Assembly: GCA_903830915.1 (NCBI GenBank)
Contig: CAIKVR010000073.1
Location: 1 to 47,066, forward strand
Direction: 5' to 3'
From: an uncultured Bacteroidales bacterium
Lineage (GTDB): Bacteria > Bacteroidota > Bacteroidia > Bacteroidales > Paludibacteraceae
DNA: 47,066 bases
Below are positions 1-47,066 of the stretch, piece after piece. The stretch's first letter is position 1; each line of letters opens with the position of its first letter. A model generated the notes under the pieces. That model saw nothing but the letters and a program-made list of their open reading frames with translations, ran no database searches and had not been told where the DNA came from. The translations under genes were made by a program, and so were the position numbers.

Positions 1-205
1 CTCGCGAGACCCGATTCAGATCAGCAATAAATTCTCAAAAATAGCAACATTATAAAAGTAAAGACGACTTCGTAATATGGAAATTGAAAATTCTATATTA
101 ATGTATTAAATTACATGGTAGCAACAGGTTTTTTGTTGTTATTTTGCAGCTATATTGTTCCAACACGGATTTAATGCACATTCCATAATTTATTATAACT
201 ATTCT
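1..205. other. Non-coding left edge
   Basis: No gene is supported here. The stretch is AT-rich and precedes the GH43-like gene. An 11-base string around 61-71 recurs near 40938, where it forms one arm of an inverted repeat. No convincing complete promoter was found. Confidence 0.5.
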
Positions 206-1267
206 ATGAAGCACCAACGCTTATTGATTCTTTTCTTTTCCGTTCTGCTCACGGTTAATGGCTTTGCAGATAAGAAGCTAAAACTCCCATCCGAAAAGAA
301 TATGGCAGCCTATCTGATGGTTTATTTCAAAGACGATACGCATGGATTATACTTTGCCTTGAGTAAAGATGGCTACAGTTTTACGGATGTAAACAATGGG
401 AAGCCCATTATTGCCGGTGATACCATTGCTGAACAAAAAGGAATTCGCGACCCATACATTATGCGTGGTGCAGATGGAATGTTTTACATGGCACTCACCG
501 ATTTGCATATCTATGCTCAGAAAATGGGCTATCGTCAGACAGAGTGGGAGCGGGATGGCAAAGAGTTTGGTTGGGGAAACAACCGTGGTTTGGTATTACT
601 GAAATCGCCTGACTTAATCCACTGGTCACACTCGGTGCTTCGGGTGGATAAAGCTTTTCCTGAACTGGCAAACATTGGTTGCGCATGGGCTCCCGAAATG
701 ATTTACGACGAAAACAAAGGCAAAATAATGTTGTATTTTAGTATGCGTTTTGGTAATGCAAAGTGCAAAGTATATTATACCTACATGAACAAAGATTTCA
801 CCCAGCTGGAGATTTCTCCCAAATGTATTCTCGAATATCCCGAAGGAAAGGAATATATTGATGCCGACATTACCAAGGTGGGCAACAAATATCACCTGTT
901 TATTTGTTCGCACAACGGCGGGGCGCATGTTGAACAAGCCATTTCCGATTCGATAAATTCAGGATATAAATTGATAGAAAAGCGTTGCGATGGAGAAAAA
1001 AGTGGTTGTGAAGCTCCAACGGTTTATAAACGAATCGGGCAAAACAAATGGGTACTTATCTATGATATTTATTCTATTCATCCTCACAACTTTGGGTTTA
1101 GCGAAACCACCGATTTTGAGAATTTCAACTATTTAGGTCATTTCAATGAAGGAGTGATGAAAACGACTAATTTCTCTATCCCCAAACATCCTGCTGTTAT
1201 TCTGATTACAAAGAAAGAAGCTGAAAAGTTAGCTGCAAAATGGAAGTTGGAAATGAAGTTCAAATAA
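206..1267 (+). CDS. Secreted GH43-like glycoside hydrolase
   Basis: Predicted five-bladed beta-propeller glycosidase of the GH43 superfamily (353 aa), whose members mostly release arabinose or xylose from plant polysaccharides. I chose the ATG at 206 rather than the open frame from 155, because it gives a clean signal peptide (MKHQRLLILFFSVLLTVNGFA). Blade-like motifs in order are RDPYIMRG (D82), LLKSPDLIHWS (about 132-142), WAPEMIYDE (about 161-169), DADITKVGNKYHLF (D219/D221) and CEAPTVY (E269). D82, one of the later Asp residues and E269 are candidates for base, pKa modulator and acid, but I could not align them with certainty. It stands alone, convergent with the SOUL gene. Arabinosidase activity would suit the RG-I locus, although subfamily and substrate are not resolved. 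Confidence 0.78.
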   Translation: MKHQRLLILFFSVLLTVNGFADKKLKLPSEKNMAAYLMVYFKDDTHGLYFALSKDGYSFTDVNNGKPIIAGDTIAEQKGIRDPYIMRGADGMFYMALTDLHIYAQKMGYRQTEWERDGKEFGWGNNRGLVLLKSPDLIHWSHSVLRVDKAFPELANIGCAWAPEMIYDENKGKIMLYFSMRFGNAKCKVYYTYMNKDFTQLEISPKCILEYPEGKEYIDADITKVGNKYHLFICSHNGGAHVEQAISDSINSGYKLIEKRCDGEKSGCEAPTVYKRIGQNKWVLIYDIYSIHPHNFGFSETTDFENFNYLGHFNEGVMKTTNFSIPKHPAVILITKKEAEKLAAKWKLEMKFK

Positions 1268-1418
1268 CGATACGTCTGCTCTCCGGTCAGTTTTTTGATG
1301 GCGGGTAAAAAACAAATTATTTTCAACCATTTTTTATAATTTCAATAACATGCTGGTGTACATTTGCAAAGTGTTCCAATAAGTTTGTTTTCAAAAATAA
1401 AACTAAAGTTAGTTTTGA

Positions 1419-2015
1419 TTATTTGTTCCACTCAATCGAAACTACAATTTCATTCCTTCGACCAATAAACTGATAGGGAGGATTGTAACCTAAAAACCTG
1501 AAATGTCCGATGGTTTTAATTCCTTTTTCATTCAGAATATTTTTCAGCTTTTCAGAATAGAAGTTGATCTTTTCGTCATTGGCGTAACCTCCGAAACGAA
1601 TTACTGCGGCATATTCATCGGGAACTTCCTGAATTTTTACTGACTCATCTTTTGGATTAGGTAAATTTGCTTTATTGTAGGCCGAAGGCATCACAAAACT
1701 CATTGTGGAAAGCGTATCGTTTACATCCATGTGAACCGGTGAAGTCATTGATATATGAACAGACGATTCATTGTTTCCGAAAATATATCCCGCCAGTTTT
1801 CTGAAACCAGGTGAGGATAAATCCCTGTAATTGTTTGCTTTGGATTCGATGGTAGCTAATGTAGCAGCAGGATAAAACCGTATCTCAAAATCTTTGTCTT
1901 TCTGTAATACGGAATATCTTTGTTCTTCGGTTTTATTGGTTGCCATAATAACAATTGATTGAAACAGAACGAAAAACAAGAAAAGTACTATTAATGCTAT
2001 TCTTAATTTTTTCAT
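1419..2015 (-). CDS. SOUL family haem-binding protein
   Basis: A 198-aa protein matching the SOUL/HEBP haem-binding family. One N-terminal hydrophobic segment (about residues 5-24) would anchor it in the membrane or act as an uncleaved signal. The family core follows: YSVLQKDKDFEIRFYPAATLAT, FRKLAGYIFGNNES, the MTSPVHM motif, MSFVMPS, and a C-terminal IGHFRFLGYNPPYQFIGRRNEI block. The MTSPV and NPP motifs are characteristic of SOUL proteins. It lies 86 bp downstream of the alpha/beta hydrolase in the same direction and probably shares its transcript. The physiological role in bacteria is not well established, so haem or porphyrin binding is inferred from the family. Confidence 0.88.
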   Translation of the reverse strand: MKKLRIALIVLFLFFVLFQSIVIMATNKTEEQRYSVLQKDKDFEIRFYPAATLATIESKANNYRDLSSPGFRKLAGYIFGNNESSVHISMTSPVHMDVNDTLSTMSFVMPSAYNKANLPNPKDESVKIQEVPDEYAAVIRFGGYANDEKINFYSEKLKNILNEKGIKTIGHFRFLGYNPPYQFIGRRNEIVVSIEWNK

Positions 2016-2101
2016 TGCTAGAGTTGTTTATTTTACATTTAAACAAATCATTCAGTCAAAAGTTGTTTTACTTAAGTAAATAGTATTATTGATAGAAACT
2101 A

Positions 2102-2977
2102 TTAATCAGCATTTATGAAGTCAATCGCAATTTGTAAGGCCTTTTTTGCTTCGGGAATAGGGAAAACTACCCAATCATGTTGCATACCTGGAAACTCATG
2201 AAAATTGAAATTTCCTACACTCTTTACTTTTTCTGCCAACAATTTACAATCTGGATAAAATAATTCATCCGACCCGAAGAAAACCAGCGTTTCACCTAAG
2301 CCGTTCAAATCACCGTTAATCGGCGAAAGCAGGTAATTGCTCGCATCATCGCCCGCTGCATATTTTCTTCCGGCTTCAATCAAACCATTTAAAGGTAGTA
2401 GATTGTCTTTAAGCACCAGCTTTTTAATCCCGGGATTTTGCATCGAAAGATCGAGCCATGGAGAAAAGAGAACGAGCTTACTGGGTTGAATCAATGCTTT
2501 TTCTTTTTGCAATTTTTGTGTGAAAGCCAGTGCCAGTCCGCCACCTGCCGAATCGCCCATCAGCATAAACCTATCATTTGGAAATGTGCTGATAAGCCTG
2601 TCAAACGATTGTTGAACCATCTCAAATGTTTGCTTATAATTACACTCCGGGGCAAGAGGATAATCTATATAAGAAACCTTACAGTTTGTTTCCCGAACGA
2701 TAGTTTCAATGATTTTCCAATGCATGGCACTTCCTTCAACCACATAAGCGCCACCGTGAAAGAATAAAATGTGGGTGTTTTCTGCAAGATTACTGGGTTG
2801 AACAGTCACAACCGATTTACTCATTACCTGAAATTCAGTAACATTGAATTTAGCTTTTAAATGCTTCGGAGTCAATGGTTTTGTTGATCTTACTGAATTT
2901 TGGAAGGATTTTTCTACTAACTTTTTTGCATTTGTTATTCCCAGAAAGAAAGTAATGAATTTAGCTTGAACTGACAT
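2102..2977 (-). CDS. Alpha/beta hydrolase, HSL-like esterase family
   Basis: A 291-aa alpha/beta hydrolase of the hormone-sensitive-lipase type (alpha/beta hydrolase 3 family). It has the oxyanion-hole motif HGGAY (74-78), the nucleophile elbow GDSAGGG with Ser143, a likely catalytic Asp237 in GSDELF, and His267 in MQHDW, so the catalytic triad looks complete. It would hydrolyse short-chain or medium-chain esters; the natural substrate is unknown. There is no clear signal peptide, so it is probably cytoplasmic. A near-consensus promoter lies upstream at 3043-3074, and the SOUL gene follows 86 bp downstream. It is divergent from the NTF2-like/SDR/CrtI-like genes, which suggests shared control with them. 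Confidence 0.88.
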   Translation of the reverse strand: MSVQAKFITFFLGITNAKKLVEKSFQNSVRSTKPLTPKHLKAKFNVTEFQVMSKSVVTVQPSNLAENTHILFFHGGAYVVEGSAMHWKIIETIVRETNCKVSYIDYPLAPECNYKQTFEMVQQSFDRLISTFPNDRFMLMGDSAGGGLALAFTQKLQKEKALIQPSKLVLFSPWLDLSMQNPGIKKLVLKDNLLPLNGLIEAGRKYAAGDDASNYLLSPINGDLNGLGETLVFFGSDELFYPDCKLLAEKVKSVGNFNFHEFPGMQHDWVVFPIPEAKKALQIAIDFINAD

Positions 2978-3042
2978 AGATTAGCTATAATAAGATGGAT
3001 ATGAACTTTGTGATTATTGTGTTGTTTTAAAATTTAAACGTT

Positions 3043-3074
3043 CAAAAGTAACGATTCCGCTTAATTGTAGCAAA
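3043..3074 (-). promoter_or_regulatory. Promoter for hydrolase and SOUL genes
   Basis: On the minus strand TTTG (3074-3071), a 20-bp spacer and TACTTTTG (3050-3043) match the Bacteroidota -33/-7 promoter pattern. The predicted leader before the ATG at 2977 is about 60 nt. Confidence 0.65.
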
Positions 3075-3105
3075 AAATCGTACTTTTTTTATTTGGAAAT
3101 ATGAT

Positions 3106-3113
3106 TATCTTTG
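3106..3113 (+). promoter_or_regulatory. -7 box of the NTF2-like/SDR/CrtI-like operon
   Basis: TATCTTTG matches TAnnTTTG, 26 bp before the ATG at 3140. Only a T-run is present at the -33 position. It lies close to the opposing promoter at 3043-3074, so the two may interfere or be co-regulated. Confidence 0.5.
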
Positions 3114-3139
3114 TGTAAAGTTAAAATACAAATTATTCC

Positions 3140-3592
3140 ATGAAAGAAAATTCAGCATTAAAGCCTATCAGTATTGAAATGGTCAAAGAATTATGGTCAA
3201 AGACTTACAATACCGAGGGGAAACCGGACTGGTCGCATATTTTTCCATATTATCACAAGGATATTGTGTTTCAGGACACTATTCAGCGTATCGAAGGAAT
3301 TGAAGATTTTACGGCCATGTGCAATCGGTTGACTAAACGAACTCACCAGTTGAATATGGAAATTGTATCGATTGCACAAAACGAGAATATCATTATTTTC
3401 GACTGGATTATGACCATGATGTTCAAAAAATACCCCAGCACACCGATGTATGGTTCTACCAAACTGACCATTAGCGAAGATGGTTATATTTTGCAACAGC
3501 GTGATTATTACGACCTTTGGGGCGATATTTTTAATAATATCCCGCATTGGAATAAAATGTATCGTAATTTTTTAATTAAGAAATTTGGATAA
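3140..3592 (+). CDS. NTF2/SnoaL-like protein
   Basis: A 150-aa protein with the look of the NTF2-like/SnoaL-like cone fold. It has an N-terminal helix (ISIEMVKELWSKTYN), an ...YYHKDIVFQDTIQRIEGIEDF stretch typical of the fold's first strand and helix, and C-terminal strands ending in LQQRDYYDLWGDIF. Such proteins act as small-molecule isomerases, hydrolases or binding partners, and the sequence alone does not fix an activity. It is the first gene of a probable operon with the SDR (113 bp later) and the CrtI-like oxidoreductase. A substrate-binding role alongside those two redox enzymes is plausible but inferred. No signal peptide is seen. Confidence 0.72.
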   Translation: MKENSALKPISIEMVKELWSKTYNTEGKPDWSHIFPYYHKDIVFQDTIQRIEGIEDFTAMCNRLTKRTHQLNMEIVSIAQNENIIIFDWIMTMMFKKYPSTPMYGSTKLTISEDGYILQQRDYYDLWGDIFNNIPHWNKMYRNFLIKKFG

Positions 3593-3674
3593 ATTCATTT
3601 ACTATTTATTCATTTTGCAGTTACTATTTTTGTTTAAAATAAAATTCAAATAAATTAAATACACACTAAAAATT

Positions 3675-3696
3675 CCCCCTTTAGGGGGTTAGGGGG
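3675..3696 (+). repeat. 22-bp G/C-run interspersed repeat before the SDR gene
   Basis: The sequence CCCCCTTTAGGGGG followed by TTAGGGGG ends 9 bases before the ATG at 3706. A close relative is read in frame inside the GH2 gene at 12582-12603. CCCCCTTTAGGGGG is nearly self-complementary and could fold over the ribosome-binding region of the SDR. Confidence 0.75.
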
Positions 3697-3705
3697 CAGA
3701 TTAAT

Positions 3706-4644
3706 ATGAAATACAAATTTCCACCTGAATTAGATTTTATTCGTGCCGGTCGGCTTCCACAAAAAGTGTCAACCACACCAATGGACGGAAAAGTTTGTGT
3801 GATTACCGGAACAACTTCCGGTGTTGGTTATCAGGCAGCTATCCGTTTGGCAAAAGCCGGAGCAAAAATTGTGACCATTGTTCGCAGTAAAGATAAGGCC
3901 GAAAAACTTTGTGCAGAACTTCGAAGTTTATCTGCTTATGAACCTGATTATTATATAGCTGATTTTTCAAACCTGAGTGAACTGAGAAAGGCTACCGAAG
4001 CCATTCTACTCAACTATCCGCATATTGATGTGCTGGTAAATAATGCCGGAGTACACATGACCACACGCCAACTCACGGTAGATGGATACGAAACTGCTTT
4101 TGCTGTGAATCATCTGGCTTCGTTTCTGGTAACCAGTTTGTTGCTGAAACGAATGGTTGAAAGTGCACCATCACGCATTATTCAGGTAAATTCTGAAGGT
4201 CACCGTTTCAATGGCTTGAAGATTGATGATCTGAACTGGGATAATCGTAAATACGGTGGTTATGGCGGTTATGGTGCATCAAAAACAGCTCAATTAATGA
4301 CCGTTTGGGAACTGAATGATTTGCTGTATGGAAAGGGTGTAACCATCAATGCTATGCATCCCGGAGCAGTAAAATCGAATATCGGAACAAACAATGGCAT
4401 CTTATATAATATGTTTTCAAAATACTTGATTCAACCAACGCTCAAAAGTCCTGAAATATCGGGCGATGCTATTTATTATTTAGCTTCCTCACCCGAAATG
4501 GAAGGTATAAGCGGAAAGTTTTATAACCTCACTAACGAGGAAATACCTGCACCGCATGCTCTTAACAGAGAACTTGGCAAACAGATTTTTCAGCGTAGCA
4601 AAGAATTAGTTCATTTGGATAAGTCAGACGTATATGAAATATGA
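3706..4644 (+). CDS. Short-chain dehydrogenase/reductase
   Basis: Classical SDR enzyme (312 aa) using NAD(H) or NADP(H) for alcohol/ketone interconversion. It has the Rossmann motif TGTTSGVG (34-41), NNAG (112-115), a catalytic Ser163 in VNSEGH, and Tyr189/Lys193 in YGASK. Overall it resembles retinol-dehydrogenase-like or WW-oxidoreductase-like SDRs. The N-terminal 25 residues precede the fold and show no signal peptide. It overlaps the next gene by 11 bp, which is good evidence of translational coupling. A 22-bp interspersed repeat sits 9 bases upstream of the ATG. The substrate is unknown. A lipid or isoprenoid alcohol/ketone would fit the CrtI-like neighbour, but that is inference. Confidence 0.88.
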   Translation: MKYKFPPELDFIRAGRLPQKVSTTPMDGKVCVITGTTSGVGYQAAIRLAKAGAKIVTIVRSKDKAEKLCAELRSLSAYEPDYYIADFSNLSELRKATEAILLNYPHIDVLVNNAGVHMTTRQLTVDGYETAFAVNHLASFLVTSLLLKRMVESAPSRIIQVNSEGHRFNGLKIDDLNWDNRKYGGYGGYGASKTAQLMTVWELNDLLYGKGVTINAMHPGAVKSNIGTNNGILYNMFSKYLIQPTLKSPEISGDAIYYLASSPEMEGISGKFYNLTNEEIPAPHALNRELGKQIFQRSKELVHLDKSDVYEI

Positions 4645-6247
4645 TGCAATAGTTGTTGGTGGAGGAATTGCCGGACTCACGGCTGCGGCTTATCTGGCAC
4701 GTGCAGGTAAGTCGGTAGTGCTTTTTGAGCGGCAAACTAAAGTGGGCGGACTGGTACAAACCTTTGATAGAAATGGAATATATTTTGACGGAGGGCTGAG
4801 ATCAATAGAAAATTCAGGGATTGTGTTTCCAATGCTTAAGCAGTTAGGCATTGATATTGAGTTTACTAAGAGCGATATTTCCATTGGCATTGCCGAGAGT
4901 GTGTTGAAACTAAAAGGCAAGGAGAGCGTAGCCGAATATGAAGAATTTCTAAAAGCCCAATATCCCGATAATGCCAACGATGTTTCGGCGATTATTCTCG
5001 AAATAAAGAAAATAATGGGTTACATGGATGTGCTTTACGGCATTGATAATCCGGCTTTTCTGAATATGGCCGAAGACCGTGAGTACCTGATGAAAGTGAT
5101 TATGCCCTGGATGTTTAAATTTATTTTTACTATCCGAAAAATTAAGAAATTACAGAAACCGGTGGAAGATTATTTAAAAAAGTTCACATCGAATCAGGCT
5201 CTGATTGACATTATTGCTCAGCATTTCTTCCAAAAAACGCCCACCTCATTCGCTTTGAGCTATTTTAGTTTATACCTCGATTATCACTATCCAAAAGGCG
5301 GCACAGCTACACTCATAAAGAAACTAGAAGAGTATATAACAGAACATGGTGCTGTGATTAAAACATCTGTGACAATTCAAAGTTTACAGCCCGAGGAAAA
5401 ATATGTAGTTGACACTGAAGGAAACCGAACAGATTACAGCAATCTGATTTGGGCGGGCGATTTGAAGCAAATGTACAATATCATTCCGCTTGAAAATCTG
5501 AAAAACAGTAAACTAATCAGTAAGATTAAGGAAAAACGGTCGTTACTGAAGGACCTGAAAGGTGGTGATTCGGTATTTACAGTTTATTTGTCGGTGCAGG
5601 AAAAGAAAGCCTATTTTGAAAAGATTTGCACCGGACATTTTTTCTATACGCCTGATAAAAGAGGGCTATCCATTGTCAGTAAAGCTGATATTGAAGAGTT
5701 TTTAAATGCTAAAACCATTGATAAAGACAATGTTGAACTGAAAAATAAAGTCAAAAAATACCTCGAAGATTATTTCCGGCTAAACACCTTCGAAATTGCC
5801 ATTCCCGTTTTGCGCGATGCGGATTTAGCCCCCGAAGGTCAAGCCGGATTGGTAGTTAGTTTACTTTATGATTACAGCCTGAGTAAAAAGATTGACGAAT
5901 TTGGCTGGACGGCTGAAATCAAGGAGTTTCTAGAGCAAATAACCATTCAGATTCTCGATGAAAGCATATTCCCCGGACTGAAAGACAAAGTCATCGGTTG
6001 TTTTTCTTCGTCACCGCTTACTATCGAAAAACTGACTGGAAATACACAGGGTGGAATAACCGGTTGGGCATTCACCAATCCGTACATGCCAGCTGTGAGT
6101 AGCATGCTTGGAATAGCAAAATCGGTTGAAACACCATTACCATATATTTATCAGGCGGGGCAATGGACTTATAGTCCCGCAGGTTTACCTATTTCTATTC
6201 TTACCGGTAAACTAGCTTCAGATAATGTGTTGAAAAACCAAAGATAA
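4634..6247 (+). CDS. CrtI-like FAD-dependent oxidoreductase
   Basis: A 537-aa protein of the phytoene desaturase / carotenoid isomerase / NAD(P)-FAD amine-oxidase-like superfamily. The N-terminal dinucleotide-binding signature is VVGGGIAGLTAAAYLARAGK (7-26), followed by an acidic FAD-ribose residue in VVLFER and the GGLVQTF loop typical of CrtI relatives. The C-terminus has GxWTYSPAGLPISILTGKLAS, the usual second FAD-contact block. It is the last gene of the NTF2-like/SDR set and overlaps the SDR by 11 bp. No other carotenoid gene is present (no phytoene synthase or cyclase), so a role in carotenoid synthesis is not supported. Oxidation or saturation of a polyisoprenoid or lipid is possible. 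Confidence 0.82.
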   Translation: MKYDAIVVGGGIAGLTAAAYLARAGKSVVLFERQTKVGGLVQTFDRNGIYFDGGLRSIENSGIVFPMLKQLGIDIEFTKSDISIGIAESVLKLKGKESVAEYEEFLKAQYPDNANDVSAIILEIKKIMGYMDVLYGIDNPAFLNMAEDREYLMKVIMPWMFKFIFTIRKIKKLQKPVEDYLKKFTSNQALIDIIAQHFFQKTPTSFALSYFSLYLDYHYPKGGTATLIKKLEEYITEHGAVIKTSVTIQSLQPEEKYVVDTEGNRTDYSNLIWAGDLKQMYNIIPLENLKNSKLISKIKEKRSLLKDLKGGDSVFTVYLSVQEKKAYFEKICTGHFFYTPDKRGLSIVSKADIEEFLNAKTIDKDNVELKNKVKKYLEDYFRLNTFEIAIPVLRDADLAPEGQAGLVVSLLYDYSLSKKIDEFGWTAEIKEFLEQITIQILDESIFPGLKDKVIGCFSSSPLTIEKLTGNTQGGITGWAFTNPYMPAVSSMLGIAKSVETPLPYIYQAGQWTYSPAGLPISILTGKLASDNVLKNQR

Positions 6248-6378
6248 ATTATAACATTGAATAAAACGGATTACAAATTAAAAATGTAACCCGTCAGGTA
6301 AAAACTATAATGTGTTGGCTACTAATGCAGATAGCTATTAAATGAGTTCCGTAAATCCCTCTCCAAATAGTTAAATCG

Positions 6379-6767
6379 AATCGTCAGATTAACTATATGA
6401 AAATCAAAACACAAAATCGAACCGTCAGATTAACACAAATGAAAATGGAAACAGCTTTTTTGATGGTCATATTAACTATATTTGGTTTGAAAATGGCAAT
6501 TTTGATGCTTTAATGACTTGTTTTGAATTTGAAAACTGTAAACAAACGTTTAATTTAACCGTTTTTCTTGCGAAAACAGTTAATTAGACGGTCAAATTTA
6601 CTGTTTTGAAAATCAGTTGTGTTAATCTGACCGTCATTTTTTATATTCTATTTTTACATTTACCAAAAATGACGGTCATTTTTTATAGTTGATTTTAAGA
6701 AATGCCTGGTTTGATGGTCAAATTATAACCTGACAAATTCAGAAATTCAAAATAAATGCTCAACTTA
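6379..6767. repeat. 42-bp-period array C (GAyGGTCA core)
   Basis: Units begin at 6379, 6420, 6462, 6504, 6546, 6587, 6629, 6671 and 6713, with a weak tenth at 6755, so every step is 41 or 42 bp. The best units start GAyGGTCAnATTAAC; those at 6504 and 6546 are degenerate. The core TGAC-S-GTCA is an odd palindrome. In the unit at 6671 it extends to a 19-bp palindrome (6665-6683), and units 7 and 8 form a 14-bp inverted pair (6628-6641 with 6665-6678). Stops in frame argue against coding. Confidence 0.8.
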
Positions 6768-6820
6768 GGGATGCTAATTACTAATGATAGAGACTAATGG
6801 TAAATCTCTTTAATCCCAGA

Positions 6821-6890
6821 GGTTAAAACCCTTACGCAACAAAATAATCGTCGCTATACGACTGGCTTGAATGTGTAGTACAGCAAGTGG
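6821..6890 (-). repeat. REP-like element, copy 1
   Basis: About 45 bp of near-identical core, with weaker similarity to about 70 bp, is shared with the reverse complement of 40790-40868. It contains GGTTAAAACCCTTACGCAAC and the small inverted motif CGTCGCTATACGAC. The size, dyad symmetry and intergenic position resemble REP sequences mobilised by RAYT/TnpA-REP transposases; no such transposase is in the window. Confidence 0.65.
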
Positions 6891-6932
6891 AATAGTGACT
6901 TGTTGATAATGGAAGTGATATAGAAAACACAC

Positions 6933-6957
6933 TAACAGATTTTGTAAATCTGTTAGG
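6933..6957. repeat. AT-rich hairpin
   Basis: CTAACAGATTT and its exact complement flank a 3-nt loop, giving an 11-bp perfect stem. It lies just beyond the GC-rich hairpin in the 3' region of the PL11 gene and could stop transcription from either side, or be another interspersed palindrome. Confidence 0.6.
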
Positions 6958-6977
6958 ACTGAAGACTGTGAAACAAC

Positions 6978-7010
6978 ACCGACCCCGTTGCTCTGAGCGA
7001 CGGGGTCGGT
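6978..7010. terminator. GC-rich hairpin downstream of PL11 gene 1
   Basis: ACCGACCCCGT pairs perfectly with ACGGGGTCGGT (11 bp), and GCT/AGC can extend the stem. It lies 37 bp past the PL11 stop codon. There is no good T-run on either side, so terminator function is likely but not certain. Confidence 0.6.
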
Positions 7011-7046
7011 AGTTTAAGTAGTATCCAACAGTTTAGCGAGTGATTA

Positions 7047-10000
7047 TTACATCTTTATCACTTTACGAATAAAATGCTGGTTTTTATCAGAGCTTATCCG
7101 AACAAAGTAGAAACCTGAATGAAAACTGTTCATGTCTAACCTATGATTTATTCCGAAAGTAATTTGGTGTGAAATCAGAACTTTAGCGACTTCATCAATC
7201 AATTCTACTTTTATTTCGCCATTAAGACTTCCAAATTCAACCAAACAGTAATTATTTACTACAGTAGGGTAAACCCGGATATTATCTCCTGTCACATCTT
7301 CCATGCCATCAGCCACATCCACTGAAATAATACCCGATGTGATACGTGAAGTATTCCATTTAAGTCCATCACCCGGAATAGCCGGAACAATACTCGAAAA
7401 CGATCCGACATATTTTGTTGCATTAAATATAACCAATGAATCACCTGCGGCAAATGCAGTTGACCCGGTGTTTATAATATTTAATGTACCACCCAAATTA
7501 ATTGTTCCGGTGGACGAAATAACATCATTTGCATTTGGTGATTTTTTAGCTTCAATAATTGTGTTACTTCCGGGATAAAGTGTCAGATTATTATTGATGG
7601 TCAGTTTACCAATTGCATTTACTCCCGGAGACAAAGTACCACCACTTGCGACTGACACAGCTCCGGAAATAATACCTGTACCGGCAAGTGTTCCAGTACT
7701 ATTTACAGCAACAGAACCTGTTCCTGTTCCACTTCCAGTGGTATTGACAATCATTAGTGTTCCATTGGATATTGTTGTGCCTCCCGAATATGTATTGTTT
7801 CCACTCAGGGTCAATGTTCCCTTACCCACTTTCGTTATAGAATTCCCGGTTATAGTACCATTGAAGCGTGAATCAATATTTTTATCTCCAATTACCCAGT
7901 TTTCGCCCCAGACAGTGGATGTTGCATTTCCGGAAAGAGCTCCTAATGTAACAGTAGTGGCAACTGCATCGCCTCCGTTTGTCCCTGTACCACCGTGATA
8001 GATACCAACATTATCACCCAGATTAATTGTAGCTTTGGCATAACCATAGGAGTTTGCAATTCGGAAATTAGTTCCTGATACACCTGTCAAATTCACAGTT
8101 CCGGTAAATGCCGACCAATTGCCAAAGAAAATGGTGCGGTCGATGGTACCAGGCAGATAAACATTAAACGTTCCTCCACCTGTCAACGTTCCCTGGTAAT
8201 TACAACGAACATCAGTATTCATCGTTGCATTCATTCCTGTCGGCACAATGATATTACTGTAAAAGTTAGTATAGGTTGAAGAACTGCTATACATGGTAAG
8301 TGTTGCATTTTCAAGGGTTAAAGAACCTGTACTAATTCCGTTTGTATTAGCAATTTCATCTCCCAATGACAGCGTTCCTGTTTTTACAATAGTATTTCCT
8401 TTAAATGTGTTGGCACTTTTCTGCAGATTCAAAATGCCATATCCTGTTTTTATTAGATTGGCCGTACCTGCAATCACACCTTGAATTGTCATTGTTGAAC
8501 TAACAAACTTACTACTGATTGTATCGTTTATACCATTCAAAGTCATCCCTTTGTTTGTTGACATTGCCGTAGATCCAGAAAGTCTGAATACGGCATTGTT
8601 CAATACAATTTCAGAAGGTGCTACTGAAGTATTGGCACCTATTGAGCTATTAGCCCCTGCATCGGCTATAGTAGCTACTTCCAATGTTCCTGCATTAACT
8701 ACTGTTTTTCCTGTAAAACTGTTTGTTGTTTGCATTGAAAGTACTCCTACCCCATTTTTTGTAAGGGAACCCGTTCCACCGATATTTCCTGTTCCGTTCA
8801 AGGTATAATTACTATTGGAAGTATCAAAAAGCATATTGCTAACCGGAAGAGTTCCCACCAATTTTACAGTTGGATTTGTTACTCCGGTTGAATCAAAAGC
8901 AATAGTATCATTGGCTACAAAAGTCACCGGGTTGCCATCTAATGTCCAGGCAGGAGTGGTTTGAAGATCCCATGTGTTAGAAGAACCATTCCAACTGACC
9001 TTTGCTGCATCTCTGGCAGCTTCTATCGTCAAATAAATAACCCCTGCGTTATTTACAACTGCATACTTTTGTCCGAAAAGTCCTGAAATCCCTATCTTTT
9101 TCAGATTACCGGTAAATGTCCCGGTATAAGCAATAAGTGGATAGGAACCCGGATAAACAACACCATTAAATTTATTTACAACTACGGTTATGGTGTCAGA
9201 AATAACCAGATTTCCGCTTATAACAATCTTATCCGATGGTTTCACTAGATTAGTGGAGTCGTTTGTAATATCGAACAGAGCAAAACTATTGGAAGGCATT
9301 GTGAGATTTTTAGCAAAAGTCAATGTACCTGTAGAACCTTTTTTTCCCGGTGAAACCATAGCACCTTTATTCAACATTACAGGCTGAGAAATTGTACCTG
9401 AGCCACCAAGTTGTGCCCCAAAACTTACCAACACAGGACTTTGATTCAATATTGAGTTTACATACAATGCTCCTTGTTCCACTTTGGTTGTATCGGTATA
9501 ATCTAAGGGGCAATTAAACGATAAAGTACCATTACCCGATTTGAGAATACCTGTTGAACCTGAGATATTTCCGGTACCGTTAAATGAATAGTTTAAAGCT
9601 GAAATCACTTTAATGGAGGCCGGATTCAATGTTCCACTCAAAACAACAGTCGTATCAGAACTGCCTGAAATATCGAACATCACATCATCACCTTGTGTAA
9701 ATACTCCAGAAGTTCCGTTAACCATCCAATTAGAAGTTGATTCATCCCAAACATTGTTCGTGCTATTGCCTTTCCATACACTTTTTGCAGTTTGTATGGG
9801 TGGAGTTGGCGGAGTAGTCATGCCCGATCCCAAATAATAATCGAGCATGTGTGATTGCAAATAGCCTTTTACAGTCATGCTATTGCGATATTCCGGATTT
9901 TGTGCCAGGGTATATAACCGCACATTAGTTGCTATGGGTGAAGTGAAAATAACCAGTTTTGAATAATCGCTGCTAGCCATTACCACTTCTTCCCGCCAGT

Positions 10001-11546
10001 CGCCCATAATGTCGCCATAAAACATGGGAGCTGCCCGATCGCTTCCTGTAGCTGATTCATAGTTCCAAGCGGTTAATGAACGGGAAACTGTAGAAGATGC
10101 ATAATCCCACTTTTCAATTTTTCCATCGTTGTAATTTTCGCTCAATACGTCACCATCCCACCAAATACGAAAGTTTGGATATGGAGTGGATGATGTAATA
10201 TATTTATTTGCCGGTGCATTATAAAGTCCTGAAAATGACCATGCTTCATAACCCGGAGTACGCGGGTCAATATCGCCGGCTTCGCCACGTGCTGCATCAC
10301 CAACATTGATAGTGGAATGTTTCCAAATTATTTTTCCTGTTCCTGCGTCGTAGTAATACTCAATCAAACCATCGATATTATCCTGCTGAATTCCATAACC
10401 TTGCAATCCTGCCCGATTGGGATCAAGCTTGCCCACATGCCAACGGTCGCCATGATAAATACCGCTTGCACCAAGGTTATACAGCAACGAACCGTCACCT
10501 TTCAACACAAAACCAATTTCTCCAATTTCATCTTTACCATCACCATCGAAATCCAGAATACGCATTTGATGACCATCGCTTCCTGCAGTAGTCAGATTAT
10601 TTTTCCATTTTTGAGTAATTGCAGTTCCATTATAGTCCCAGGCAACCATCAGGCGGTTAAACGAACCATCTGCATTTCTGTTTTTCATAAATCCAACCAA
10701 ACTGGGGGTTACTCCATTGAGATAGCCAATACCCATGCTACAAGCTAATGGTCCTGTTGCAAGATAATCTGTCGGGAGCTGAACCCGTGCTTTTTCTGCT
10801 CCGGTCATTCCATCAATTACGGAAATAAACTGAACATTACTATTCGCATTTGTAAGTGTGGATCCATCACCAAAAGTCACTCCAGCAGCTGTTCTTAGCA
10901 GTACTTCCGCTTTGCCGTCGCCATCCATGTCATATACAGTAAATCCATCCCACATCCCCACATCAATTACTGTCGGACCGGGGCTGATATTGTCTAAATT
11001 TAAACCGGTACCCAAATCTATTGTCCAGAGAAATGTTCCATCCTTTTTGTAAGCTTCCAGTTTTTCAGAAGCAGTTGTGAAGTCTATTCTATCCACCACA
11101 AAATCATATTCACCGTCTCCATCCAAATCACCTACAGAAACTAAATGAATAGAACTTCCGGCTTTCAAAGGAACTACCACACAGGGTTCAATTGCTGAAT
11201 TGGCAGAAAGTGTAAACATACCGCTTGCATCCTGCTCTATACTATTAATCACTGGTTTCACAAAGTAGGTATTGCTTAATGTGTAACCCATTGTGTTGTC
11301 AGTATAATTAGTACCACCCATAAGAACAGAGCTATTCTGCTTTACAGCAGTTGCACCAGCCACAGATTTGTATACGTTAAACCCAATATTCTTAGGGTCA
11401 TTCCCCAATAATCGCCAGCTTATAAAAGCACTGCTCGTTGCAGTTCGTGTGGCAACAACTCCTCTGCCAAGGTTTTCCATCCTTCGTTGGGCATTTAAAT
11501 TTCCAATGGCCGACACCAGAATAATAAATAAAATCAGTTTTTTCAT
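7047..11546 (-). CDS. PL11 rhamnogalacturonan lyase with beta-repeat region and T9SS tail
   Basis: A 1499-aa secreted RG-I lyase. After a signal peptide (MKKLILFIILVSAIGNLNA), the PL11 catalytic propeller (about 21-577) opens with the family hallmark MENLGRGVVA. It carries Ca-binding loops DLDGDGEYDFVV, DMDGDGKAEVLLR and DFDGDGKDEIGE, and ends near NPEYRNSMTVKGYLQSHMLDYYLG. Residues about 588-1390 hold repeated autotransporter-associated beta-strand motifs, such as TKVGKGTLTLSGNNTYSGGT. The last 80 residues (IRVYPTVVNN...IRKVIKM) are a type A T9SS sorting domain. PL11 enzymes cleave rhamnosyl-galacturonate bonds by beta-elimination with calcium. The repeat region roughly doubles the usual PL11 length and may display the catalytic head. 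The gene lies 95 bp downstream of GH2 but seems to have its own promoter, whose -33 box is inside GH2. Confidence 0.92.
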   Translation of the reverse strand: MKKLILFIILVSAIGNLNAQRRMENLGRGVVATRTATSSAFISWRLLGNDPKNIGFNVYKSVAGATAVKQNSSVLMGGTNYTDNTMGYTLSNTYFVKPVINSIEQDASGMFTLSANSAIEPCVVVPLKAGSSIHLVSVGDLDGDGEYDFVVDRIDFTTASEKLEAYKKDGTFLWTIDLGTGLNLDNISPGPTVIDVGMWDGFTVYDMDGDGKAEVLLRTAAGVTFGDGSTLTNANSNVQFISVIDGMTGAEKARVQLPTDYLATGPLACSMGIGYLNGVTPSLVGFMKNRNADGSFNRLMVAWDYNGTAITQKWKNNLTTAGSDGHQMRILDFDGDGKDEIGEIGFVLKGDGSLLYNLGASGIYHGDRWHVGKLDPNRAGLQGYGIQQDNIDGLIEYYYDAGTGKIIWKHSTINVGDAARGEAGDIDPRTPGYEAWSFSGLYNAPANKYITSSTPYPNFRIWWDGDVLSENYNDGKIEKWDYASSTVSRSLTAWNYESATGSDRAAPMFYGDIMGDWREEVVMASSDYSKLVIFTSPIATNVRLYTLAQNPEYRNSMTVKGYLQSHMLDYYLGSGMTTPPTPPIQTAKSVWKGNSTNNVWDESTSNWMVNGTSGVFTQGDDVMFDISGSSDTTVVLSGTLNPASIKVISALNYSFNGTGNISGSTGILKSGNGTLSFNCPLDYTDTTKVEQGALYVNSILNQSPVLVSFGAQLGGSGTISQPVMLNKGAMVSPGKKGSTGTLTFAKNLTMPSNSFALFDITNDSTNLVKPSDKIVISGNLVISDTITVVVNKFNGVVYPGSYPLIAYTGTFTGNLKKIGISGLFGQKYAVVNNAGVIYLTIEAARDAAKVSWNGSSNTWDLQTTPAWTLDGNPVTFVANDTIAFDSTGVTNPTVKLVGTLPVSNMLFDTSNSNYTLNGTGNIGGTGSLTKNGVGVLSMQTTNSFTGKTVVNAGTLEVATIADAGANSSIGANTSVAPSEIVLNNAVFRLSGSTAMSTNKGMTLNGINDTISSKFVSSTMTIQGVIAGTANLIKTGYGILNLQKSANTFKGNTIVKTGTLSLGDEIANTNGISTGSLTLENATLTMYSSSSTYTNFYSNIIVPTGMNATMNTDVRCNYQGTLTGGGTFNVYLPGTIDRTIFFGNWSAFTGTVNLTGVSGTNFRIANSYGYAKATINLGDNVGIYHGGTGTNGGDAVATTVTLGALSGNATSTVWGENWVIGDKNIDSRFNGTITGNSITKVGKGTLTLSGNNTYSGGTTISNGTLMIVNTTGSGTGTGSVAVNSTGTLAGTGIISGAVSVASGGTLSPGVNAIGKLTINNNLTLYPGSNTIIEAKKSPNANDVISSTGTINLGGTLNIINTGSTAFAAGDSLVIFNATKYVGSFSSIVPAIPGDGLKWNTSRITSGIISVDVADGMEDVTGDNIRVYPTVVNNYCLVEFGSLNGEIKVELIDEVAKVLISHQITFGINHRLDMNSFHSGFYFVRISSDKNQHFIRKVIKM

Positions 11547-11628
11547 TTGGAATTAGTAATTAGTTTTAAATTTTAGTTCAGGCTAATTATTAAATTAGAG
11601 ACAGGTTTTAATCAGTCATACACCAGAT

Positions 11629-11665
11629 TTATACAAATGTTTTAAATTTTGCTGTAAATTTCAAT
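11629..11665 (-). promoter_or_regulatory. Promoter of PL11 gene 1, overlapping the GH2 3' end
   Basis: Minus-strand ATTG (11665-11662), a 20-bp spacer and AACATTTG (11641-11634), followed by TATAA. The -33 box lies inside the last codons of GH2. Spacing and layout match the promoters of the other three T9SS genes, with a less conserved -7. Confidence 0.45.
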
Positions 11666-14635
11666 CTCAATAATTCGCAGTTGTCCTTTGGTGTTTAGAT
11701 TCTTAGGATCTTTAAATCCGTCCAATTCTTTCGTTCCGTTTACTTCAATCATATTCTGGAAAGCATCTTTTTCGGTACCTGAACCGGTAAGGCGAATGGT
11801 TAGCGATTTTCCCATAGTCGGTGTAACCGGAATATTGACATAGCCTAAGCTCTGTTTGGTTTCACCTTTCCACACCAGTTTGTTATCTACCAGAATTTCT
11901 ATCGGATAACTGCGTGTTCTCCAACCGGCTAACTTCAGGCAAACTTCGGATACTTCAGCTTCCTCAGTTAATTGATACTTAATCCAACCGGTTGATAATT
12001 TTCCATCGTTCATCCATTCAGTAGTTTCATTATCATCGTAACTCAATGCAACATTATCGTCATTAGTTCCTGCTGTAGCCGAAATAATATCAATTGCTTT
12101 GCGGCTTACTTTGAATGACGGTGTTGACGGTGTTTCACCGCGTGCGAGATAGGAAGGCAAACCATCAGAAGGCAGTTGAGTGCTAAGTCCGTTCAATGTA
12201 TTGAAAGCAGTTGTTTCGAACGAAACAGCATCGCTTTTCAATCCATCGGAAGTGGCAGAGACAGTTACTTTCCCTGCTTGTGTCGTTGTGCGGATTAATA
12301 CACGGTTTTCACCACATTCTGCCGGAAGTGATTTGGACAAAATGTAATTGTCAGGTCCCTGAGCAATACCGCCACGCCATTCGGCAGGTCCTGAAAGTTG
12401 AAAATTCACCATTGGATGTACATTCGGGCAGCGCTGACCTTTTGCATCGACGGCTTCCACCTGTACCAAAACCATATCAGCACCATCGGCCTTTACCGCT
12501 GTAGGACGATTGATTAAAGTGAGTTTTAATGAAACAGGTGCTCCTGCTGTCCTCTTACTATCCGAACTGACTTCTTTCAAGTCCCCTTTAGGGGATTTAG
12601 GGGCTATATAACTAATTGCTTTTAATTCGCCTTCCTGAAACTTCACATTTTTAAACGTGTGTAAGAAATTATAGTTTTTTTCACCATACCCCAATGATTT
12701 TCCATTCAGGAACAATTCGACTTTGTCTGAAGGAGAAACAACCATCACATCCTTTACTGTTCCGGGTTCATAGTTCCAGTGTCCGATAATATAAGTGTGG
12801 TATTTTTCTATATCAACCCAACCATCCCACATTACCTGATGTGCATAATAAGCATCTTTTGCAATACGCATAGCATCCACTTCGCCACTTCGCCGGTAAT
12901 TTTCTTCTCCACGGCAATGGGTATTGGTGTCGGAAAACACGATGTTTAAACCGCCTGAGCTCACCCGTTTTCCGGTTCCCGGTCGACAAACGAAGTAATC
13001 GTTCCAGCGGATTACATCTTCTTTGGCAAATGAATCCTGGTTGCGGTTGTAGTCGCTGGCATCAGCATTTCGGTAAAGTGGACCCGCACCGTTTTTATGA
13101 TAGGGTGCTGTAAACTCATCCCAGTATTTGCGCAGGGCTTCATCTCGGCAGTATTCGGTGGCAATCATAGGTTTGCCGGCACTGTGGTTAATATACAGCA
13201 TTTCACCTCCGTATTCAGCAGTTTTGCTGTTCAACATTTCCCGCGAACCACTGGCACGACCACCGTGAGGGTCGAAGCTGTCACGCACAGCTTTCATATC
13301 AGCCATGTGTTCTTCGCTGACTCCCTTATTTCCGCTTTCGTATAGCAAAACACTTGGACTGTTGCGGTTATAAATAATTGCATCGCGCATCAGCTCCACC
13401 CGTTGTTCCCAACGCCGACCGGTTGGATCACCTTCCGAATCACCGGCAGGAAACATTTGCATCAATCCTACTCGATCACACGATTCCACATCCTGTCTCC
13501 AGGGCGTAACATGCATCCAGCGAACCAGATTGGCGTTATCTTCCACCATTAAGCGATTGCTGTAGTCGCTTAGCCAGGGCGCAACCGACAGACCTACTGC
13601 AGGCCATTCATTGGTTGTACGTTGGGCGTAACCTTTCATTTGAAGTACACGGTCGTTGAGATAAATCATACCGTTTTTAAATTCTGTTTTGCGGAATCCG
13701 GTGCTGGTTTTTACAATGTCGACAACTTTGCCATCTATTTTTAATGTTGTATATACCTTATATAAATAACCGTATCCCCAACTCCAGAAATGAAGATTCT
13801 TTACATCGGATGATGCGGTTAATGTTTTGGCTGAATTAGGTTGTAAAGTCGCTTCATTTGCTGCAAAGCGTGCAATTTCATGTCCATCTATATCCTCAAT
13901 ACTCACTTCCAGAGTCACTTTTTGAGTGGCAGGAGTTTCATTTCTGACTTCCGATTCGGCATGAATAACAGCATGCTTATTTTTGATATCGAATTCGGTA
14001 GCATAAATGTATGTTCCGGTTGTTTTCAGATTAGAATAAAGCGGAAGGGTTTGATATACATTGCCCGTAACATGAAGGAAAACATTTTTCGGAATACCGC
14101 CATAGTTTGCATAGAAACTTTTATTATTCCACTGAAATGGGCTGTTGGTGGCTTGTTCATGATAATTCCAGCTATTGTCAACCCGAACTGCAATTACATT
14201 GTCGGTATTAAACTTTATTTTATTGGTAAGGTCGAACCCAAAAGCCATAACACCATTTTCGTGCAATCCTATTTTTTCTCCGTTTAAATAAACTTCAGCT
14301 GCCAGTCGAACTCCCTCGAACTCAATAAAAACTTTTTTGTCCTTATCCGAAGCCGGTAAGCTGAAATGTTTGCGGTACCAAACCATTGTGTCGGTCAGAT
14401 TCTCGATATGTACCCGAAAAGCTTCGTCTTCGTTGAAAGCATGCGGCAAAGTCACCGGTTTCCAGGAAGAATCATCAAATACCGCTTGTTGTGCATTGGC
14501 AACATCTCCGATTTGAAGTTTCCAGGATGAATTAAAATTGTAGGTTTGTCGGGGGCTGGCCGGCATGTTGTTTTTCTGGCTGTTGACGTTTGTCATCAAA
14601 AAGAAACAGGAAAAAATTAAAATTAGTCGGTTCAT
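11642..14635 (-). CDS. GH2 family glycosidase (beta-galactosidase-like) with atypical acid/base motif
   Basis: A 997-aa secreted GH2 enzyme. I use the ATG at 14635 rather than the GTG one codon earlier; a signal peptide follows (MNRLILIFSCFFLMTNVNS). Domains in order are sugar-binding jelly roll (about 25-190), Ig-like (200-315), TIM barrel (315-600), a DUF4982-like/Ig-like region (600-815), and a C-terminal discoidin-like carbohydrate-binding module (about 840-995). The likely nucleophile is E494 in ATEYC. The acid/base motif reads YESGNKG, so Lys437 occupies the position after GN where most GH2 enzymes have Glu; E433 may replace it. Residues 678-686 come from an interspersed DNA repeat. It starts 17 bp after the GH115 stop and is almost certainly co-transcribed with it. 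Galactosidase activity is inferred from family and context. Confidence 0.85.
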   Translation of the reverse strand: MNRLILIFSCFFLMTNVNSQKNNMPASPRQTYNFNSSWKLQIGDVANAQQAVFDDSSWKPVTLPHAFNEDEAFRVHIENLTDTMVWYRKHFSLPASDKDKKVFIEFEGVRLAAEVYLNGEKIGLHENGVMAFGFDLTNKIKFNTDNVIAVRVDNSWNYHEQATNSPFQWNNKSFYANYGGIPKNVFLHVTGNVYQTLPLYSNLKTTGTYIYATEFDIKNKHAVIHAESEVRNETPATQKVTLEVSIEDIDGHEIARFAANEATLQPNSAKTLTASSDVKNLHFWSWGYGYLYKVYTTLKIDGKVVDIVKTSTGFRKTEFKNGMIYLNDRVLQMKGYAQRTTNEWPAVGLSVAPWLSDYSNRLMVEDNANLVRWMHVTPWRQDVESCDRVGLMQMFPAGDSEGDPTGRRWEQRVELMRDAIIYNRNSPSVLLYESGNKGVSEEHMADMKAVRDSFDPHGGRASGSREMLNSKTAEYGGEMLYINHSAGKPMIATEYCRDEALRKYWDEFTAPYHKNGAGPLYRNADASDYNRNQDSFAKEDVIRWNDYFVCRPGTGKRVSSGGLNIVFSDTNTHCRGEENYRRSGEVDAMRIAKDAYYAHQVMWDGWVDIEKYHTYIIGHWNYEPGTVKDVMVVSPSDKVELFLNGKSLGYGEKNYNFLHTFKNVKFQEGELKAISYIAPKSPKGDLKEVSSDSKRTAGAPVSLKLTLINRPTAVKADGADMVLVQVEAVDAKGQRCPNVHPMVNFQLSGPAEWRGGIAQGPDNYILSKSLPAECGENRVLIRTTTQAGKVTVSATSDGLKSDAVSFETTAFNTLNGLSTQLPSDGLPSYLARGETPSTPSFKVSRKAIDIISATAGTNDDNVALSYDDNETTEWMNDGKLSTGWIKYQLTEEAEVSEVCLKLAGWRTRSYPIEILVDNKLVWKGETKQSLGYVNIPVTPTMGKSLTIRLTGSGTEKDAFQNMIEVNGTKELDGFKDPKNLNTKGQLRIIEIEIYSKI
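12582..12603 (-). repeat. 22-bp interspersed repeat read in frame inside GH2
   Basis: TCCCCTTTAGGGG plus ATTTAGGGG on the plus strand is a variant of the repeat at 3675-3696. On the coding strand it is translated as APKSPKGDL (residues 678-686), near the end of the DUF4982-like domain and before the next Ig-like domain. Confidence 0.8.
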
Positions 14636-14652
14636 CACGTAAGTTATTTAGA

Positions 14653-17232
14653 TTAATATGTATTTTTAGTCATTCCGGATTCTGAAATGTCTATGCGGCT
14701 CAATGCCAGTCCTGTATCCAGTAAATAAATCCGAATCAGTTTATCGCCATCTTTGTCGTTGTTCACCGGAATTATTGCTTCTGAATATCCGTGAATCACA
14801 TTCACGCTCCAAATCCGGTCTTCTTTGGAATGATTTACATCGACAAATTGTGGTTCCTGATTATCAACCGAAACTGCCATGCGTAGTGAACGACCGGCAC
14901 AAATAGCCTGAGCAGGAAGGCATTTCAACGAAAGAGAATACTTTCCGGCTTTTAATTTTACAAAGTATTCAAGGTAAGGAGCTGCCGAATAATTTTCTTT
15001 TTTGAAGGAAAGTCCGGTAAATGGATAGCGCGAAATACTTTTTCCGCCAAGTCCTAATCCTTCCATTGTATCGAGTTTTTCGTTAGCTATCTCGTGTTTG
15101 GTTTTGAAATTATTGGCTGACAGAGATATACGACCGGATTTTGTCAATGCTTCCACCGAAATACCGGGTATGCTGTCGATGTAGCGGTTTTTTTCGGGTG
15201 AAGGAATCATTGCAGGGTTGTTTACCATTTCCTCTGTAGCGACTTTTGGCATGTTGAATACTGCCAATTTGCGGGGTGCATAACTCATTATGCCATTCCA
15301 TTTGCCATTTTCGATACCGGTATTATAATACTCTGTCAAAGACTTAATTTGCTCAAAAGCGTCTTTCGATTTTTTTGCAAGTTCCAGCGATTCAGGATTC
15401 TTCTTCGATGCCAAATCCATACTCATTTCGGCATAAAAAATCTTTTGATTCATCAGCGCAGCTCCTTTTACCGGATATTCCAAAAGCTGGAAGAATGCAT
15501 TCTGAAGTCGGGCTGGAATTTGCTGTTTTACTTTCTCCAGCTTTTCAACCAGACTGGAATAGGCCGCTAAACGTTCCTTTTTGGTGTCAGAATCAAAACG
15601 CAGCATGCGTAAATGTTCAGGTTTGGCATTTTGAGCAAGTCGGAAATATTCTGTTTTGATAGCTGAAATATCGGGAGCTAAATCTTTTCCAAAAGTCTGT
15701 TCTGCCCAGGTTTGTGCATATTCATGCGCCTTTTCGGGTGTCCACCGGTTTACATTCCACGCCAAATCCATGAAGAACTGCGTTTCCATTTCCGAGGGTT
15801 TTATATCGCCCACGTTCAGCACCCACAACTTGTCAGCTCCAAACTGAAACGCTTTGGTCATTTCGAATGAAATAAGCGATGGTGACAGGGTGCTCAACCA
15901 CAGGTAATCGTGTGGCACTCCCCAATACGACAAGTGGTAATAAACTCCGCTGTGACCGCTGCGTTTTTGCTCTTCGGGAGTGGATAACTGACGAATATAG
16001 CCATGGTTGTCGTCAGGCCATAATAAAGTAACATCCTCAGGTATCTTCAATCCATTTCTGTAGATATCAAGCACTTCTTTGTAAGGACAAAACAGTTGAG
16101 GAACTTTTTCAGCTTTGCCAAAATAATGCTGGAAAATTCCCCGTTGGTCTTGAATTACGGTGTCCATCAAATGCAGTTTTCCTTCGGCCGTTTTTGGTCC
16201 GGGCATACCTCCGTCGTGTATTCCACGCATGCCAACGGTGTAAACCGATTCGTAATTTCGGGATGCTTTTACACGGTCGTCCCAATAGCGGAAAATCTGC
16301 GATTTATTCAAATCGTAACGCCAGTCGTTAGGCTTTGCTGAATACTCATTCTCAAAATTCTCTTTCCATTCAAAAACATTGTTTCGCAGCATTGGCTCGC
16401 AGTGACTTGAACCTACCACGATAGCGTATCGGTCGGCAACTTTCGGATTTTCAGGATAATAATAATATGCTTTGGTGCAATCGTGCATGGCCGGCCATAT
16501 AAAATTGGCACGTAAGCGAAGCAGCAATTCAAAAATGTGTGCGTACGTTTTTGGTCCGATATCTTTTATATCGGGATCCATGTTTTTAGCAGCCCATGGT
16601 TGCAAACCCCAGTCTTCATCATTCAGAAAAATGCCACGATATTTCACAGATGGTTCATCCGATGTCATTGTTCCGGGAGTTACATAAAGCGATTTGTGTT
16701 GCTCAGGAACTACATCTGCCCACCAAACCCAGGGAGAAACACCTGCCTGACGGGAAATCTCAAACAGTCCGTAAGCCGTTCCACGTCGGTCGCTGCCGGC
16801 AATGACAAGAGCCTGTTTCACTCCTTTTATCGGAGCATTAATTATTGTGATTGTAAACGATTCCCATTTATTTTGAATGCCGGAAATATCAAGCTTTTGA
16901 TTTTTCACTAATTGGTCAATCAACGCGGAATGTCCAACGGTACCGGCTATAAGGAGATATTCCCTCTGATTGTTGAAAGTCGTTATCACATTTGGCTTTG
17001 CACTACTTATTTGCTCAATATCACCTGCAATGGCTTTGGCTACAATACTGACAACTTCAGCATCCGCTGCGTCAATCAGAATGTCAGTCGCAATGTTTTT
17101 TTGAACCAGTGGAAAAGTTCCGGTTTGATATTCAGAAACAATTTTAAGACTTGAGGCCTGTTGCTGAGCATTCAGGAAAGGAGATAACAAAATAATAAGA
17201 AAGATGAAAAGTGTAATTTTTATTAGTTGCAT
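14653..17232 (-). CDS. GH115 alpha-glucuronidase family
   Basis: An 859-aa enzyme of GH115, a family known for exo-removal of alpha-1,2-linked (4-O-methyl)glucuronic acid, mostly from xylan. A signal peptide (about 1-22) is followed by an N-terminal domain with AGSDRRGTAYGLFEISRQAG (about 145-164). The catalytic barrel has GIFLNDEDWGLQPWA (200-214), FIWPAMHDCTKA (244-255), MRGIHDGGMPG (335-345) and LLWPDDNHGYIRQL (403-416), all highly characteristic. The C-terminal part (about 690-850) looks like a beta-sandwich. The length is normal for the family. It is the first gene of the GH115-GH2-(PL11) minus-strand set and divergent from PL26. In a pectin locus it may remove glucuronic acid from RG-I or arabinogalactan side chains rather than xylan; that substrate is inferred. 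Confidence 0.93.
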   Translation of the reverse strand: MQLIKITLFIFLIILLSPFLNAQQQASSLKIVSEYQTGTFPLVQKNIATDILIDAADAEVVSIVAKAIAGDIEQISSAKPNVITTFNNQREYLLIAGTVGHSALIDQLVKNQKLDISGIQNKWESFTITIINAPIKGVKQALVIAGSDRRGTAYGLFEISRQAGVSPWVWWADVVPEQHKSLYVTPGTMTSDEPSVKYRGIFLNDEDWGLQPWAAKNMDPDIKDIGPKTYAHIFELLLRLRANFIWPAMHDCTKAYYYYPENPKVADRYAIVVGSSHCEPMLRNNVFEWKENFENEYSAKPNDWRYDLNKSQIFRYWDDRVKASRNYESVYTVGMRGIHDGGMPGPKTAEGKLHLMDTVIQDQRGIFQHYFGKAEKVPQLFCPYKEVLDIYRNGLKIPEDVTLLWPDDNHGYIRQLSTPEEQKRSGHSGVYYHLSYWGVPHDYLWLSTLSPSLISFEMTKAFQFGADKLWVLNVGDIKPSEMETQFFMDLAWNVNRWTPEKAHEYAQTWAEQTFGKDLAPDISAIKTEYFRLAQNAKPEHLRMLRFDSDTKKERLAAYSSLVEKLEKVKQQIPARLQNAFFQLLEYPVKGAALMNQKIFYAEMSMDLASKKNPESLELAKKSKDAFEQIKSLTEYYNTGIENGKWNGIMSYAPRKLAVFNMPKVATEEMVNNPAMIPSPEKNRYIDSIPGISVEALTKSGRISLSANNFKTKHEIANEKLDTMEGLGLGGKSISRYPFTGLSFKKENYSAAPYLEYFVKLKAGKYSLSLKCLPAQAICAGRSLRMAVSVDNQEPQFVDVNHSKEDRIWSVNVIHGYSEAIIPVNNDKDGDKLIRIYLLDTGLALSRIDISESGMTKNTY

Positions 17233-17283
17233 ATTTATTAGCTCACAAGTCGATTATTTTAAGTGATGATAATTGCTCAAGGT

Positions 17284-17291
17284 CAAAATTA
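17284..17291 (-). promoter_or_regulatory. Possible -7 box of the GH115-GH2 operon
   Basis: TAATTTTG on the minus strand matches TAnnTTTG, about 52 bp before the GH115 ATG. No -33 box stands at the right spacing, so support is weak. Confidence 0.35.
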
Positions 17292-17472
17292 TCAAGCGAA
17301 ATTACGTTTTTTTTTATTCAATAAAACAGTAGTCGCCATAATATTACTCAATCAGTATGATTGTACTGTATGAATGTATGTTTTTCCATTCTTTTGTGCT
17401 GCATAATTTTCTTGCTTTGTGTAATTATTGACAACTATAGAGTTTTTTTATATAAAACAGGTTTTTAGCAGT

Positions 17473-17480
17473 TATCTTTG
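17473..17480 (+). promoter_or_regulatory. -7 box of the PL26-esterase-PL4 operon
   Basis: TATCTTTG matches TAnnTTTG and lies 37 bp before the PL26 ATG. It is identical to the -7 box before the NTF2-like gene. Only T-rich DNA is present at the -33 position. Confidence 0.45.
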
Positions 17481-17517
17481 CGTAAAACAATTAAAATACA
17501 ATTTTTACTGAATAGCT

Positions 17518-20199
17518 ATGCGGAAAATCAGTTTTTTCATAATCTGTTTTATTTCAGTGTTTTATGCTCATGAACTGTTCGGTCAAACAGTTGATTTGAA
17601 ATGGATAGGCGACAAGCCTGCATTAAAAACCGGTGTGAGCTGGGGTGTTCCTTTTGCCAAAGGTGAAATAAAATCCGCTCAGAATTTTGAACTCACAACC
17701 TGTACGAATGAAAATGTCCCGCTTCAGAATTGGCCACTGGCTTACTGGCCGGATGGTTCGATAAAGTGGATGGGATTTGCTGCAGTAACTACTCCACAGG
17801 AGCATTACAGTTTAAAACGAGTTCCGGCTACTCCCAAAGTTAGCGGATTAAGCATTGAAAAATCACCGGATCTAATTCTGATTAATACCGGCGTACTGAC
17901 CTGCAAACTGAATACCAAAGGAGCTTTTCTGATAAAAAGCCTTAAGATAAAGGATAAAATTGTTTCCGAAAACGGACGCTTGGTTTGCCGGCTCGAAAAC
18001 AGAGAAAAGCTGGACGAACAAATACTTCAATACACTGATTTTCAGAGCGAAATAATGGAAGTCAGCGTTGAACAATCCGGTCCGGTGCGCGCAGTAGTGA
18101 AAATCACTGGAGTACATAAATCACTGAAAAACGGCAGAGAATTTCTGCCTTTCACAGTGCGATTGTATTTTTATGCCGGACTGCAAACTGTTCGATTGGT
18201 ACATACTATTGTTTACGACGGCGACCAGCAAAAGGATTTTATAAAAGGATTGGGTATAGAATTCGGCGTTCCCATGCGAGAGGCAGTTCACAACCGCCAT
18301 ATCCGATTTGCAGGTGAAAACGGCGGTTTGTGGTGCGAATCGGTAAAACCACTTATCGGACGGAATAATTTCAGCTTCAACGGCGACCGTTCCTTGCCAA
18401 AACGTCAGTTTGAAGGTACGAGACTGCCCGAAATAACCAGGGAGGATTCAGAGGCTTTAGACAATTACAGCAATTTTCCGGCATGGGATGACTATAAACT
18501 GACTCAGCTGGATTGCAACGGATTTTCAATCTACAAACGCACCAACGGCAAAAGCTCGTGGCTGCATGCCGACGATGGAAAACGTGCCGAAGGTTTTGCT
18601 TTGGCGGGCGATGTGTCCGGTGGGTTGGCGGTTTCATTGAAGAATTTCTGGCAATCCTATCCTGCAACTTTGGAAATAAACGGAGCAAGAACTGCTGAAG
18701 CACGACTCACTGTTTGGTTGTGGGCAAAGGAAGCCGAAGCGATGGATTTGCGCCATTACGATACCATTCCACACGGACTTGAAGCTACCTATGAAGATGT
18801 TCAGCCGGGACTAAGTACGCCTTACGGAGTAGCCCGAACCAGCGAATTGACACTTTTCCCTTTTGATGAATTGCCCGACAAAAAGCAAACAGTCGAAATG
18901 GCAAAGTCTTGGAATTCCAGCAATCAGCTTGTCTGTACTCCCGAATACCTGCATGCTGTAAAAGCTTTTGGCAGCTGGAGTTTACCCGACCACTCGAATG
19001 AAACAAAACGTTGGATTGAAAATCAACTCGACAGCACCATTTCGTATTACCAACAAACCATCGACGAACGCCACTGGTATGGTTTCTGGAATTTTGGCGA
19101 TGTGATGCACACCTACGATCCGATTCGGCATGTGTGGCGGTATGATATTGGCGGTTTTGCGTGGGATAACACCGAACTGGCACCGAACAACTGGCTTTGG
19201 TACTCTTTTCTGCGCAGTGGACGTGCCGATATTTTCCGGTTGGCGGAAGCTATGACCCGACACACGGGAGAAGTGGATTGCTATCATTTGGGTGAATTAA
19301 AAGGATTGGGAAGTCGGCACAATGTGTCACACTGGGGTTGCGGTTCGAAGGAAGCACGCATCGGTCAGGCGGCATGGAAACGTTTTTATTATTACCTCAC
19401 CACCGACGAGCGTTGCGGTGACCTGATGCACGAAGCGCTCGATGCCGAAAAATCCATTGTGAAATACGATCCGTTGCGGATTGCTCAGCCCCGCGATAAA
19501 TTTCCATATAGTGGACCTGCCCGACTGCGTTGGGGACCGGATTGGCTTGCATTGGCAGGAAACTGGATGACGGAGTGGGAGCGAACCGGTAATATTGTTT
19601 ACCAAAAGAAAATAATTGCCGGACTGGAAAGTCTGACTAAACTGCCCGATAATCTTTTTACCGGTCCCGGTGGATTGAGTTATAATCCTGCAACAAGCAA
19701 ACTCTGGTACGATGGAAAACCGGGATTGACCAATAAAAATCACCTGGCAACCATTATGGGCGGTTACGAATTAATGACCGAACTGTTTGATGTGGTTGAT
19801 TACAAGCCGTTTCGCAAAACCTTTACCCAATACTGCAAATTTTACAGCATGACCGGCGAAGATTCCACCCGGACAAAAGGCACGGAAAACTGGGGTGATA
19901 TAAATTTTAGAAATCCACGTCTTACAGCCTTTGCGGCGCATGAACTGAACGACGAAAAAATTGCCAAACGTGCATGGACTGAATTTATGGGAGGTTGGAG
20001 CAGTCGAAGCAACGAACAACGTGGCATGCGTAATATGTATGGCTCAACGTTAATCGGAGGCACAGAGGTATTGAACCCGGTTCACGAAAACCCGAATGTG
20101 GGAACCAATGGAACGTCTCAATGGGCGTTGAATGCTATTTTTATGCTTGAATTGATTGGAGATAAAATACCGGTGTTCAAACCGGATTCAATAAAATAA
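17518..20199 (+). CDS. PL26 exo-rhamnogalacturonan lyase family protein
   Basis: An 893-aa secreted protein with the full architecture of the PcRGLX-like exo-rhamnogalacturonan lyases (PL26). A signal peptide (about 1-22) is followed by the N-terminal sandwich, containing KTGVSWGVPFAKGEI (about 37-51) and the hallmark WPLAYWPDGSIKWMGFAA (about 74-91). A central alpha/alpha-barrel region has RHYDTIPHGLEATYEDVQPGLSTPYG and RHVWRYDIGGFAWDNTELAP, with HRxxH-like and aromatic-rich segments. A C-terminal sandwich carries GTNGTSQWALNA. The enzyme releases unsaturated disaccharides from RG-I chain ends by beta-elimination. It heads a plus-strand operon with the esterase (92 bp on) and PL4. No T9SS tail is present, so it is probably periplasmic or outer-membrane associated. 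The residues that act in catalysis cannot be fixed here. Confidence 0.85.
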   Translation: MRKISFFIICFISVFYAHELFGQTVDLKWIGDKPALKTGVSWGVPFAKGEIKSAQNFELTTCTNENVPLQNWPLAYWPDGSIKWMGFAAVTTPQEHYSLKRVPATPKVSGLSIEKSPDLILINTGVLTCKLNTKGAFLIKSLKIKDKIVSENGRLVCRLENREKLDEQILQYTDFQSEIMEVSVEQSGPVRAVVKITGVHKSLKNGREFLPFTVRLYFYAGLQTVRLVHTIVYDGDQQKDFIKGLGIEFGVPMREAVHNRHIRFAGENGGLWCESVKPLIGRNNFSFNGDRSLPKRQFEGTRLPEITREDSEALDNYSNFPAWDDYKLTQLDCNGFSIYKRTNGKSSWLHADDGKRAEGFALAGDVSGGLAVSLKNFWQSYPATLEINGARTAEARLTVWLWAKEAEAMDLRHYDTIPHGLEATYEDVQPGLSTPYGVARTSELTLFPFDELPDKKQTVEMAKSWNSSNQLVCTPEYLHAVKAFGSWSLPDHSNETKRWIENQLDSTISYYQQTIDERHWYGFWNFGDVMHTYDPIRHVWRYDIGGFAWDNTELAPNNWLWYSFLRSGRADIFRLAEAMTRHTGEVDCYHLGELKGLGSRHNVSHWGCGSKEARIGQAAWKRFYYYLTTDERCGDLMHEALDAEKSIVKYDPLRIAQPRDKFPYSGPARLRWGPDWLALAGNWMTEWERTGNIVYQKKIIAGLESLTKLPDNLFTGPGGLSYNPATSKLWYDGKPGLTNKNHLATIMGGYELMTELFDVVDYKPFRKTFTQYCKFYSMTGEDSTRTKGTENWGDINFRNPRLTAFAAHELNDEKIAKRAWTEFMGGWSSRSNEQRGMRNMYGSTLIGGTEVLNPVHENPNVGTNGTSQWALNAIFMLELIGDKIPVFKPDSIK

Positions 20200-20231
20200 T
20201 TGGTTATAAATAGAGTTGTTTACAGGAGTTA

Positions 20232-20263
20232 TTTGCCAATTGATGGTGGATTTAGTACCTTTA
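20232..20263 (+). promoter_or_regulatory. Internal promoter before the esterase gene
   Basis: TTTG (20232-20235), a 20-bp spacer and TACCTTTA (20256-20263), one mismatch from TAnnTTTG. It could add transcription of the esterase and PL4 independent of PL26. Confidence 0.5.
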
Positions 20264-20291
20264 GCGAAGTTTTACCCATAAAATAAATATC

Positions 20292-21728
20292 ATGAAAAAA
20301 CTAACATTTCTCTCATTTGCCATTTTATCTTTTTTGTCTGTCAATGCACAGGTTCACTTGCCCAAAGTAATCACTAATAACATGGTACTACAACGTGATA
20401 AACCGGTTGCTATCTGGGGAACGGCCACGCCGGGCGAAAAAATAACGGTTACTTTTGCCGGGCAGACCAAAACGGCTGTTACCGATACGGCTGAGAACTG
20501 GATGCTGAAACTTGACCCGATGAAAGCTTCTGCCGAACCCCAAAAAATGATAATTACAGGCTCCAATACCCTGATTTTGGACAACATTCTGGTGGGTGAA
20601 GTGTGGCTTTGCTCCGGTCAGTCGAACATGGAATATCCGCTCGACCGCAAACTGAAGAAATATACTGCCCCAAAAAAAGGCGAAGATTTATCGGACAAAG
20701 AACTGGCAGGAGAAAAAAATCCGCTGATTCGCTTTTTGTATGTTGAACGCAAGTTATCACCCATTTTGCCAACAAATGGATGGAAAGACTGTAACGATTC
20801 GACTCTGCGCTACATAACCGCTACGGGTTATTTCTTTGCCATAGAACTGGCCGAAAAGCTGAAAGTACCGGTGGGAATCATCTCCAGTTCATGGGGTGGA
20901 ACACGTGTGGAACAGTGGACACCGCCTGCTTCCTACGAACAATCGCCTTTGTTTAAAGATACAGTTGCGGGGAAAAAGAACTTCAAAATTGATGGTATGA
21001 TTCCCGGAAAAATGTTTGAAGGCATGATAAAACCCTTAATTCCGTACACTCTGAAGGGCTTAATCTGGTATCAGGGCGAATCGAACCTGATGATTCACGA
21101 TACCACTACTTTTGTTTCCAAAACAAAACTCATGCTTGATACCTGGAAAAGGCTGTGGAAGGATGAATCGTTGCGATTTTATTATACTCAAATTGCTCCG
21201 TATTATTACAGTAAGCGCAAAGACAAACTGGCACATGGCACAGACCTGTTAGCTTATTATTGGGAAGCTCAGGCTCAATGTCTTGCTTTTCCAAACAGTG
21301 GAATGATTGTCACAACCGATTTGGTCGACGATTTGAGTAACATTCACCCGAGTTATAAATGGGAAGTTGGTCGGCGCTTGTCGTTGTGGGCATTAGCGAA
21401 GGATTACGGGCAAAAAGTGGTTTATTCAGGTCCGCTTTATAAAAGTATGACGGTGAAAAAGAACAGCATCGAACTCAGTTTTACACAAACCGGAAGCGGA
21501 TTGATTGCTGCAGATGACCAACCGCTCTCGTGGTTTATTATTGCCGGTGCTGATCGTAAATTCTATCCTGCCGAAGCAGTTATCAAAGGCAATAAGCTGA
21601 TTGTGACTTCGAAGGACGTACTGAATCCGGTGGCAGTGCGTTTTGCCTGGGACGAAACAGCTATGCCAAATTTCTGCAATAAAGAAAAATTGCCGGCATC
21701 GCCTTTCCGAACGGATAACTGGAAATAA
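20292..21728 (+). CDS. SASA-type sialate O-acetylesterase-like carbohydrate esterase
   Basis: A 478-aa secreted esterase of the SASA domain family (sialate O-acetylesterase and xylan/pectin acetylesterase relatives). The signal peptide is about 1-20. A small N-terminal beta domain (MVLQRDKPVAIWGTATPGEKITV) precedes the SGNH-like hydrolase fold, which has nucleophile Ser111 in CSGQSNMEYPL, the oxyanion-type GLIWYQGESN (about 256-265) and catalytic His352 in the DDLSNIHP block. The family removes O-acetyl groups from sugars. RG-I galacturonate is heavily acetylated, so its place between PL26 and PL4, 7 bp before the latter, makes a rhamnogalacturonan acetylesterase role likely by context. Sialate specificity is unlikely, because no sialidase is nearby. 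Confidence 0.87.
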   Translation: MKKLTFLSFAILSFLSVNAQVHLPKVITNNMVLQRDKPVAIWGTATPGEKITVTFAGQTKTAVTDTAENWMLKLDPMKASAEPQKMIITGSNTLILDNILVGEVWLCSGQSNMEYPLDRKLKKYTAPKKGEDLSDKELAGEKNPLIRFLYVERKLSPILPTNGWKDCNDSTLRYITATGYFFAIELAEKLKVPVGIISSSWGGTRVEQWTPPASYEQSPLFKDTVAGKKNFKIDGMIPGKMFEGMIKPLIPYTLKGLIWYQGESNLMIHDTTTFVSKTKLMLDTWKRLWKDESLRFYYTQIAPYYYSKRKDKLAHGTDLLAYYWEAQAQCLAFPNSGMIVTTDLVDDLSNIHPSYKWEVGRRLSLWALAKDYGQKVVYSGPLYKSMTVKKNSIELSFTQTGSGLIAADDQPLSWFIIAGADRKFYPAEAVIKGNKLIVTSKDVLNPVAVRFAWDETAMPNFCNKEKLPASPFRTDNWK

Positions 21729-21735
21729 ATACATT

Positions 21736-23454
21736 ATGAGACAATTTGTACTTCTTGTGGTAGTATCTCTGGCAATAGAATTATGTTCAGCACAAAAGCA
21801 ACCTGTAAAGCTAACTGAATCAGGGTCAGAAGTCTTGTTGTCGAATGAGCTGCTGACTTTTTCATTCAATAAAAAAACGGCATCCCTTGACAAAATACTA
21901 CAGAATGGTCAAAACCTGCTTGGGAATGTCTATGGTAATGGTTATTTGATGGGCCCCGGGTTTTCCATGCGACCTTCAGTTTATAAGCTGCTAAGACAAA
22001 CTTCCGGTTTGGTGGAAATATCCTTTACTCACGAAGCTTCCAATGGCTATTTCTTTGAGTTGCATTACGTACTGTTGTCCGGATTAAGCGGTATTTATTG
22101 TTTTTTGGAACAATATCATCATAACGGCTCACCCGATGGTGGTTTCGGACAGATTCGCTGGGGACTGAGAGCCGATTCTACTCTTTTTGATTATCATTTG
22201 GTACGCGACAACATTCAGGGGAGAATGCCGCAGTTTTCAGAGTTTAAGAGAAAAATTCAGGACTGGACCTATCAGCTTGCTGACAGCAGTTATTATACAA
22301 AGTATGATTATGCAGATTATATCGAAGGGAGGCATGTTCACGGAATGGCCGGAACGAAATCGGGTAAAGGAATTTTCGTAATACAAGCCAGTCATGAGTA
22401 TTTAAACGGTGGTCCAACTAAACAATTTAATACTGTTCACACGACTCCATTCCTGATTATGATGTTTCAATGCGACCATTTTCTGCTAGATAAAAAGGTG
22501 AGTGAAGGACCCGTAAGCGGCGAATGGAAGAAACTTGGAGGTCCGTTTTTATTGTATGTCAATTCGGGTAAAAATATACCCGAATTGTGGTCGGATGCTA
22601 AACGAAAAGCAGATGAAGAAGTCAGTAAATGGCCCTATCAATGGATGAATCATCCGGATTATCCATTAAAGCGTGGAATTGTAAAAGGTGTTTTACATGT
22701 AAATGGAGTCCCTGCTGCCAACGCACACATTATTCTGGCAGCACCGAATGTAGATTGGCAGGCACAGTCACATGGATACATTTTTTCAACCCGGACTGAC
22801 CTGAATGGAAATTATAGTCTTGCTAATATCCGCCCCGGAATCTATACATTATATGCTTACACAAATAATGTGACTGAGGAATATAAACGGGATAGTATTC
22901 AGGTTGAACCGGAAAAGAAAACAACAATTTCAGTTATTGACTGGAAACCAAGGCAGAATGGAGACCTGATATGGCAAATCGGAATTGCCGACCGGACGAC
23001 AAAAGGGTTTAAACTAAGCGACCATAAGCGAAATTATGCTATTTTTTCTATGGTTCCGGCTAATCTGACTTTCACGGTAGGGAAAAGCAAAGAGGCTGAA
23101 CACTGGTATTATGCCCAAACAAAACCCGGAAGCTGGAATGTGGATTTTAATCTGGAACGAGCATATTCAGGCGAAGTATTTCTTACGTTAGGAATAGCCG
23201 GTTCGGCTAAAAATCCCCGTTTGGAGATTCTTGTAAACGGTCTGAAAGTGGGTGAGTATTATTTTGGAAATGACCACTCGATTTATCGATCAGCTATTTT
23301 AGGCGCCTATTATCAACAGCAAGAGGTCAGATTTTCGACAACATTATTTCACAAAGGATTAAATACGATTACTTTTTCGTTACCCAATGTAAAATATGGT
23401 GGTGGGATTATGTATGATGTTATCAAGCTTGAAATAAAGGCGGATATAAAGTAA
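21736..23454 (+). CDS. PL4 rhamnogalacturonan lyase
   Basis: A 572-aa PL4 RG-I endolyase. I chose the ATG at 21736, 7 bp after the esterase stop, over the longer open frame because it gives a signal peptide (MRQFVLLVVVSLAIELCSA). The catalytic beta-sandwich domain (about 25-325) has YYTKYDYADYIEGRHVHGM; Lys189 and His202 sit in the positions used as catalytic Lys and His in PL4 enzymes. A fibronectin-III-like domain (about 330-410: KGVLHVNGVPAANAHIIL...) and a C-terminal galactose-binding-like domain (about 415-570) complete the normal three-domain PL4 layout. It is translationally close to the esterase, consistent with deacetylation before cleavage. It ends in a strong bidirectional hairpin shared with GH127. 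Confidence 0.92.
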   Translation: MRQFVLLVVVSLAIELCSAQKQPVKLTESGSEVLLSNELLTFSFNKKTASLDKILQNGQNLLGNVYGNGYLMGPGFSMRPSVYKLLRQTSGLVEISFTHEASNGYFFELHYVLLSGLSGIYCFLEQYHHNGSPDGGFGQIRWGLRADSTLFDYHLVRDNIQGRMPQFSEFKRKIQDWTYQLADSSYYTKYDYADYIEGRHVHGMAGTKSGKGIFVIQASHEYLNGGPTKQFNTVHTTPFLIMMFQCDHFLLDKKVSEGPVSGEWKKLGGPFLLYVNSGKNIPELWSDAKRKADEEVSKWPYQWMNHPDYPLKRGIVKGVLHVNGVPAANAHIILAAPNVDWQAQSHGYIFSTRTDLNGNYSLANIRPGIYTLYAYTNNVTEEYKRDSIQVEPEKKTTISVIDWKPRQNGDLIWQIGIADRTTKGFKLSDHKRNYAIFSMVPANLTFTVGKSKEAEHWYYAQTKPGSWNVDFNLERAYSGEVFLTLGIAGSAKNPRLEILVNGLKVGEYYFGNDHSIYRSAILGAYYQQQEVRFSTTLFHKGLNTITFSLPNVKYGGGIMYDVIKLEIKADIK

Positions 23455-23467
23455 CATTACTTAAATG

Positions 23468-23517
23468 AAAACAACGAACGGATGAATTTCGACAGAAATT
23501 CATCCGTTCGTTGTTTT
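23468..23517. terminator. Bidirectional terminator between PL4 and GH127
   Basis: A 23-bp perfect stem (23468-23490 with 23495-23517) around a 4-nt loop has AAAA at the left and TTTT at the right, so it works as an intrinsic terminator on both strands. It sits exactly in the 75-bp gap between two convergent stop codons. Confidence 0.88.
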
Positions 23518-23529
23518 ACCAATGTAGCT

Positions 23530-25500
23530 TTATTCCACCGACAATTTAAACTCACTTACCGTTCGTGGTAACCAAACCCGCATGGCAGCTCCGCCCCGAT
23601 TGTCCCACACACAATAAGGAATTGCTGTGAAGGTTTTCTTTTCTACATTGAAACCGAGTTTGTCAGCCGTAGGGTTCAGGCCTATTCCTTCACCCTGAAT
23701 GGTATAAGTGCCTGTGAAAATGTCTTTATTAAACTTCAGTTTCAACTCAGCATTATCGGGTAAAATAAAACTATTCACATTGAAAGCATTGTCTTTATCT
23801 TCCACACAGAACAATACGGGTCCACGCTCCAACGCCACTAAACCACGGTCGGCAGCCACTTTTTCATGAGCTTTCACCCGCTGAATGTTCATCGGCAGGA
23901 TATATTCCACTTTATCGCCTTTTTTCCATTCACGGTCAATCACTGCATAACCATTATCCACTGTCGCAGTCACATCTTTTCCGTTTACTTTGATAGAATA
24001 AGTGGCTTTTGTAGGATTCAGGTAGCTGTACAGATTGGTTGGAACAGGCTGATTATTTACCCAGCCCGGAATGCGCAACCTCAAGGTGAATTTTGTTTTT
24101 TGTTTCGGATTTACTGCCAGGCTTATAGCACCATCCCATGGATAATTACTTGTCTGACTCAATTCTACCGTTTGTTTGCTGTTGATTTTCATGCTTGTTG
24201 AACTGCCGATAAACAGGTTGACAAACAAATCATTTCCTTTCTGAGCATATATATATCCGGTAACGGATGAAATAAAGCGGCACATATTTGTAGGGCAGCA
24301 AGAGCAGTCGAACCATGGTTCACGCTTGTAGCTTCCATCGGCAGACAGTGGGTTAGGGTAGAAAAAGTTTTTTCCGTCCAGACTTACTCCTGACAGCACG
24401 TTGTTGTATAAACTGCGCTCCAGCACATCAATATATTTTGATTGACCGTGCAATTCAAACATGCGGAAATTCCAGTAAACGTTGGCAATAGCCGCACAGG
24501 TTTCGTTATAAGCATCTTTGTTCGGTAACTCGTAGTTATCACCAAAACGCTCGCCATCGCCACGCGCTCCGATACCGCCATTGAGATAGAATTTTTTCCC
24601 AACCACGTTTTCCCAGATACTATCGATTGCAGCAATATAATCTTTATTTCCGGTCAATGCAGCCACGTCAGCCACTCCCGAGTAAAGATAAGCGGCACGA
24701 ACAGCATGTCCAACCGCTTCTTTCTGCTGAATAATGGGTGCATGATCCTGCCAGTACTGGCGACCTTTATCAATCTTTTTACCCCGGCAATCAATCAGGA
24801 ACTTTGCCAAATCGAGGTATTTTTTGTCAGAAGTAATACGATACAATCGAACCAGACCCATTTCCACAATTTCATGACCCGGAACAACGCTTCGTTTGTT
24901 CGGACCAAAAACTGAACAAAGCAAATCGGCATTTTTCAACGCAATACTGAGAAAATTCTTTTTTCCGGTGGCTAAATAATGAGCCGTAGCAGCTTCGTAC
25001 AGATGTCCGGCATTGTATAACTCGTGACTTTGTTGCGATTCGTTTATCCAACGTTCTTTTCCAGCCCAACCGAAAGGTTTTTCAGGATTAATAGTGCGGG
25101 CAGTATATAAGTATCCGTCCGGTTCCTGCGCTTTGGCAACAATGGCAATCAGACTGTCGACGTATTTATCCAGTTTTGCATCCGGGTGAACCGACATGGA
25201 AAACGACGCACCTTCAATAATTTTGTAAATATCGGTGTCGTCGAAAGTAAAAATAGTTTGAAACTTGCCGGTATGAGTCGCAGCATTCTGGAAGTTTTTC
25301 ACCCGGCAGGTTTCTTCGCATTTCTGAAAAGAAACGGGAATAGTTGCTGTACGATTAGTCTCCACACGTGGTGTCCAGAAAGCATCGGTTAGTTTTACCT
25401 GATTAAAGGGAATTCCCTGATAAGGGTAATCTGTTGTTTGAGCAAATGCAGTTGCAAAAATAGTTAGGCAAAAACAAATGGCTAAAAGCGTTTTTCTCAT
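23530..25500 (-). CDS. GH127 beta-L-arabinofuranosidase family
   Basis: A 656-aa secreted enzyme of GH127 (former DUF1680). I use the ATG at 25500; the frame is open from a TTG two codons earlier. The signal peptide is about 1-20. The alpha/alpha barrel shows the zinc/cysteine active site of the family: Glu324 in NYELPN (acid/base candidate), the NETCA motif (Glu333, Cys335) and the CSCCPTN motif (Cys401/Cys402, one being the nucleophile with the others binding zinc). A C-terminal beta-sandwich follows. The enzyme removes beta-L-arabinofuranose, known from arabinan, extensin and complex pectins. It is 47 bp downstream of GH31 and almost certainly in its operon. The length is normal. Confidence 0.92.
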   Translation of the reverse strand: MRKTLLAICFCLTIFATAFAQTTDYPYQGIPFNQVKLTDAFWTPRVETNRTATIPVSFQKCEETCRVKNFQNAATHTGKFQTIFTFDDTDIYKIIEGASFSMSVHPDAKLDKYVDSLIAIVAKAQEPDGYLYTARTINPEKPFGWAGKERWINESQQSHELYNAGHLYEAATAHYLATGKKNFLSIALKNADLLCSVFGPNKRSVVPGHEIVEMGLVRLYRITSDKKYLDLAKFLIDCRGKKIDKGRQYWQDHAPIIQQKEAVGHAVRAAYLYSGVADVAALTGNKDYIAAIDSIWENVVGKKFYLNGGIGARGDGERFGDNYELPNKDAYNETCAAIANVYWNFRMFELHGQSKYIDVLERSLYNNVLSGVSLDGKNFFYPNPLSADGSYKREPWFDCSCCPTNMCRFISSVTGYIYAQKGNDLFVNLFIGSSTSMKINSKQTVELSQTSNYPWDGAISLAVNPKQKTKFTLRLRIPGWVNNQPVPTNLYSYLNPTKATYSIKVNGKDVTATVDNGYAVIDREWKKGDKVEYILPMNIQRVKAHEKVAADRGLVALERGPVLFCVEDKDNAFNVNSFILPDNAELKLKFNKDIFTGTYTIQGEGIGLNPTADKLGFNVEKKTFTAIPYCVWDNRGGAAMRVWLPRTVSEFKLSVE

Positions 25501-25547
25501 TTCCAATTGAAGTTTGAAGTGATTTATGATTAATCAGTCGGACAGTT

Positions 25548-27929
25548 TTAAAATTTTGTACTGATAGTTTTACCTGTATAAAACAACTTTTTAGCTGTTT
25601 TCCCTGAAGCATCTCCGGTTCCAATTTCTTTTCCGACAACAATAACGTTAAATTGTCTTGTTTTCAGCATTCCAATGAAATTTCCTTTTCGTTCACCGAT
25701 GCTCAGCTGCTTTGTCTGGTCATTCCACTTAAATGTTATGGTTGAATAAGCACCTTTTTCATAGTTGTAATTATCATTTTCGTCTTCGTACAACGTAAAT
25801 TCAGCATCAGCTCCCGGGTAAATGCGAATTTCGAGATTATCCCATTTCTTCTCGGTAGCATATTGAACCTTTGGCCCCCAGGGCAGGATAGTTCCCTGTT
25901 TCACGTATAGTGGAAGGATATTGATTGGAGTTGATTTTGTTACAGATTGTCCACCTGCCAGTTTTTCGCCTGTCCAAAAGTCAAACCATCCGGCACCTTG
26001 TGGCAAATAAACCTCCCGACTTCCCGTCTGGCTGAAATCTTCGAAAACTTTCCCGTCTTTCTTGCCGGTGTACATTGGCTTAAGCACAGGTGCAATCAGA
26101 ATGGAGCGCCCAAACATATACTCGTCGTTAATGTCAAGAACCTTAGGGTCATTTTCAAATAACAGCGGTAGTGCGTATAAGATTGATGCAGACTTAATGC
26201 TGACTTCCCATGCTGCTGAGTAAAGATAAGGCAGCATCCTGTAACGCAGGTTGATATATTTTTCAATGGCATCGTACGACCATACACCGGGTTTACCGAA
26301 ATTATAAATTTCCCGTGGAATATCCGTTCCGTGTGAACGCATCATGGGAGAAAAAGCCCCGAATTGTATCCAACGGACATACAACTCACGAAATTCGGGA
26401 TTATTTTCACCACCGTCTTTTTTCCAGTGCCACGCAAAGAAACCACCAATATCGGCATTCCAATACGGAACTCCACCCAAACTGAAATTAAGTGCAGCCG
26501 GAATCTGTTTTGCCAGTGATTCCCAACTCGAGTGAATATCTCCCGACCAGGTATTTGCCCCGTAACGCTGCTGACCAACGAAAGCGGATCGGGTCAGAAT
26601 ACAAACACGTTTGTCTGAAGTCAGAGCTCGCTGATGATCGGATACCCCGCCTACATGAACCAATGGGAATGCATTCACCACCGAACGGTATGACCCCAGA
26701 TAAGTAGGTTGATCAAAATCGGCTTCTTTAATATTGATGTGGTCAGGTTCCGAGGAATCCAGCCACCAAGCATCCACACCTACCGAAAATACCCCTTTGT
26801 TCAGGTAATCCCAGTATATATCACGGGCAACAGGATTATACGGATCGTATGGTTTTGTGCCCGATTTCGGTGGCCAGGTGTCAAAGTCAATTAGCATTTT
26901 CTTTGTTTTGAACTCTTCGAACTGTTTGGTTTTTGCTCCAAATCCCGGCCATGCCACTACCATCAGGTGTGCATTGTTTTTATGAACGAAATCGGCCATT
27001 GCTTTGGGGTTTGGGTAGGTTTCGGCATTCCATGCCATCTGATTCCAAAGACTGTCCTTTCCCCAGTATTGCCAATCCTGAATAATTCCATCGAGCGGAA
27101 CTTTCAGTTCGCGGTATTTGGTCACCACGTCCATCAATTCCTGTTGAGTTTTGTAGCGTTCTTTCGACTGCCAGTATCCGTAAGCCCACAAGGGAAACAA
27201 AGGTGCCTGTCCGGTCAGGTCGCGCATCTGAGTTACCACTCCATTGGCCGAGCCGCCATACAAAAAGTAATAATCCGAGCAATCACCCAACGATTCAAAA
27301 GAGGTTTCCTGCACATTGTCGGTAAAAGTACTGGAAGAATAATTATCCCAAAAAACTCCGTATCCTTTAGATGATAGGAAATAAGGGAAACAAACTTTCA
27401 TGTTGTCATTTTTCAGTACAACCCGCTGGTTGCGTTGCTGCAGTTTTCCGTTTTGCTGTTCCCCAAGTCCGTAAATAGCCTCATCTTTATCCAGCCTGAA
27501 TGCCTGGCGAACCGTGAAACTATTCTTCGTGACATCCAATGTGGGAGTGAATTGCGTACCGTAGTCTTTTTCGGTAAAAAGTACTTTCCCTGTTAAATCG
27601 ATGAAACCAACTTTCCCAGTTGCCAGATTTAAATCTACTTCAATCTGGTCACTTTTCAACGATAAGACATCGCCTAGTTGCGTTATTGTCAGTTTTATTT
27701 CCTGTGGCTTTTTATTGACAGACAGACTTTCTTTTTTGAAGACAACTTTTTCGGGCGACTTCAAAACCCTGACAATAGTTGGACTATAAAATTGGATTTC
27801 AACGTCCATCGACTGAAGGTTGGTTTTAATACCAGTTGATGTTTTTTGATAAGTATAATCCGCAGAAATAGCAGAAGTACTAAATGCGAATAGTAAAATC
27901 AGCACTGCAGGAAAAAGATTTTTTTTCAT
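25548..27929 (-). CDS. GH31 glycosidase (alpha-xylosidase/alpha-glucosidase-like)
   Basis: A 793-aa secreted GH31 enzyme. I start it at the ATG at 27929, where a signal peptide follows (MKKNLFPAVLILLFAFSTSA). The open frame continues 132 nt upstream through a terminator hairpin, so the longer start is unlikely. The N-terminal beta domain (about 25-230, with AIYGLGEQQNGKL) precedes the TIM barrel with GVDAWWLDSSEPD (nucleophile Asp391) and TWSGDIHSSWESL (acid/base Asp464). C-terminal beta domains follow, with a DUF5110-like end. It is in an operon with GH127. The sequence does not by itself separate alpha-xylosidase from alpha-glucosidase or alpha-galactosidase. Confidence 0.9.
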   Translation of the reverse strand: MKKNLFPAVLILLFAFSTSAISADYTYQKTSTGIKTNLQSMDVEIQFYSPTIVRVLKSPEKVVFKKESLSVNKKPQEIKLTITQLGDVLSLKSDQIEVDLNLATGKVGFIDLTGKVLFTEKDYGTQFTPTLDVTKNSFTVRQAFRLDKDEAIYGLGEQQNGKLQQRNQRVVLKNDNMKVCFPYFLSSKGYGVFWDNYSSSTFTDNVQETSFESLGDCSDYYFLYGGSANGVVTQMRDLTGQAPLFPLWAYGYWQSKERYKTQQELMDVVTKYRELKVPLDGIIQDWQYWGKDSLWNQMAWNAETYPNPKAMADFVHKNNAHLMVVAWPGFGAKTKQFEEFKTKKMLIDFDTWPPKSGTKPYDPYNPVARDIYWDYLNKGVFSVGVDAWWLDSSEPDHINIKEADFDQPTYLGSYRSVVNAFPLVHVGGVSDHQRALTSDKRVCILTRSAFVGQQRYGANTWSGDIHSSWESLAKQIPAALNFSLGGVPYWNADIGGFFAWHWKKDGGENNPEFRELYVRWIQFGAFSPMMRSHGTDIPREIYNFGKPGVWSYDAIEKYINLRYRMLPYLYSAAWEVSIKSASILYALPLLFENDPKVLDINDEYMFGRSILIAPVLKPMYTGKKDGKVFEDFSQTGSREVYLPQGAGWFDFWTGEKLAGGQSVTKSTPINILPLYVKQGTILPWGPKVQYATEKKWDNLEIRIYPGADAEFTLYEDENDNYNYEKGAYSTITFKWNDQTKQLSIGERKGNFIGMLKTRQFNVIVVGKEIGTGDASGKTAKKLFYTGKTISTKF

Positions 27930-27958
27930 GATTAGCTTTTTTAAGATTATGTAGCTTG

Positions 27959-27966
27959 CAAAAATA
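27959..27966 (-). promoter_or_regulatory. -7 box of the GH31-GH127 operon
   Basis: TATTTTTG on the minus strand matches TAnnTTTG, 30 bp before the GH31 ATG and just after the GH42 terminator. No clear -33 box at standard spacing. Confidence 0.4.
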
Positions 27967-28030
27967 CTAATTAAAAAGTTCTGAAAGTTGGATAATTGTA
28001 TAAAATTAGTGGAAATTACGTTCAAAAAAA

Positions 28031-28061
28031 GTGGGAGTACGACTCTCAGTCGTGCCCCCAC
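28031..28061 (-). terminator. Intrinsic terminator of GH42
   Basis: A 14-bp stem with two mismatches (28031-28044 with 28048-28061) is followed on the minus strand by seven T residues. It starts 17 bp after the GH42 stop codon and separates GH42 transcription from GH31-GH127. Confidence 0.82.
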
Positions 28062-28077
28062 TAAATAATTCGAATTT

Positions 28078-30159
28078 TTATTTCCACACCAATACGCCGG
28101 CAGGTGTAATTTCTGTTATTCCAACAAAAATTTTCGCATTAGCAGGAATATCCATTGTTACATTCGCCGAGGAATAATTATTAGCAACAAAGAAGCCATC
28201 GCGCCAGTTGACCATCACGCCTTCGGGAAGTTCCTGAATGCCAATTCCGACTGATTCATACACTTTTTTCAAAACGTCTTTTTCAAGTTTTCCGTCGTCG
28301 GTATCGGTTCCAATGTAAGTAACCGTTCCTTTGCCCAGTTTGCGGTGAATGACTGTGGCTTTCCCAGCATAAAACTGATCGGCAAACGTAGCCCAAACAT
28401 CAGTTCCTGCTGCCGGTTCGAGCATATCGCCCCAGTTATTCCACTTGTATTCGGTACTGTTGAAACTCACTTTAGCCATCTTGTTTCCACCAAGCATATC
28501 GTTCATCACTATTTTTCCGCCAATTAGTTTACTGATGGCATCCGCCCACGATGCTTCGGGGAAATGTCCGTTATGATCTTTCAGTCCGGTACGCACTGAA
28601 ACCACCAGATTGCCACCCTTTTCGGCGTAGTTGTACCATTTTTCAACAAGGGACTTATCCACCATTTGATAAGCAGCAACTACCACAACCGGATATGTTG
28701 ACAGGTCTTTCGTTTCGTTCACAATTTCTACCGGAGCACAAAGTGATTTCAGGCAATTATAGTATTTTGTAATGTGTTTACGTTCATTCCACTGGAAAGT
28801 CTGCGGCTGAATTGTAGTTTCCCATACATTGTCGACATTGTAAACCATGGCTGCTTTGCGGGCTGCATATTCTTTGGGCATTACTGCATTTGGTACGTAC
28901 AATTTGCGTAAATCACGTATTTCCTTCATAAATGTACTGTATTGCTGACCACCATTCAGCGGCGTAACACCATCGGTTCCCACCATTCCGTAATGGAATT
29001 GTTCGCCTCCAAAAAGCGGTTGACGGAAACGGTACGAACATATAAAATCCAAACCACCTGCAAAAGCATTCCAAAGCCACGACCTGATAACACCGGGGTA
29101 GGGTTGTGGATTGTAACTGCCCCAGTTTACCTGACCGGGCTGAAGTTCCATCACACCGGTAATGCCGTTGAGCGAACGGAAAAAGTCGTTGGCAAACGAA
29201 ATACGCCACGGGTCACCCATACGGAATCCCTGATCACCCACACCGTCGGTGTAACCTGCCACCGGATACATTGTATAACAGATAAAATCCAGGTCTTTGC
29301 TCCGCCACGGATCTACATCGCTATGGTCGTGCATAAAGTTGGAGGTTACAAACTGCGTTTTGGCGATATTATCTTTCAGCGTTTTGCATTGCAGGCTGAT
29401 AAAAGCGGCACATTCATCGGCATTAAAACGCTTCATATCCACCTTCGAAGTTGGACTGGCAGTGCCTGAGATTAATCGTCCTTCATTGGGCAATTCAATC
29501 TGGTTGAAGTCGGAATAAACTCCCGACCAGAATGCGGTTCCCCAGGCATTATTCAGAGCATCAATGGTTTGGTATTTGTTTTTCAACCAACTTCTGAAGC
29601 TTGCCTGAGCTGCAGGACAGTAATCCAACGCTCCATAATGCGAAGGCTCGTTGTCAATTTGCCATCCCCAAATGCGTTTATCATTTCCGAAATGTTTGGC
29701 CATAGCTTCCACCACCTTTTTGGTTAGTTCCTGATATTTCGGACTGGACCAGGAGTAATGCTCGCGAGTTCCGTGCATGGCCGTTTGACCGTCGGGTTTT
29801 TCAAGCAGAATTTCAGGGTATTTACGGGTGAGCCAAATGGGTGGCGTGGCCGAAGGAGTACACATAATCACTTTCAGGTTGTATTTACCTGCAATTTCCA
29901 GCACTTTATCAAGCCATTTAAAGTCGTAAACGCCTTTGGTAGGTTCAATCTGTGCCCAGGCAAATTCAGCCACGTGGGTAAATTCAAAACCCATTTCGGC
30001 TATTTTCTTTAAATCACGATCCCATTGATCGGGATTCCATGCTTCGGGATAATAATAGACCCCGGTTTCAACCATTTTCTCCGGTTTGAAATAAGATTGC
30101 TGGGCAGAAAGCAGACCTGCACCAACGAACAATAATGTGCTTAAAATTAGATTCTTCAT
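28078..30159 (-). CDS. GH42 beta-galactosidase
   Basis: A 693-aa secreted GH42 enzyme. A signal peptide (MKNLILSTLLFVGAGLLSA) is followed by the family opening TGVYYYPEAWNPDQWDRDL (about 32-50). The TIM barrel has FTHVAEFAWAQIEP, GWQIDNEPSHYG (acid/base Glu171) and GVMELQPGQVNWG (nucleophile Glu338). A trimerisation-like domain and a small C-terminal beta domain follow, and all expected regions are present. GH42 enzymes release terminal beta-galactose, which suits galactan side chains of RG-I. Unlike many cytoplasmic GH42 proteins this one is exported. It is transcribed alone, ending in its own terminator. Confidence 0.93.
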   Translation of the reverse strand: MKNLILSTLLFVGAGLLSAQQSYFKPEKMVETGVYYYPEAWNPDQWDRDLKKIAEMGFEFTHVAEFAWAQIEPTKGVYDFKWLDKVLEIAGKYNLKVIMCTPSATPPIWLTRKYPEILLEKPDGQTAMHGTREHYSWSSPKYQELTKKVVEAMAKHFGNDKRIWGWQIDNEPSHYGALDYCPAAQASFRSWLKNKYQTIDALNNAWGTAFWSGVYSDFNQIELPNEGRLISGTASPTSKVDMKRFNADECAAFISLQCKTLKDNIAKTQFVTSNFMHDHSDVDPWRSKDLDFICYTMYPVAGYTDGVGDQGFRMGDPWRISFANDFFRSLNGITGVMELQPGQVNWGSYNPQPYPGVIRSWLWNAFAGGLDFICSYRFRQPLFGGEQFHYGMVGTDGVTPLNGGQQYSTFMKEIRDLRKLYVPNAVMPKEYAARKAAMVYNVDNVWETTIQPQTFQWNERKHITKYYNCLKSLCAPVEIVNETKDLSTYPVVVVAAYQMVDKSLVEKWYNYAEKGGNLVVSVRTGLKDHNGHFPEASWADAISKLIGGKIVMNDMLGGNKMAKVSFNSTEYKWNNWGDMLEPAAGTDVWATFADQFYAGKATVIHRKLGKGTVTYIGTDTDDGKLEKDVLKKVYESVGIGIQELPEGVMVNWRDGFFVANNYSSANVTMDIPANAKIFVGITEITPAGVLVWK

Positions 30160-30188
30160 AAATGTTTTTCTGTATTAATTTGATTGTA

Positions 30189-30196
30189 CAAATTTA
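30189..30196 (-). promoter_or_regulatory. -7 box of GH42
   Basis: TAAATTTG on the minus strand matches TAnnTTTG, 30 bp before the GH42 ATG. The -33 position is not convincing. Confidence 0.4.
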
Positions 30197-30256
30197 CTGA
30201 ATTGTTTTAATTTATCGAGACTTTTGGAGTAACAGAATTTAGGGTATATAAAAAAA

Positions 30257-30280
30257 CAGGCATCCCGAATGAGATACCTG
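30257..30280 (-). terminator. Intrinsic terminator of the 870-aa T9SS gene
   Basis: CAGGTATC and GGATGCCTG form an imperfect stem, followed on the minus strand by a T-run. On the plus strand it is followed by CTTTTT, so it may also stop transcription the other way. Confidence 0.72.
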
Positions 30281-30306
30281 CTTTTTGAAATTTATAAAAT
30301 CAGATT

Positions 30307-32919
30307 TTATTTCTGAAGAACAACTTTTTGAACGCTAACTGAACCATCAATTGAACGAACTTTCACTAAGTAAGCTCCTATTGACAAATCGCTCAGGTTA
30401 ATAGTTGTACTGCTTGTCAGATTAGCTGTTTTTACAGCCTGACCTGCTAAGTTTACAACTTCAGCAGAAACTGCATTTCCACCTTGAATATGTACGATTC
30501 CATTAGTAAGTGTTGGATAAACAGAAAGTTTGCTGTTTACATCACCTAATTTAGTGTAAAAACCATAGCTGAGTGTTCCGGATGTTTCGTCAAATTTATA
30601 ACCTGCAGGAACATTTACGGTTAAGAATGTTCCAGTATAAGAACCTACATGCAATACTTTGACCGTAGTACCGTAAGCAGGTAGTGGAGCTGACACAGTA
30701 ATATTAAGAGTACCATCATAAATAGCTGCACCTACTACTTTTATTGAATCAAATTCTGAAGTGGCAAAACCATTTACAACTAAGTTGACAACACTTGTAG
30801 GAGATAATGTTAAGTTACTTGCAAAGCTTAAACGTCCATCTAATGTTCCGAATACTCTTGTATTTCCTCCGATTAAACCTGTACCGCTTAACTTAGCTGA
30901 AGCTCCAACTAAAACGGTATCTACAGCTGCTCCTGTTGCTGTTGTATCACAGATCGCACCAGTCACTTTCAATTCACCACCATTCACAATAAAACTACCA
31001 TTGTGTTTGTTAGAAATACCAGACATGGTAAGAGTTCCTGCTCCTGTTTTGATAAAGTTAGTTTGTAGACCTGACCAAAATGATCCGGAAGCATTATAAC
31101 CTCCCACATTTGTAATTATTCCTGCAAATTCAGTGCTTTCACCTAAGGAACCAACACTCCATGTGATAGCACGATCGGTTGCTGAAGATCTACCCCAACC
31201 TAATTTGGTGCCTGCTTCGCCTGTAAGTGAACCAACATTGATAGTGGTAGCTGTATGATTGGCATCAACATACATTAATGCATTCCCTTTCAAAGCAAGT
31301 TTCGCGCTACCAAGGTAAGTAGCATTAGCAGCAGTTAATCCGAATCTTGTTTCTGTAGTAGCTGTACCATTTAATTCTAATTCTCCTGTAAAAGTTCCTG
31401 CAGGTGTAATTAGGAAAGCTGAAAGTGCATTAACAGTATTTGTGGCACTTGTTACCGATACTTTTGTTCCTGTCGATGCTGTAATGCCAGCAATAGATGA
31501 AGCTGCAGAAGGAAGAATAGATGACGAAGCATTAAAAGTAATTGCAGGAAGAGCTACACTTGGAAGTAAGGTTGTAGTGCTGTTAACAACAGCACTGTTT
31601 GCGAGTGCTCCTGCTTTTGTAACAGTAATTTGACCACCTGCAATTTGAGTAGTACCTGACAAGTTATTAGTTACACCTAAAGTAAGTGCATCACTTGCAC
31701 CTAGATTAATGTTCATACTTCCGGTACCACTTATTGTTCCAGCTCCTGTAATCGCATAATTCGGTGCTGTGATATTCATATTTCCTGTGCCCATTGAAAT
31801 AGCATCTGTAACTGTAACTGCTGTGTTAGCTGCTGTAGCACCAAAAGTTACATTAGAACCATTCTGATATCCATAAGCAACTGCACTGTTTGTAAAATTC
31901 TGATACCATTGTGACCAAAGATTACCATTTGTATCGGCTGTTCCATTCCATGTCAGATCAGTAGTATTTGTCTGACGACGGAAAAGCAACTCCAATGTTG
32001 AACCAGCAGCATCTACTGATGCTACACTGATAGCTGAAGAAGGGTTCAATACATAATAATTTCCTCCAATGATTACTGATGATTTTTGAACCAATGTTGC
32101 ATTATATGGGTTAGCAACAACCTGTTCTGTTGCAACTTCGTCAGTTTTAAAGTAATTTCCGTCCTGATCTTTAAACTTAACAGTTACACTGGCTGTAGAT
32201 GCCACCTCATCACGGCTTACACTTACTTTATATAAATCAAAACCAATTGTACCTGTAGTAGTTGATTTTCTCCAATAATTCATGTAGAAAGTAGTAAGAT
32301 CAGTCGCTGCTGCATTTATAAAGCCAAGATTCGTAGTAGCAGTCACACTGGTTGCTCCATCAGTCCACACTTTATTAGTAGCATCCCATGTTCCTTGTTG
32401 AGCTTTATAAGTAAGAGTTTTAGCAGTAAAGTCAAGAACAATTGTTATTTTTGCTATTGGTTGATCTGCAGCCAAATAATCCTGAATGGTTGGTGCTACT
32501 GTAGGTGTACCCGGACCAGTGTAAGTAGTTGCACGACCAATTCTCCACTGACTACTACTTCTAAAAAAAGCAATACCAGTAATGGCATTACCAGCTGCAT
32601 CCAACAAATACCAATTTCCAGAGTTAACAGATGTCCCGGTAGTATAGTATTTGACAATCATTTCGTAAGTTACCTTACCGTCAGTTCCTCCGGTTACAGT
32701 AGTAATAGAACGGGTTGCTGAATTTGAAGCACTCCATCTAAACTGTTCAAGTTGGCTTGCACCTACATACGTCATAGTACCTCCGGCAGCTCCTGAAAAA
32801 CCCCAATAAGTTGCAGGCGTTGTTGACAGATCATCTGAGAACTTTACCACTGTAGTTGCCTGAATAGCAGCGGTCAAAAATAAAGCCAGTGCGGCTAATG
32901 AAAGTAATCTTTTTTTCAT
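30307..32919 (-). CDS. Large T9SS-secreted beta-repeat protein, no catalytic domain recognised
   Basis: An 870-aa exported protein. A signal peptide (MKKRLLSLAALALFLTAAIQA) is followed by a jelly-roll-like module (about 22-240, with ITIVLDFTAKTLTYKA and FDLYKVSVSRD). Then comes a short VTVKFKDQDGNYFKT module (about 245-315), autotransporter-associated beta repeats (about 325-780, with FIKTGAGTLTMSG and ASAKLSGTGLIGG) and a type A T9SS sorting domain (about 800-870, LSVYPTLTNG...VQKVVLQK). Both the DQDG module and the tail closely resemble those at the C-terminus of the 1614-aa PL11 protein, as if it were that protein without the enzyme. Composition is rich in Thr, Ser, Ala and Gly. It may be a surface adhesin or glycan-binding protein. 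A T9SS-type promoter lies at 32965-33002. Confidence 0.8.
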   Translation of the reverse strand: MKKRLLSLAALALFLTAAIQATTVVKFSDDLSTTPATYWGFSGAAGGTMTYVGASQLEQFRWSASNSATRSITTVTGGTDGKVTYEMIVKYYTTGTSVNSGNWYLLDAAGNAITGIAFFRSSSQWRIGRATTYTGPGTPTVAPTIQDYLAADQPIAKITIVLDFTAKTLTYKAQQGTWDATNKVWTDGATSVTATTNLGFINAAATDLTTFYMNYWRKSTTTGTIGFDLYKVSVSRDEVASTASVTVKFKDQDGNYFKTDEVATEQVVANPYNATLVQKSSVIIGGNYYVLNPSSAISVASVDAAGSTLELLFRRQTNTTDLTWNGTADTNGNLWSQWYQNFTNSAVAYGYQNGSNVTFGATAANTAVTVTDAISMGTGNMNITAPNYAITGAGTISGTGSMNINLGASDALTLGVTNNLSGTTQIAGGQITVTKAGALANSAVVNSTTTLLPSVALPAITFNASSSILPSAASSIAGITASTGTKVSVTSATNTVNALSAFLITPAGTFTGELELNGTATTETRFGLTAANATYLGSAKLALKGNALMYVDANHTATTINVGSLTGEAGTKLGWGRSSATDRAITWSVGSLGESTEFAGIITNVGGYNASGSFWSGLQTNFIKTGAGTLTMSGISNKHNGSFIVNGGELKVTGAICDTTATGAAVDTVLVGASAKLSGTGLIGGNTRVFGTLDGRLSFASNLTLSPTSVVNLVVNGFATSEFDSIKVVGAAIYDGTLNITVSAPLPAYGTTVKVLHVGSYTGTFLTVNVPAGYKFDETSGTLSYGFYTKLGDVNSKLSVYPTLTNGIVHIQGGNAVSAEVVNLAGQAVKTANLTSSTTINLSDLSIGAYLVKVRSIDGSVSVQKVVLQK

Positions 32920-32964
32920 AATGTAAAATAATATAGTTTGTTAATTGATGATTTAAAATTAAAC

Positions 32965-33002
32965 ACGGTACAAAGGAACATCATTTTAGTTTTTTTGACA
33001 AT
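32965..33002 (-). promoter_or_regulatory. Promoter of the 870-aa T9SS gene
   Basis: Minus-strand ATTG (33002-32999), a 20-bp spacer, TTCCTTTG (32978-32971), then TACCGT. The same TTTGTACYGT block precedes the 2121-aa and 1614-aa genes. Confidence 0.6.
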
Positions 33003-33045
33003 AGAGAATTGTACAATAATCTAGAAAATTATTCAAATCAGAAAT

Positions 33046-33258
33046 TTAATGTATTATTATTCTTTCAACCCGTTGATTTCCGTTTTGGAGAATACTAATC
33101 AGATAAACACCTGAATGTAATGATATGTTAAATACTAAATTTATAGTATTCAAACTTTTACATACAATTTTCTGACCGATAGCATTTATTATTTCTATGT
33201 TTGCCCCGGTTGTATTCCCGCTAATTACCAATTCATTGTTGGCATTTACAAGTACCAA
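33046..33258 (-). pseudogene. Remnant of a T9SS C-terminal sorting domain
   Basis: The 70 codons encode little but a T9SS tail: NANNELVISGNTTGANIEII, then NAIGQKIVCKSL, GVYLISILQNG and RIIIH. This lines up along its whole length with the last 65 residues of the 2121-aa protein (NANNELVING...NAIGQRIV...KVIMH). The frame is closed just upstream by a TAA, and the only start is a TTG with no signal peptide, so it cannot be a working secreted protein. It is most simply the 3' end of a lost or deleted T9SS gene, or a spare tail module left by recombination. Confidence 0.75.
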
Positions 33259-33430
33259 GTCCGGTTACCTGAGTTCCTTTGTGCGAATACAGTTAGCAAA
33301 TTCAGATGTAATGTTTTTTTTATATTTTGGTGATTTGGAATTGTATTATTTTTTTGAGATTATCTGTATTTAATAGTTTGATTCTATGTACATGACATGA
33401 ATTTATTTATACTAAAACAACTAAGTATTA

Positions 33431-33513
33431 ATCGCTCCTATATCCCGTAAAGAGGACTTTTTAAAGCTTGAAAATGCTGAATATGTTTACAATTCTCGAA
33501 CTTCGATAGTTCC
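33431..33513. repeat. Interspersed repeat, copy 1 (pair with 41711-41803)
   Basis: A 21-bp exact match at 33469-33489 and 41761-41781 lies within about 80-90 bp of gapped similarity, including GCTCCTA before it and ACTTCGATA after it. Both copies are next to T9SS tail-coding sequence. Confidence 0.65.
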
Positions 33514-33728
33514 TGCAATTTATTCCGATTTATCGGAAGGGGATATAGGGGCAGTTTAGAATAATATAAACTAATTTAGATGCGACATTTTCAGCTTAAC
33601 ACAACACTAGCCCAATAACAACGCCTTGGGTTATTGAAATAGTTGACAGTTATGCCCGATGTTGCGGTTTTGGGGAAACAACTTAAAAATATCATTAAAT
33701 ACTATTGATTACTCACAATAAAAATATT

Positions 33729-33758
33729 AGCCCGGACTCATGTTATGGAATCCGGGCT
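33729..33758 (-). terminator. Terminator of the 59-aa protein gene
   Basis: AGCCCGGA pairs with TCCGGGCT, followed on the minus strand by AATATTTTTATT. It lies 62 bp past the stop codon of the small gene. Confidence 0.7.
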
Positions 33759-33820
33759 ATATTTTATTAACAAATCAATACCTGATACTTTTATTTCTTT
33801 TTATAGATGAATAAAAGAAT

Positions 33821-34000
33821 TTATCCGCGATTTGATTTGAATGGATCGTTGTTGAAATATTCAGGAGCAGTATTCATTGCTTCACCCGGTGCTTTTGGAG
33901 GAGTCATTGATGATTCCAACTGAAGGGCTATTTCATTGTCTAATTCTATGCGCTCAACTGTTGGAGCTGCATATACTGATTTGTGTGTTTTGTTATTCAT
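33821..34000 (-). CDS. Small 59-aa protein with an NDPF-type C-terminus
   Basis: I start this at the ATG at 34000 (MNNKTHKSVYAAPTVERIEL...), since the longer frame reads through the upstream hairpin. The protein has no signal peptide or membrane segment. A front part APTVERIELDNEIALQLES is followed by a Pro/Gly-rich linker (MTPPKAPGE) and an acidic/aromatic end APEYFNNDPFKSNRG. The look is that of the many small Bacteroidota proteins that begin MKKxYxxPxIExIxLDxExxLxLxS. Their function is unknown to me. The gene lies 114 bp after the 2121-aa T9SS gene, separated by a hairpin, and has its own terminator. It could be a precursor peptide or a small partner of the secreted protein, but neither is shown. 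Confidence 0.65.
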   Translation of the reverse strand: MNNKTHKSVYAAPTVERIELDNEIALQLESSMTPPKAPGEAMNTAPEYFNNDPFKSNRG

Positions 34001-34037
34001 GTCTGTTGATTTTTTGCGGGTTAATTTTTGTTTTAAT

Positions 34038-34066
34038 AACCGCCTGCCCTGTTCAGGTAGGCGGTT
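34038..34066 (-). terminator. Hairpin between the 2121-aa gene and the 59-aa gene
   Basis: AACCGCCT pairs with AGGCGGTT, and GCC/GGT extend the stem imperfectly. It is followed on the minus strand by ATTAAAAC, not a T-run, so it may attenuate rather than fully stop transcription into the small gene. Confidence 0.55.
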
Positions 34067-34114
34067 TGTAGGTAACAATTAATTTTTTCAAAAAATTAAT
34101 TCAATCAATTACTC

Positions 34115-37100
34115 TCAATGCATTATTACTTTCTGAGTAACGGTTTGTCCGTTCTTACACATTGTAACCATATAAACTCCTTTTTCTAAGGAAATACGGG
34201 TTGAAGTATTGTTCAGATTCTTCGATACAATTCTCTGACCAATAGCATTGAACACGTCAAGACTTGCTCCGTTAGCATTACCGTTAATCACCAATTCGTT
34301 ATTGGCATTGGTTGTAATCCAGGTGCTGATAGTTGCAGCATTGAGTCCTGTGGCAACCGATGGAGCTTTGAATACCAGCGTAAATCTACTTGTTGAAGAA
34401 GTTACATCCGAAGTAAAGCTATAATCTGCAGCAGTCAAATCCTGTTCGTAATTCAGTGTTTTATCACGCAGAATAACCTGAGTACCCGCAGCAAAATTGC
34501 TGATTTGCGAAGCTTTAATGCTGAATGTACCTGCAGTCAACGTAGTAAATCCAAGTGGAAGTTCTGTGTTGTAAGGTATAGAATTCAATCCATTAATTGC
34601 TAATTGTTCAGCGCCTACAGTTGTATAAATTTCAGGAACAGAAGCCGAATTATTATTCATTTTCTCTGAATCATAACCATCAATACCATTACTTGCATTT
34701 GCATTGAATAACATAACTGTTTCATCCATATTGGTTCCGTTAGAAACCTGCAGACGCAATACCTGTTGTGTAAGATTCAACATGGATGGAGCTCTTAAAC
34801 TACCATCGGTATAAGTCTGAGCATCACCCTGTAACTGTGAACCTTTATGAGCACGCATTGTATTCTTAAAGGTTATCGCTCCTGTTGTAGAAGTACCATC
34901 ACCTGCTGCATTTACACGCACCCAGAATGCTTGTAGTGGAGGAATGTTTCCTGTTACTACAGTACCATTAGCACCTGTACCAATCTGACTTGTTATATTA
35001 TAGGTATCAAATACATAAGCAGTGTTGCCTGTATTTTTGGTACGATACCAGATAGTTGTTCCTAAGTTAGTTGTACCTGCATCTGCATAAGCAGCATCCC
35101 AGTTTAAGTACGAAGGATAAGGATTACCAACCAGGTTGAAACCAGTCTTGATTGCATCTTTTGTACGGGTAAGATTTACAGTAATATCACCATCATTCAG
35201 TGTTCCATTAAATGTAACATTACCTATAGAAGCTGTACCTATTGATACATAACCATAACCTGCATTTAAATTTCCATCTGTTATTATAGACCATGCTCCA
35301 ACTGGCTCATTCCAGAATTGAACTGAAGTAGCACTGCTTAACGCGCTAATTGGAGCTGCATTTACCGGACTTGAAATATACCAGTTACGACCTGAAGTCA
35401 GATATTGCTGAACATTAGCTGTTGTAATATGTGCTGTTCCATTATTAACGAATGTAGCAGTGCCAGTTGCATCACTTTGAAGATTTAATGTTGAAACGGT
35501 TAACGTCTTACCTGAAGCTACATTCAGTTGTGCTGAAGGAACAAGTGTGAGGTTTCTCAATGTTGAAGTTTGATCTACAGTAAGAGAAGCATCATTCACC
35601 TGAACTGTTGCATTTGAAGGTAATGTTAATGCTGAAATAGTATTTGCACCTGTTGTAGTAGTTCCATTATAAGTAATCACACCGGTTGTAGCATTGTAAC
35701 TATAACCTACAGGTAATGTTGGAGTAGCCGTGTATGTAATAGTGCTTGGATCAGTTATAGTAAATACACTTAATTCAGTTCCTACAGCAGGAGCTGAAGT
35801 TGAACTTACAGTAAATGAAGCGATAGTACTTCCTTCACGGATATTCAAGTGACCAACACCGTTGTTGTTCACATTAACTGTGATAGAGCTTGGTAAAGTA
35901 GCACCAGAAGCAACAACCAGAGTTGCACCACCCGTAACTGTTACAGGAATTGTTCCGGAACCTAAGCTTGCACCACTGGCAAGAGTTACTGTACCGGCAT
36001 CCACTGTAAATGAACCTTGTGTAAACGAGCTGCTATTTCCTGTTAATGTCCAGTTTTTTGTTCCTTTTTTATAGATTTTCAAAGGGGCAGTCAGAGCTGA
36101 ACTATAATTTTTAAAAGTACCGTCAAATACATTATCCGCAGAACTCAAGCTGCCTATTTCATAGGCTAATATACGGTTTGAAGCATTAACAAATCCTCCT
36201 TCGATTGTAGTTGAAGAATTTCCTGAAAGTTCACCAATTGAAATCGTTGATGTACCTCCAGAACTACTGGCTTGATTATAGTTTCTTAATAAACGAACGT
36301 TGTCACCAAGGTTTACTTTAGCATTAGCAAGAGCTACATCTGAGCTAAGTGCGAATCCGGCGGAACCTACGGTAGATGTTACATTTACCTGTGTACCTGA
36401 TGGAACTGTTGCTCCATAAGAAGTTGACCAACGGGTGCTGCTGCTACCTTTTGAACCTGCAATATCCAACTCATAATTCAATGTAGAGATATTGGTAATA
36501 ATAGGTGAACAATATATTGAATAGCTTGAACTACCAGTAGTACTTGCAGTATAATTTTTAATTGTAATAGCACCTCCGTTTCCGGTTATTGCATTCGATG
36601 CAGTAAAGTTACCATTGTACGATGTTGCACCACCCGGTTCCAATGAAATAGTTGCATTATCTTCCATCGTAAATGGTAAGGACATACTTGTGCTGGTAAT
36701 CAATACAGGATAAGCTGCTGTAACTAATACTCCGGTTGATGTTGCCTGTGGTTCCATGCTTGCCAAATGCCAGCTTGAATTATCAGCAGAACTTAACCAG
36801 TTAGTTGCAGTTGACCAATCACCACCCGAAACATTCGATTTGAAATAATCGGTTGCATTTGAATTTGCAGGAGTTGTTGTGTTAGCTGTTGCAGGGCTTG
36901 CAGTCAGATAATTTTCCAGTCCGGTAGTATTATAATCGTTGAAACTAAATGCAGCGAAATAATACTGAGTTCCTGCACTTAAACCTGAAATAGTTGCAGA
37001 TGTTCCTGAAGCAGCAAAACCTACAAAGTAACCTGTCGCAATTTCCTGACCTAAAGTATAGGCAGTTGCGCCTACAGGCACATGAGCTGTTGCTACATCA

Positions 37101-40100
37101 CTGTTGGTTGAATAAAGTACAAGTGTCTTAGCTCCATCACCGGCAGTCCAGCTTAAGTTAGCACTGGTTTGAGTAGCAGAAGTTACCGACAAACTACTTA
37201 CCTGAGTAGAAAGAGTAGCTAAATAACTCAAATAACCTGTTGTTGCATTATAAGTATAACCCGGCAATGAAGTGCCTGAACCATCTTTAATATTTACAGT
37301 ACTAAATGAACCTGAATAACCTCCGGCAGAATTGATAAGTTTAATAGAAGTATTTGCTGCAGGAGCTGAAGCTGAAACAGTAATATTAAGTGTTCCTCCG
37401 TTTGTTACAGCACCGGTTGTAGTAATTACATCATAAGTACTGCTGAAGTTTGTAACTGTCAGATTGGTAGTTCCTGCTAATGACAGCGTTGAGCCAAAAT
37501 TCAAGCTACCATTAAGGGTTGCACCTGCACTGATTGTTGCAGCACCACCAATGCTTCCTGCTCCCTGAAGAGTTGCACCAGAAGCTACGGTTACAGGTAC
37601 TGATCCTAATCCGGCTCCTGAGTTTAAGGTAACTTTACCAGCACTAACAGTAAATAAACCTGTTAGAAATCCTGTACTATTACCTGTTAATGTCCAGTTT
37701 CCAGAACCTACTTTAAAAATTTCTAAAAGATCACCGGCAACATAATTCTTGAATTTTCCATCAAAAGTAGCATCGGTATTTGCTCCACCAATTGTATAGT
37801 CCAAATAACGAGCAGTAATAAATCCACCTTCGATTGTTGAAGTAGAAGCACCGGTAATTTCACCTACAACGATATTAGAGTGTCCACCACTACTATTTTG
37901 GTTATAGTTTTTGAACAATCTTACATTTGCACCAAGGTTTACTTTATAGTTTGTAAGAATACCATCTGATAATGTCGCAAAACCAGCTGAACCAACGGTT
38001 GATGTTACATTTAATTGAGTTCCTGATGGTAAAACAGCTCCAAAACAAGTTCCCCAGTTTGTGCCTTTTATTGCACCTGCAACATTCATTTCCATATTCA
38101 ATGTACTAATGTTGCTGATTGTTGGACTGTATCCAATAGAGTTGTTGTTTATAGAAGATGATGTAAATGATTTAATTTTAACCGCACTACCACTTCCTGC
38201 AATAGTATTAGTAAAATTGTAAGCTGCACCATAGCCAGTTGAACCACCCGGCTCAACTGAAACTGTTGCATCATTTTCCATACTAAATCCTTGTGTCAAT
38301 GAAGTACTGGTAATCAATACTGGATTTGCAGCAGAAACAAGAACTCCTGTAGAATTCGACTGAGGAATCATAGTTGCAATATGCCAGCTTGAATTATCTG
38401 TAGAACTTAACCATGTTGCAATTGTTGACCAGTCACCGGTAGCTCCTGATTTGAAATAATCAGTTGCATTGGAGTTAGCTAGAGTTGCCTGAGTCAACGT
38501 TGCAGGTGAAGATGTTTTATAGTTTTCTGAACCTGCTATGCCACCATCGTCAAATGTAAATACGGCAAAATAATAAGTCGTAGCTGCAGTTAAACTTGAT
38601 AAGCCTGCACTGTTACCTGTACCTATATATAATACATTATAACCTGTAGCAATTTCGGTACCTGCAGTATATGTTGTTCCATCAACAGGTACGTGAGCTG
38701 TTGCTACATCGCTGTTAGTAGAATATAATACAATCGATTTAGCACCACTACCAACAGTCCAACCGAAAGTCATAGAAGTTTGCAATACGCTGCTTGCTCC
38801 GGCTGCACTTGTCTGTGTAGAAGGCTCTGCTGCAATACCGGTACCGGTTACATTCAAATATTGAGTGCTTACATTGGTACTCGCAACACTAATACCGTTT
38901 GAACTTGTATAGGTATAAGCCTGAACTGCTGCAGGAGCAAAACGGGCATAAATAGTTGTTGATGTTACCGTTCCACTGTTTGTTAGAACAATGTTGGATG
39001 AACTAAACGAAATATTATCAGAAGATAACTCAAATCCGGTTGGTGGATGAATGGTTATACTTCCCGCCAATTGACTTCCTTCTACTGTAAAACTCTGAGA
39101 AGAAGAAGTACTTCCGTTAGCTACTTTACCATACGTACCGCTGCCTGATAAGGTTCCGACAGTAACAACTGCATTCGAAGAAACCGCTGAAACTGTTGTT
39201 ACACTTGATTCTGTAGTCGAACAATTTCCACTGGTTACCAATGCTTTGTAAGAGTATGTTGTACCTCCTGTTAAATTTTGAGTGGTGTAACTTGCTGTTG
39301 TAGCTCCGCTACCACCTGAAACATTTGTATAATCAACCCCGTTGGTTGATACTTGCCACTGAATAGTAGAACCAGTATTTCCAGTCAAATTAACAACAGT
39401 TCCATGTGCATCAGGTACTGTTGCATCCACCGCGGTAGCTGTTCCACCTACTGATAATGGATAAACGGTAACTGCATTACCTGCTGTGGCTGTACTCCAA
39501 AGAGTACCCGTAGTTGTATATGATCTTAGGTAATAAGTTCCTGAGGCATTAACATTATAGGTTGATGTTGTAGGATAACTCGTACTTGTTCCTGCAGCAG
39601 AAGCTTGCCAGTAGAAAGTCTCACCACTTGGAGCGGATCCGGTGGTACTAACGGTTACACCTGTTGAATAACATTGTGGTCCATTATTCGATATAGTTCC
39701 TGCATCAGTTATTTTGCCTGTTACGAAATTATCAAAAATTGCAGTAATGGCTCCATTACTACCATTTCCCTGGTTACTACTTCTATTGTCAAATGCAGTA
39801 ATTTTATTCAAATTAGATGCTGAAGCACTTAGAAAATCCTGATTAGATACTGTTACTGCAGCTAATCCAGATTTAGTCAATGACATGCTTACCACTTTAT
39901 GGTTCGTAAAATCAAGTGTAGCTGTTAAAGTATACCAAACATTTTTTGCATAAGCTACATTTATTTGTGTGGCTGAATTAAGGGTGTTAGTGGTGGCAAG
40001 ATCGGCACCAGCATTATTAAATGTAGCAGCGCTAAATACTGTTAAGGCAGGGCTTTGATTCCAGTAATGCCATTTTGCATCGTTACCACAAGCATATAGG

Positions 40101-40480
40101 CATAAAATAGCATTTCCACTTGCGTCAGCTAATGCTACTCCCAATGCATTCCTATAACCCAAGCCATTATCTACTGTTATTTCGAAATCGTAACTAACAG
40201 TAACCATGGTTGCTGTTCCAGTTGATGGACATGCTGCAGAGAACCCACGGTTACCCGAACCTGATCCTGCACTAAAAGTCATCATATCGCTTGTCCAAGC
40301 AATACTGCCACCTGTATTAGCACCTATTGCAGGAGCACTTGTTGCAGCCCAACCGGTAGGATAACCTGAAAGACCGGTAAATGGTTGAGTGTTTAAAGTT
40401 GTTGACACGCTCTCTGCCTGCAGAAAAGCCGTCCACATAATCGCCAATAAGGCGACCCATAAAAGTTTGATTTTTTTCAT
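34115..40480 (-). CDS. Giant 2121-aa T9SS-secreted modular protein
   Basis: An exported protein with no recognisable catalytic domain. After the signal peptide (MKKIKLLWVALLAIMWTAFLQA) come a jelly-roll module (about 23-255, ending ITAIFDNFVTGKI) and Ig-like/PKD-like stretches (about 260-545). Two copies of a roughly 400-450-aa block follow (about 555-1015 and 1095-1505). Each block has a fibronectin-III-like part (VLYSTNSDVATAHVPV, then YYFAxF), NSNATDYFKS...WSTxxxWLSSxDNSSWH, a beta-helix-like part and WTLTGNSxxF. A typical Bacteroidota surface C-terminal region follows (about 1690-2045: SGRNWYISSPVN, FNLVGNPYPSYLNWD, FWVRVN), then a type A T9SS tail ending KVIMH. The composition is rich in Thr, Ser, Gly and Asn. 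It is probably a surface adhesin or glycan-binding scaffold. Its promoter is at 40533-40570. Confidence 0.82.
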   Translation of the reverse strand: MKKIKLLWVALLAIMWTAFLQAESVSTTLNTQPFTGLSGYPTGWAATSAPAIGANTGGSIAWTSDMMTFSAGSGSGNRGFSAACPSTGTATMVTVSYDFEITVDNGLGYRNALGVALADASGNAILCLYACGNDAKWHYWNQSPALTVFSAATFNNAGADLATTNTLNSATQINVAYAKNVWYTLTATLDFTNHKVVSMSLTKSGLAAVTVSNQDFLSASASNLNKITAFDNRSSNQGNGSNGAITAIFDNFVTGKITDAGTISNNGPQCYSTGVTVSTTGSAPSGETFYWQASAAGTSTSYPTTSTYNVNASGTYYLRSYTTTGTLWSTATAGNAVTVYPLSVGGTATAVDATVPDAHGTVVNLTGNTGSTIQWQVSTNGVDYTNVSGGSGATTASYTTQNLTGGTTYSYKALVTSGNCSTTESSVTTVSAVSSNAVVTVGTLSGSGTYGKVANGSTSSSQSFTVEGSQLAGSITIHPPTGFELSSDNISFSSSNIVLTNSGTVTSTTIYARFAPAAVQAYTYTSSNGISVASTNVSTQYLNVTGTGIAAEPSTQTSAAGASSVLQTSMTFGWTVGSGAKSIVLYSTNSDVATAHVPVDGTTYTAGTEIATGYNVLYIGTGNSAGLSSLTAATTYYFAVFTFDDGGIAGSENYKTSSPATLTQATLANSNATDYFKSGATGDWSTIATWLSSTDNSSWHIATMIPQSNSTGVLVSAANPVLITSTSLTQGFSMENDATVSVEPGGSTGYGAAYNFTNTIAGSGSAVKIKSFTSSSINNNSIGYSPTISNISTLNMEMNVAGAIKGTNWGTCFGAVLPSGTQLNVTSTVGSAGFATLSDGILTNYKVNLGANVRLFKNYNQNSSGGHSNIVVGEITGASTSTIEGGFITARYLDYTIGGANTDATFDGKFKNYVAGDLLEIFKVGSGNWTLTGNSTGFLTGLFTVSAGKVTLNSGAGLGSVPVTVASGATLQGAGSIGGAATISAGATLNGSLNFGSTLSLAGTTNLTVTNFSSTYDVITTTGAVTNGGTLNITVSASAPAANTSIKLINSAGGYSGSFSTVNIKDGSGTSLPGYTYNATTGYLSYLATLSTQVSSLSVTSATQTSANLSWTAGDGAKTLVLYSTNSDVATAHVPVGATAYTLGQEIATGYFVGFAASGTSATISGLSAGTQYYFAAFSFNDYNTTGLENYLTASPATANTTTPANSNATDYFKSNVSGGDWSTATNWLSSADNSSWHLASMEPQATSTGVLVTAAYPVLITSTSMSLPFTMEDNATISLEPGGATSYNGNFTASNAITGNGGAITIKNYTASTTGSSSYSIYCSPIITNISTLNYELDIAGSKGSSSTRWSTSYGATVPSGTQVNVTSTVGSAGFALSSDVALANAKVNLGDNVRLLRNYNQASSSGGTSTISIGELSGNSSTTIEGGFVNASNRILAYEIGSLSSADNVFDGTFKNYSSALTAPLKIYKKGTKNWTLTGNSSSFTQGSFTVDAGTVTLASGASLGSGTIPVTVTGGATLVVASGATLPSSITVNVNNNGVGHLNIREGSTIASFTVSSTSAPAVGTELSVFTITDPSTITYTATPTLPVGYSYNATTGVITYNGTTTTGANTISALTLPSNATVQVNDASLTVDQTSTLRNLTLVPSAQLNVASGKTLTVSTLNLQSDATGTATFVNNGTAHITTANVQQYLTSGRNWYISSPVNAAPISALSSATSVQFWNEPVGAWSIITDGNLNAGYGYVSIGTASIGNVTFNGTLNDGDITVNLTRTKDAIKTGFNLVGNPYPSYLNWDAAYADAGTTNLGTTIWYRTKNTGNTAYVFDTYNITSQIGTGANGTVVTGNIPPLQAFWVRVNAAGDGTSTTGAITFKNTMRAHKGSQLQGDAQTYTDGSLRAPSMLNLTQQVLRLQVSNGTNMDETVMLFNANASNGIDGYDSEKMNNNSASVPEIYTTVGAEQLAINGLNSIPYNTELPLGFTTLTAGTFSIKASQISNFAAGTQVILRDKTLNYEQDLTAADYSFTSDVTSSTSRFTLVFKAPSVATGLNAATISTWITTNANNELVINGNANGASLDVFNAIGQRIVSKNLNNTSTRISLEKGVYMVTMCKNGQTVTQKVIMH

Positions 40481-40532
40481 AAAATAATAAATTAATGATT
40501 AATATATAGTTGTTTAAAAATTACGGTTTTGA

Positions 40533-40570
40533 ACGGTACAAAAAAACAACATAATTTTGCTCCTTACAAT
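40533..40570 (-). promoter_or_regulatory. Promoter of the 2121-aa T9SS gene
   Basis: Minus-strand ATTG (40570-40567), a 20-bp spacer, TTTTTTTG (40546-40539), then TACCGT. It shares TTTGTACCGT with the 870-aa gene promoter. Confidence 0.58.
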
Positions 40571-40789
40571 GGAAAAAAATCCGAATGTATAGAATTTTAT
40601 TCACTCCTAGGTTTATAACACCTATTTGTTATTGACTGATTATTGACGTATTGGACACATGTACACGAATAGGTGGATAAATTTTACGGGGAGGTGGGTG
40701 GGAATCAGTGTGAACGAATAAAACCACATGCTCCATTATCAGAGCGTATGAATAAATTTACGCGCTCAGCAAATCGGTCGTGGCTATGC

Positions 40790-40868
40790 CACTTATTGAA
40801 TGTATAGTTGTGCAAGTCGCATAGCGACGACCTATTTGTGGTTGCGTAGGGTTTTAACCCTATGCAAT
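40790..40868 (+). repeat. REP-like element, copy 2
   Basis: In opposite orientation to the copy at 6821-6890. It contains the 26-bp palindrome 40842-40867 (TTGCGTAGGGTT / AACCCTATGCAA) and the small dyad GTCGC-ATA-GCGAC (40817-40829). Confidence 0.65.
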
Positions 40869-40913
40869 GGTGCTATTTGTAGGTGTAGGATTTCTTAAAC
40901 AACAATCAGGAAT

Positions 40914-40945
40914 GTCGTCTTGTCATTATAAAAATTCAAGACGAC
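40914..40945. repeat. Short inverted repeat
   Basis: GTCGTCTTG and CAAGACGAC are perfect 9-bp arms around 14 bases. It could act as a weak terminator or mark a repeat boundary. AAGACGACTTC also occurs at 61-71. Confidence 0.5.
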
Positions 40946-40964
40946 TTCAAACTCTATTCCGTTC

Positions 40965-41236
40965 AGTCAGTCAATAGCATGGGATGATTTCGCTGTATTT
41001 CATCCTATGAAGTCAACAATTAGGGATGTTTTACCTGTGCAACATTCTATGAAGTCAACAATTAGGGATGTTGGAGCAGTGCAACATCCCATGCAACAGG
41101 CTGAGAGGGATGTTGCAGCAGTGAAACATCCGATGCAACGAGCTGAGAGGGATGTTGCAGCAGTGAAACATCCCATGCAACTGGCTGAGAGGGATGTTGG
41201 AGCATTGAAACATCCGATGCAACGAGCTGAGAGGTG
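40965..41236. repeat. 42-bp-period array A (GGGATGTT / AACATCCC core)
   Basis: Units start at 41007, 41049, 41091, 41133, 41175 and 41217 (partial), each exactly 42 bp, with a diverged extra unit at 40965-41006. Each unit has GGGATGTT and AACATCCC about 9-10 bases apart; neighbouring units can also pair across the boundary. The period is 14 codons, so a plus-strand frame (41007-41237) reads as a 14-residue repeat like MQRAERDVAAVKHP, and a minus-strand frame is also open. Coding is not supported by any family, signal or composition evidence. Confidence 0.85.
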
Positions 41237-41333
41237 ACTGTTCACGAAACAACGCAACCATTTTCTCTTTTTATAAGTGTATCCGACAGGACAGGTTTGG
41301 GTTGATATTTTTTAGAAAGTATAATTTGCAACC

Positions 41334-41611
41334 TGAATTGTCCCAACATAAAAGTTACAGAAACCGAATATTGCACTTGAATTGGGTTCTGTAAGGTTAC
41401 AGAACGTAAAAAATGCAGTTAAAATGCTCTCTGTAACATTACAAAATACGAAAAATGCAGATGAAACTACTTCTGTAATGTTACAGAAGTCAATTATTGT
41501 CGTTGAAATGCATTTTGTAATGTTACAGAACCCAATTATTGCACTTGAATTGGGTTTTGTAAAGTTACAGAACCTAATTCAAGTACTTGAAACTACTTCT
41601 GTAACTTTTAT
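41334..41611. repeat. 42-bp-period array B (TTCTGTAA / TTACAGAA core)
   Basis: Units start at 41378, 41420, 41462, 41504, 41546 and 41588 (partial), each exactly 42 bp, after a 44-bp unit at 41334. The core is the palindrome TTCTGTAA-TG-TTACAGAA and variants, once per unit, separated by about 24 bp. The sequence is unrelated to array A and array C. The plus strand is open as 14-residue repeats ending near 41618, with no recognisable protein family. Confidence 0.85.
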
Positions 41612-41649
41612 ATTTTAAACCAACTGCCATGAAATTAAAAAAACAAAAA

Positions 41650-41674
41650 CCCCGAAGGAATAAATCCTTCGGGG
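41650..41674 (-). terminator. Intrinsic terminator of PL11 gene 2
   Basis: CCCCGAAGGA and TCCTTCGGGG form a perfect 10-bp stem with a 5-nt loop, followed on the minus strand by TTTTTGTTTTTTT. It lies 154 bp past the stop codon of PL11 gene 2. Confidence 0.9.
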
Positions 41675-41710
41675 CATGGGAGATTTACACCGATTTTGCG
41701 GTAGCAGTAG

Positions 41711-41803
41711 TGATTAATACTTAAACAGCTCCTAATCCATTAAAAATGACTTTTGCTGCGTGAAAATGCTGAATATGTTTAGACCCATCGTACTTCGATA
41801 ACC
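41711..41803. repeat. Interspersed repeat, copy 2 (pair with 33431-33513)
   Basis: Contains the 21-bp exact match at 41761-41781, in the same orientation as the first copy. It sits between the stop codon of PL11 gene 2 and its terminator, so it is part of that gene's 3' untranslated region. Confidence 0.65.
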
Positions 41804-41827
41804 CATTTTAGTGGGGTATAGCATAAT

Positions 41828-44800
41828 TTATTTCAGATAAATAACTTTTTGAACTTTTACAGCACCCGATGCAGAATGAAGTTTCACAAAATAGACTCCT
41901 GTTGATAAATCAGTTAAACTTACCGATGTTTTTCCTTCATTCAGGATTACATGCTTTACAACCTGTCCGGCAAGATTTACTATTTCGACTGAAGCAGGTT
42001 CACCCGCTATGCTAATTAAACCTCTGGTTATGGTTGGAAATACGCTCAGGTTGTTCAACCCGGCATTTTTGTTGTAAGTTGTCAGTGCTGTTCGCTGAAA
42101 ATACAGGTTAATGGTAGCACCCACCGCAACGGTAATACTTGAATTTCCACCTCTTGTACCCATAAGTGCACTACTATACACGTAATGATATTGAGCAATA
42201 TCGATAGTATTGTAATCTGCAGTCAGGGCATTGTAAGTAGTGCCCTCAGCCAGCGATGTTACAGCTCTCAATTTGAATACAGTTCCATCCTGATCAATGT
42301 AATTGACAGTTACGTTGGTAACATTTTTGTAGATTTTCAAATTGTCAAACTGAGTGGTCCAACCGGAGTTTCCACCATTTCCGGTATAACTGCTTCGGGT
42401 GGCTGTAAAGCTAATTTCGCCCACAGTAGATGCCGTATTATCGATAAACGGTAAGTTGGTTTTTTCCACAAAAGTATTATCAGAAAGTTTCGTCACTTTC
42501 AGTTTAGCAATTTGATGCGTATTAAAATTCAGGGTTGCTTTCACATTATAAGTCATATTAAGGGCAAAAGCAGTTCCTCCGTTACCAAGTGCTGTAGCAG
42601 CATTCAGGGTAGTGGTGGTTGCATTGGAAGTACCGGCTTTTCGGAAAGACGGATAAGTTTGCATAGAATTTATAAATGCTGAATCGGTTGCCGGGTTAAA
42701 CATATTCCAGCAATGCAATACATCGGTTTCGCCCCAGGGTCCAAAATACAGGCCTAAAATATCTTTTGGAGCAGACGGAGTTTTATTGTCGTGAAACATC
42801 AGTAAAGCCGCATTTTTATAGTTGGTAATAGGCGATCCTATTTGCCAGTCGAAATCAATATAAACTATTGGATCTGAGCCCGATGTAGGAATACTTATTC
42901 CTGCACCCCGGTTAGCTGCAGCACTTGCCGACGAATACTGGAGCATATTGGATGTAATTGTTGGATTAGTAGATGTTGTATTTCCATAGGGTGATCGTGT
43001 TGTGGTCCATCCGGTTGGCAATGCTGTAAGTCCATCAAAAGTCTCATTAATATAATAGCTTGGAGTCAGCGCAACCAACGCAGTAACTGCTATAGTTTTC
43101 TGCACATTACCGGTGGTTAATGTGATAGTTCCGTTTAACGGACTTGTTATTCCATCGTAAGTTACAGTCACCGTCACATTTGTGGCACTATCTTTCGAAA
43201 TTTTCGTCGGGCTTACCGTTATTCCCGTAGGGGCTGTAATACTAATATCGCTCGATAAACTGGCTCCGTTTACCGTAAATGTAGTGTTTGTATTTATATT
43301 ATCCAATGAAATGGATGCTTTGGAAGTTGACAGCGATGCTTCTGCACCCTGTTTGTACAGGTAAAGTATTTCAGTGGTATTTAATGACTTATTGTAAATG
43401 CTAAACTTATTGATGGAACCCAGAAAAGTTTGATCGGCAGTATAACCGCTTTTTGCCAGATAGGCAACTCCTGTACCTAAAGCAGCAATGTTATTCCCCG
43501 TTGTCAATGTGGTTGTTGATTGAAAAACACCATCCACATAAAATGAAATGCTATTGGAATTAATAACAGAAACCAGCTGATGCAATGCTCCATCGTTGCA
43601 ATTAATACCGCTTGCATTATTTTCTGTTGTATTTGGCGCAGTAGTACTGATGCATGAGATGGCTGTCCGACTGGAAGTAGACATAAAACTGCCCTGAGCA
43701 CCTTTGCCGGCTGTTGTATTCCCAAAATAACACAACATTGGATTAGTAGTACCCGACGATGTACACCAGGCTTCCATGGTGATGGCCGGATAGGTTTTTA
43801 TAGCCAGCGTGGCAGCCGGAAGTGAAACATATTGCCCGTTGACAGTGGTAGTAAGTGCTTTGTTTACAATGGTTGCGCCACCTGTTAAGGTTCCATTTGC
43901 AGGTGCTGACGTTACAGCATCATTGGCTGTTCCATCGTCAAAATTCCATTGATGCATTAAACTACCAACCGGATTTGGATTACCCGTAGATACCACAAGC
44001 CAGATAGTATTTATACTGTCTTTCAACGAACAATTTTGATCTGTAATTCCAGTCAGATTCTGCAAACTCAAATTTCCGGTGAAAGTACCCGAGTATTTAA
44101 TTAGTGGATATTTTCCATCGTTTACCGTTCCCGACAGGTTATTAAACACAAAATTATTTGCTCCGGTAATCACCAGATTTCCGGTTACTACTATTTTATC
44201 GCTTGGTTTTATAAGACCTGTTGCGTCATTGGTAATATCAAATAAACAGGTGTTTTGCCCAACCAGTGTAAGTCCGCTTCCAAATGTGAGCGTACCAACT
44301 GTGGATGTAGTTCCGGGGGCAACGGTTGATTCTGTTTTTAGAGTGATTGCTTGTGCAATGGTATCAGATCCACCAATCATTGCCGCACTATAAACCGTTA
44401 CAGGACTACCCGAAAGCTTAGCATTGACATAGAGTGTTCCTTCGTTCACAACTGTTTTTCCGGTATAGCTGTTTTTGGTTGATAAAGTCAGTGTGCTTTT
44501 GCCGTATTTAAATAACCCCATTGTTCCTGCCAATGAACCTGTTCCGCCAAACGAATAATTATTAGGGGAATTTACCAGAATCTGTCCGGGCGTTAATGCC
44601 CCAGATAGCTGAATGGATGTATTGGTCAATCCGGTAAAATCGAACATCACACTGTCGTTGTTAGCGAACGTGCTCGATACACTGTTTGCAGACCAGTTTT
44701 TAGTAGCAGTATCCCAAATATTGCTGCTCAATCCACCTTTCCATACTTTTTTAGCATCAAAAATAGGTGGTATTGGTGGTGTGGCCATTCCTACCCCCAG

Positions 44801-46672
44801 GTAATAATCCACTTCGGTAGATGGTAAATATCCTTTTAAAGGAATACATAAACGGTATTCGGGATCTTGCATAAGACAATAAATCCGGTTGGTAGTGGCT
44901 GATGTTGCCGAGAATATTCTTATTTCACTGCGTTTATCATTCTCGCAAAAAACTTCTTCGCGCCAATCGCCCAAAATGTCGCCATACAGTGCAGCCCTGC
45001 CAGCATAAGGTGTTTTTGTGGAATATCCGCCCCCCTGACTATACAAACTAAGTAACCGTGTAGTAGATTGTGTAGCATAATCCCACTTATTAATTACAGG
45101 ATTGTAGCCATTGCCATCGGCAGCATCAAGCAATTCGCGTTGTAAATCGCCATCCCACCAGATAGAAAGTGCCGGATGAGGAAATGAGGATGAAATACTG
45201 TCGCCCTTAGCATTGAACATGCCATCGTGTGCATACGAATACATTTCCAGTCCTTTGTAGCGTGGATCAAGATCACCTACATCGCCACGACCCACATCGC
45301 GAATTGTATCGGCACTCCATGTTTTTATACGACTGCCATCTTTGGCATCATAATATACAGCAAGTATATTGCTCGATTGCTGAATAGCATAACATTCAAG
45401 TCCGGGACGATCGGGGTCAATATCGGCTACTACAAAGCGGTCGCCATGACCAATATCAGTGGCTGCATAATATAAAGGTGTACCATTATCGTCCATTGTA
45501 TTCACACCAAAACAAATCTCATCTTTTCCATCACCATCTACATCGGCCACCCGAAGATTATGAAAATCATTCCAACGGTATCCGGTTGGAATGCTTGTGT
45601 TATTTCTCGATGACCATTTCCAGCGGGTAGTAAACGTGTTGTTTGCAAAATCCAATGCCATTACATCCATTTTATCGCCCGGTCCTCGCGAAGTAACTAT
45701 ACTTGGATGCACACCATCCAGATAAGCCACAGCTGCATAACTCATAGCCATTCGGTGTCCGTAATTATCACCCCAATACGTTGTCCAGGTAGATTTTGCT
45801 CCGGGAGGAATGTTATCTGTTTTGGTAATCTGAACACCCGTTAATCCATTCACCATCGAAATATATTCGGGAACAGCATCGCTATTCAACATATAGCCCA
45901 GTGATACTGCCGGAAAAGTTCTATAGTCAGTTATTCCCGAAGCATTGGCAGGTATGGTATATCCATCGGCAAATTTTGTTCCTACACCGGAACGTGTCAA
46001 AACTTCTGCCTTGCCATCTCCATCAAAATCGTAAACAAGTACAAATGGATTATGAGTAGGAGCACCTTGTTCTACATTTTTGCCTAAATCAATGCGCCAT
46101 TTGAAAGTACCGTCGCTCATATAGGCTTCTAACATTATGTTATTGTGCGAATCAATCGGTAACCGTTTGACCACATAATCGTATTCACCATCACCATCCA
46201 GATCGCCAACGTAAATATGTTGAACCATATAGTCACTTGCAATCAAACCTAATGGAGCTAGCCACGTGGTATCCAGTTGAATGGTAGAATAGCTTTTGGA
46301 AGTTGCACTTCCGGGCATACTGAATGATTTACTAGCTGCTTGTTCTACTCCGTCAATAACCGGTTTCACATAATAGGAGTTTGTTGAACTGGTGCTTGCT
46401 GTAATATCTGAGTAGTTGGTAATACTTGCAATCGGAGTTGCATTCAGTTTAGTTGCTGTTGCCCCGCCAATGGACCGATACACATTAAAAGTAATATCTA
46501 CAGGGTCGGATGCCAAAAAACGCCAACTGATAAATGCTTTTCCGCTTCCGGTGTTAGTAGCTACCACACCCCGACCAAGTTTTTCCACTTTTCGTTGAGC
46601 AAATACATTACCGCTACCAGCCAAAGAGACTAAAATAAAACAAATAAAAACGTTACGTAAAAGGTTTTTCAT
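41828..46672 (-). CDS. Second PL11 rhamnogalacturonan lyase, 1614-aa multimodular T9SS protein
   Basis: A secreted RG-I lyase paralogous to the enzyme at 7047-11546. Signal peptide about 1-25. The PL11 propeller (about 26-625) opens VEKLGRGVVATNTGSGKAF and has DLDGDGEYDYVVKR, DFDGDGKAEVLTRS and DVDGDGKDEICFG loops, ending DPEYRLCIPLKGYL. After it come autotransporter-type beta repeats (about 630-905), a LamG-like concanavalin fold (about 905-1105) and an Ig-like domain (about 1110-1205). A second jelly roll (about 1210-1447) resembles the N-terminal module of the 2121-aa protein; an NYIDQDG module (about 1454-1527) and a type A T9SS tail ending KVIYLK complete it. The extra modules point to glycan binding. 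Its promoter (46841-46877) leaves a long leader of about 165 nt. This gene and array B lie head to tail. Confidence 0.92.
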   Translation of the reverse strand: MKNLLRNVFICFILVSLAGSGNVFAQRKVEKLGRGVVATNTGSGKAFISWRFLASDPVDITFNVYRSIGGATATKLNATPIASITNYSDITASTSSTNSYYVKPVIDGVEQAASKSFSMPGSATSKSYSTIQLDTTWLAPLGLIASDYMVQHIYVGDLDGDGEYDYVVKRLPIDSHNNIMLEAYMSDGTFKWRIDLGKNVEQGAPTHNPFVLVYDFDGDGKAEVLTRSGVGTKFADGYTIPANASGITDYRTFPAVSLGYMLNSDAVPEYISMVNGLTGVQITKTDNIPPGAKSTWTTYWGDNYGHRMAMSYAAVAYLDGVHPSIVTSRGPGDKMDVMALDFANNTFTTRWKWSSRNNTSIPTGYRWNDFHNLRVADVDGDGKDEICFGVNTMDDNGTPLYYAATDIGHGDRFVVADIDPDRPGLECYAIQQSSNILAVYYDAKDGSRIKTWSADTIRDVGRGDVGDLDPRYKGLEMYSYAHDGMFNAKGDSISSSFPHPALSIWWDGDLQRELLDAADGNGYNPVINKWDYATQSTTRLLSLYSQGGGYSTKTPYAGRAALYGDILGDWREEVFCENDKRSEIRIFSATSATTNRIYCLMQDPEYRLCIPLKGYLPSTEVDYYLGVGMATPPIPPIFDAKKVWKGGLSSNIWDTATKNWSANSVSSTFANNDSVMFDFTGLTNTSIQLSGALTPGQILVNSPNNYSFGGTGSLAGTMGLFKYGKSTLTLSTKNSYTGKTVVNEGTLYVNAKLSGSPVTVYSAAMIGGSDTIAQAITLKTESTVAPGTTSTVGTLTFGSGLTLVGQNTCLFDITNDATGLIKPSDKIVVTGNLVITGANNFVFNNLSGTVNDGKYPLIKYSGTFTGNLSLQNLTGITDQNCSLKDSINTIWLVVSTGNPNPVGSLMHQWNFDDGTANDAVTSAPANGTLTGGATIVNKALTTTVNGQYVSLPAATLAIKTYPAITMEAWCTSSGTTNPMLCYFGNTTAGKGAQGSFMSTSSRTAISCISTTAPNTTENNASGINCNDGALHQLVSVINSNSISFYVDGVFQSTTTLTTGNNIAALGTGVAYLAKSGYTADQTFLGSINKFSIYNKSLNTTEILYLYKQGAEASLSTSKASISLDNINTNTTFTVNGASLSSDISITAPTGITVSPTKISKDSATNVTVTVTYDGITSPLNGTITLTTGNVQKTIAVTALVALTPSYYINETFDGLTALPTGWTTTRSPYGNTTSTNPTITSNMLQYSSASAAANRGAGISIPTSGSDPIVYIDFDWQIGSPITNYKNAALLMFHDNKTPSAPKDILGLYFGPWGETDVLHCWNMFNPATDSAFINSMQTYPSFRKAGTSNATTTTLNAATALGNGGTAFALNMTYNVKATLNFNTHQIAKLKVTKLSDNTFVEKTNLPFIDNTASTVGEISFTATRSSYTGNGGNSGWTTQFDNLKIYKNVTNVTVNYIDQDGTVFKLRAVTSLAEGTTYNALTADYNTIDIAQYHYVYSSALMGTRGGNSSITVAVGATINLYFQRTALTTYNKNAGLNNLSVFPTITRGLISIAGEPASVEIVNLAGQVVKHVILNEGKTSVSLTDLSTGVYFVKLHSASGAVKVQKVIYLK

Positions 46673-46840
46673 GGTCTATTACTTTTCTAAATTAGTGTGA
46701 ATTATTAGTTTACGAACAATAAGCAACGGAAAATTATCCGGACATATTAAAAGAACACTGTGTCAATCCGAATAAAACAGTATGGTATTTAGACGTAAAT
46801 TAAGATAAGTGATAAGTTTAAATGTTCAAGTATCTGATTT

Positions 46841-46877
46841 ACAGTACAAAGAAATGAACTTTTTACAGTTCAGCAAA
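46841..46877 (-). promoter_or_regulatory. Promoter of PL11 gene 2
   Basis: Minus-strand TTTG (46877-46874), a 19-bp spacer, TTTCTTTG (46854-46847), then TACTGT. This is the best -33 match of the four T9SS promoters. The leader is about 165 nt, long enough for post-transcriptional control. Confidence 0.6.
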
Positions 46878-46953
46878 TAGAAAATTATTCAGTTCAATGG
46901 AGAATAATTCACATTAATCATGTAAATAGGGTCTGCTGAAAAACTCAGAACTG

Positions 46954-46984
46954 ATTGTTATTCAATATTATATGGTTATTTTTG
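46954..46984 (+). promoter_or_regulatory. Promoter of the transposase-like gene
   Basis: ATTG (46954-46957), a 19-bp spacer and TATTTTTG (46977-46984), a full TAnnTTTG match, 21 bp before the ATG at 47006. Confidence 0.5.
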
Positions 46985-47005
46985 TGCAACTAACTGCAAG
47001 GAAAT

Positions 47006-47066
47006 ATGACATCACCCCGTAAAAAGCGTGCACAAGTGCCGGAATATGTAAGTCCAAAGCAATTAA
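47006..47066 (+). CDS. Partial transposase-like protein (N-terminus)
   Basis: Only 20 codons are present (MTSPRKKRAQVPEYVSPKQL), running off the window. A basic start followed by VPEYVSPKQL resembles the opening of IS transposases of the IS5/IS1182-like groups, as far as I recall them. The GTCTGCTGAAAAA end upstream supports a mobile element. There is too little sequence to name the family or judge whether it is intact. Confidence 0.45.
   Translation, partial: MTSPRKKRAQVPEYVSPKQL

What the first reader, a model, noticed from the sequence alone, without database searches (positions are those of the whole stretch)
6379..41611. Three sequence-unrelated arrays share one 42-bp period: a candidate undescribed array type
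Arrays A, B and C have different consensus sequences but the same period, one dyad core per unit, a similar size (about 270-390 bp) and an intergenic location. Ordinary tandem duplication of unrelated seeds would not be expected to give the same unit length three times in 47 kb. A common mechanism, either one that copies 42-bp units or a DNA-binding partner that selects for the spacing, is the simplest reading. Mechanism and function are inference.
Basis: inference. Interest (0 to 1): 0.78.

Follow-up and report, generated by a model that had tools for sequence, protein, structure and literature searches.

The report
DNA repeat arrays paired with DUF6261
The three 42-base-pair repeat arrays are real and belong to a known but unexplained class of same-spacing, different-sequence arrays, which in this group of bacteria usually sit just in front of genes for an unstudied protein family (DUF6261), giving the puzzle a candidate partner protein.

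Summary
A, B and C share a 42-bp unit without sharing sequence. In an 800-kb sample of a relative (G016), not chosen for arrays, 14 of 18 noncoding repeat hits have period 41, 42, 63, 82 or 84. Constant-size, variable-sequence repeats are already in print for other bacteria (Subirana and Messeguer), so the array type is not new.

New here is a gene family that tracks them. Of 27 DUF6261 (PF19775) genes with complete flanks in five genomes of the genus, 26 have a 41/42-bp array upstream and one downstream; under one threshold it is 25 of 27 against 2 of 96 other genes. Six of 8 DUF6261 sites in other genera also show such an array. Period (41 or 42) follows the protein's clade. Copies of A and C differ by 191 substitutions and no indel, and the dyad core of C is spared, or differs symmetrically in every unit.

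The window's A and C are copies, without the gene, of arrays beside DUF6261 elsewhere in the genome; B's partner is unknown. Best reading: each DUF6261 protein binds the evenly spaced sites of its own array and so fixes the spacing. Binding, and whether to DNA or leader RNA, is untested.

The parts
6369..6741 (.). Array A: degenerate 42-bp array; motif CGTCAGATTAAC / GTTAATCTGACGG; a copy without DUF6261 of the array that lies upstream of DUF6261 at G000:C315
   Evidence: Autocorrelation 0.51 at lag 42; other copies C315:40481-40835 at 88% and C425:3248-3614 at 84%; three copies compared ungapped over 373 bp, of which about the last 15 are probably flank
6320..6368 (.). Flank of A partly shared with the C315 and C425 copies, so the copied segment is longer than the array
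   Evidence: Alignment of the three copies
40981..41234 (.). Array B: six 42-bp units with GGGATGTT...AACATCCC arms; partner unknown
   Evidence: one further match of 51 bp at 82% at C308:313-363
41347..41611 (.). Array C: six 42-bp units, core TGTAA-NN-TTACA at each unit junction; ends ATAAAAGTTACAGAA ... TTCTGTAACTTTTAT form a terminal inverted repeat
   Evidence: 90% copy at C171:17622-17879 beside DUF6261; 69% copy in another species, G017:C83:717-968
41306..41346 (.). Flank on the low-coordinate side of C shared with the C171 copy
   Evidence: Local alignment score 29 against a shuffled maximum of 21.5 in 300 shuffles
41650..41674 (.). Terminator-like hairpin CCCCGAAGGAATAAATCCTTCGGGG, shared in place with the C171 copy, where it follows the DUF6261 gene
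   Evidence: Local alignment score 65 against a shuffled maximum of 23.5 in 300 shuffles; clear similarity stops at the hairpin, no DUF6261 codons recognised

Best explanation
The arrays are one half of a two-part module. The other half is a small (about 240 aa), fast-diverging protein, DUF6261, encoded beside its own array in most cases and absent beside the copies in this window. In the best-studied arrays each unit carries a conserved core of about 12-18 bp, often a dyad, and a freer spacer. I propose that DUF6261 protomers or dimers bind the cores side by side at a fixed distance of 41/42 bp (four helical turns; sometimes subdivided into 21), forming an ordered nucleoprotein assembly, and that because the array lies close to, and in most loci just below, the gene's own promoter, the assembly feeds back on the gene's expression. 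The protein fixes the ruler; core and protein drift together, so paralogous pairs soon have unrelated array sequences with the same spacing. A and C here are such arrays copied away from their gene. Shown: linkage, position, period following protein clade, protection of spacing and core. Inferred: physical binding, DNA rather than leader RNA as ligand, feedback, and any wider role.
For: DUF6261 was met as the neighbour of six arrays (four found by period, two as copies of A and C) among 20 flanking proteins scanned. All 30 matches in five genomes were then fetched (0 of 14 control genomes). Three were set aside: a 53-position fragment (L253) and two genes at contig ends (L255, L257). Of the remaining 27, 26 have a 41/42 or 82-84-bp array upstream and one (C171) downstream; of the 21 that were not used to find the family, 21 have it upstream. 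With one threshold (identity 0.60, within 1 kb upstream): 25 of 27 DUF6261 genes against 2 of 96 other genes, p 1e-21.

Other genera: of 8 upstream pieces, 6 have clear 41/42-bp arrays (L267, L269, L270, L271, L272, L274), one a partial at a contig end (L273), one none (L268).

Ruler follows protein: 41 against 42 (two loci at 41.5 counted as 42) needs 5 changes on the DUF6261 tree, shuffled mean 8.7, 5 of 500 shuffles as low; both values occur inside one genome.

Constraint: A (3 copies) and C (3 copies) show 191 changes and 0 indels, against 79 gap openings per 654 substitutions in 25 other noncoding homologous pairs. Between C73 and C171 none of 25 differences falls on unit positions 2-10 or 38-42, which hold the junction core. 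In G017 the core reads TGTCA-NN-TGACA instead of TGTAA-NN-TTACA in 6 of 6 units, symmetric on both arms.

Promoter: the Bacteroidota -7 box TAnnTTTG (recalled consensus) lies 40-135 bp upstream of the array in 13 of 20 near-type loci, against 1 of 20 on the other strand.
Against: No binding was measured. DUF6261 has no convincing match among solved structures (best E 0.048, designed proteins), and 21 of 28 members are acidic (pI 5.2-6.5). The converse link is loose: only 4 of the 14 G016 hits of this class sit beside DUF6261, and other families also have upstream arrays. Dyads are significant in only 10 of 32 arrays. Array sequences diverge so fast that the correlation with protein similarity is weak (rho 0.11, 46 of 1000 permutations as high). 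Indels are rare, not absent: L237/L238 has 26 substitutions and 2 gaps; adding it gives 217 and 2, p 1e-7; L249/L261 and L240/L262 show large gaps that look like gain or loss of units. Part of the 92 changes counted in A lies in probable flank. In six loci the array ends 243-730 bp upstream of the gene, with a promoter box between array and gene in five of them. The 96 control genes were required to have clearly noncoding upstream DNA; the DUF6261 genes were not filtered that way.
Confidence: 0.5

Rival explanations
1. The array acts as RNA: it is transcribed as the leader of the DUF6261 mRNA, its units are recognised or processed by the protein, and the two form a ribonucleoprotein, in the manner of type III toxin-antitoxin pairs or an RNA autoregulator.
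For: Promoter box upstream of the array in 13 of 20 near-type loci, so the array is probably in the leader. Unit length and position before the gene resemble type III antitoxin arrays (recalled; only a search listing with abstract starts was seen). Arrays fold better than shuffles, mean z -3.0 over 32 arrays.
Against: No strand preference: mean z on the other strand is -3.2, and at dyad pairs G-U 152 against A-C 130. In five of six far-type loci a promoter box lies between array and gene. No Rfam family in the window; no ToxN-type Pfam hit in the DUF6261 proteins scanned.
Confidence: 0.3
2. The arrays are non-autonomous mobile elements (MITE-like or REP-like) with an internal minisatellite; DUF6261 is cargo or a transposition helper.
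For: A occurs three times and C twice in this genome, with some flank; C has terminal inverted repeats; a Y1 transposase lies beside the C171 copy; MITEs with an internal 23-nt minisatellite exist in Porphyromonas gingivalis (PMC4596501, passages).
Against: Nearly all DUF6261 genes examined have an array upstream, and mobility does not explain one period for unrelated sequences, nor its following the protein clade. No target duplication was shown.
Confidence: 0.1
3. A mutational mechanism (slippage or a copying enzyme with a fixed ruler) makes 42-bp units from any seed, without function.
For: Array sequences are unrelated and turn over fast; units seem to be gained or lost.
Against: Register is kept through 191 substitutions with no indel, and the core is spared while the spacer changes; the near-obligate position before one gene family is unexplained.
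Confidence: 0.07

Closest known systems
Constant-size, variable-sequence tandem repeats of bacteria (Subirana and Messeguer; PMC8161180, parts 1-4 of 5 read; their J Bacteriol 2020 paper is not held)
   Same: Noncoding, several sequence-unrelated families per genome, one repeat size; two helical turns noted for the 20-21-nt class; function unknown; a polymerising protein or small RNA suggested
   Different: Here 41/42 bp (half-unit 20.5-22 in some arrays) in Bacteroidales; few, often degenerate units; and a linked gene family, which that paper does not report in the parts read
BrickBuilt MITE minisatellite of Porphyromonas gingivalis (PMC4596501, passages read)
   Same: Same order (recalled), tandem repeats of 23 nt inside elements with terminal inverted repeats, several copies
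   Different: One sequence family, ends like those of IS5-family elements; no DUF6261 link in the passages read
Type III toxin-antitoxin loci (ToxIN, CptIN, TenpIN)
   Same: Short tandem array directly upstream of a small protein gene; cognate pairs (recalled)
   Different: DUF6261 has no ToxN-type match; no RNA-strand signal; some arrays lie above the promoter
REP sequences and RAYT (Y1) transposases
   Same: Dispersed palindromic intergenic repeats; one Y1 gene next to the C171 copy
   Different: Unit spacing is the constant, not the sequence; the linked family is DUF6261

Membership tests
Constant-size variable-sequence bacterial tandem repeats | Noncoding | tested here: met
   Stops in every frame of A and C, no codon-position bias; 41-bp periods are not multiples of 3. 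B has one frame free of stops
Constant-size variable-sequence bacterial tandem repeats | One repeat size, unrelated sequences, several families per genome | tested here: met
Constant-size variable-sequence bacterial tandem repeats | Repeat size 20-23 or 52 nt | tested here: inconclusive
   Unit is 41/42; a 20.5-22 sub-period shows by eye in some arrays (L100, L101, L107, L277, L279) but not in others
CRISPR array | Conserved repeats separated by unique spacers | tested here: not met
   B is 0.83 identical at lag 42 along the whole unit; spacers resemble each other
CRISPR array | cas genes | not tested
   No genome-wide search was made; none among 15 window proteins scanned
Type III toxin-antitoxin | Tandem repeats of roughly 35-45 nt directly upstream of the gene (size range recalled) | tested here: met
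   26 of 27 DUF6261 genes, 20 of them within about 155 bp of the start codon
Type III toxin-antitoxin | ToxN/CptN/TenpN toxin | tested here: not met
   Pfam gives DUF6261 only for the six members scanned
Type III toxin-antitoxin | RNA antitoxin neutralising a toxin | not testable with these tools
   -
MITE with internal minisatellite | Terminal inverted repeats | tested here: inconclusive
   Met for C, not seen for A or B
MITE with internal minisatellite | Target site duplication | tested here: inconclusive
   Flanks of the C copies are themselves related, so no empty site could be defined
REP/RAYT | Y1 transposase linked to the repeats | not tested
   Seen beside one array; not surveyed

The most novel reading that the evidence does not exclude
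The enigmatic constant-size, variable-sequence repeats of bacteria are the private nucleic-acid platforms of small, fast-evolving proteins encoded beside them (DUF6261, and probably at least one unrelated family here). The protein's geometry fixes the ruler (about 21 bp or 41/42 bp) while cognate pairs diverge, making a previously undescribed type of two-part genetic module that occurs in several divergent copies per genome.
Probability: 0.45. Interest if true: 0.85.

Novelty: new variant of a known kind. Interest (0 to 1): 0.74.

Why it matters
Constant-size repeats with no sequence conservation have been reported with no known partner or function. A near-obligate gene partner makes the question testable: express one protein, give it its own and a foreign array, and vary the spacing. 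If the pairing is real, a genome can hold up to about ten divergent protein-array pairs (10 and 11 DUF6261 genes in two genomes, 1 to 4 in three others) with a built-in ruler, of interest for gene regulation, nucleoid organisation and as programmable scaffolds.

Tried and rejected
Coding repeats (heptads): rejected for A and C, stops in every frame and no codon-position bias; 41-bp arrays exist. For B one frame is open.

Terminator or operator of ordinary neighbours: positions of 31 arrays examined are 13 tandem, 10 divergent, 5 convergent, 3 undetermined, so no preference by itself.

Rfam: 0 matches in the window. Relatives of arrays A, B and C in 60 genomes each: matches in 3, 1 and 3 genomes, own genome included, so the sequences themselves are not widely conserved.

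DUF6261 in viral contigs: four single-protein scans, no relative. PHROGs and PADLOC (15 members) and NCBIfam (5 members): only weak, scattered matches.

RNA-strand tests gave no signal. Homology between DUF6261 and the second family by profile comparison: none, nor between the second and third. A DUF6261 remnant in the window: tblastn with two members gave nothing better than E 0.62, and none was recognised beside C.

Literature: 'DUF6261' occurs in one paper, in a variant table only; 'PF19775' in none; a search for later work on constant-size repeats returned only PMC8161180. The J Bacteriol 2020 paper is not held; what I say of it comes from the 2021 paper or is recalled.

Full report
What is there. 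The window is one contig (C73) of a 4.74-Mb draft genome in 436 contigs. The six best relatives of a window protein, at 67-73% identity, come from records named Paludibacter sp., so I treat the genus as Paludibacter or very near it. The relative G016 is a single contig of 3,685,504 bp, the length I recall for Paludibacter propionicigenes WB4; the name is recalled, not from a call. The window holds a pectin-degradation gene cluster and three intergenic arrays. B (40981-41234) and C (41354-41611) have six 42-bp units each; A (about 6373-6740) is a degenerate array with its best lag at 42.

Is the period special? In the own genome 8 of 15 noncoding hits in 846 kb have period 42, 83 or 84, but six of the eight lie in the window or in stretches fetched because they carry copies of A or C; elsewhere it is 2 of 9. 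The better test is G016: 40 stretches of 20 kb, 18 noncoding hits, of which 14 have period 41, 42, 63, 82 or 84 (two of them fall in one array). By eye the arrays there are unrelated to each other and to A, B and C, and several show a 21-bp sub-period. In 71 loci from other taxa (1.32 Mb) 11 of 16 noncoding hits have period 22, 23, 44 or 66, mostly Bacteroides and Phocaeicola. So a quantum near 21-22 bp, doubled or not, is common.

Copies. A has two more full-length copies in the genome (88% and 84%) and C one (90%), with some flanking DNA; B has a single unit-like match elsewhere. C has an intergenic relative in another species, G017, at 69%. The three C copies compare ungapped over 264 bp (99 changes) and the three A copies over 373 bp (92 changes, some in probable flank at the end): 191 parsimony changes and no indel. 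In 27 noncoding homologous pairs from the same kind of DNA there were 721 mismatches and 81 gap openings; without the two pairs that involve array A or its flank, 654 and 79. Fisher p is 7e-9. An orthologous pair examined later, L237/L238, has 26 substitutions and 2 gaps; included, the contrast is 217/2 against 654/79, p 1e-7. Two more pairs show large gaps (L249/L261 150 columns; L240/L262 39 columns, plus one of 2 columns) and are not in that sum.

Core and spacer. Of the 25 differences between the two C copies of this genome, none falls on unit positions 2-10 or 38-42, which hold the junction core TGTAA-NN-TTACA with its extension. In G017 the core differs at the same two symmetric positions in all six units (TGTCA-NN-TGACA), while unit 6 still shows its own spacer. 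This is what is expected if a dimeric, sequence-specific factor reads each unit and its specificity differs between lineages; the middle units of G017 look homogenised, which could account for part of it.

The gene partner. Pfam scans of 20 proteins next to arrays gave DUF6261 (PF19775) six times; four of those arrays had been found by period alone and two as copies of A and C. I then turned the question round. The family has 10 copies in the own genome, 11 in G016, 4 in G017, 4 in G031 and 1 in G001, and none in 14 control genomes. G001, with no array in the 194 kb sampled, has one DUF6261 gene, and it has an array. Of 30 loci, three cannot be judged (L253 a fragment; L255 and L257 at contig ends). 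Of 27, 26 have the array upstream and one (C171, array C) downstream; leaving out the six through which the family was found, it is 21 of 21 upstream. With one scan and threshold for all genes, 25 of 27 DUF6261 genes against 2 of 96 others have a 40-43 or 82-85-bp array within 1 kb upstream; at 500 bp it is 20 of 27 against 1 of 99. In other genera 6 of 8 sampled sites have a clear 41/42-bp array, one a partial, one none. In the taxonomic family 27 of 101 genomes sampled have a DUF6261 match, 23 of them over the curated cut-off, in 13 of 33 genera.

Protein sets the ruler. Unit lengths are 41 in some loci and 42 in others of the same genome. On a maximum-likelihood tree of 27 DUF6261 proteins the label (two loci at 41.5 counted as 42) needs 5 changes; shuffled mean 8.7, 5 of 500 shuffles as low. 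Array sequence, by contrast, is clearly shared only between the closest proteins: L237/L238, L249/L261, L240/L262 and L240/L243 score 39-116, whereas 263 distant pairs have median 9 and maximum 19. So spacing is conserved far longer than sequence.

Position and transcription. In 20 near-type loci the array ends about 16-154 bp before the start codon, and a TAnnTTTG box lies 40-135 bp upstream of the array in 13 of 20 (1 of 20 on the opposite strand in the same window; 2 and 1 of 20 further upstream). The array is therefore probably transcribed in the leader of most. In six far-type loci the array ends 243-730 bp upstream of the gene and a box lies between array and gene in five. Tests for RNA-specific selection were negative: folding is equally better than shuffles on both strands, and G-U is hardly commoner than A-C at dyad pairs. 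I therefore put DNA binding ahead of RNA, with little margin.

The window. No DUF6261 gene or fragment is found in the window. A is a copy of the array upstream of DUF6261 at C315; its relative in G031 is also upstream of DUF6261. C is a copy of the array next to DUF6261 at C171, carrying along the terminator-like hairpin that there follows the gene and about 40 bp on the other side. B has no known partner.

A second and third family. Three further G016 arrays precede small proteins without a Pfam family. A relative search found 9 members of the first (P0001, about 231 aa) in three of five genomes. I have upstream DNA of 7. L107, through which the family was found, has a 63/21-bp array. Of the six others four have clear arrays (L275 61, L277 41, L278 42/21, L279 22/44), one a weak 21-bp signal no stronger than background in the second scan (L021), and one none (L276). 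The two members of the other (P0002, P0003) both have arrays, but both were found through them, so this is no test. The families show no relation to DUF6261 or to each other by profile comparison (DUF6261 was compared with the first only).

Comparison with what is known. PMC8161180 (parts 1-4 of 5 read) describes the same paradox in Bacillus, at 20-21 and 52 nt, with species-specific unrelated families, no function, and the suggestion of a protein that polymerises on the DNA. The present arrays fit that class in all but the exact size. I found no description of DUF6261 function or of its link to repeats in the library searched. The array type is thus known; the gene partner and the clade-specific ruler appear to be new.

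Limits. G000 is a fragmented draft. The control set of 96-99 genes is small because I demanded clearly noncoding upstream DNA, a filter not applied to the DUF6261 genes. The substitution/indel yardstick rests on 25 pairs.

Noticed in passing
L107:12090-12290, L275, L277, L278, L279 (clear); L021:1850-1930 (weak); L276 (none): A second small-protein family (P0001, about 231 aa, no Pfam) has 20-22-bp-quantum arrays upstream in 5 of 7 genes examined, a sixth weakly
   Followed up: partly
L101:3225-3455 and L097:13460-13800: Both known members of a third family (P0002, P0003, 207-208 aa; P0002 has a weak fn3 match) have 21/42/84-bp arrays upstream; both were found through the arrays
   Followed up: partly
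L155:15140-15235 (Phocaeicola vulgatus ATCC 8482), L162, L163, L174, L177, L183, L189, L216: Bacteroides-type genomes carry short intergenic arrays with a 22/23-bp period, several with a palindrome per unit; the neighbours looked at are not DUF6261
   Followed up: partly
L032:1146-1456: Array D shares the core TGTAA-NN-TTACA with array C although the rest of its unit differs; neighbours are an HTH protein and an unassigned 257-aa protein
   Followed up: partly
L033:1539-2282: A gene that looks by eye like a REP-associated Y1 transposase carries palindromes like AGACGCAATGCATTGCGTCT at about 42-bp spacing inside its frame and at 47 bp outside
   Followed up: no
window 6840-6980 and 40780-40900: Two intergenic stretches near A and B look alike by eye (AACCCTTACGCAAC / GTCGC-GCGAC arms), possibly another dispersed repeat
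   Followed up: no
L245, L249, L259, L261, L263, L265: DUF6261 members of one clade are basic (pI 8.7-9.7) and five of these six have the array far upstream; 21 of 28 members are acidic
   Followed up: no
L049:18235-19106: Y1 transposase gene and a 192-bp tandem duplication, 98% match, beside the C171 copy of array C
   Followed up: no
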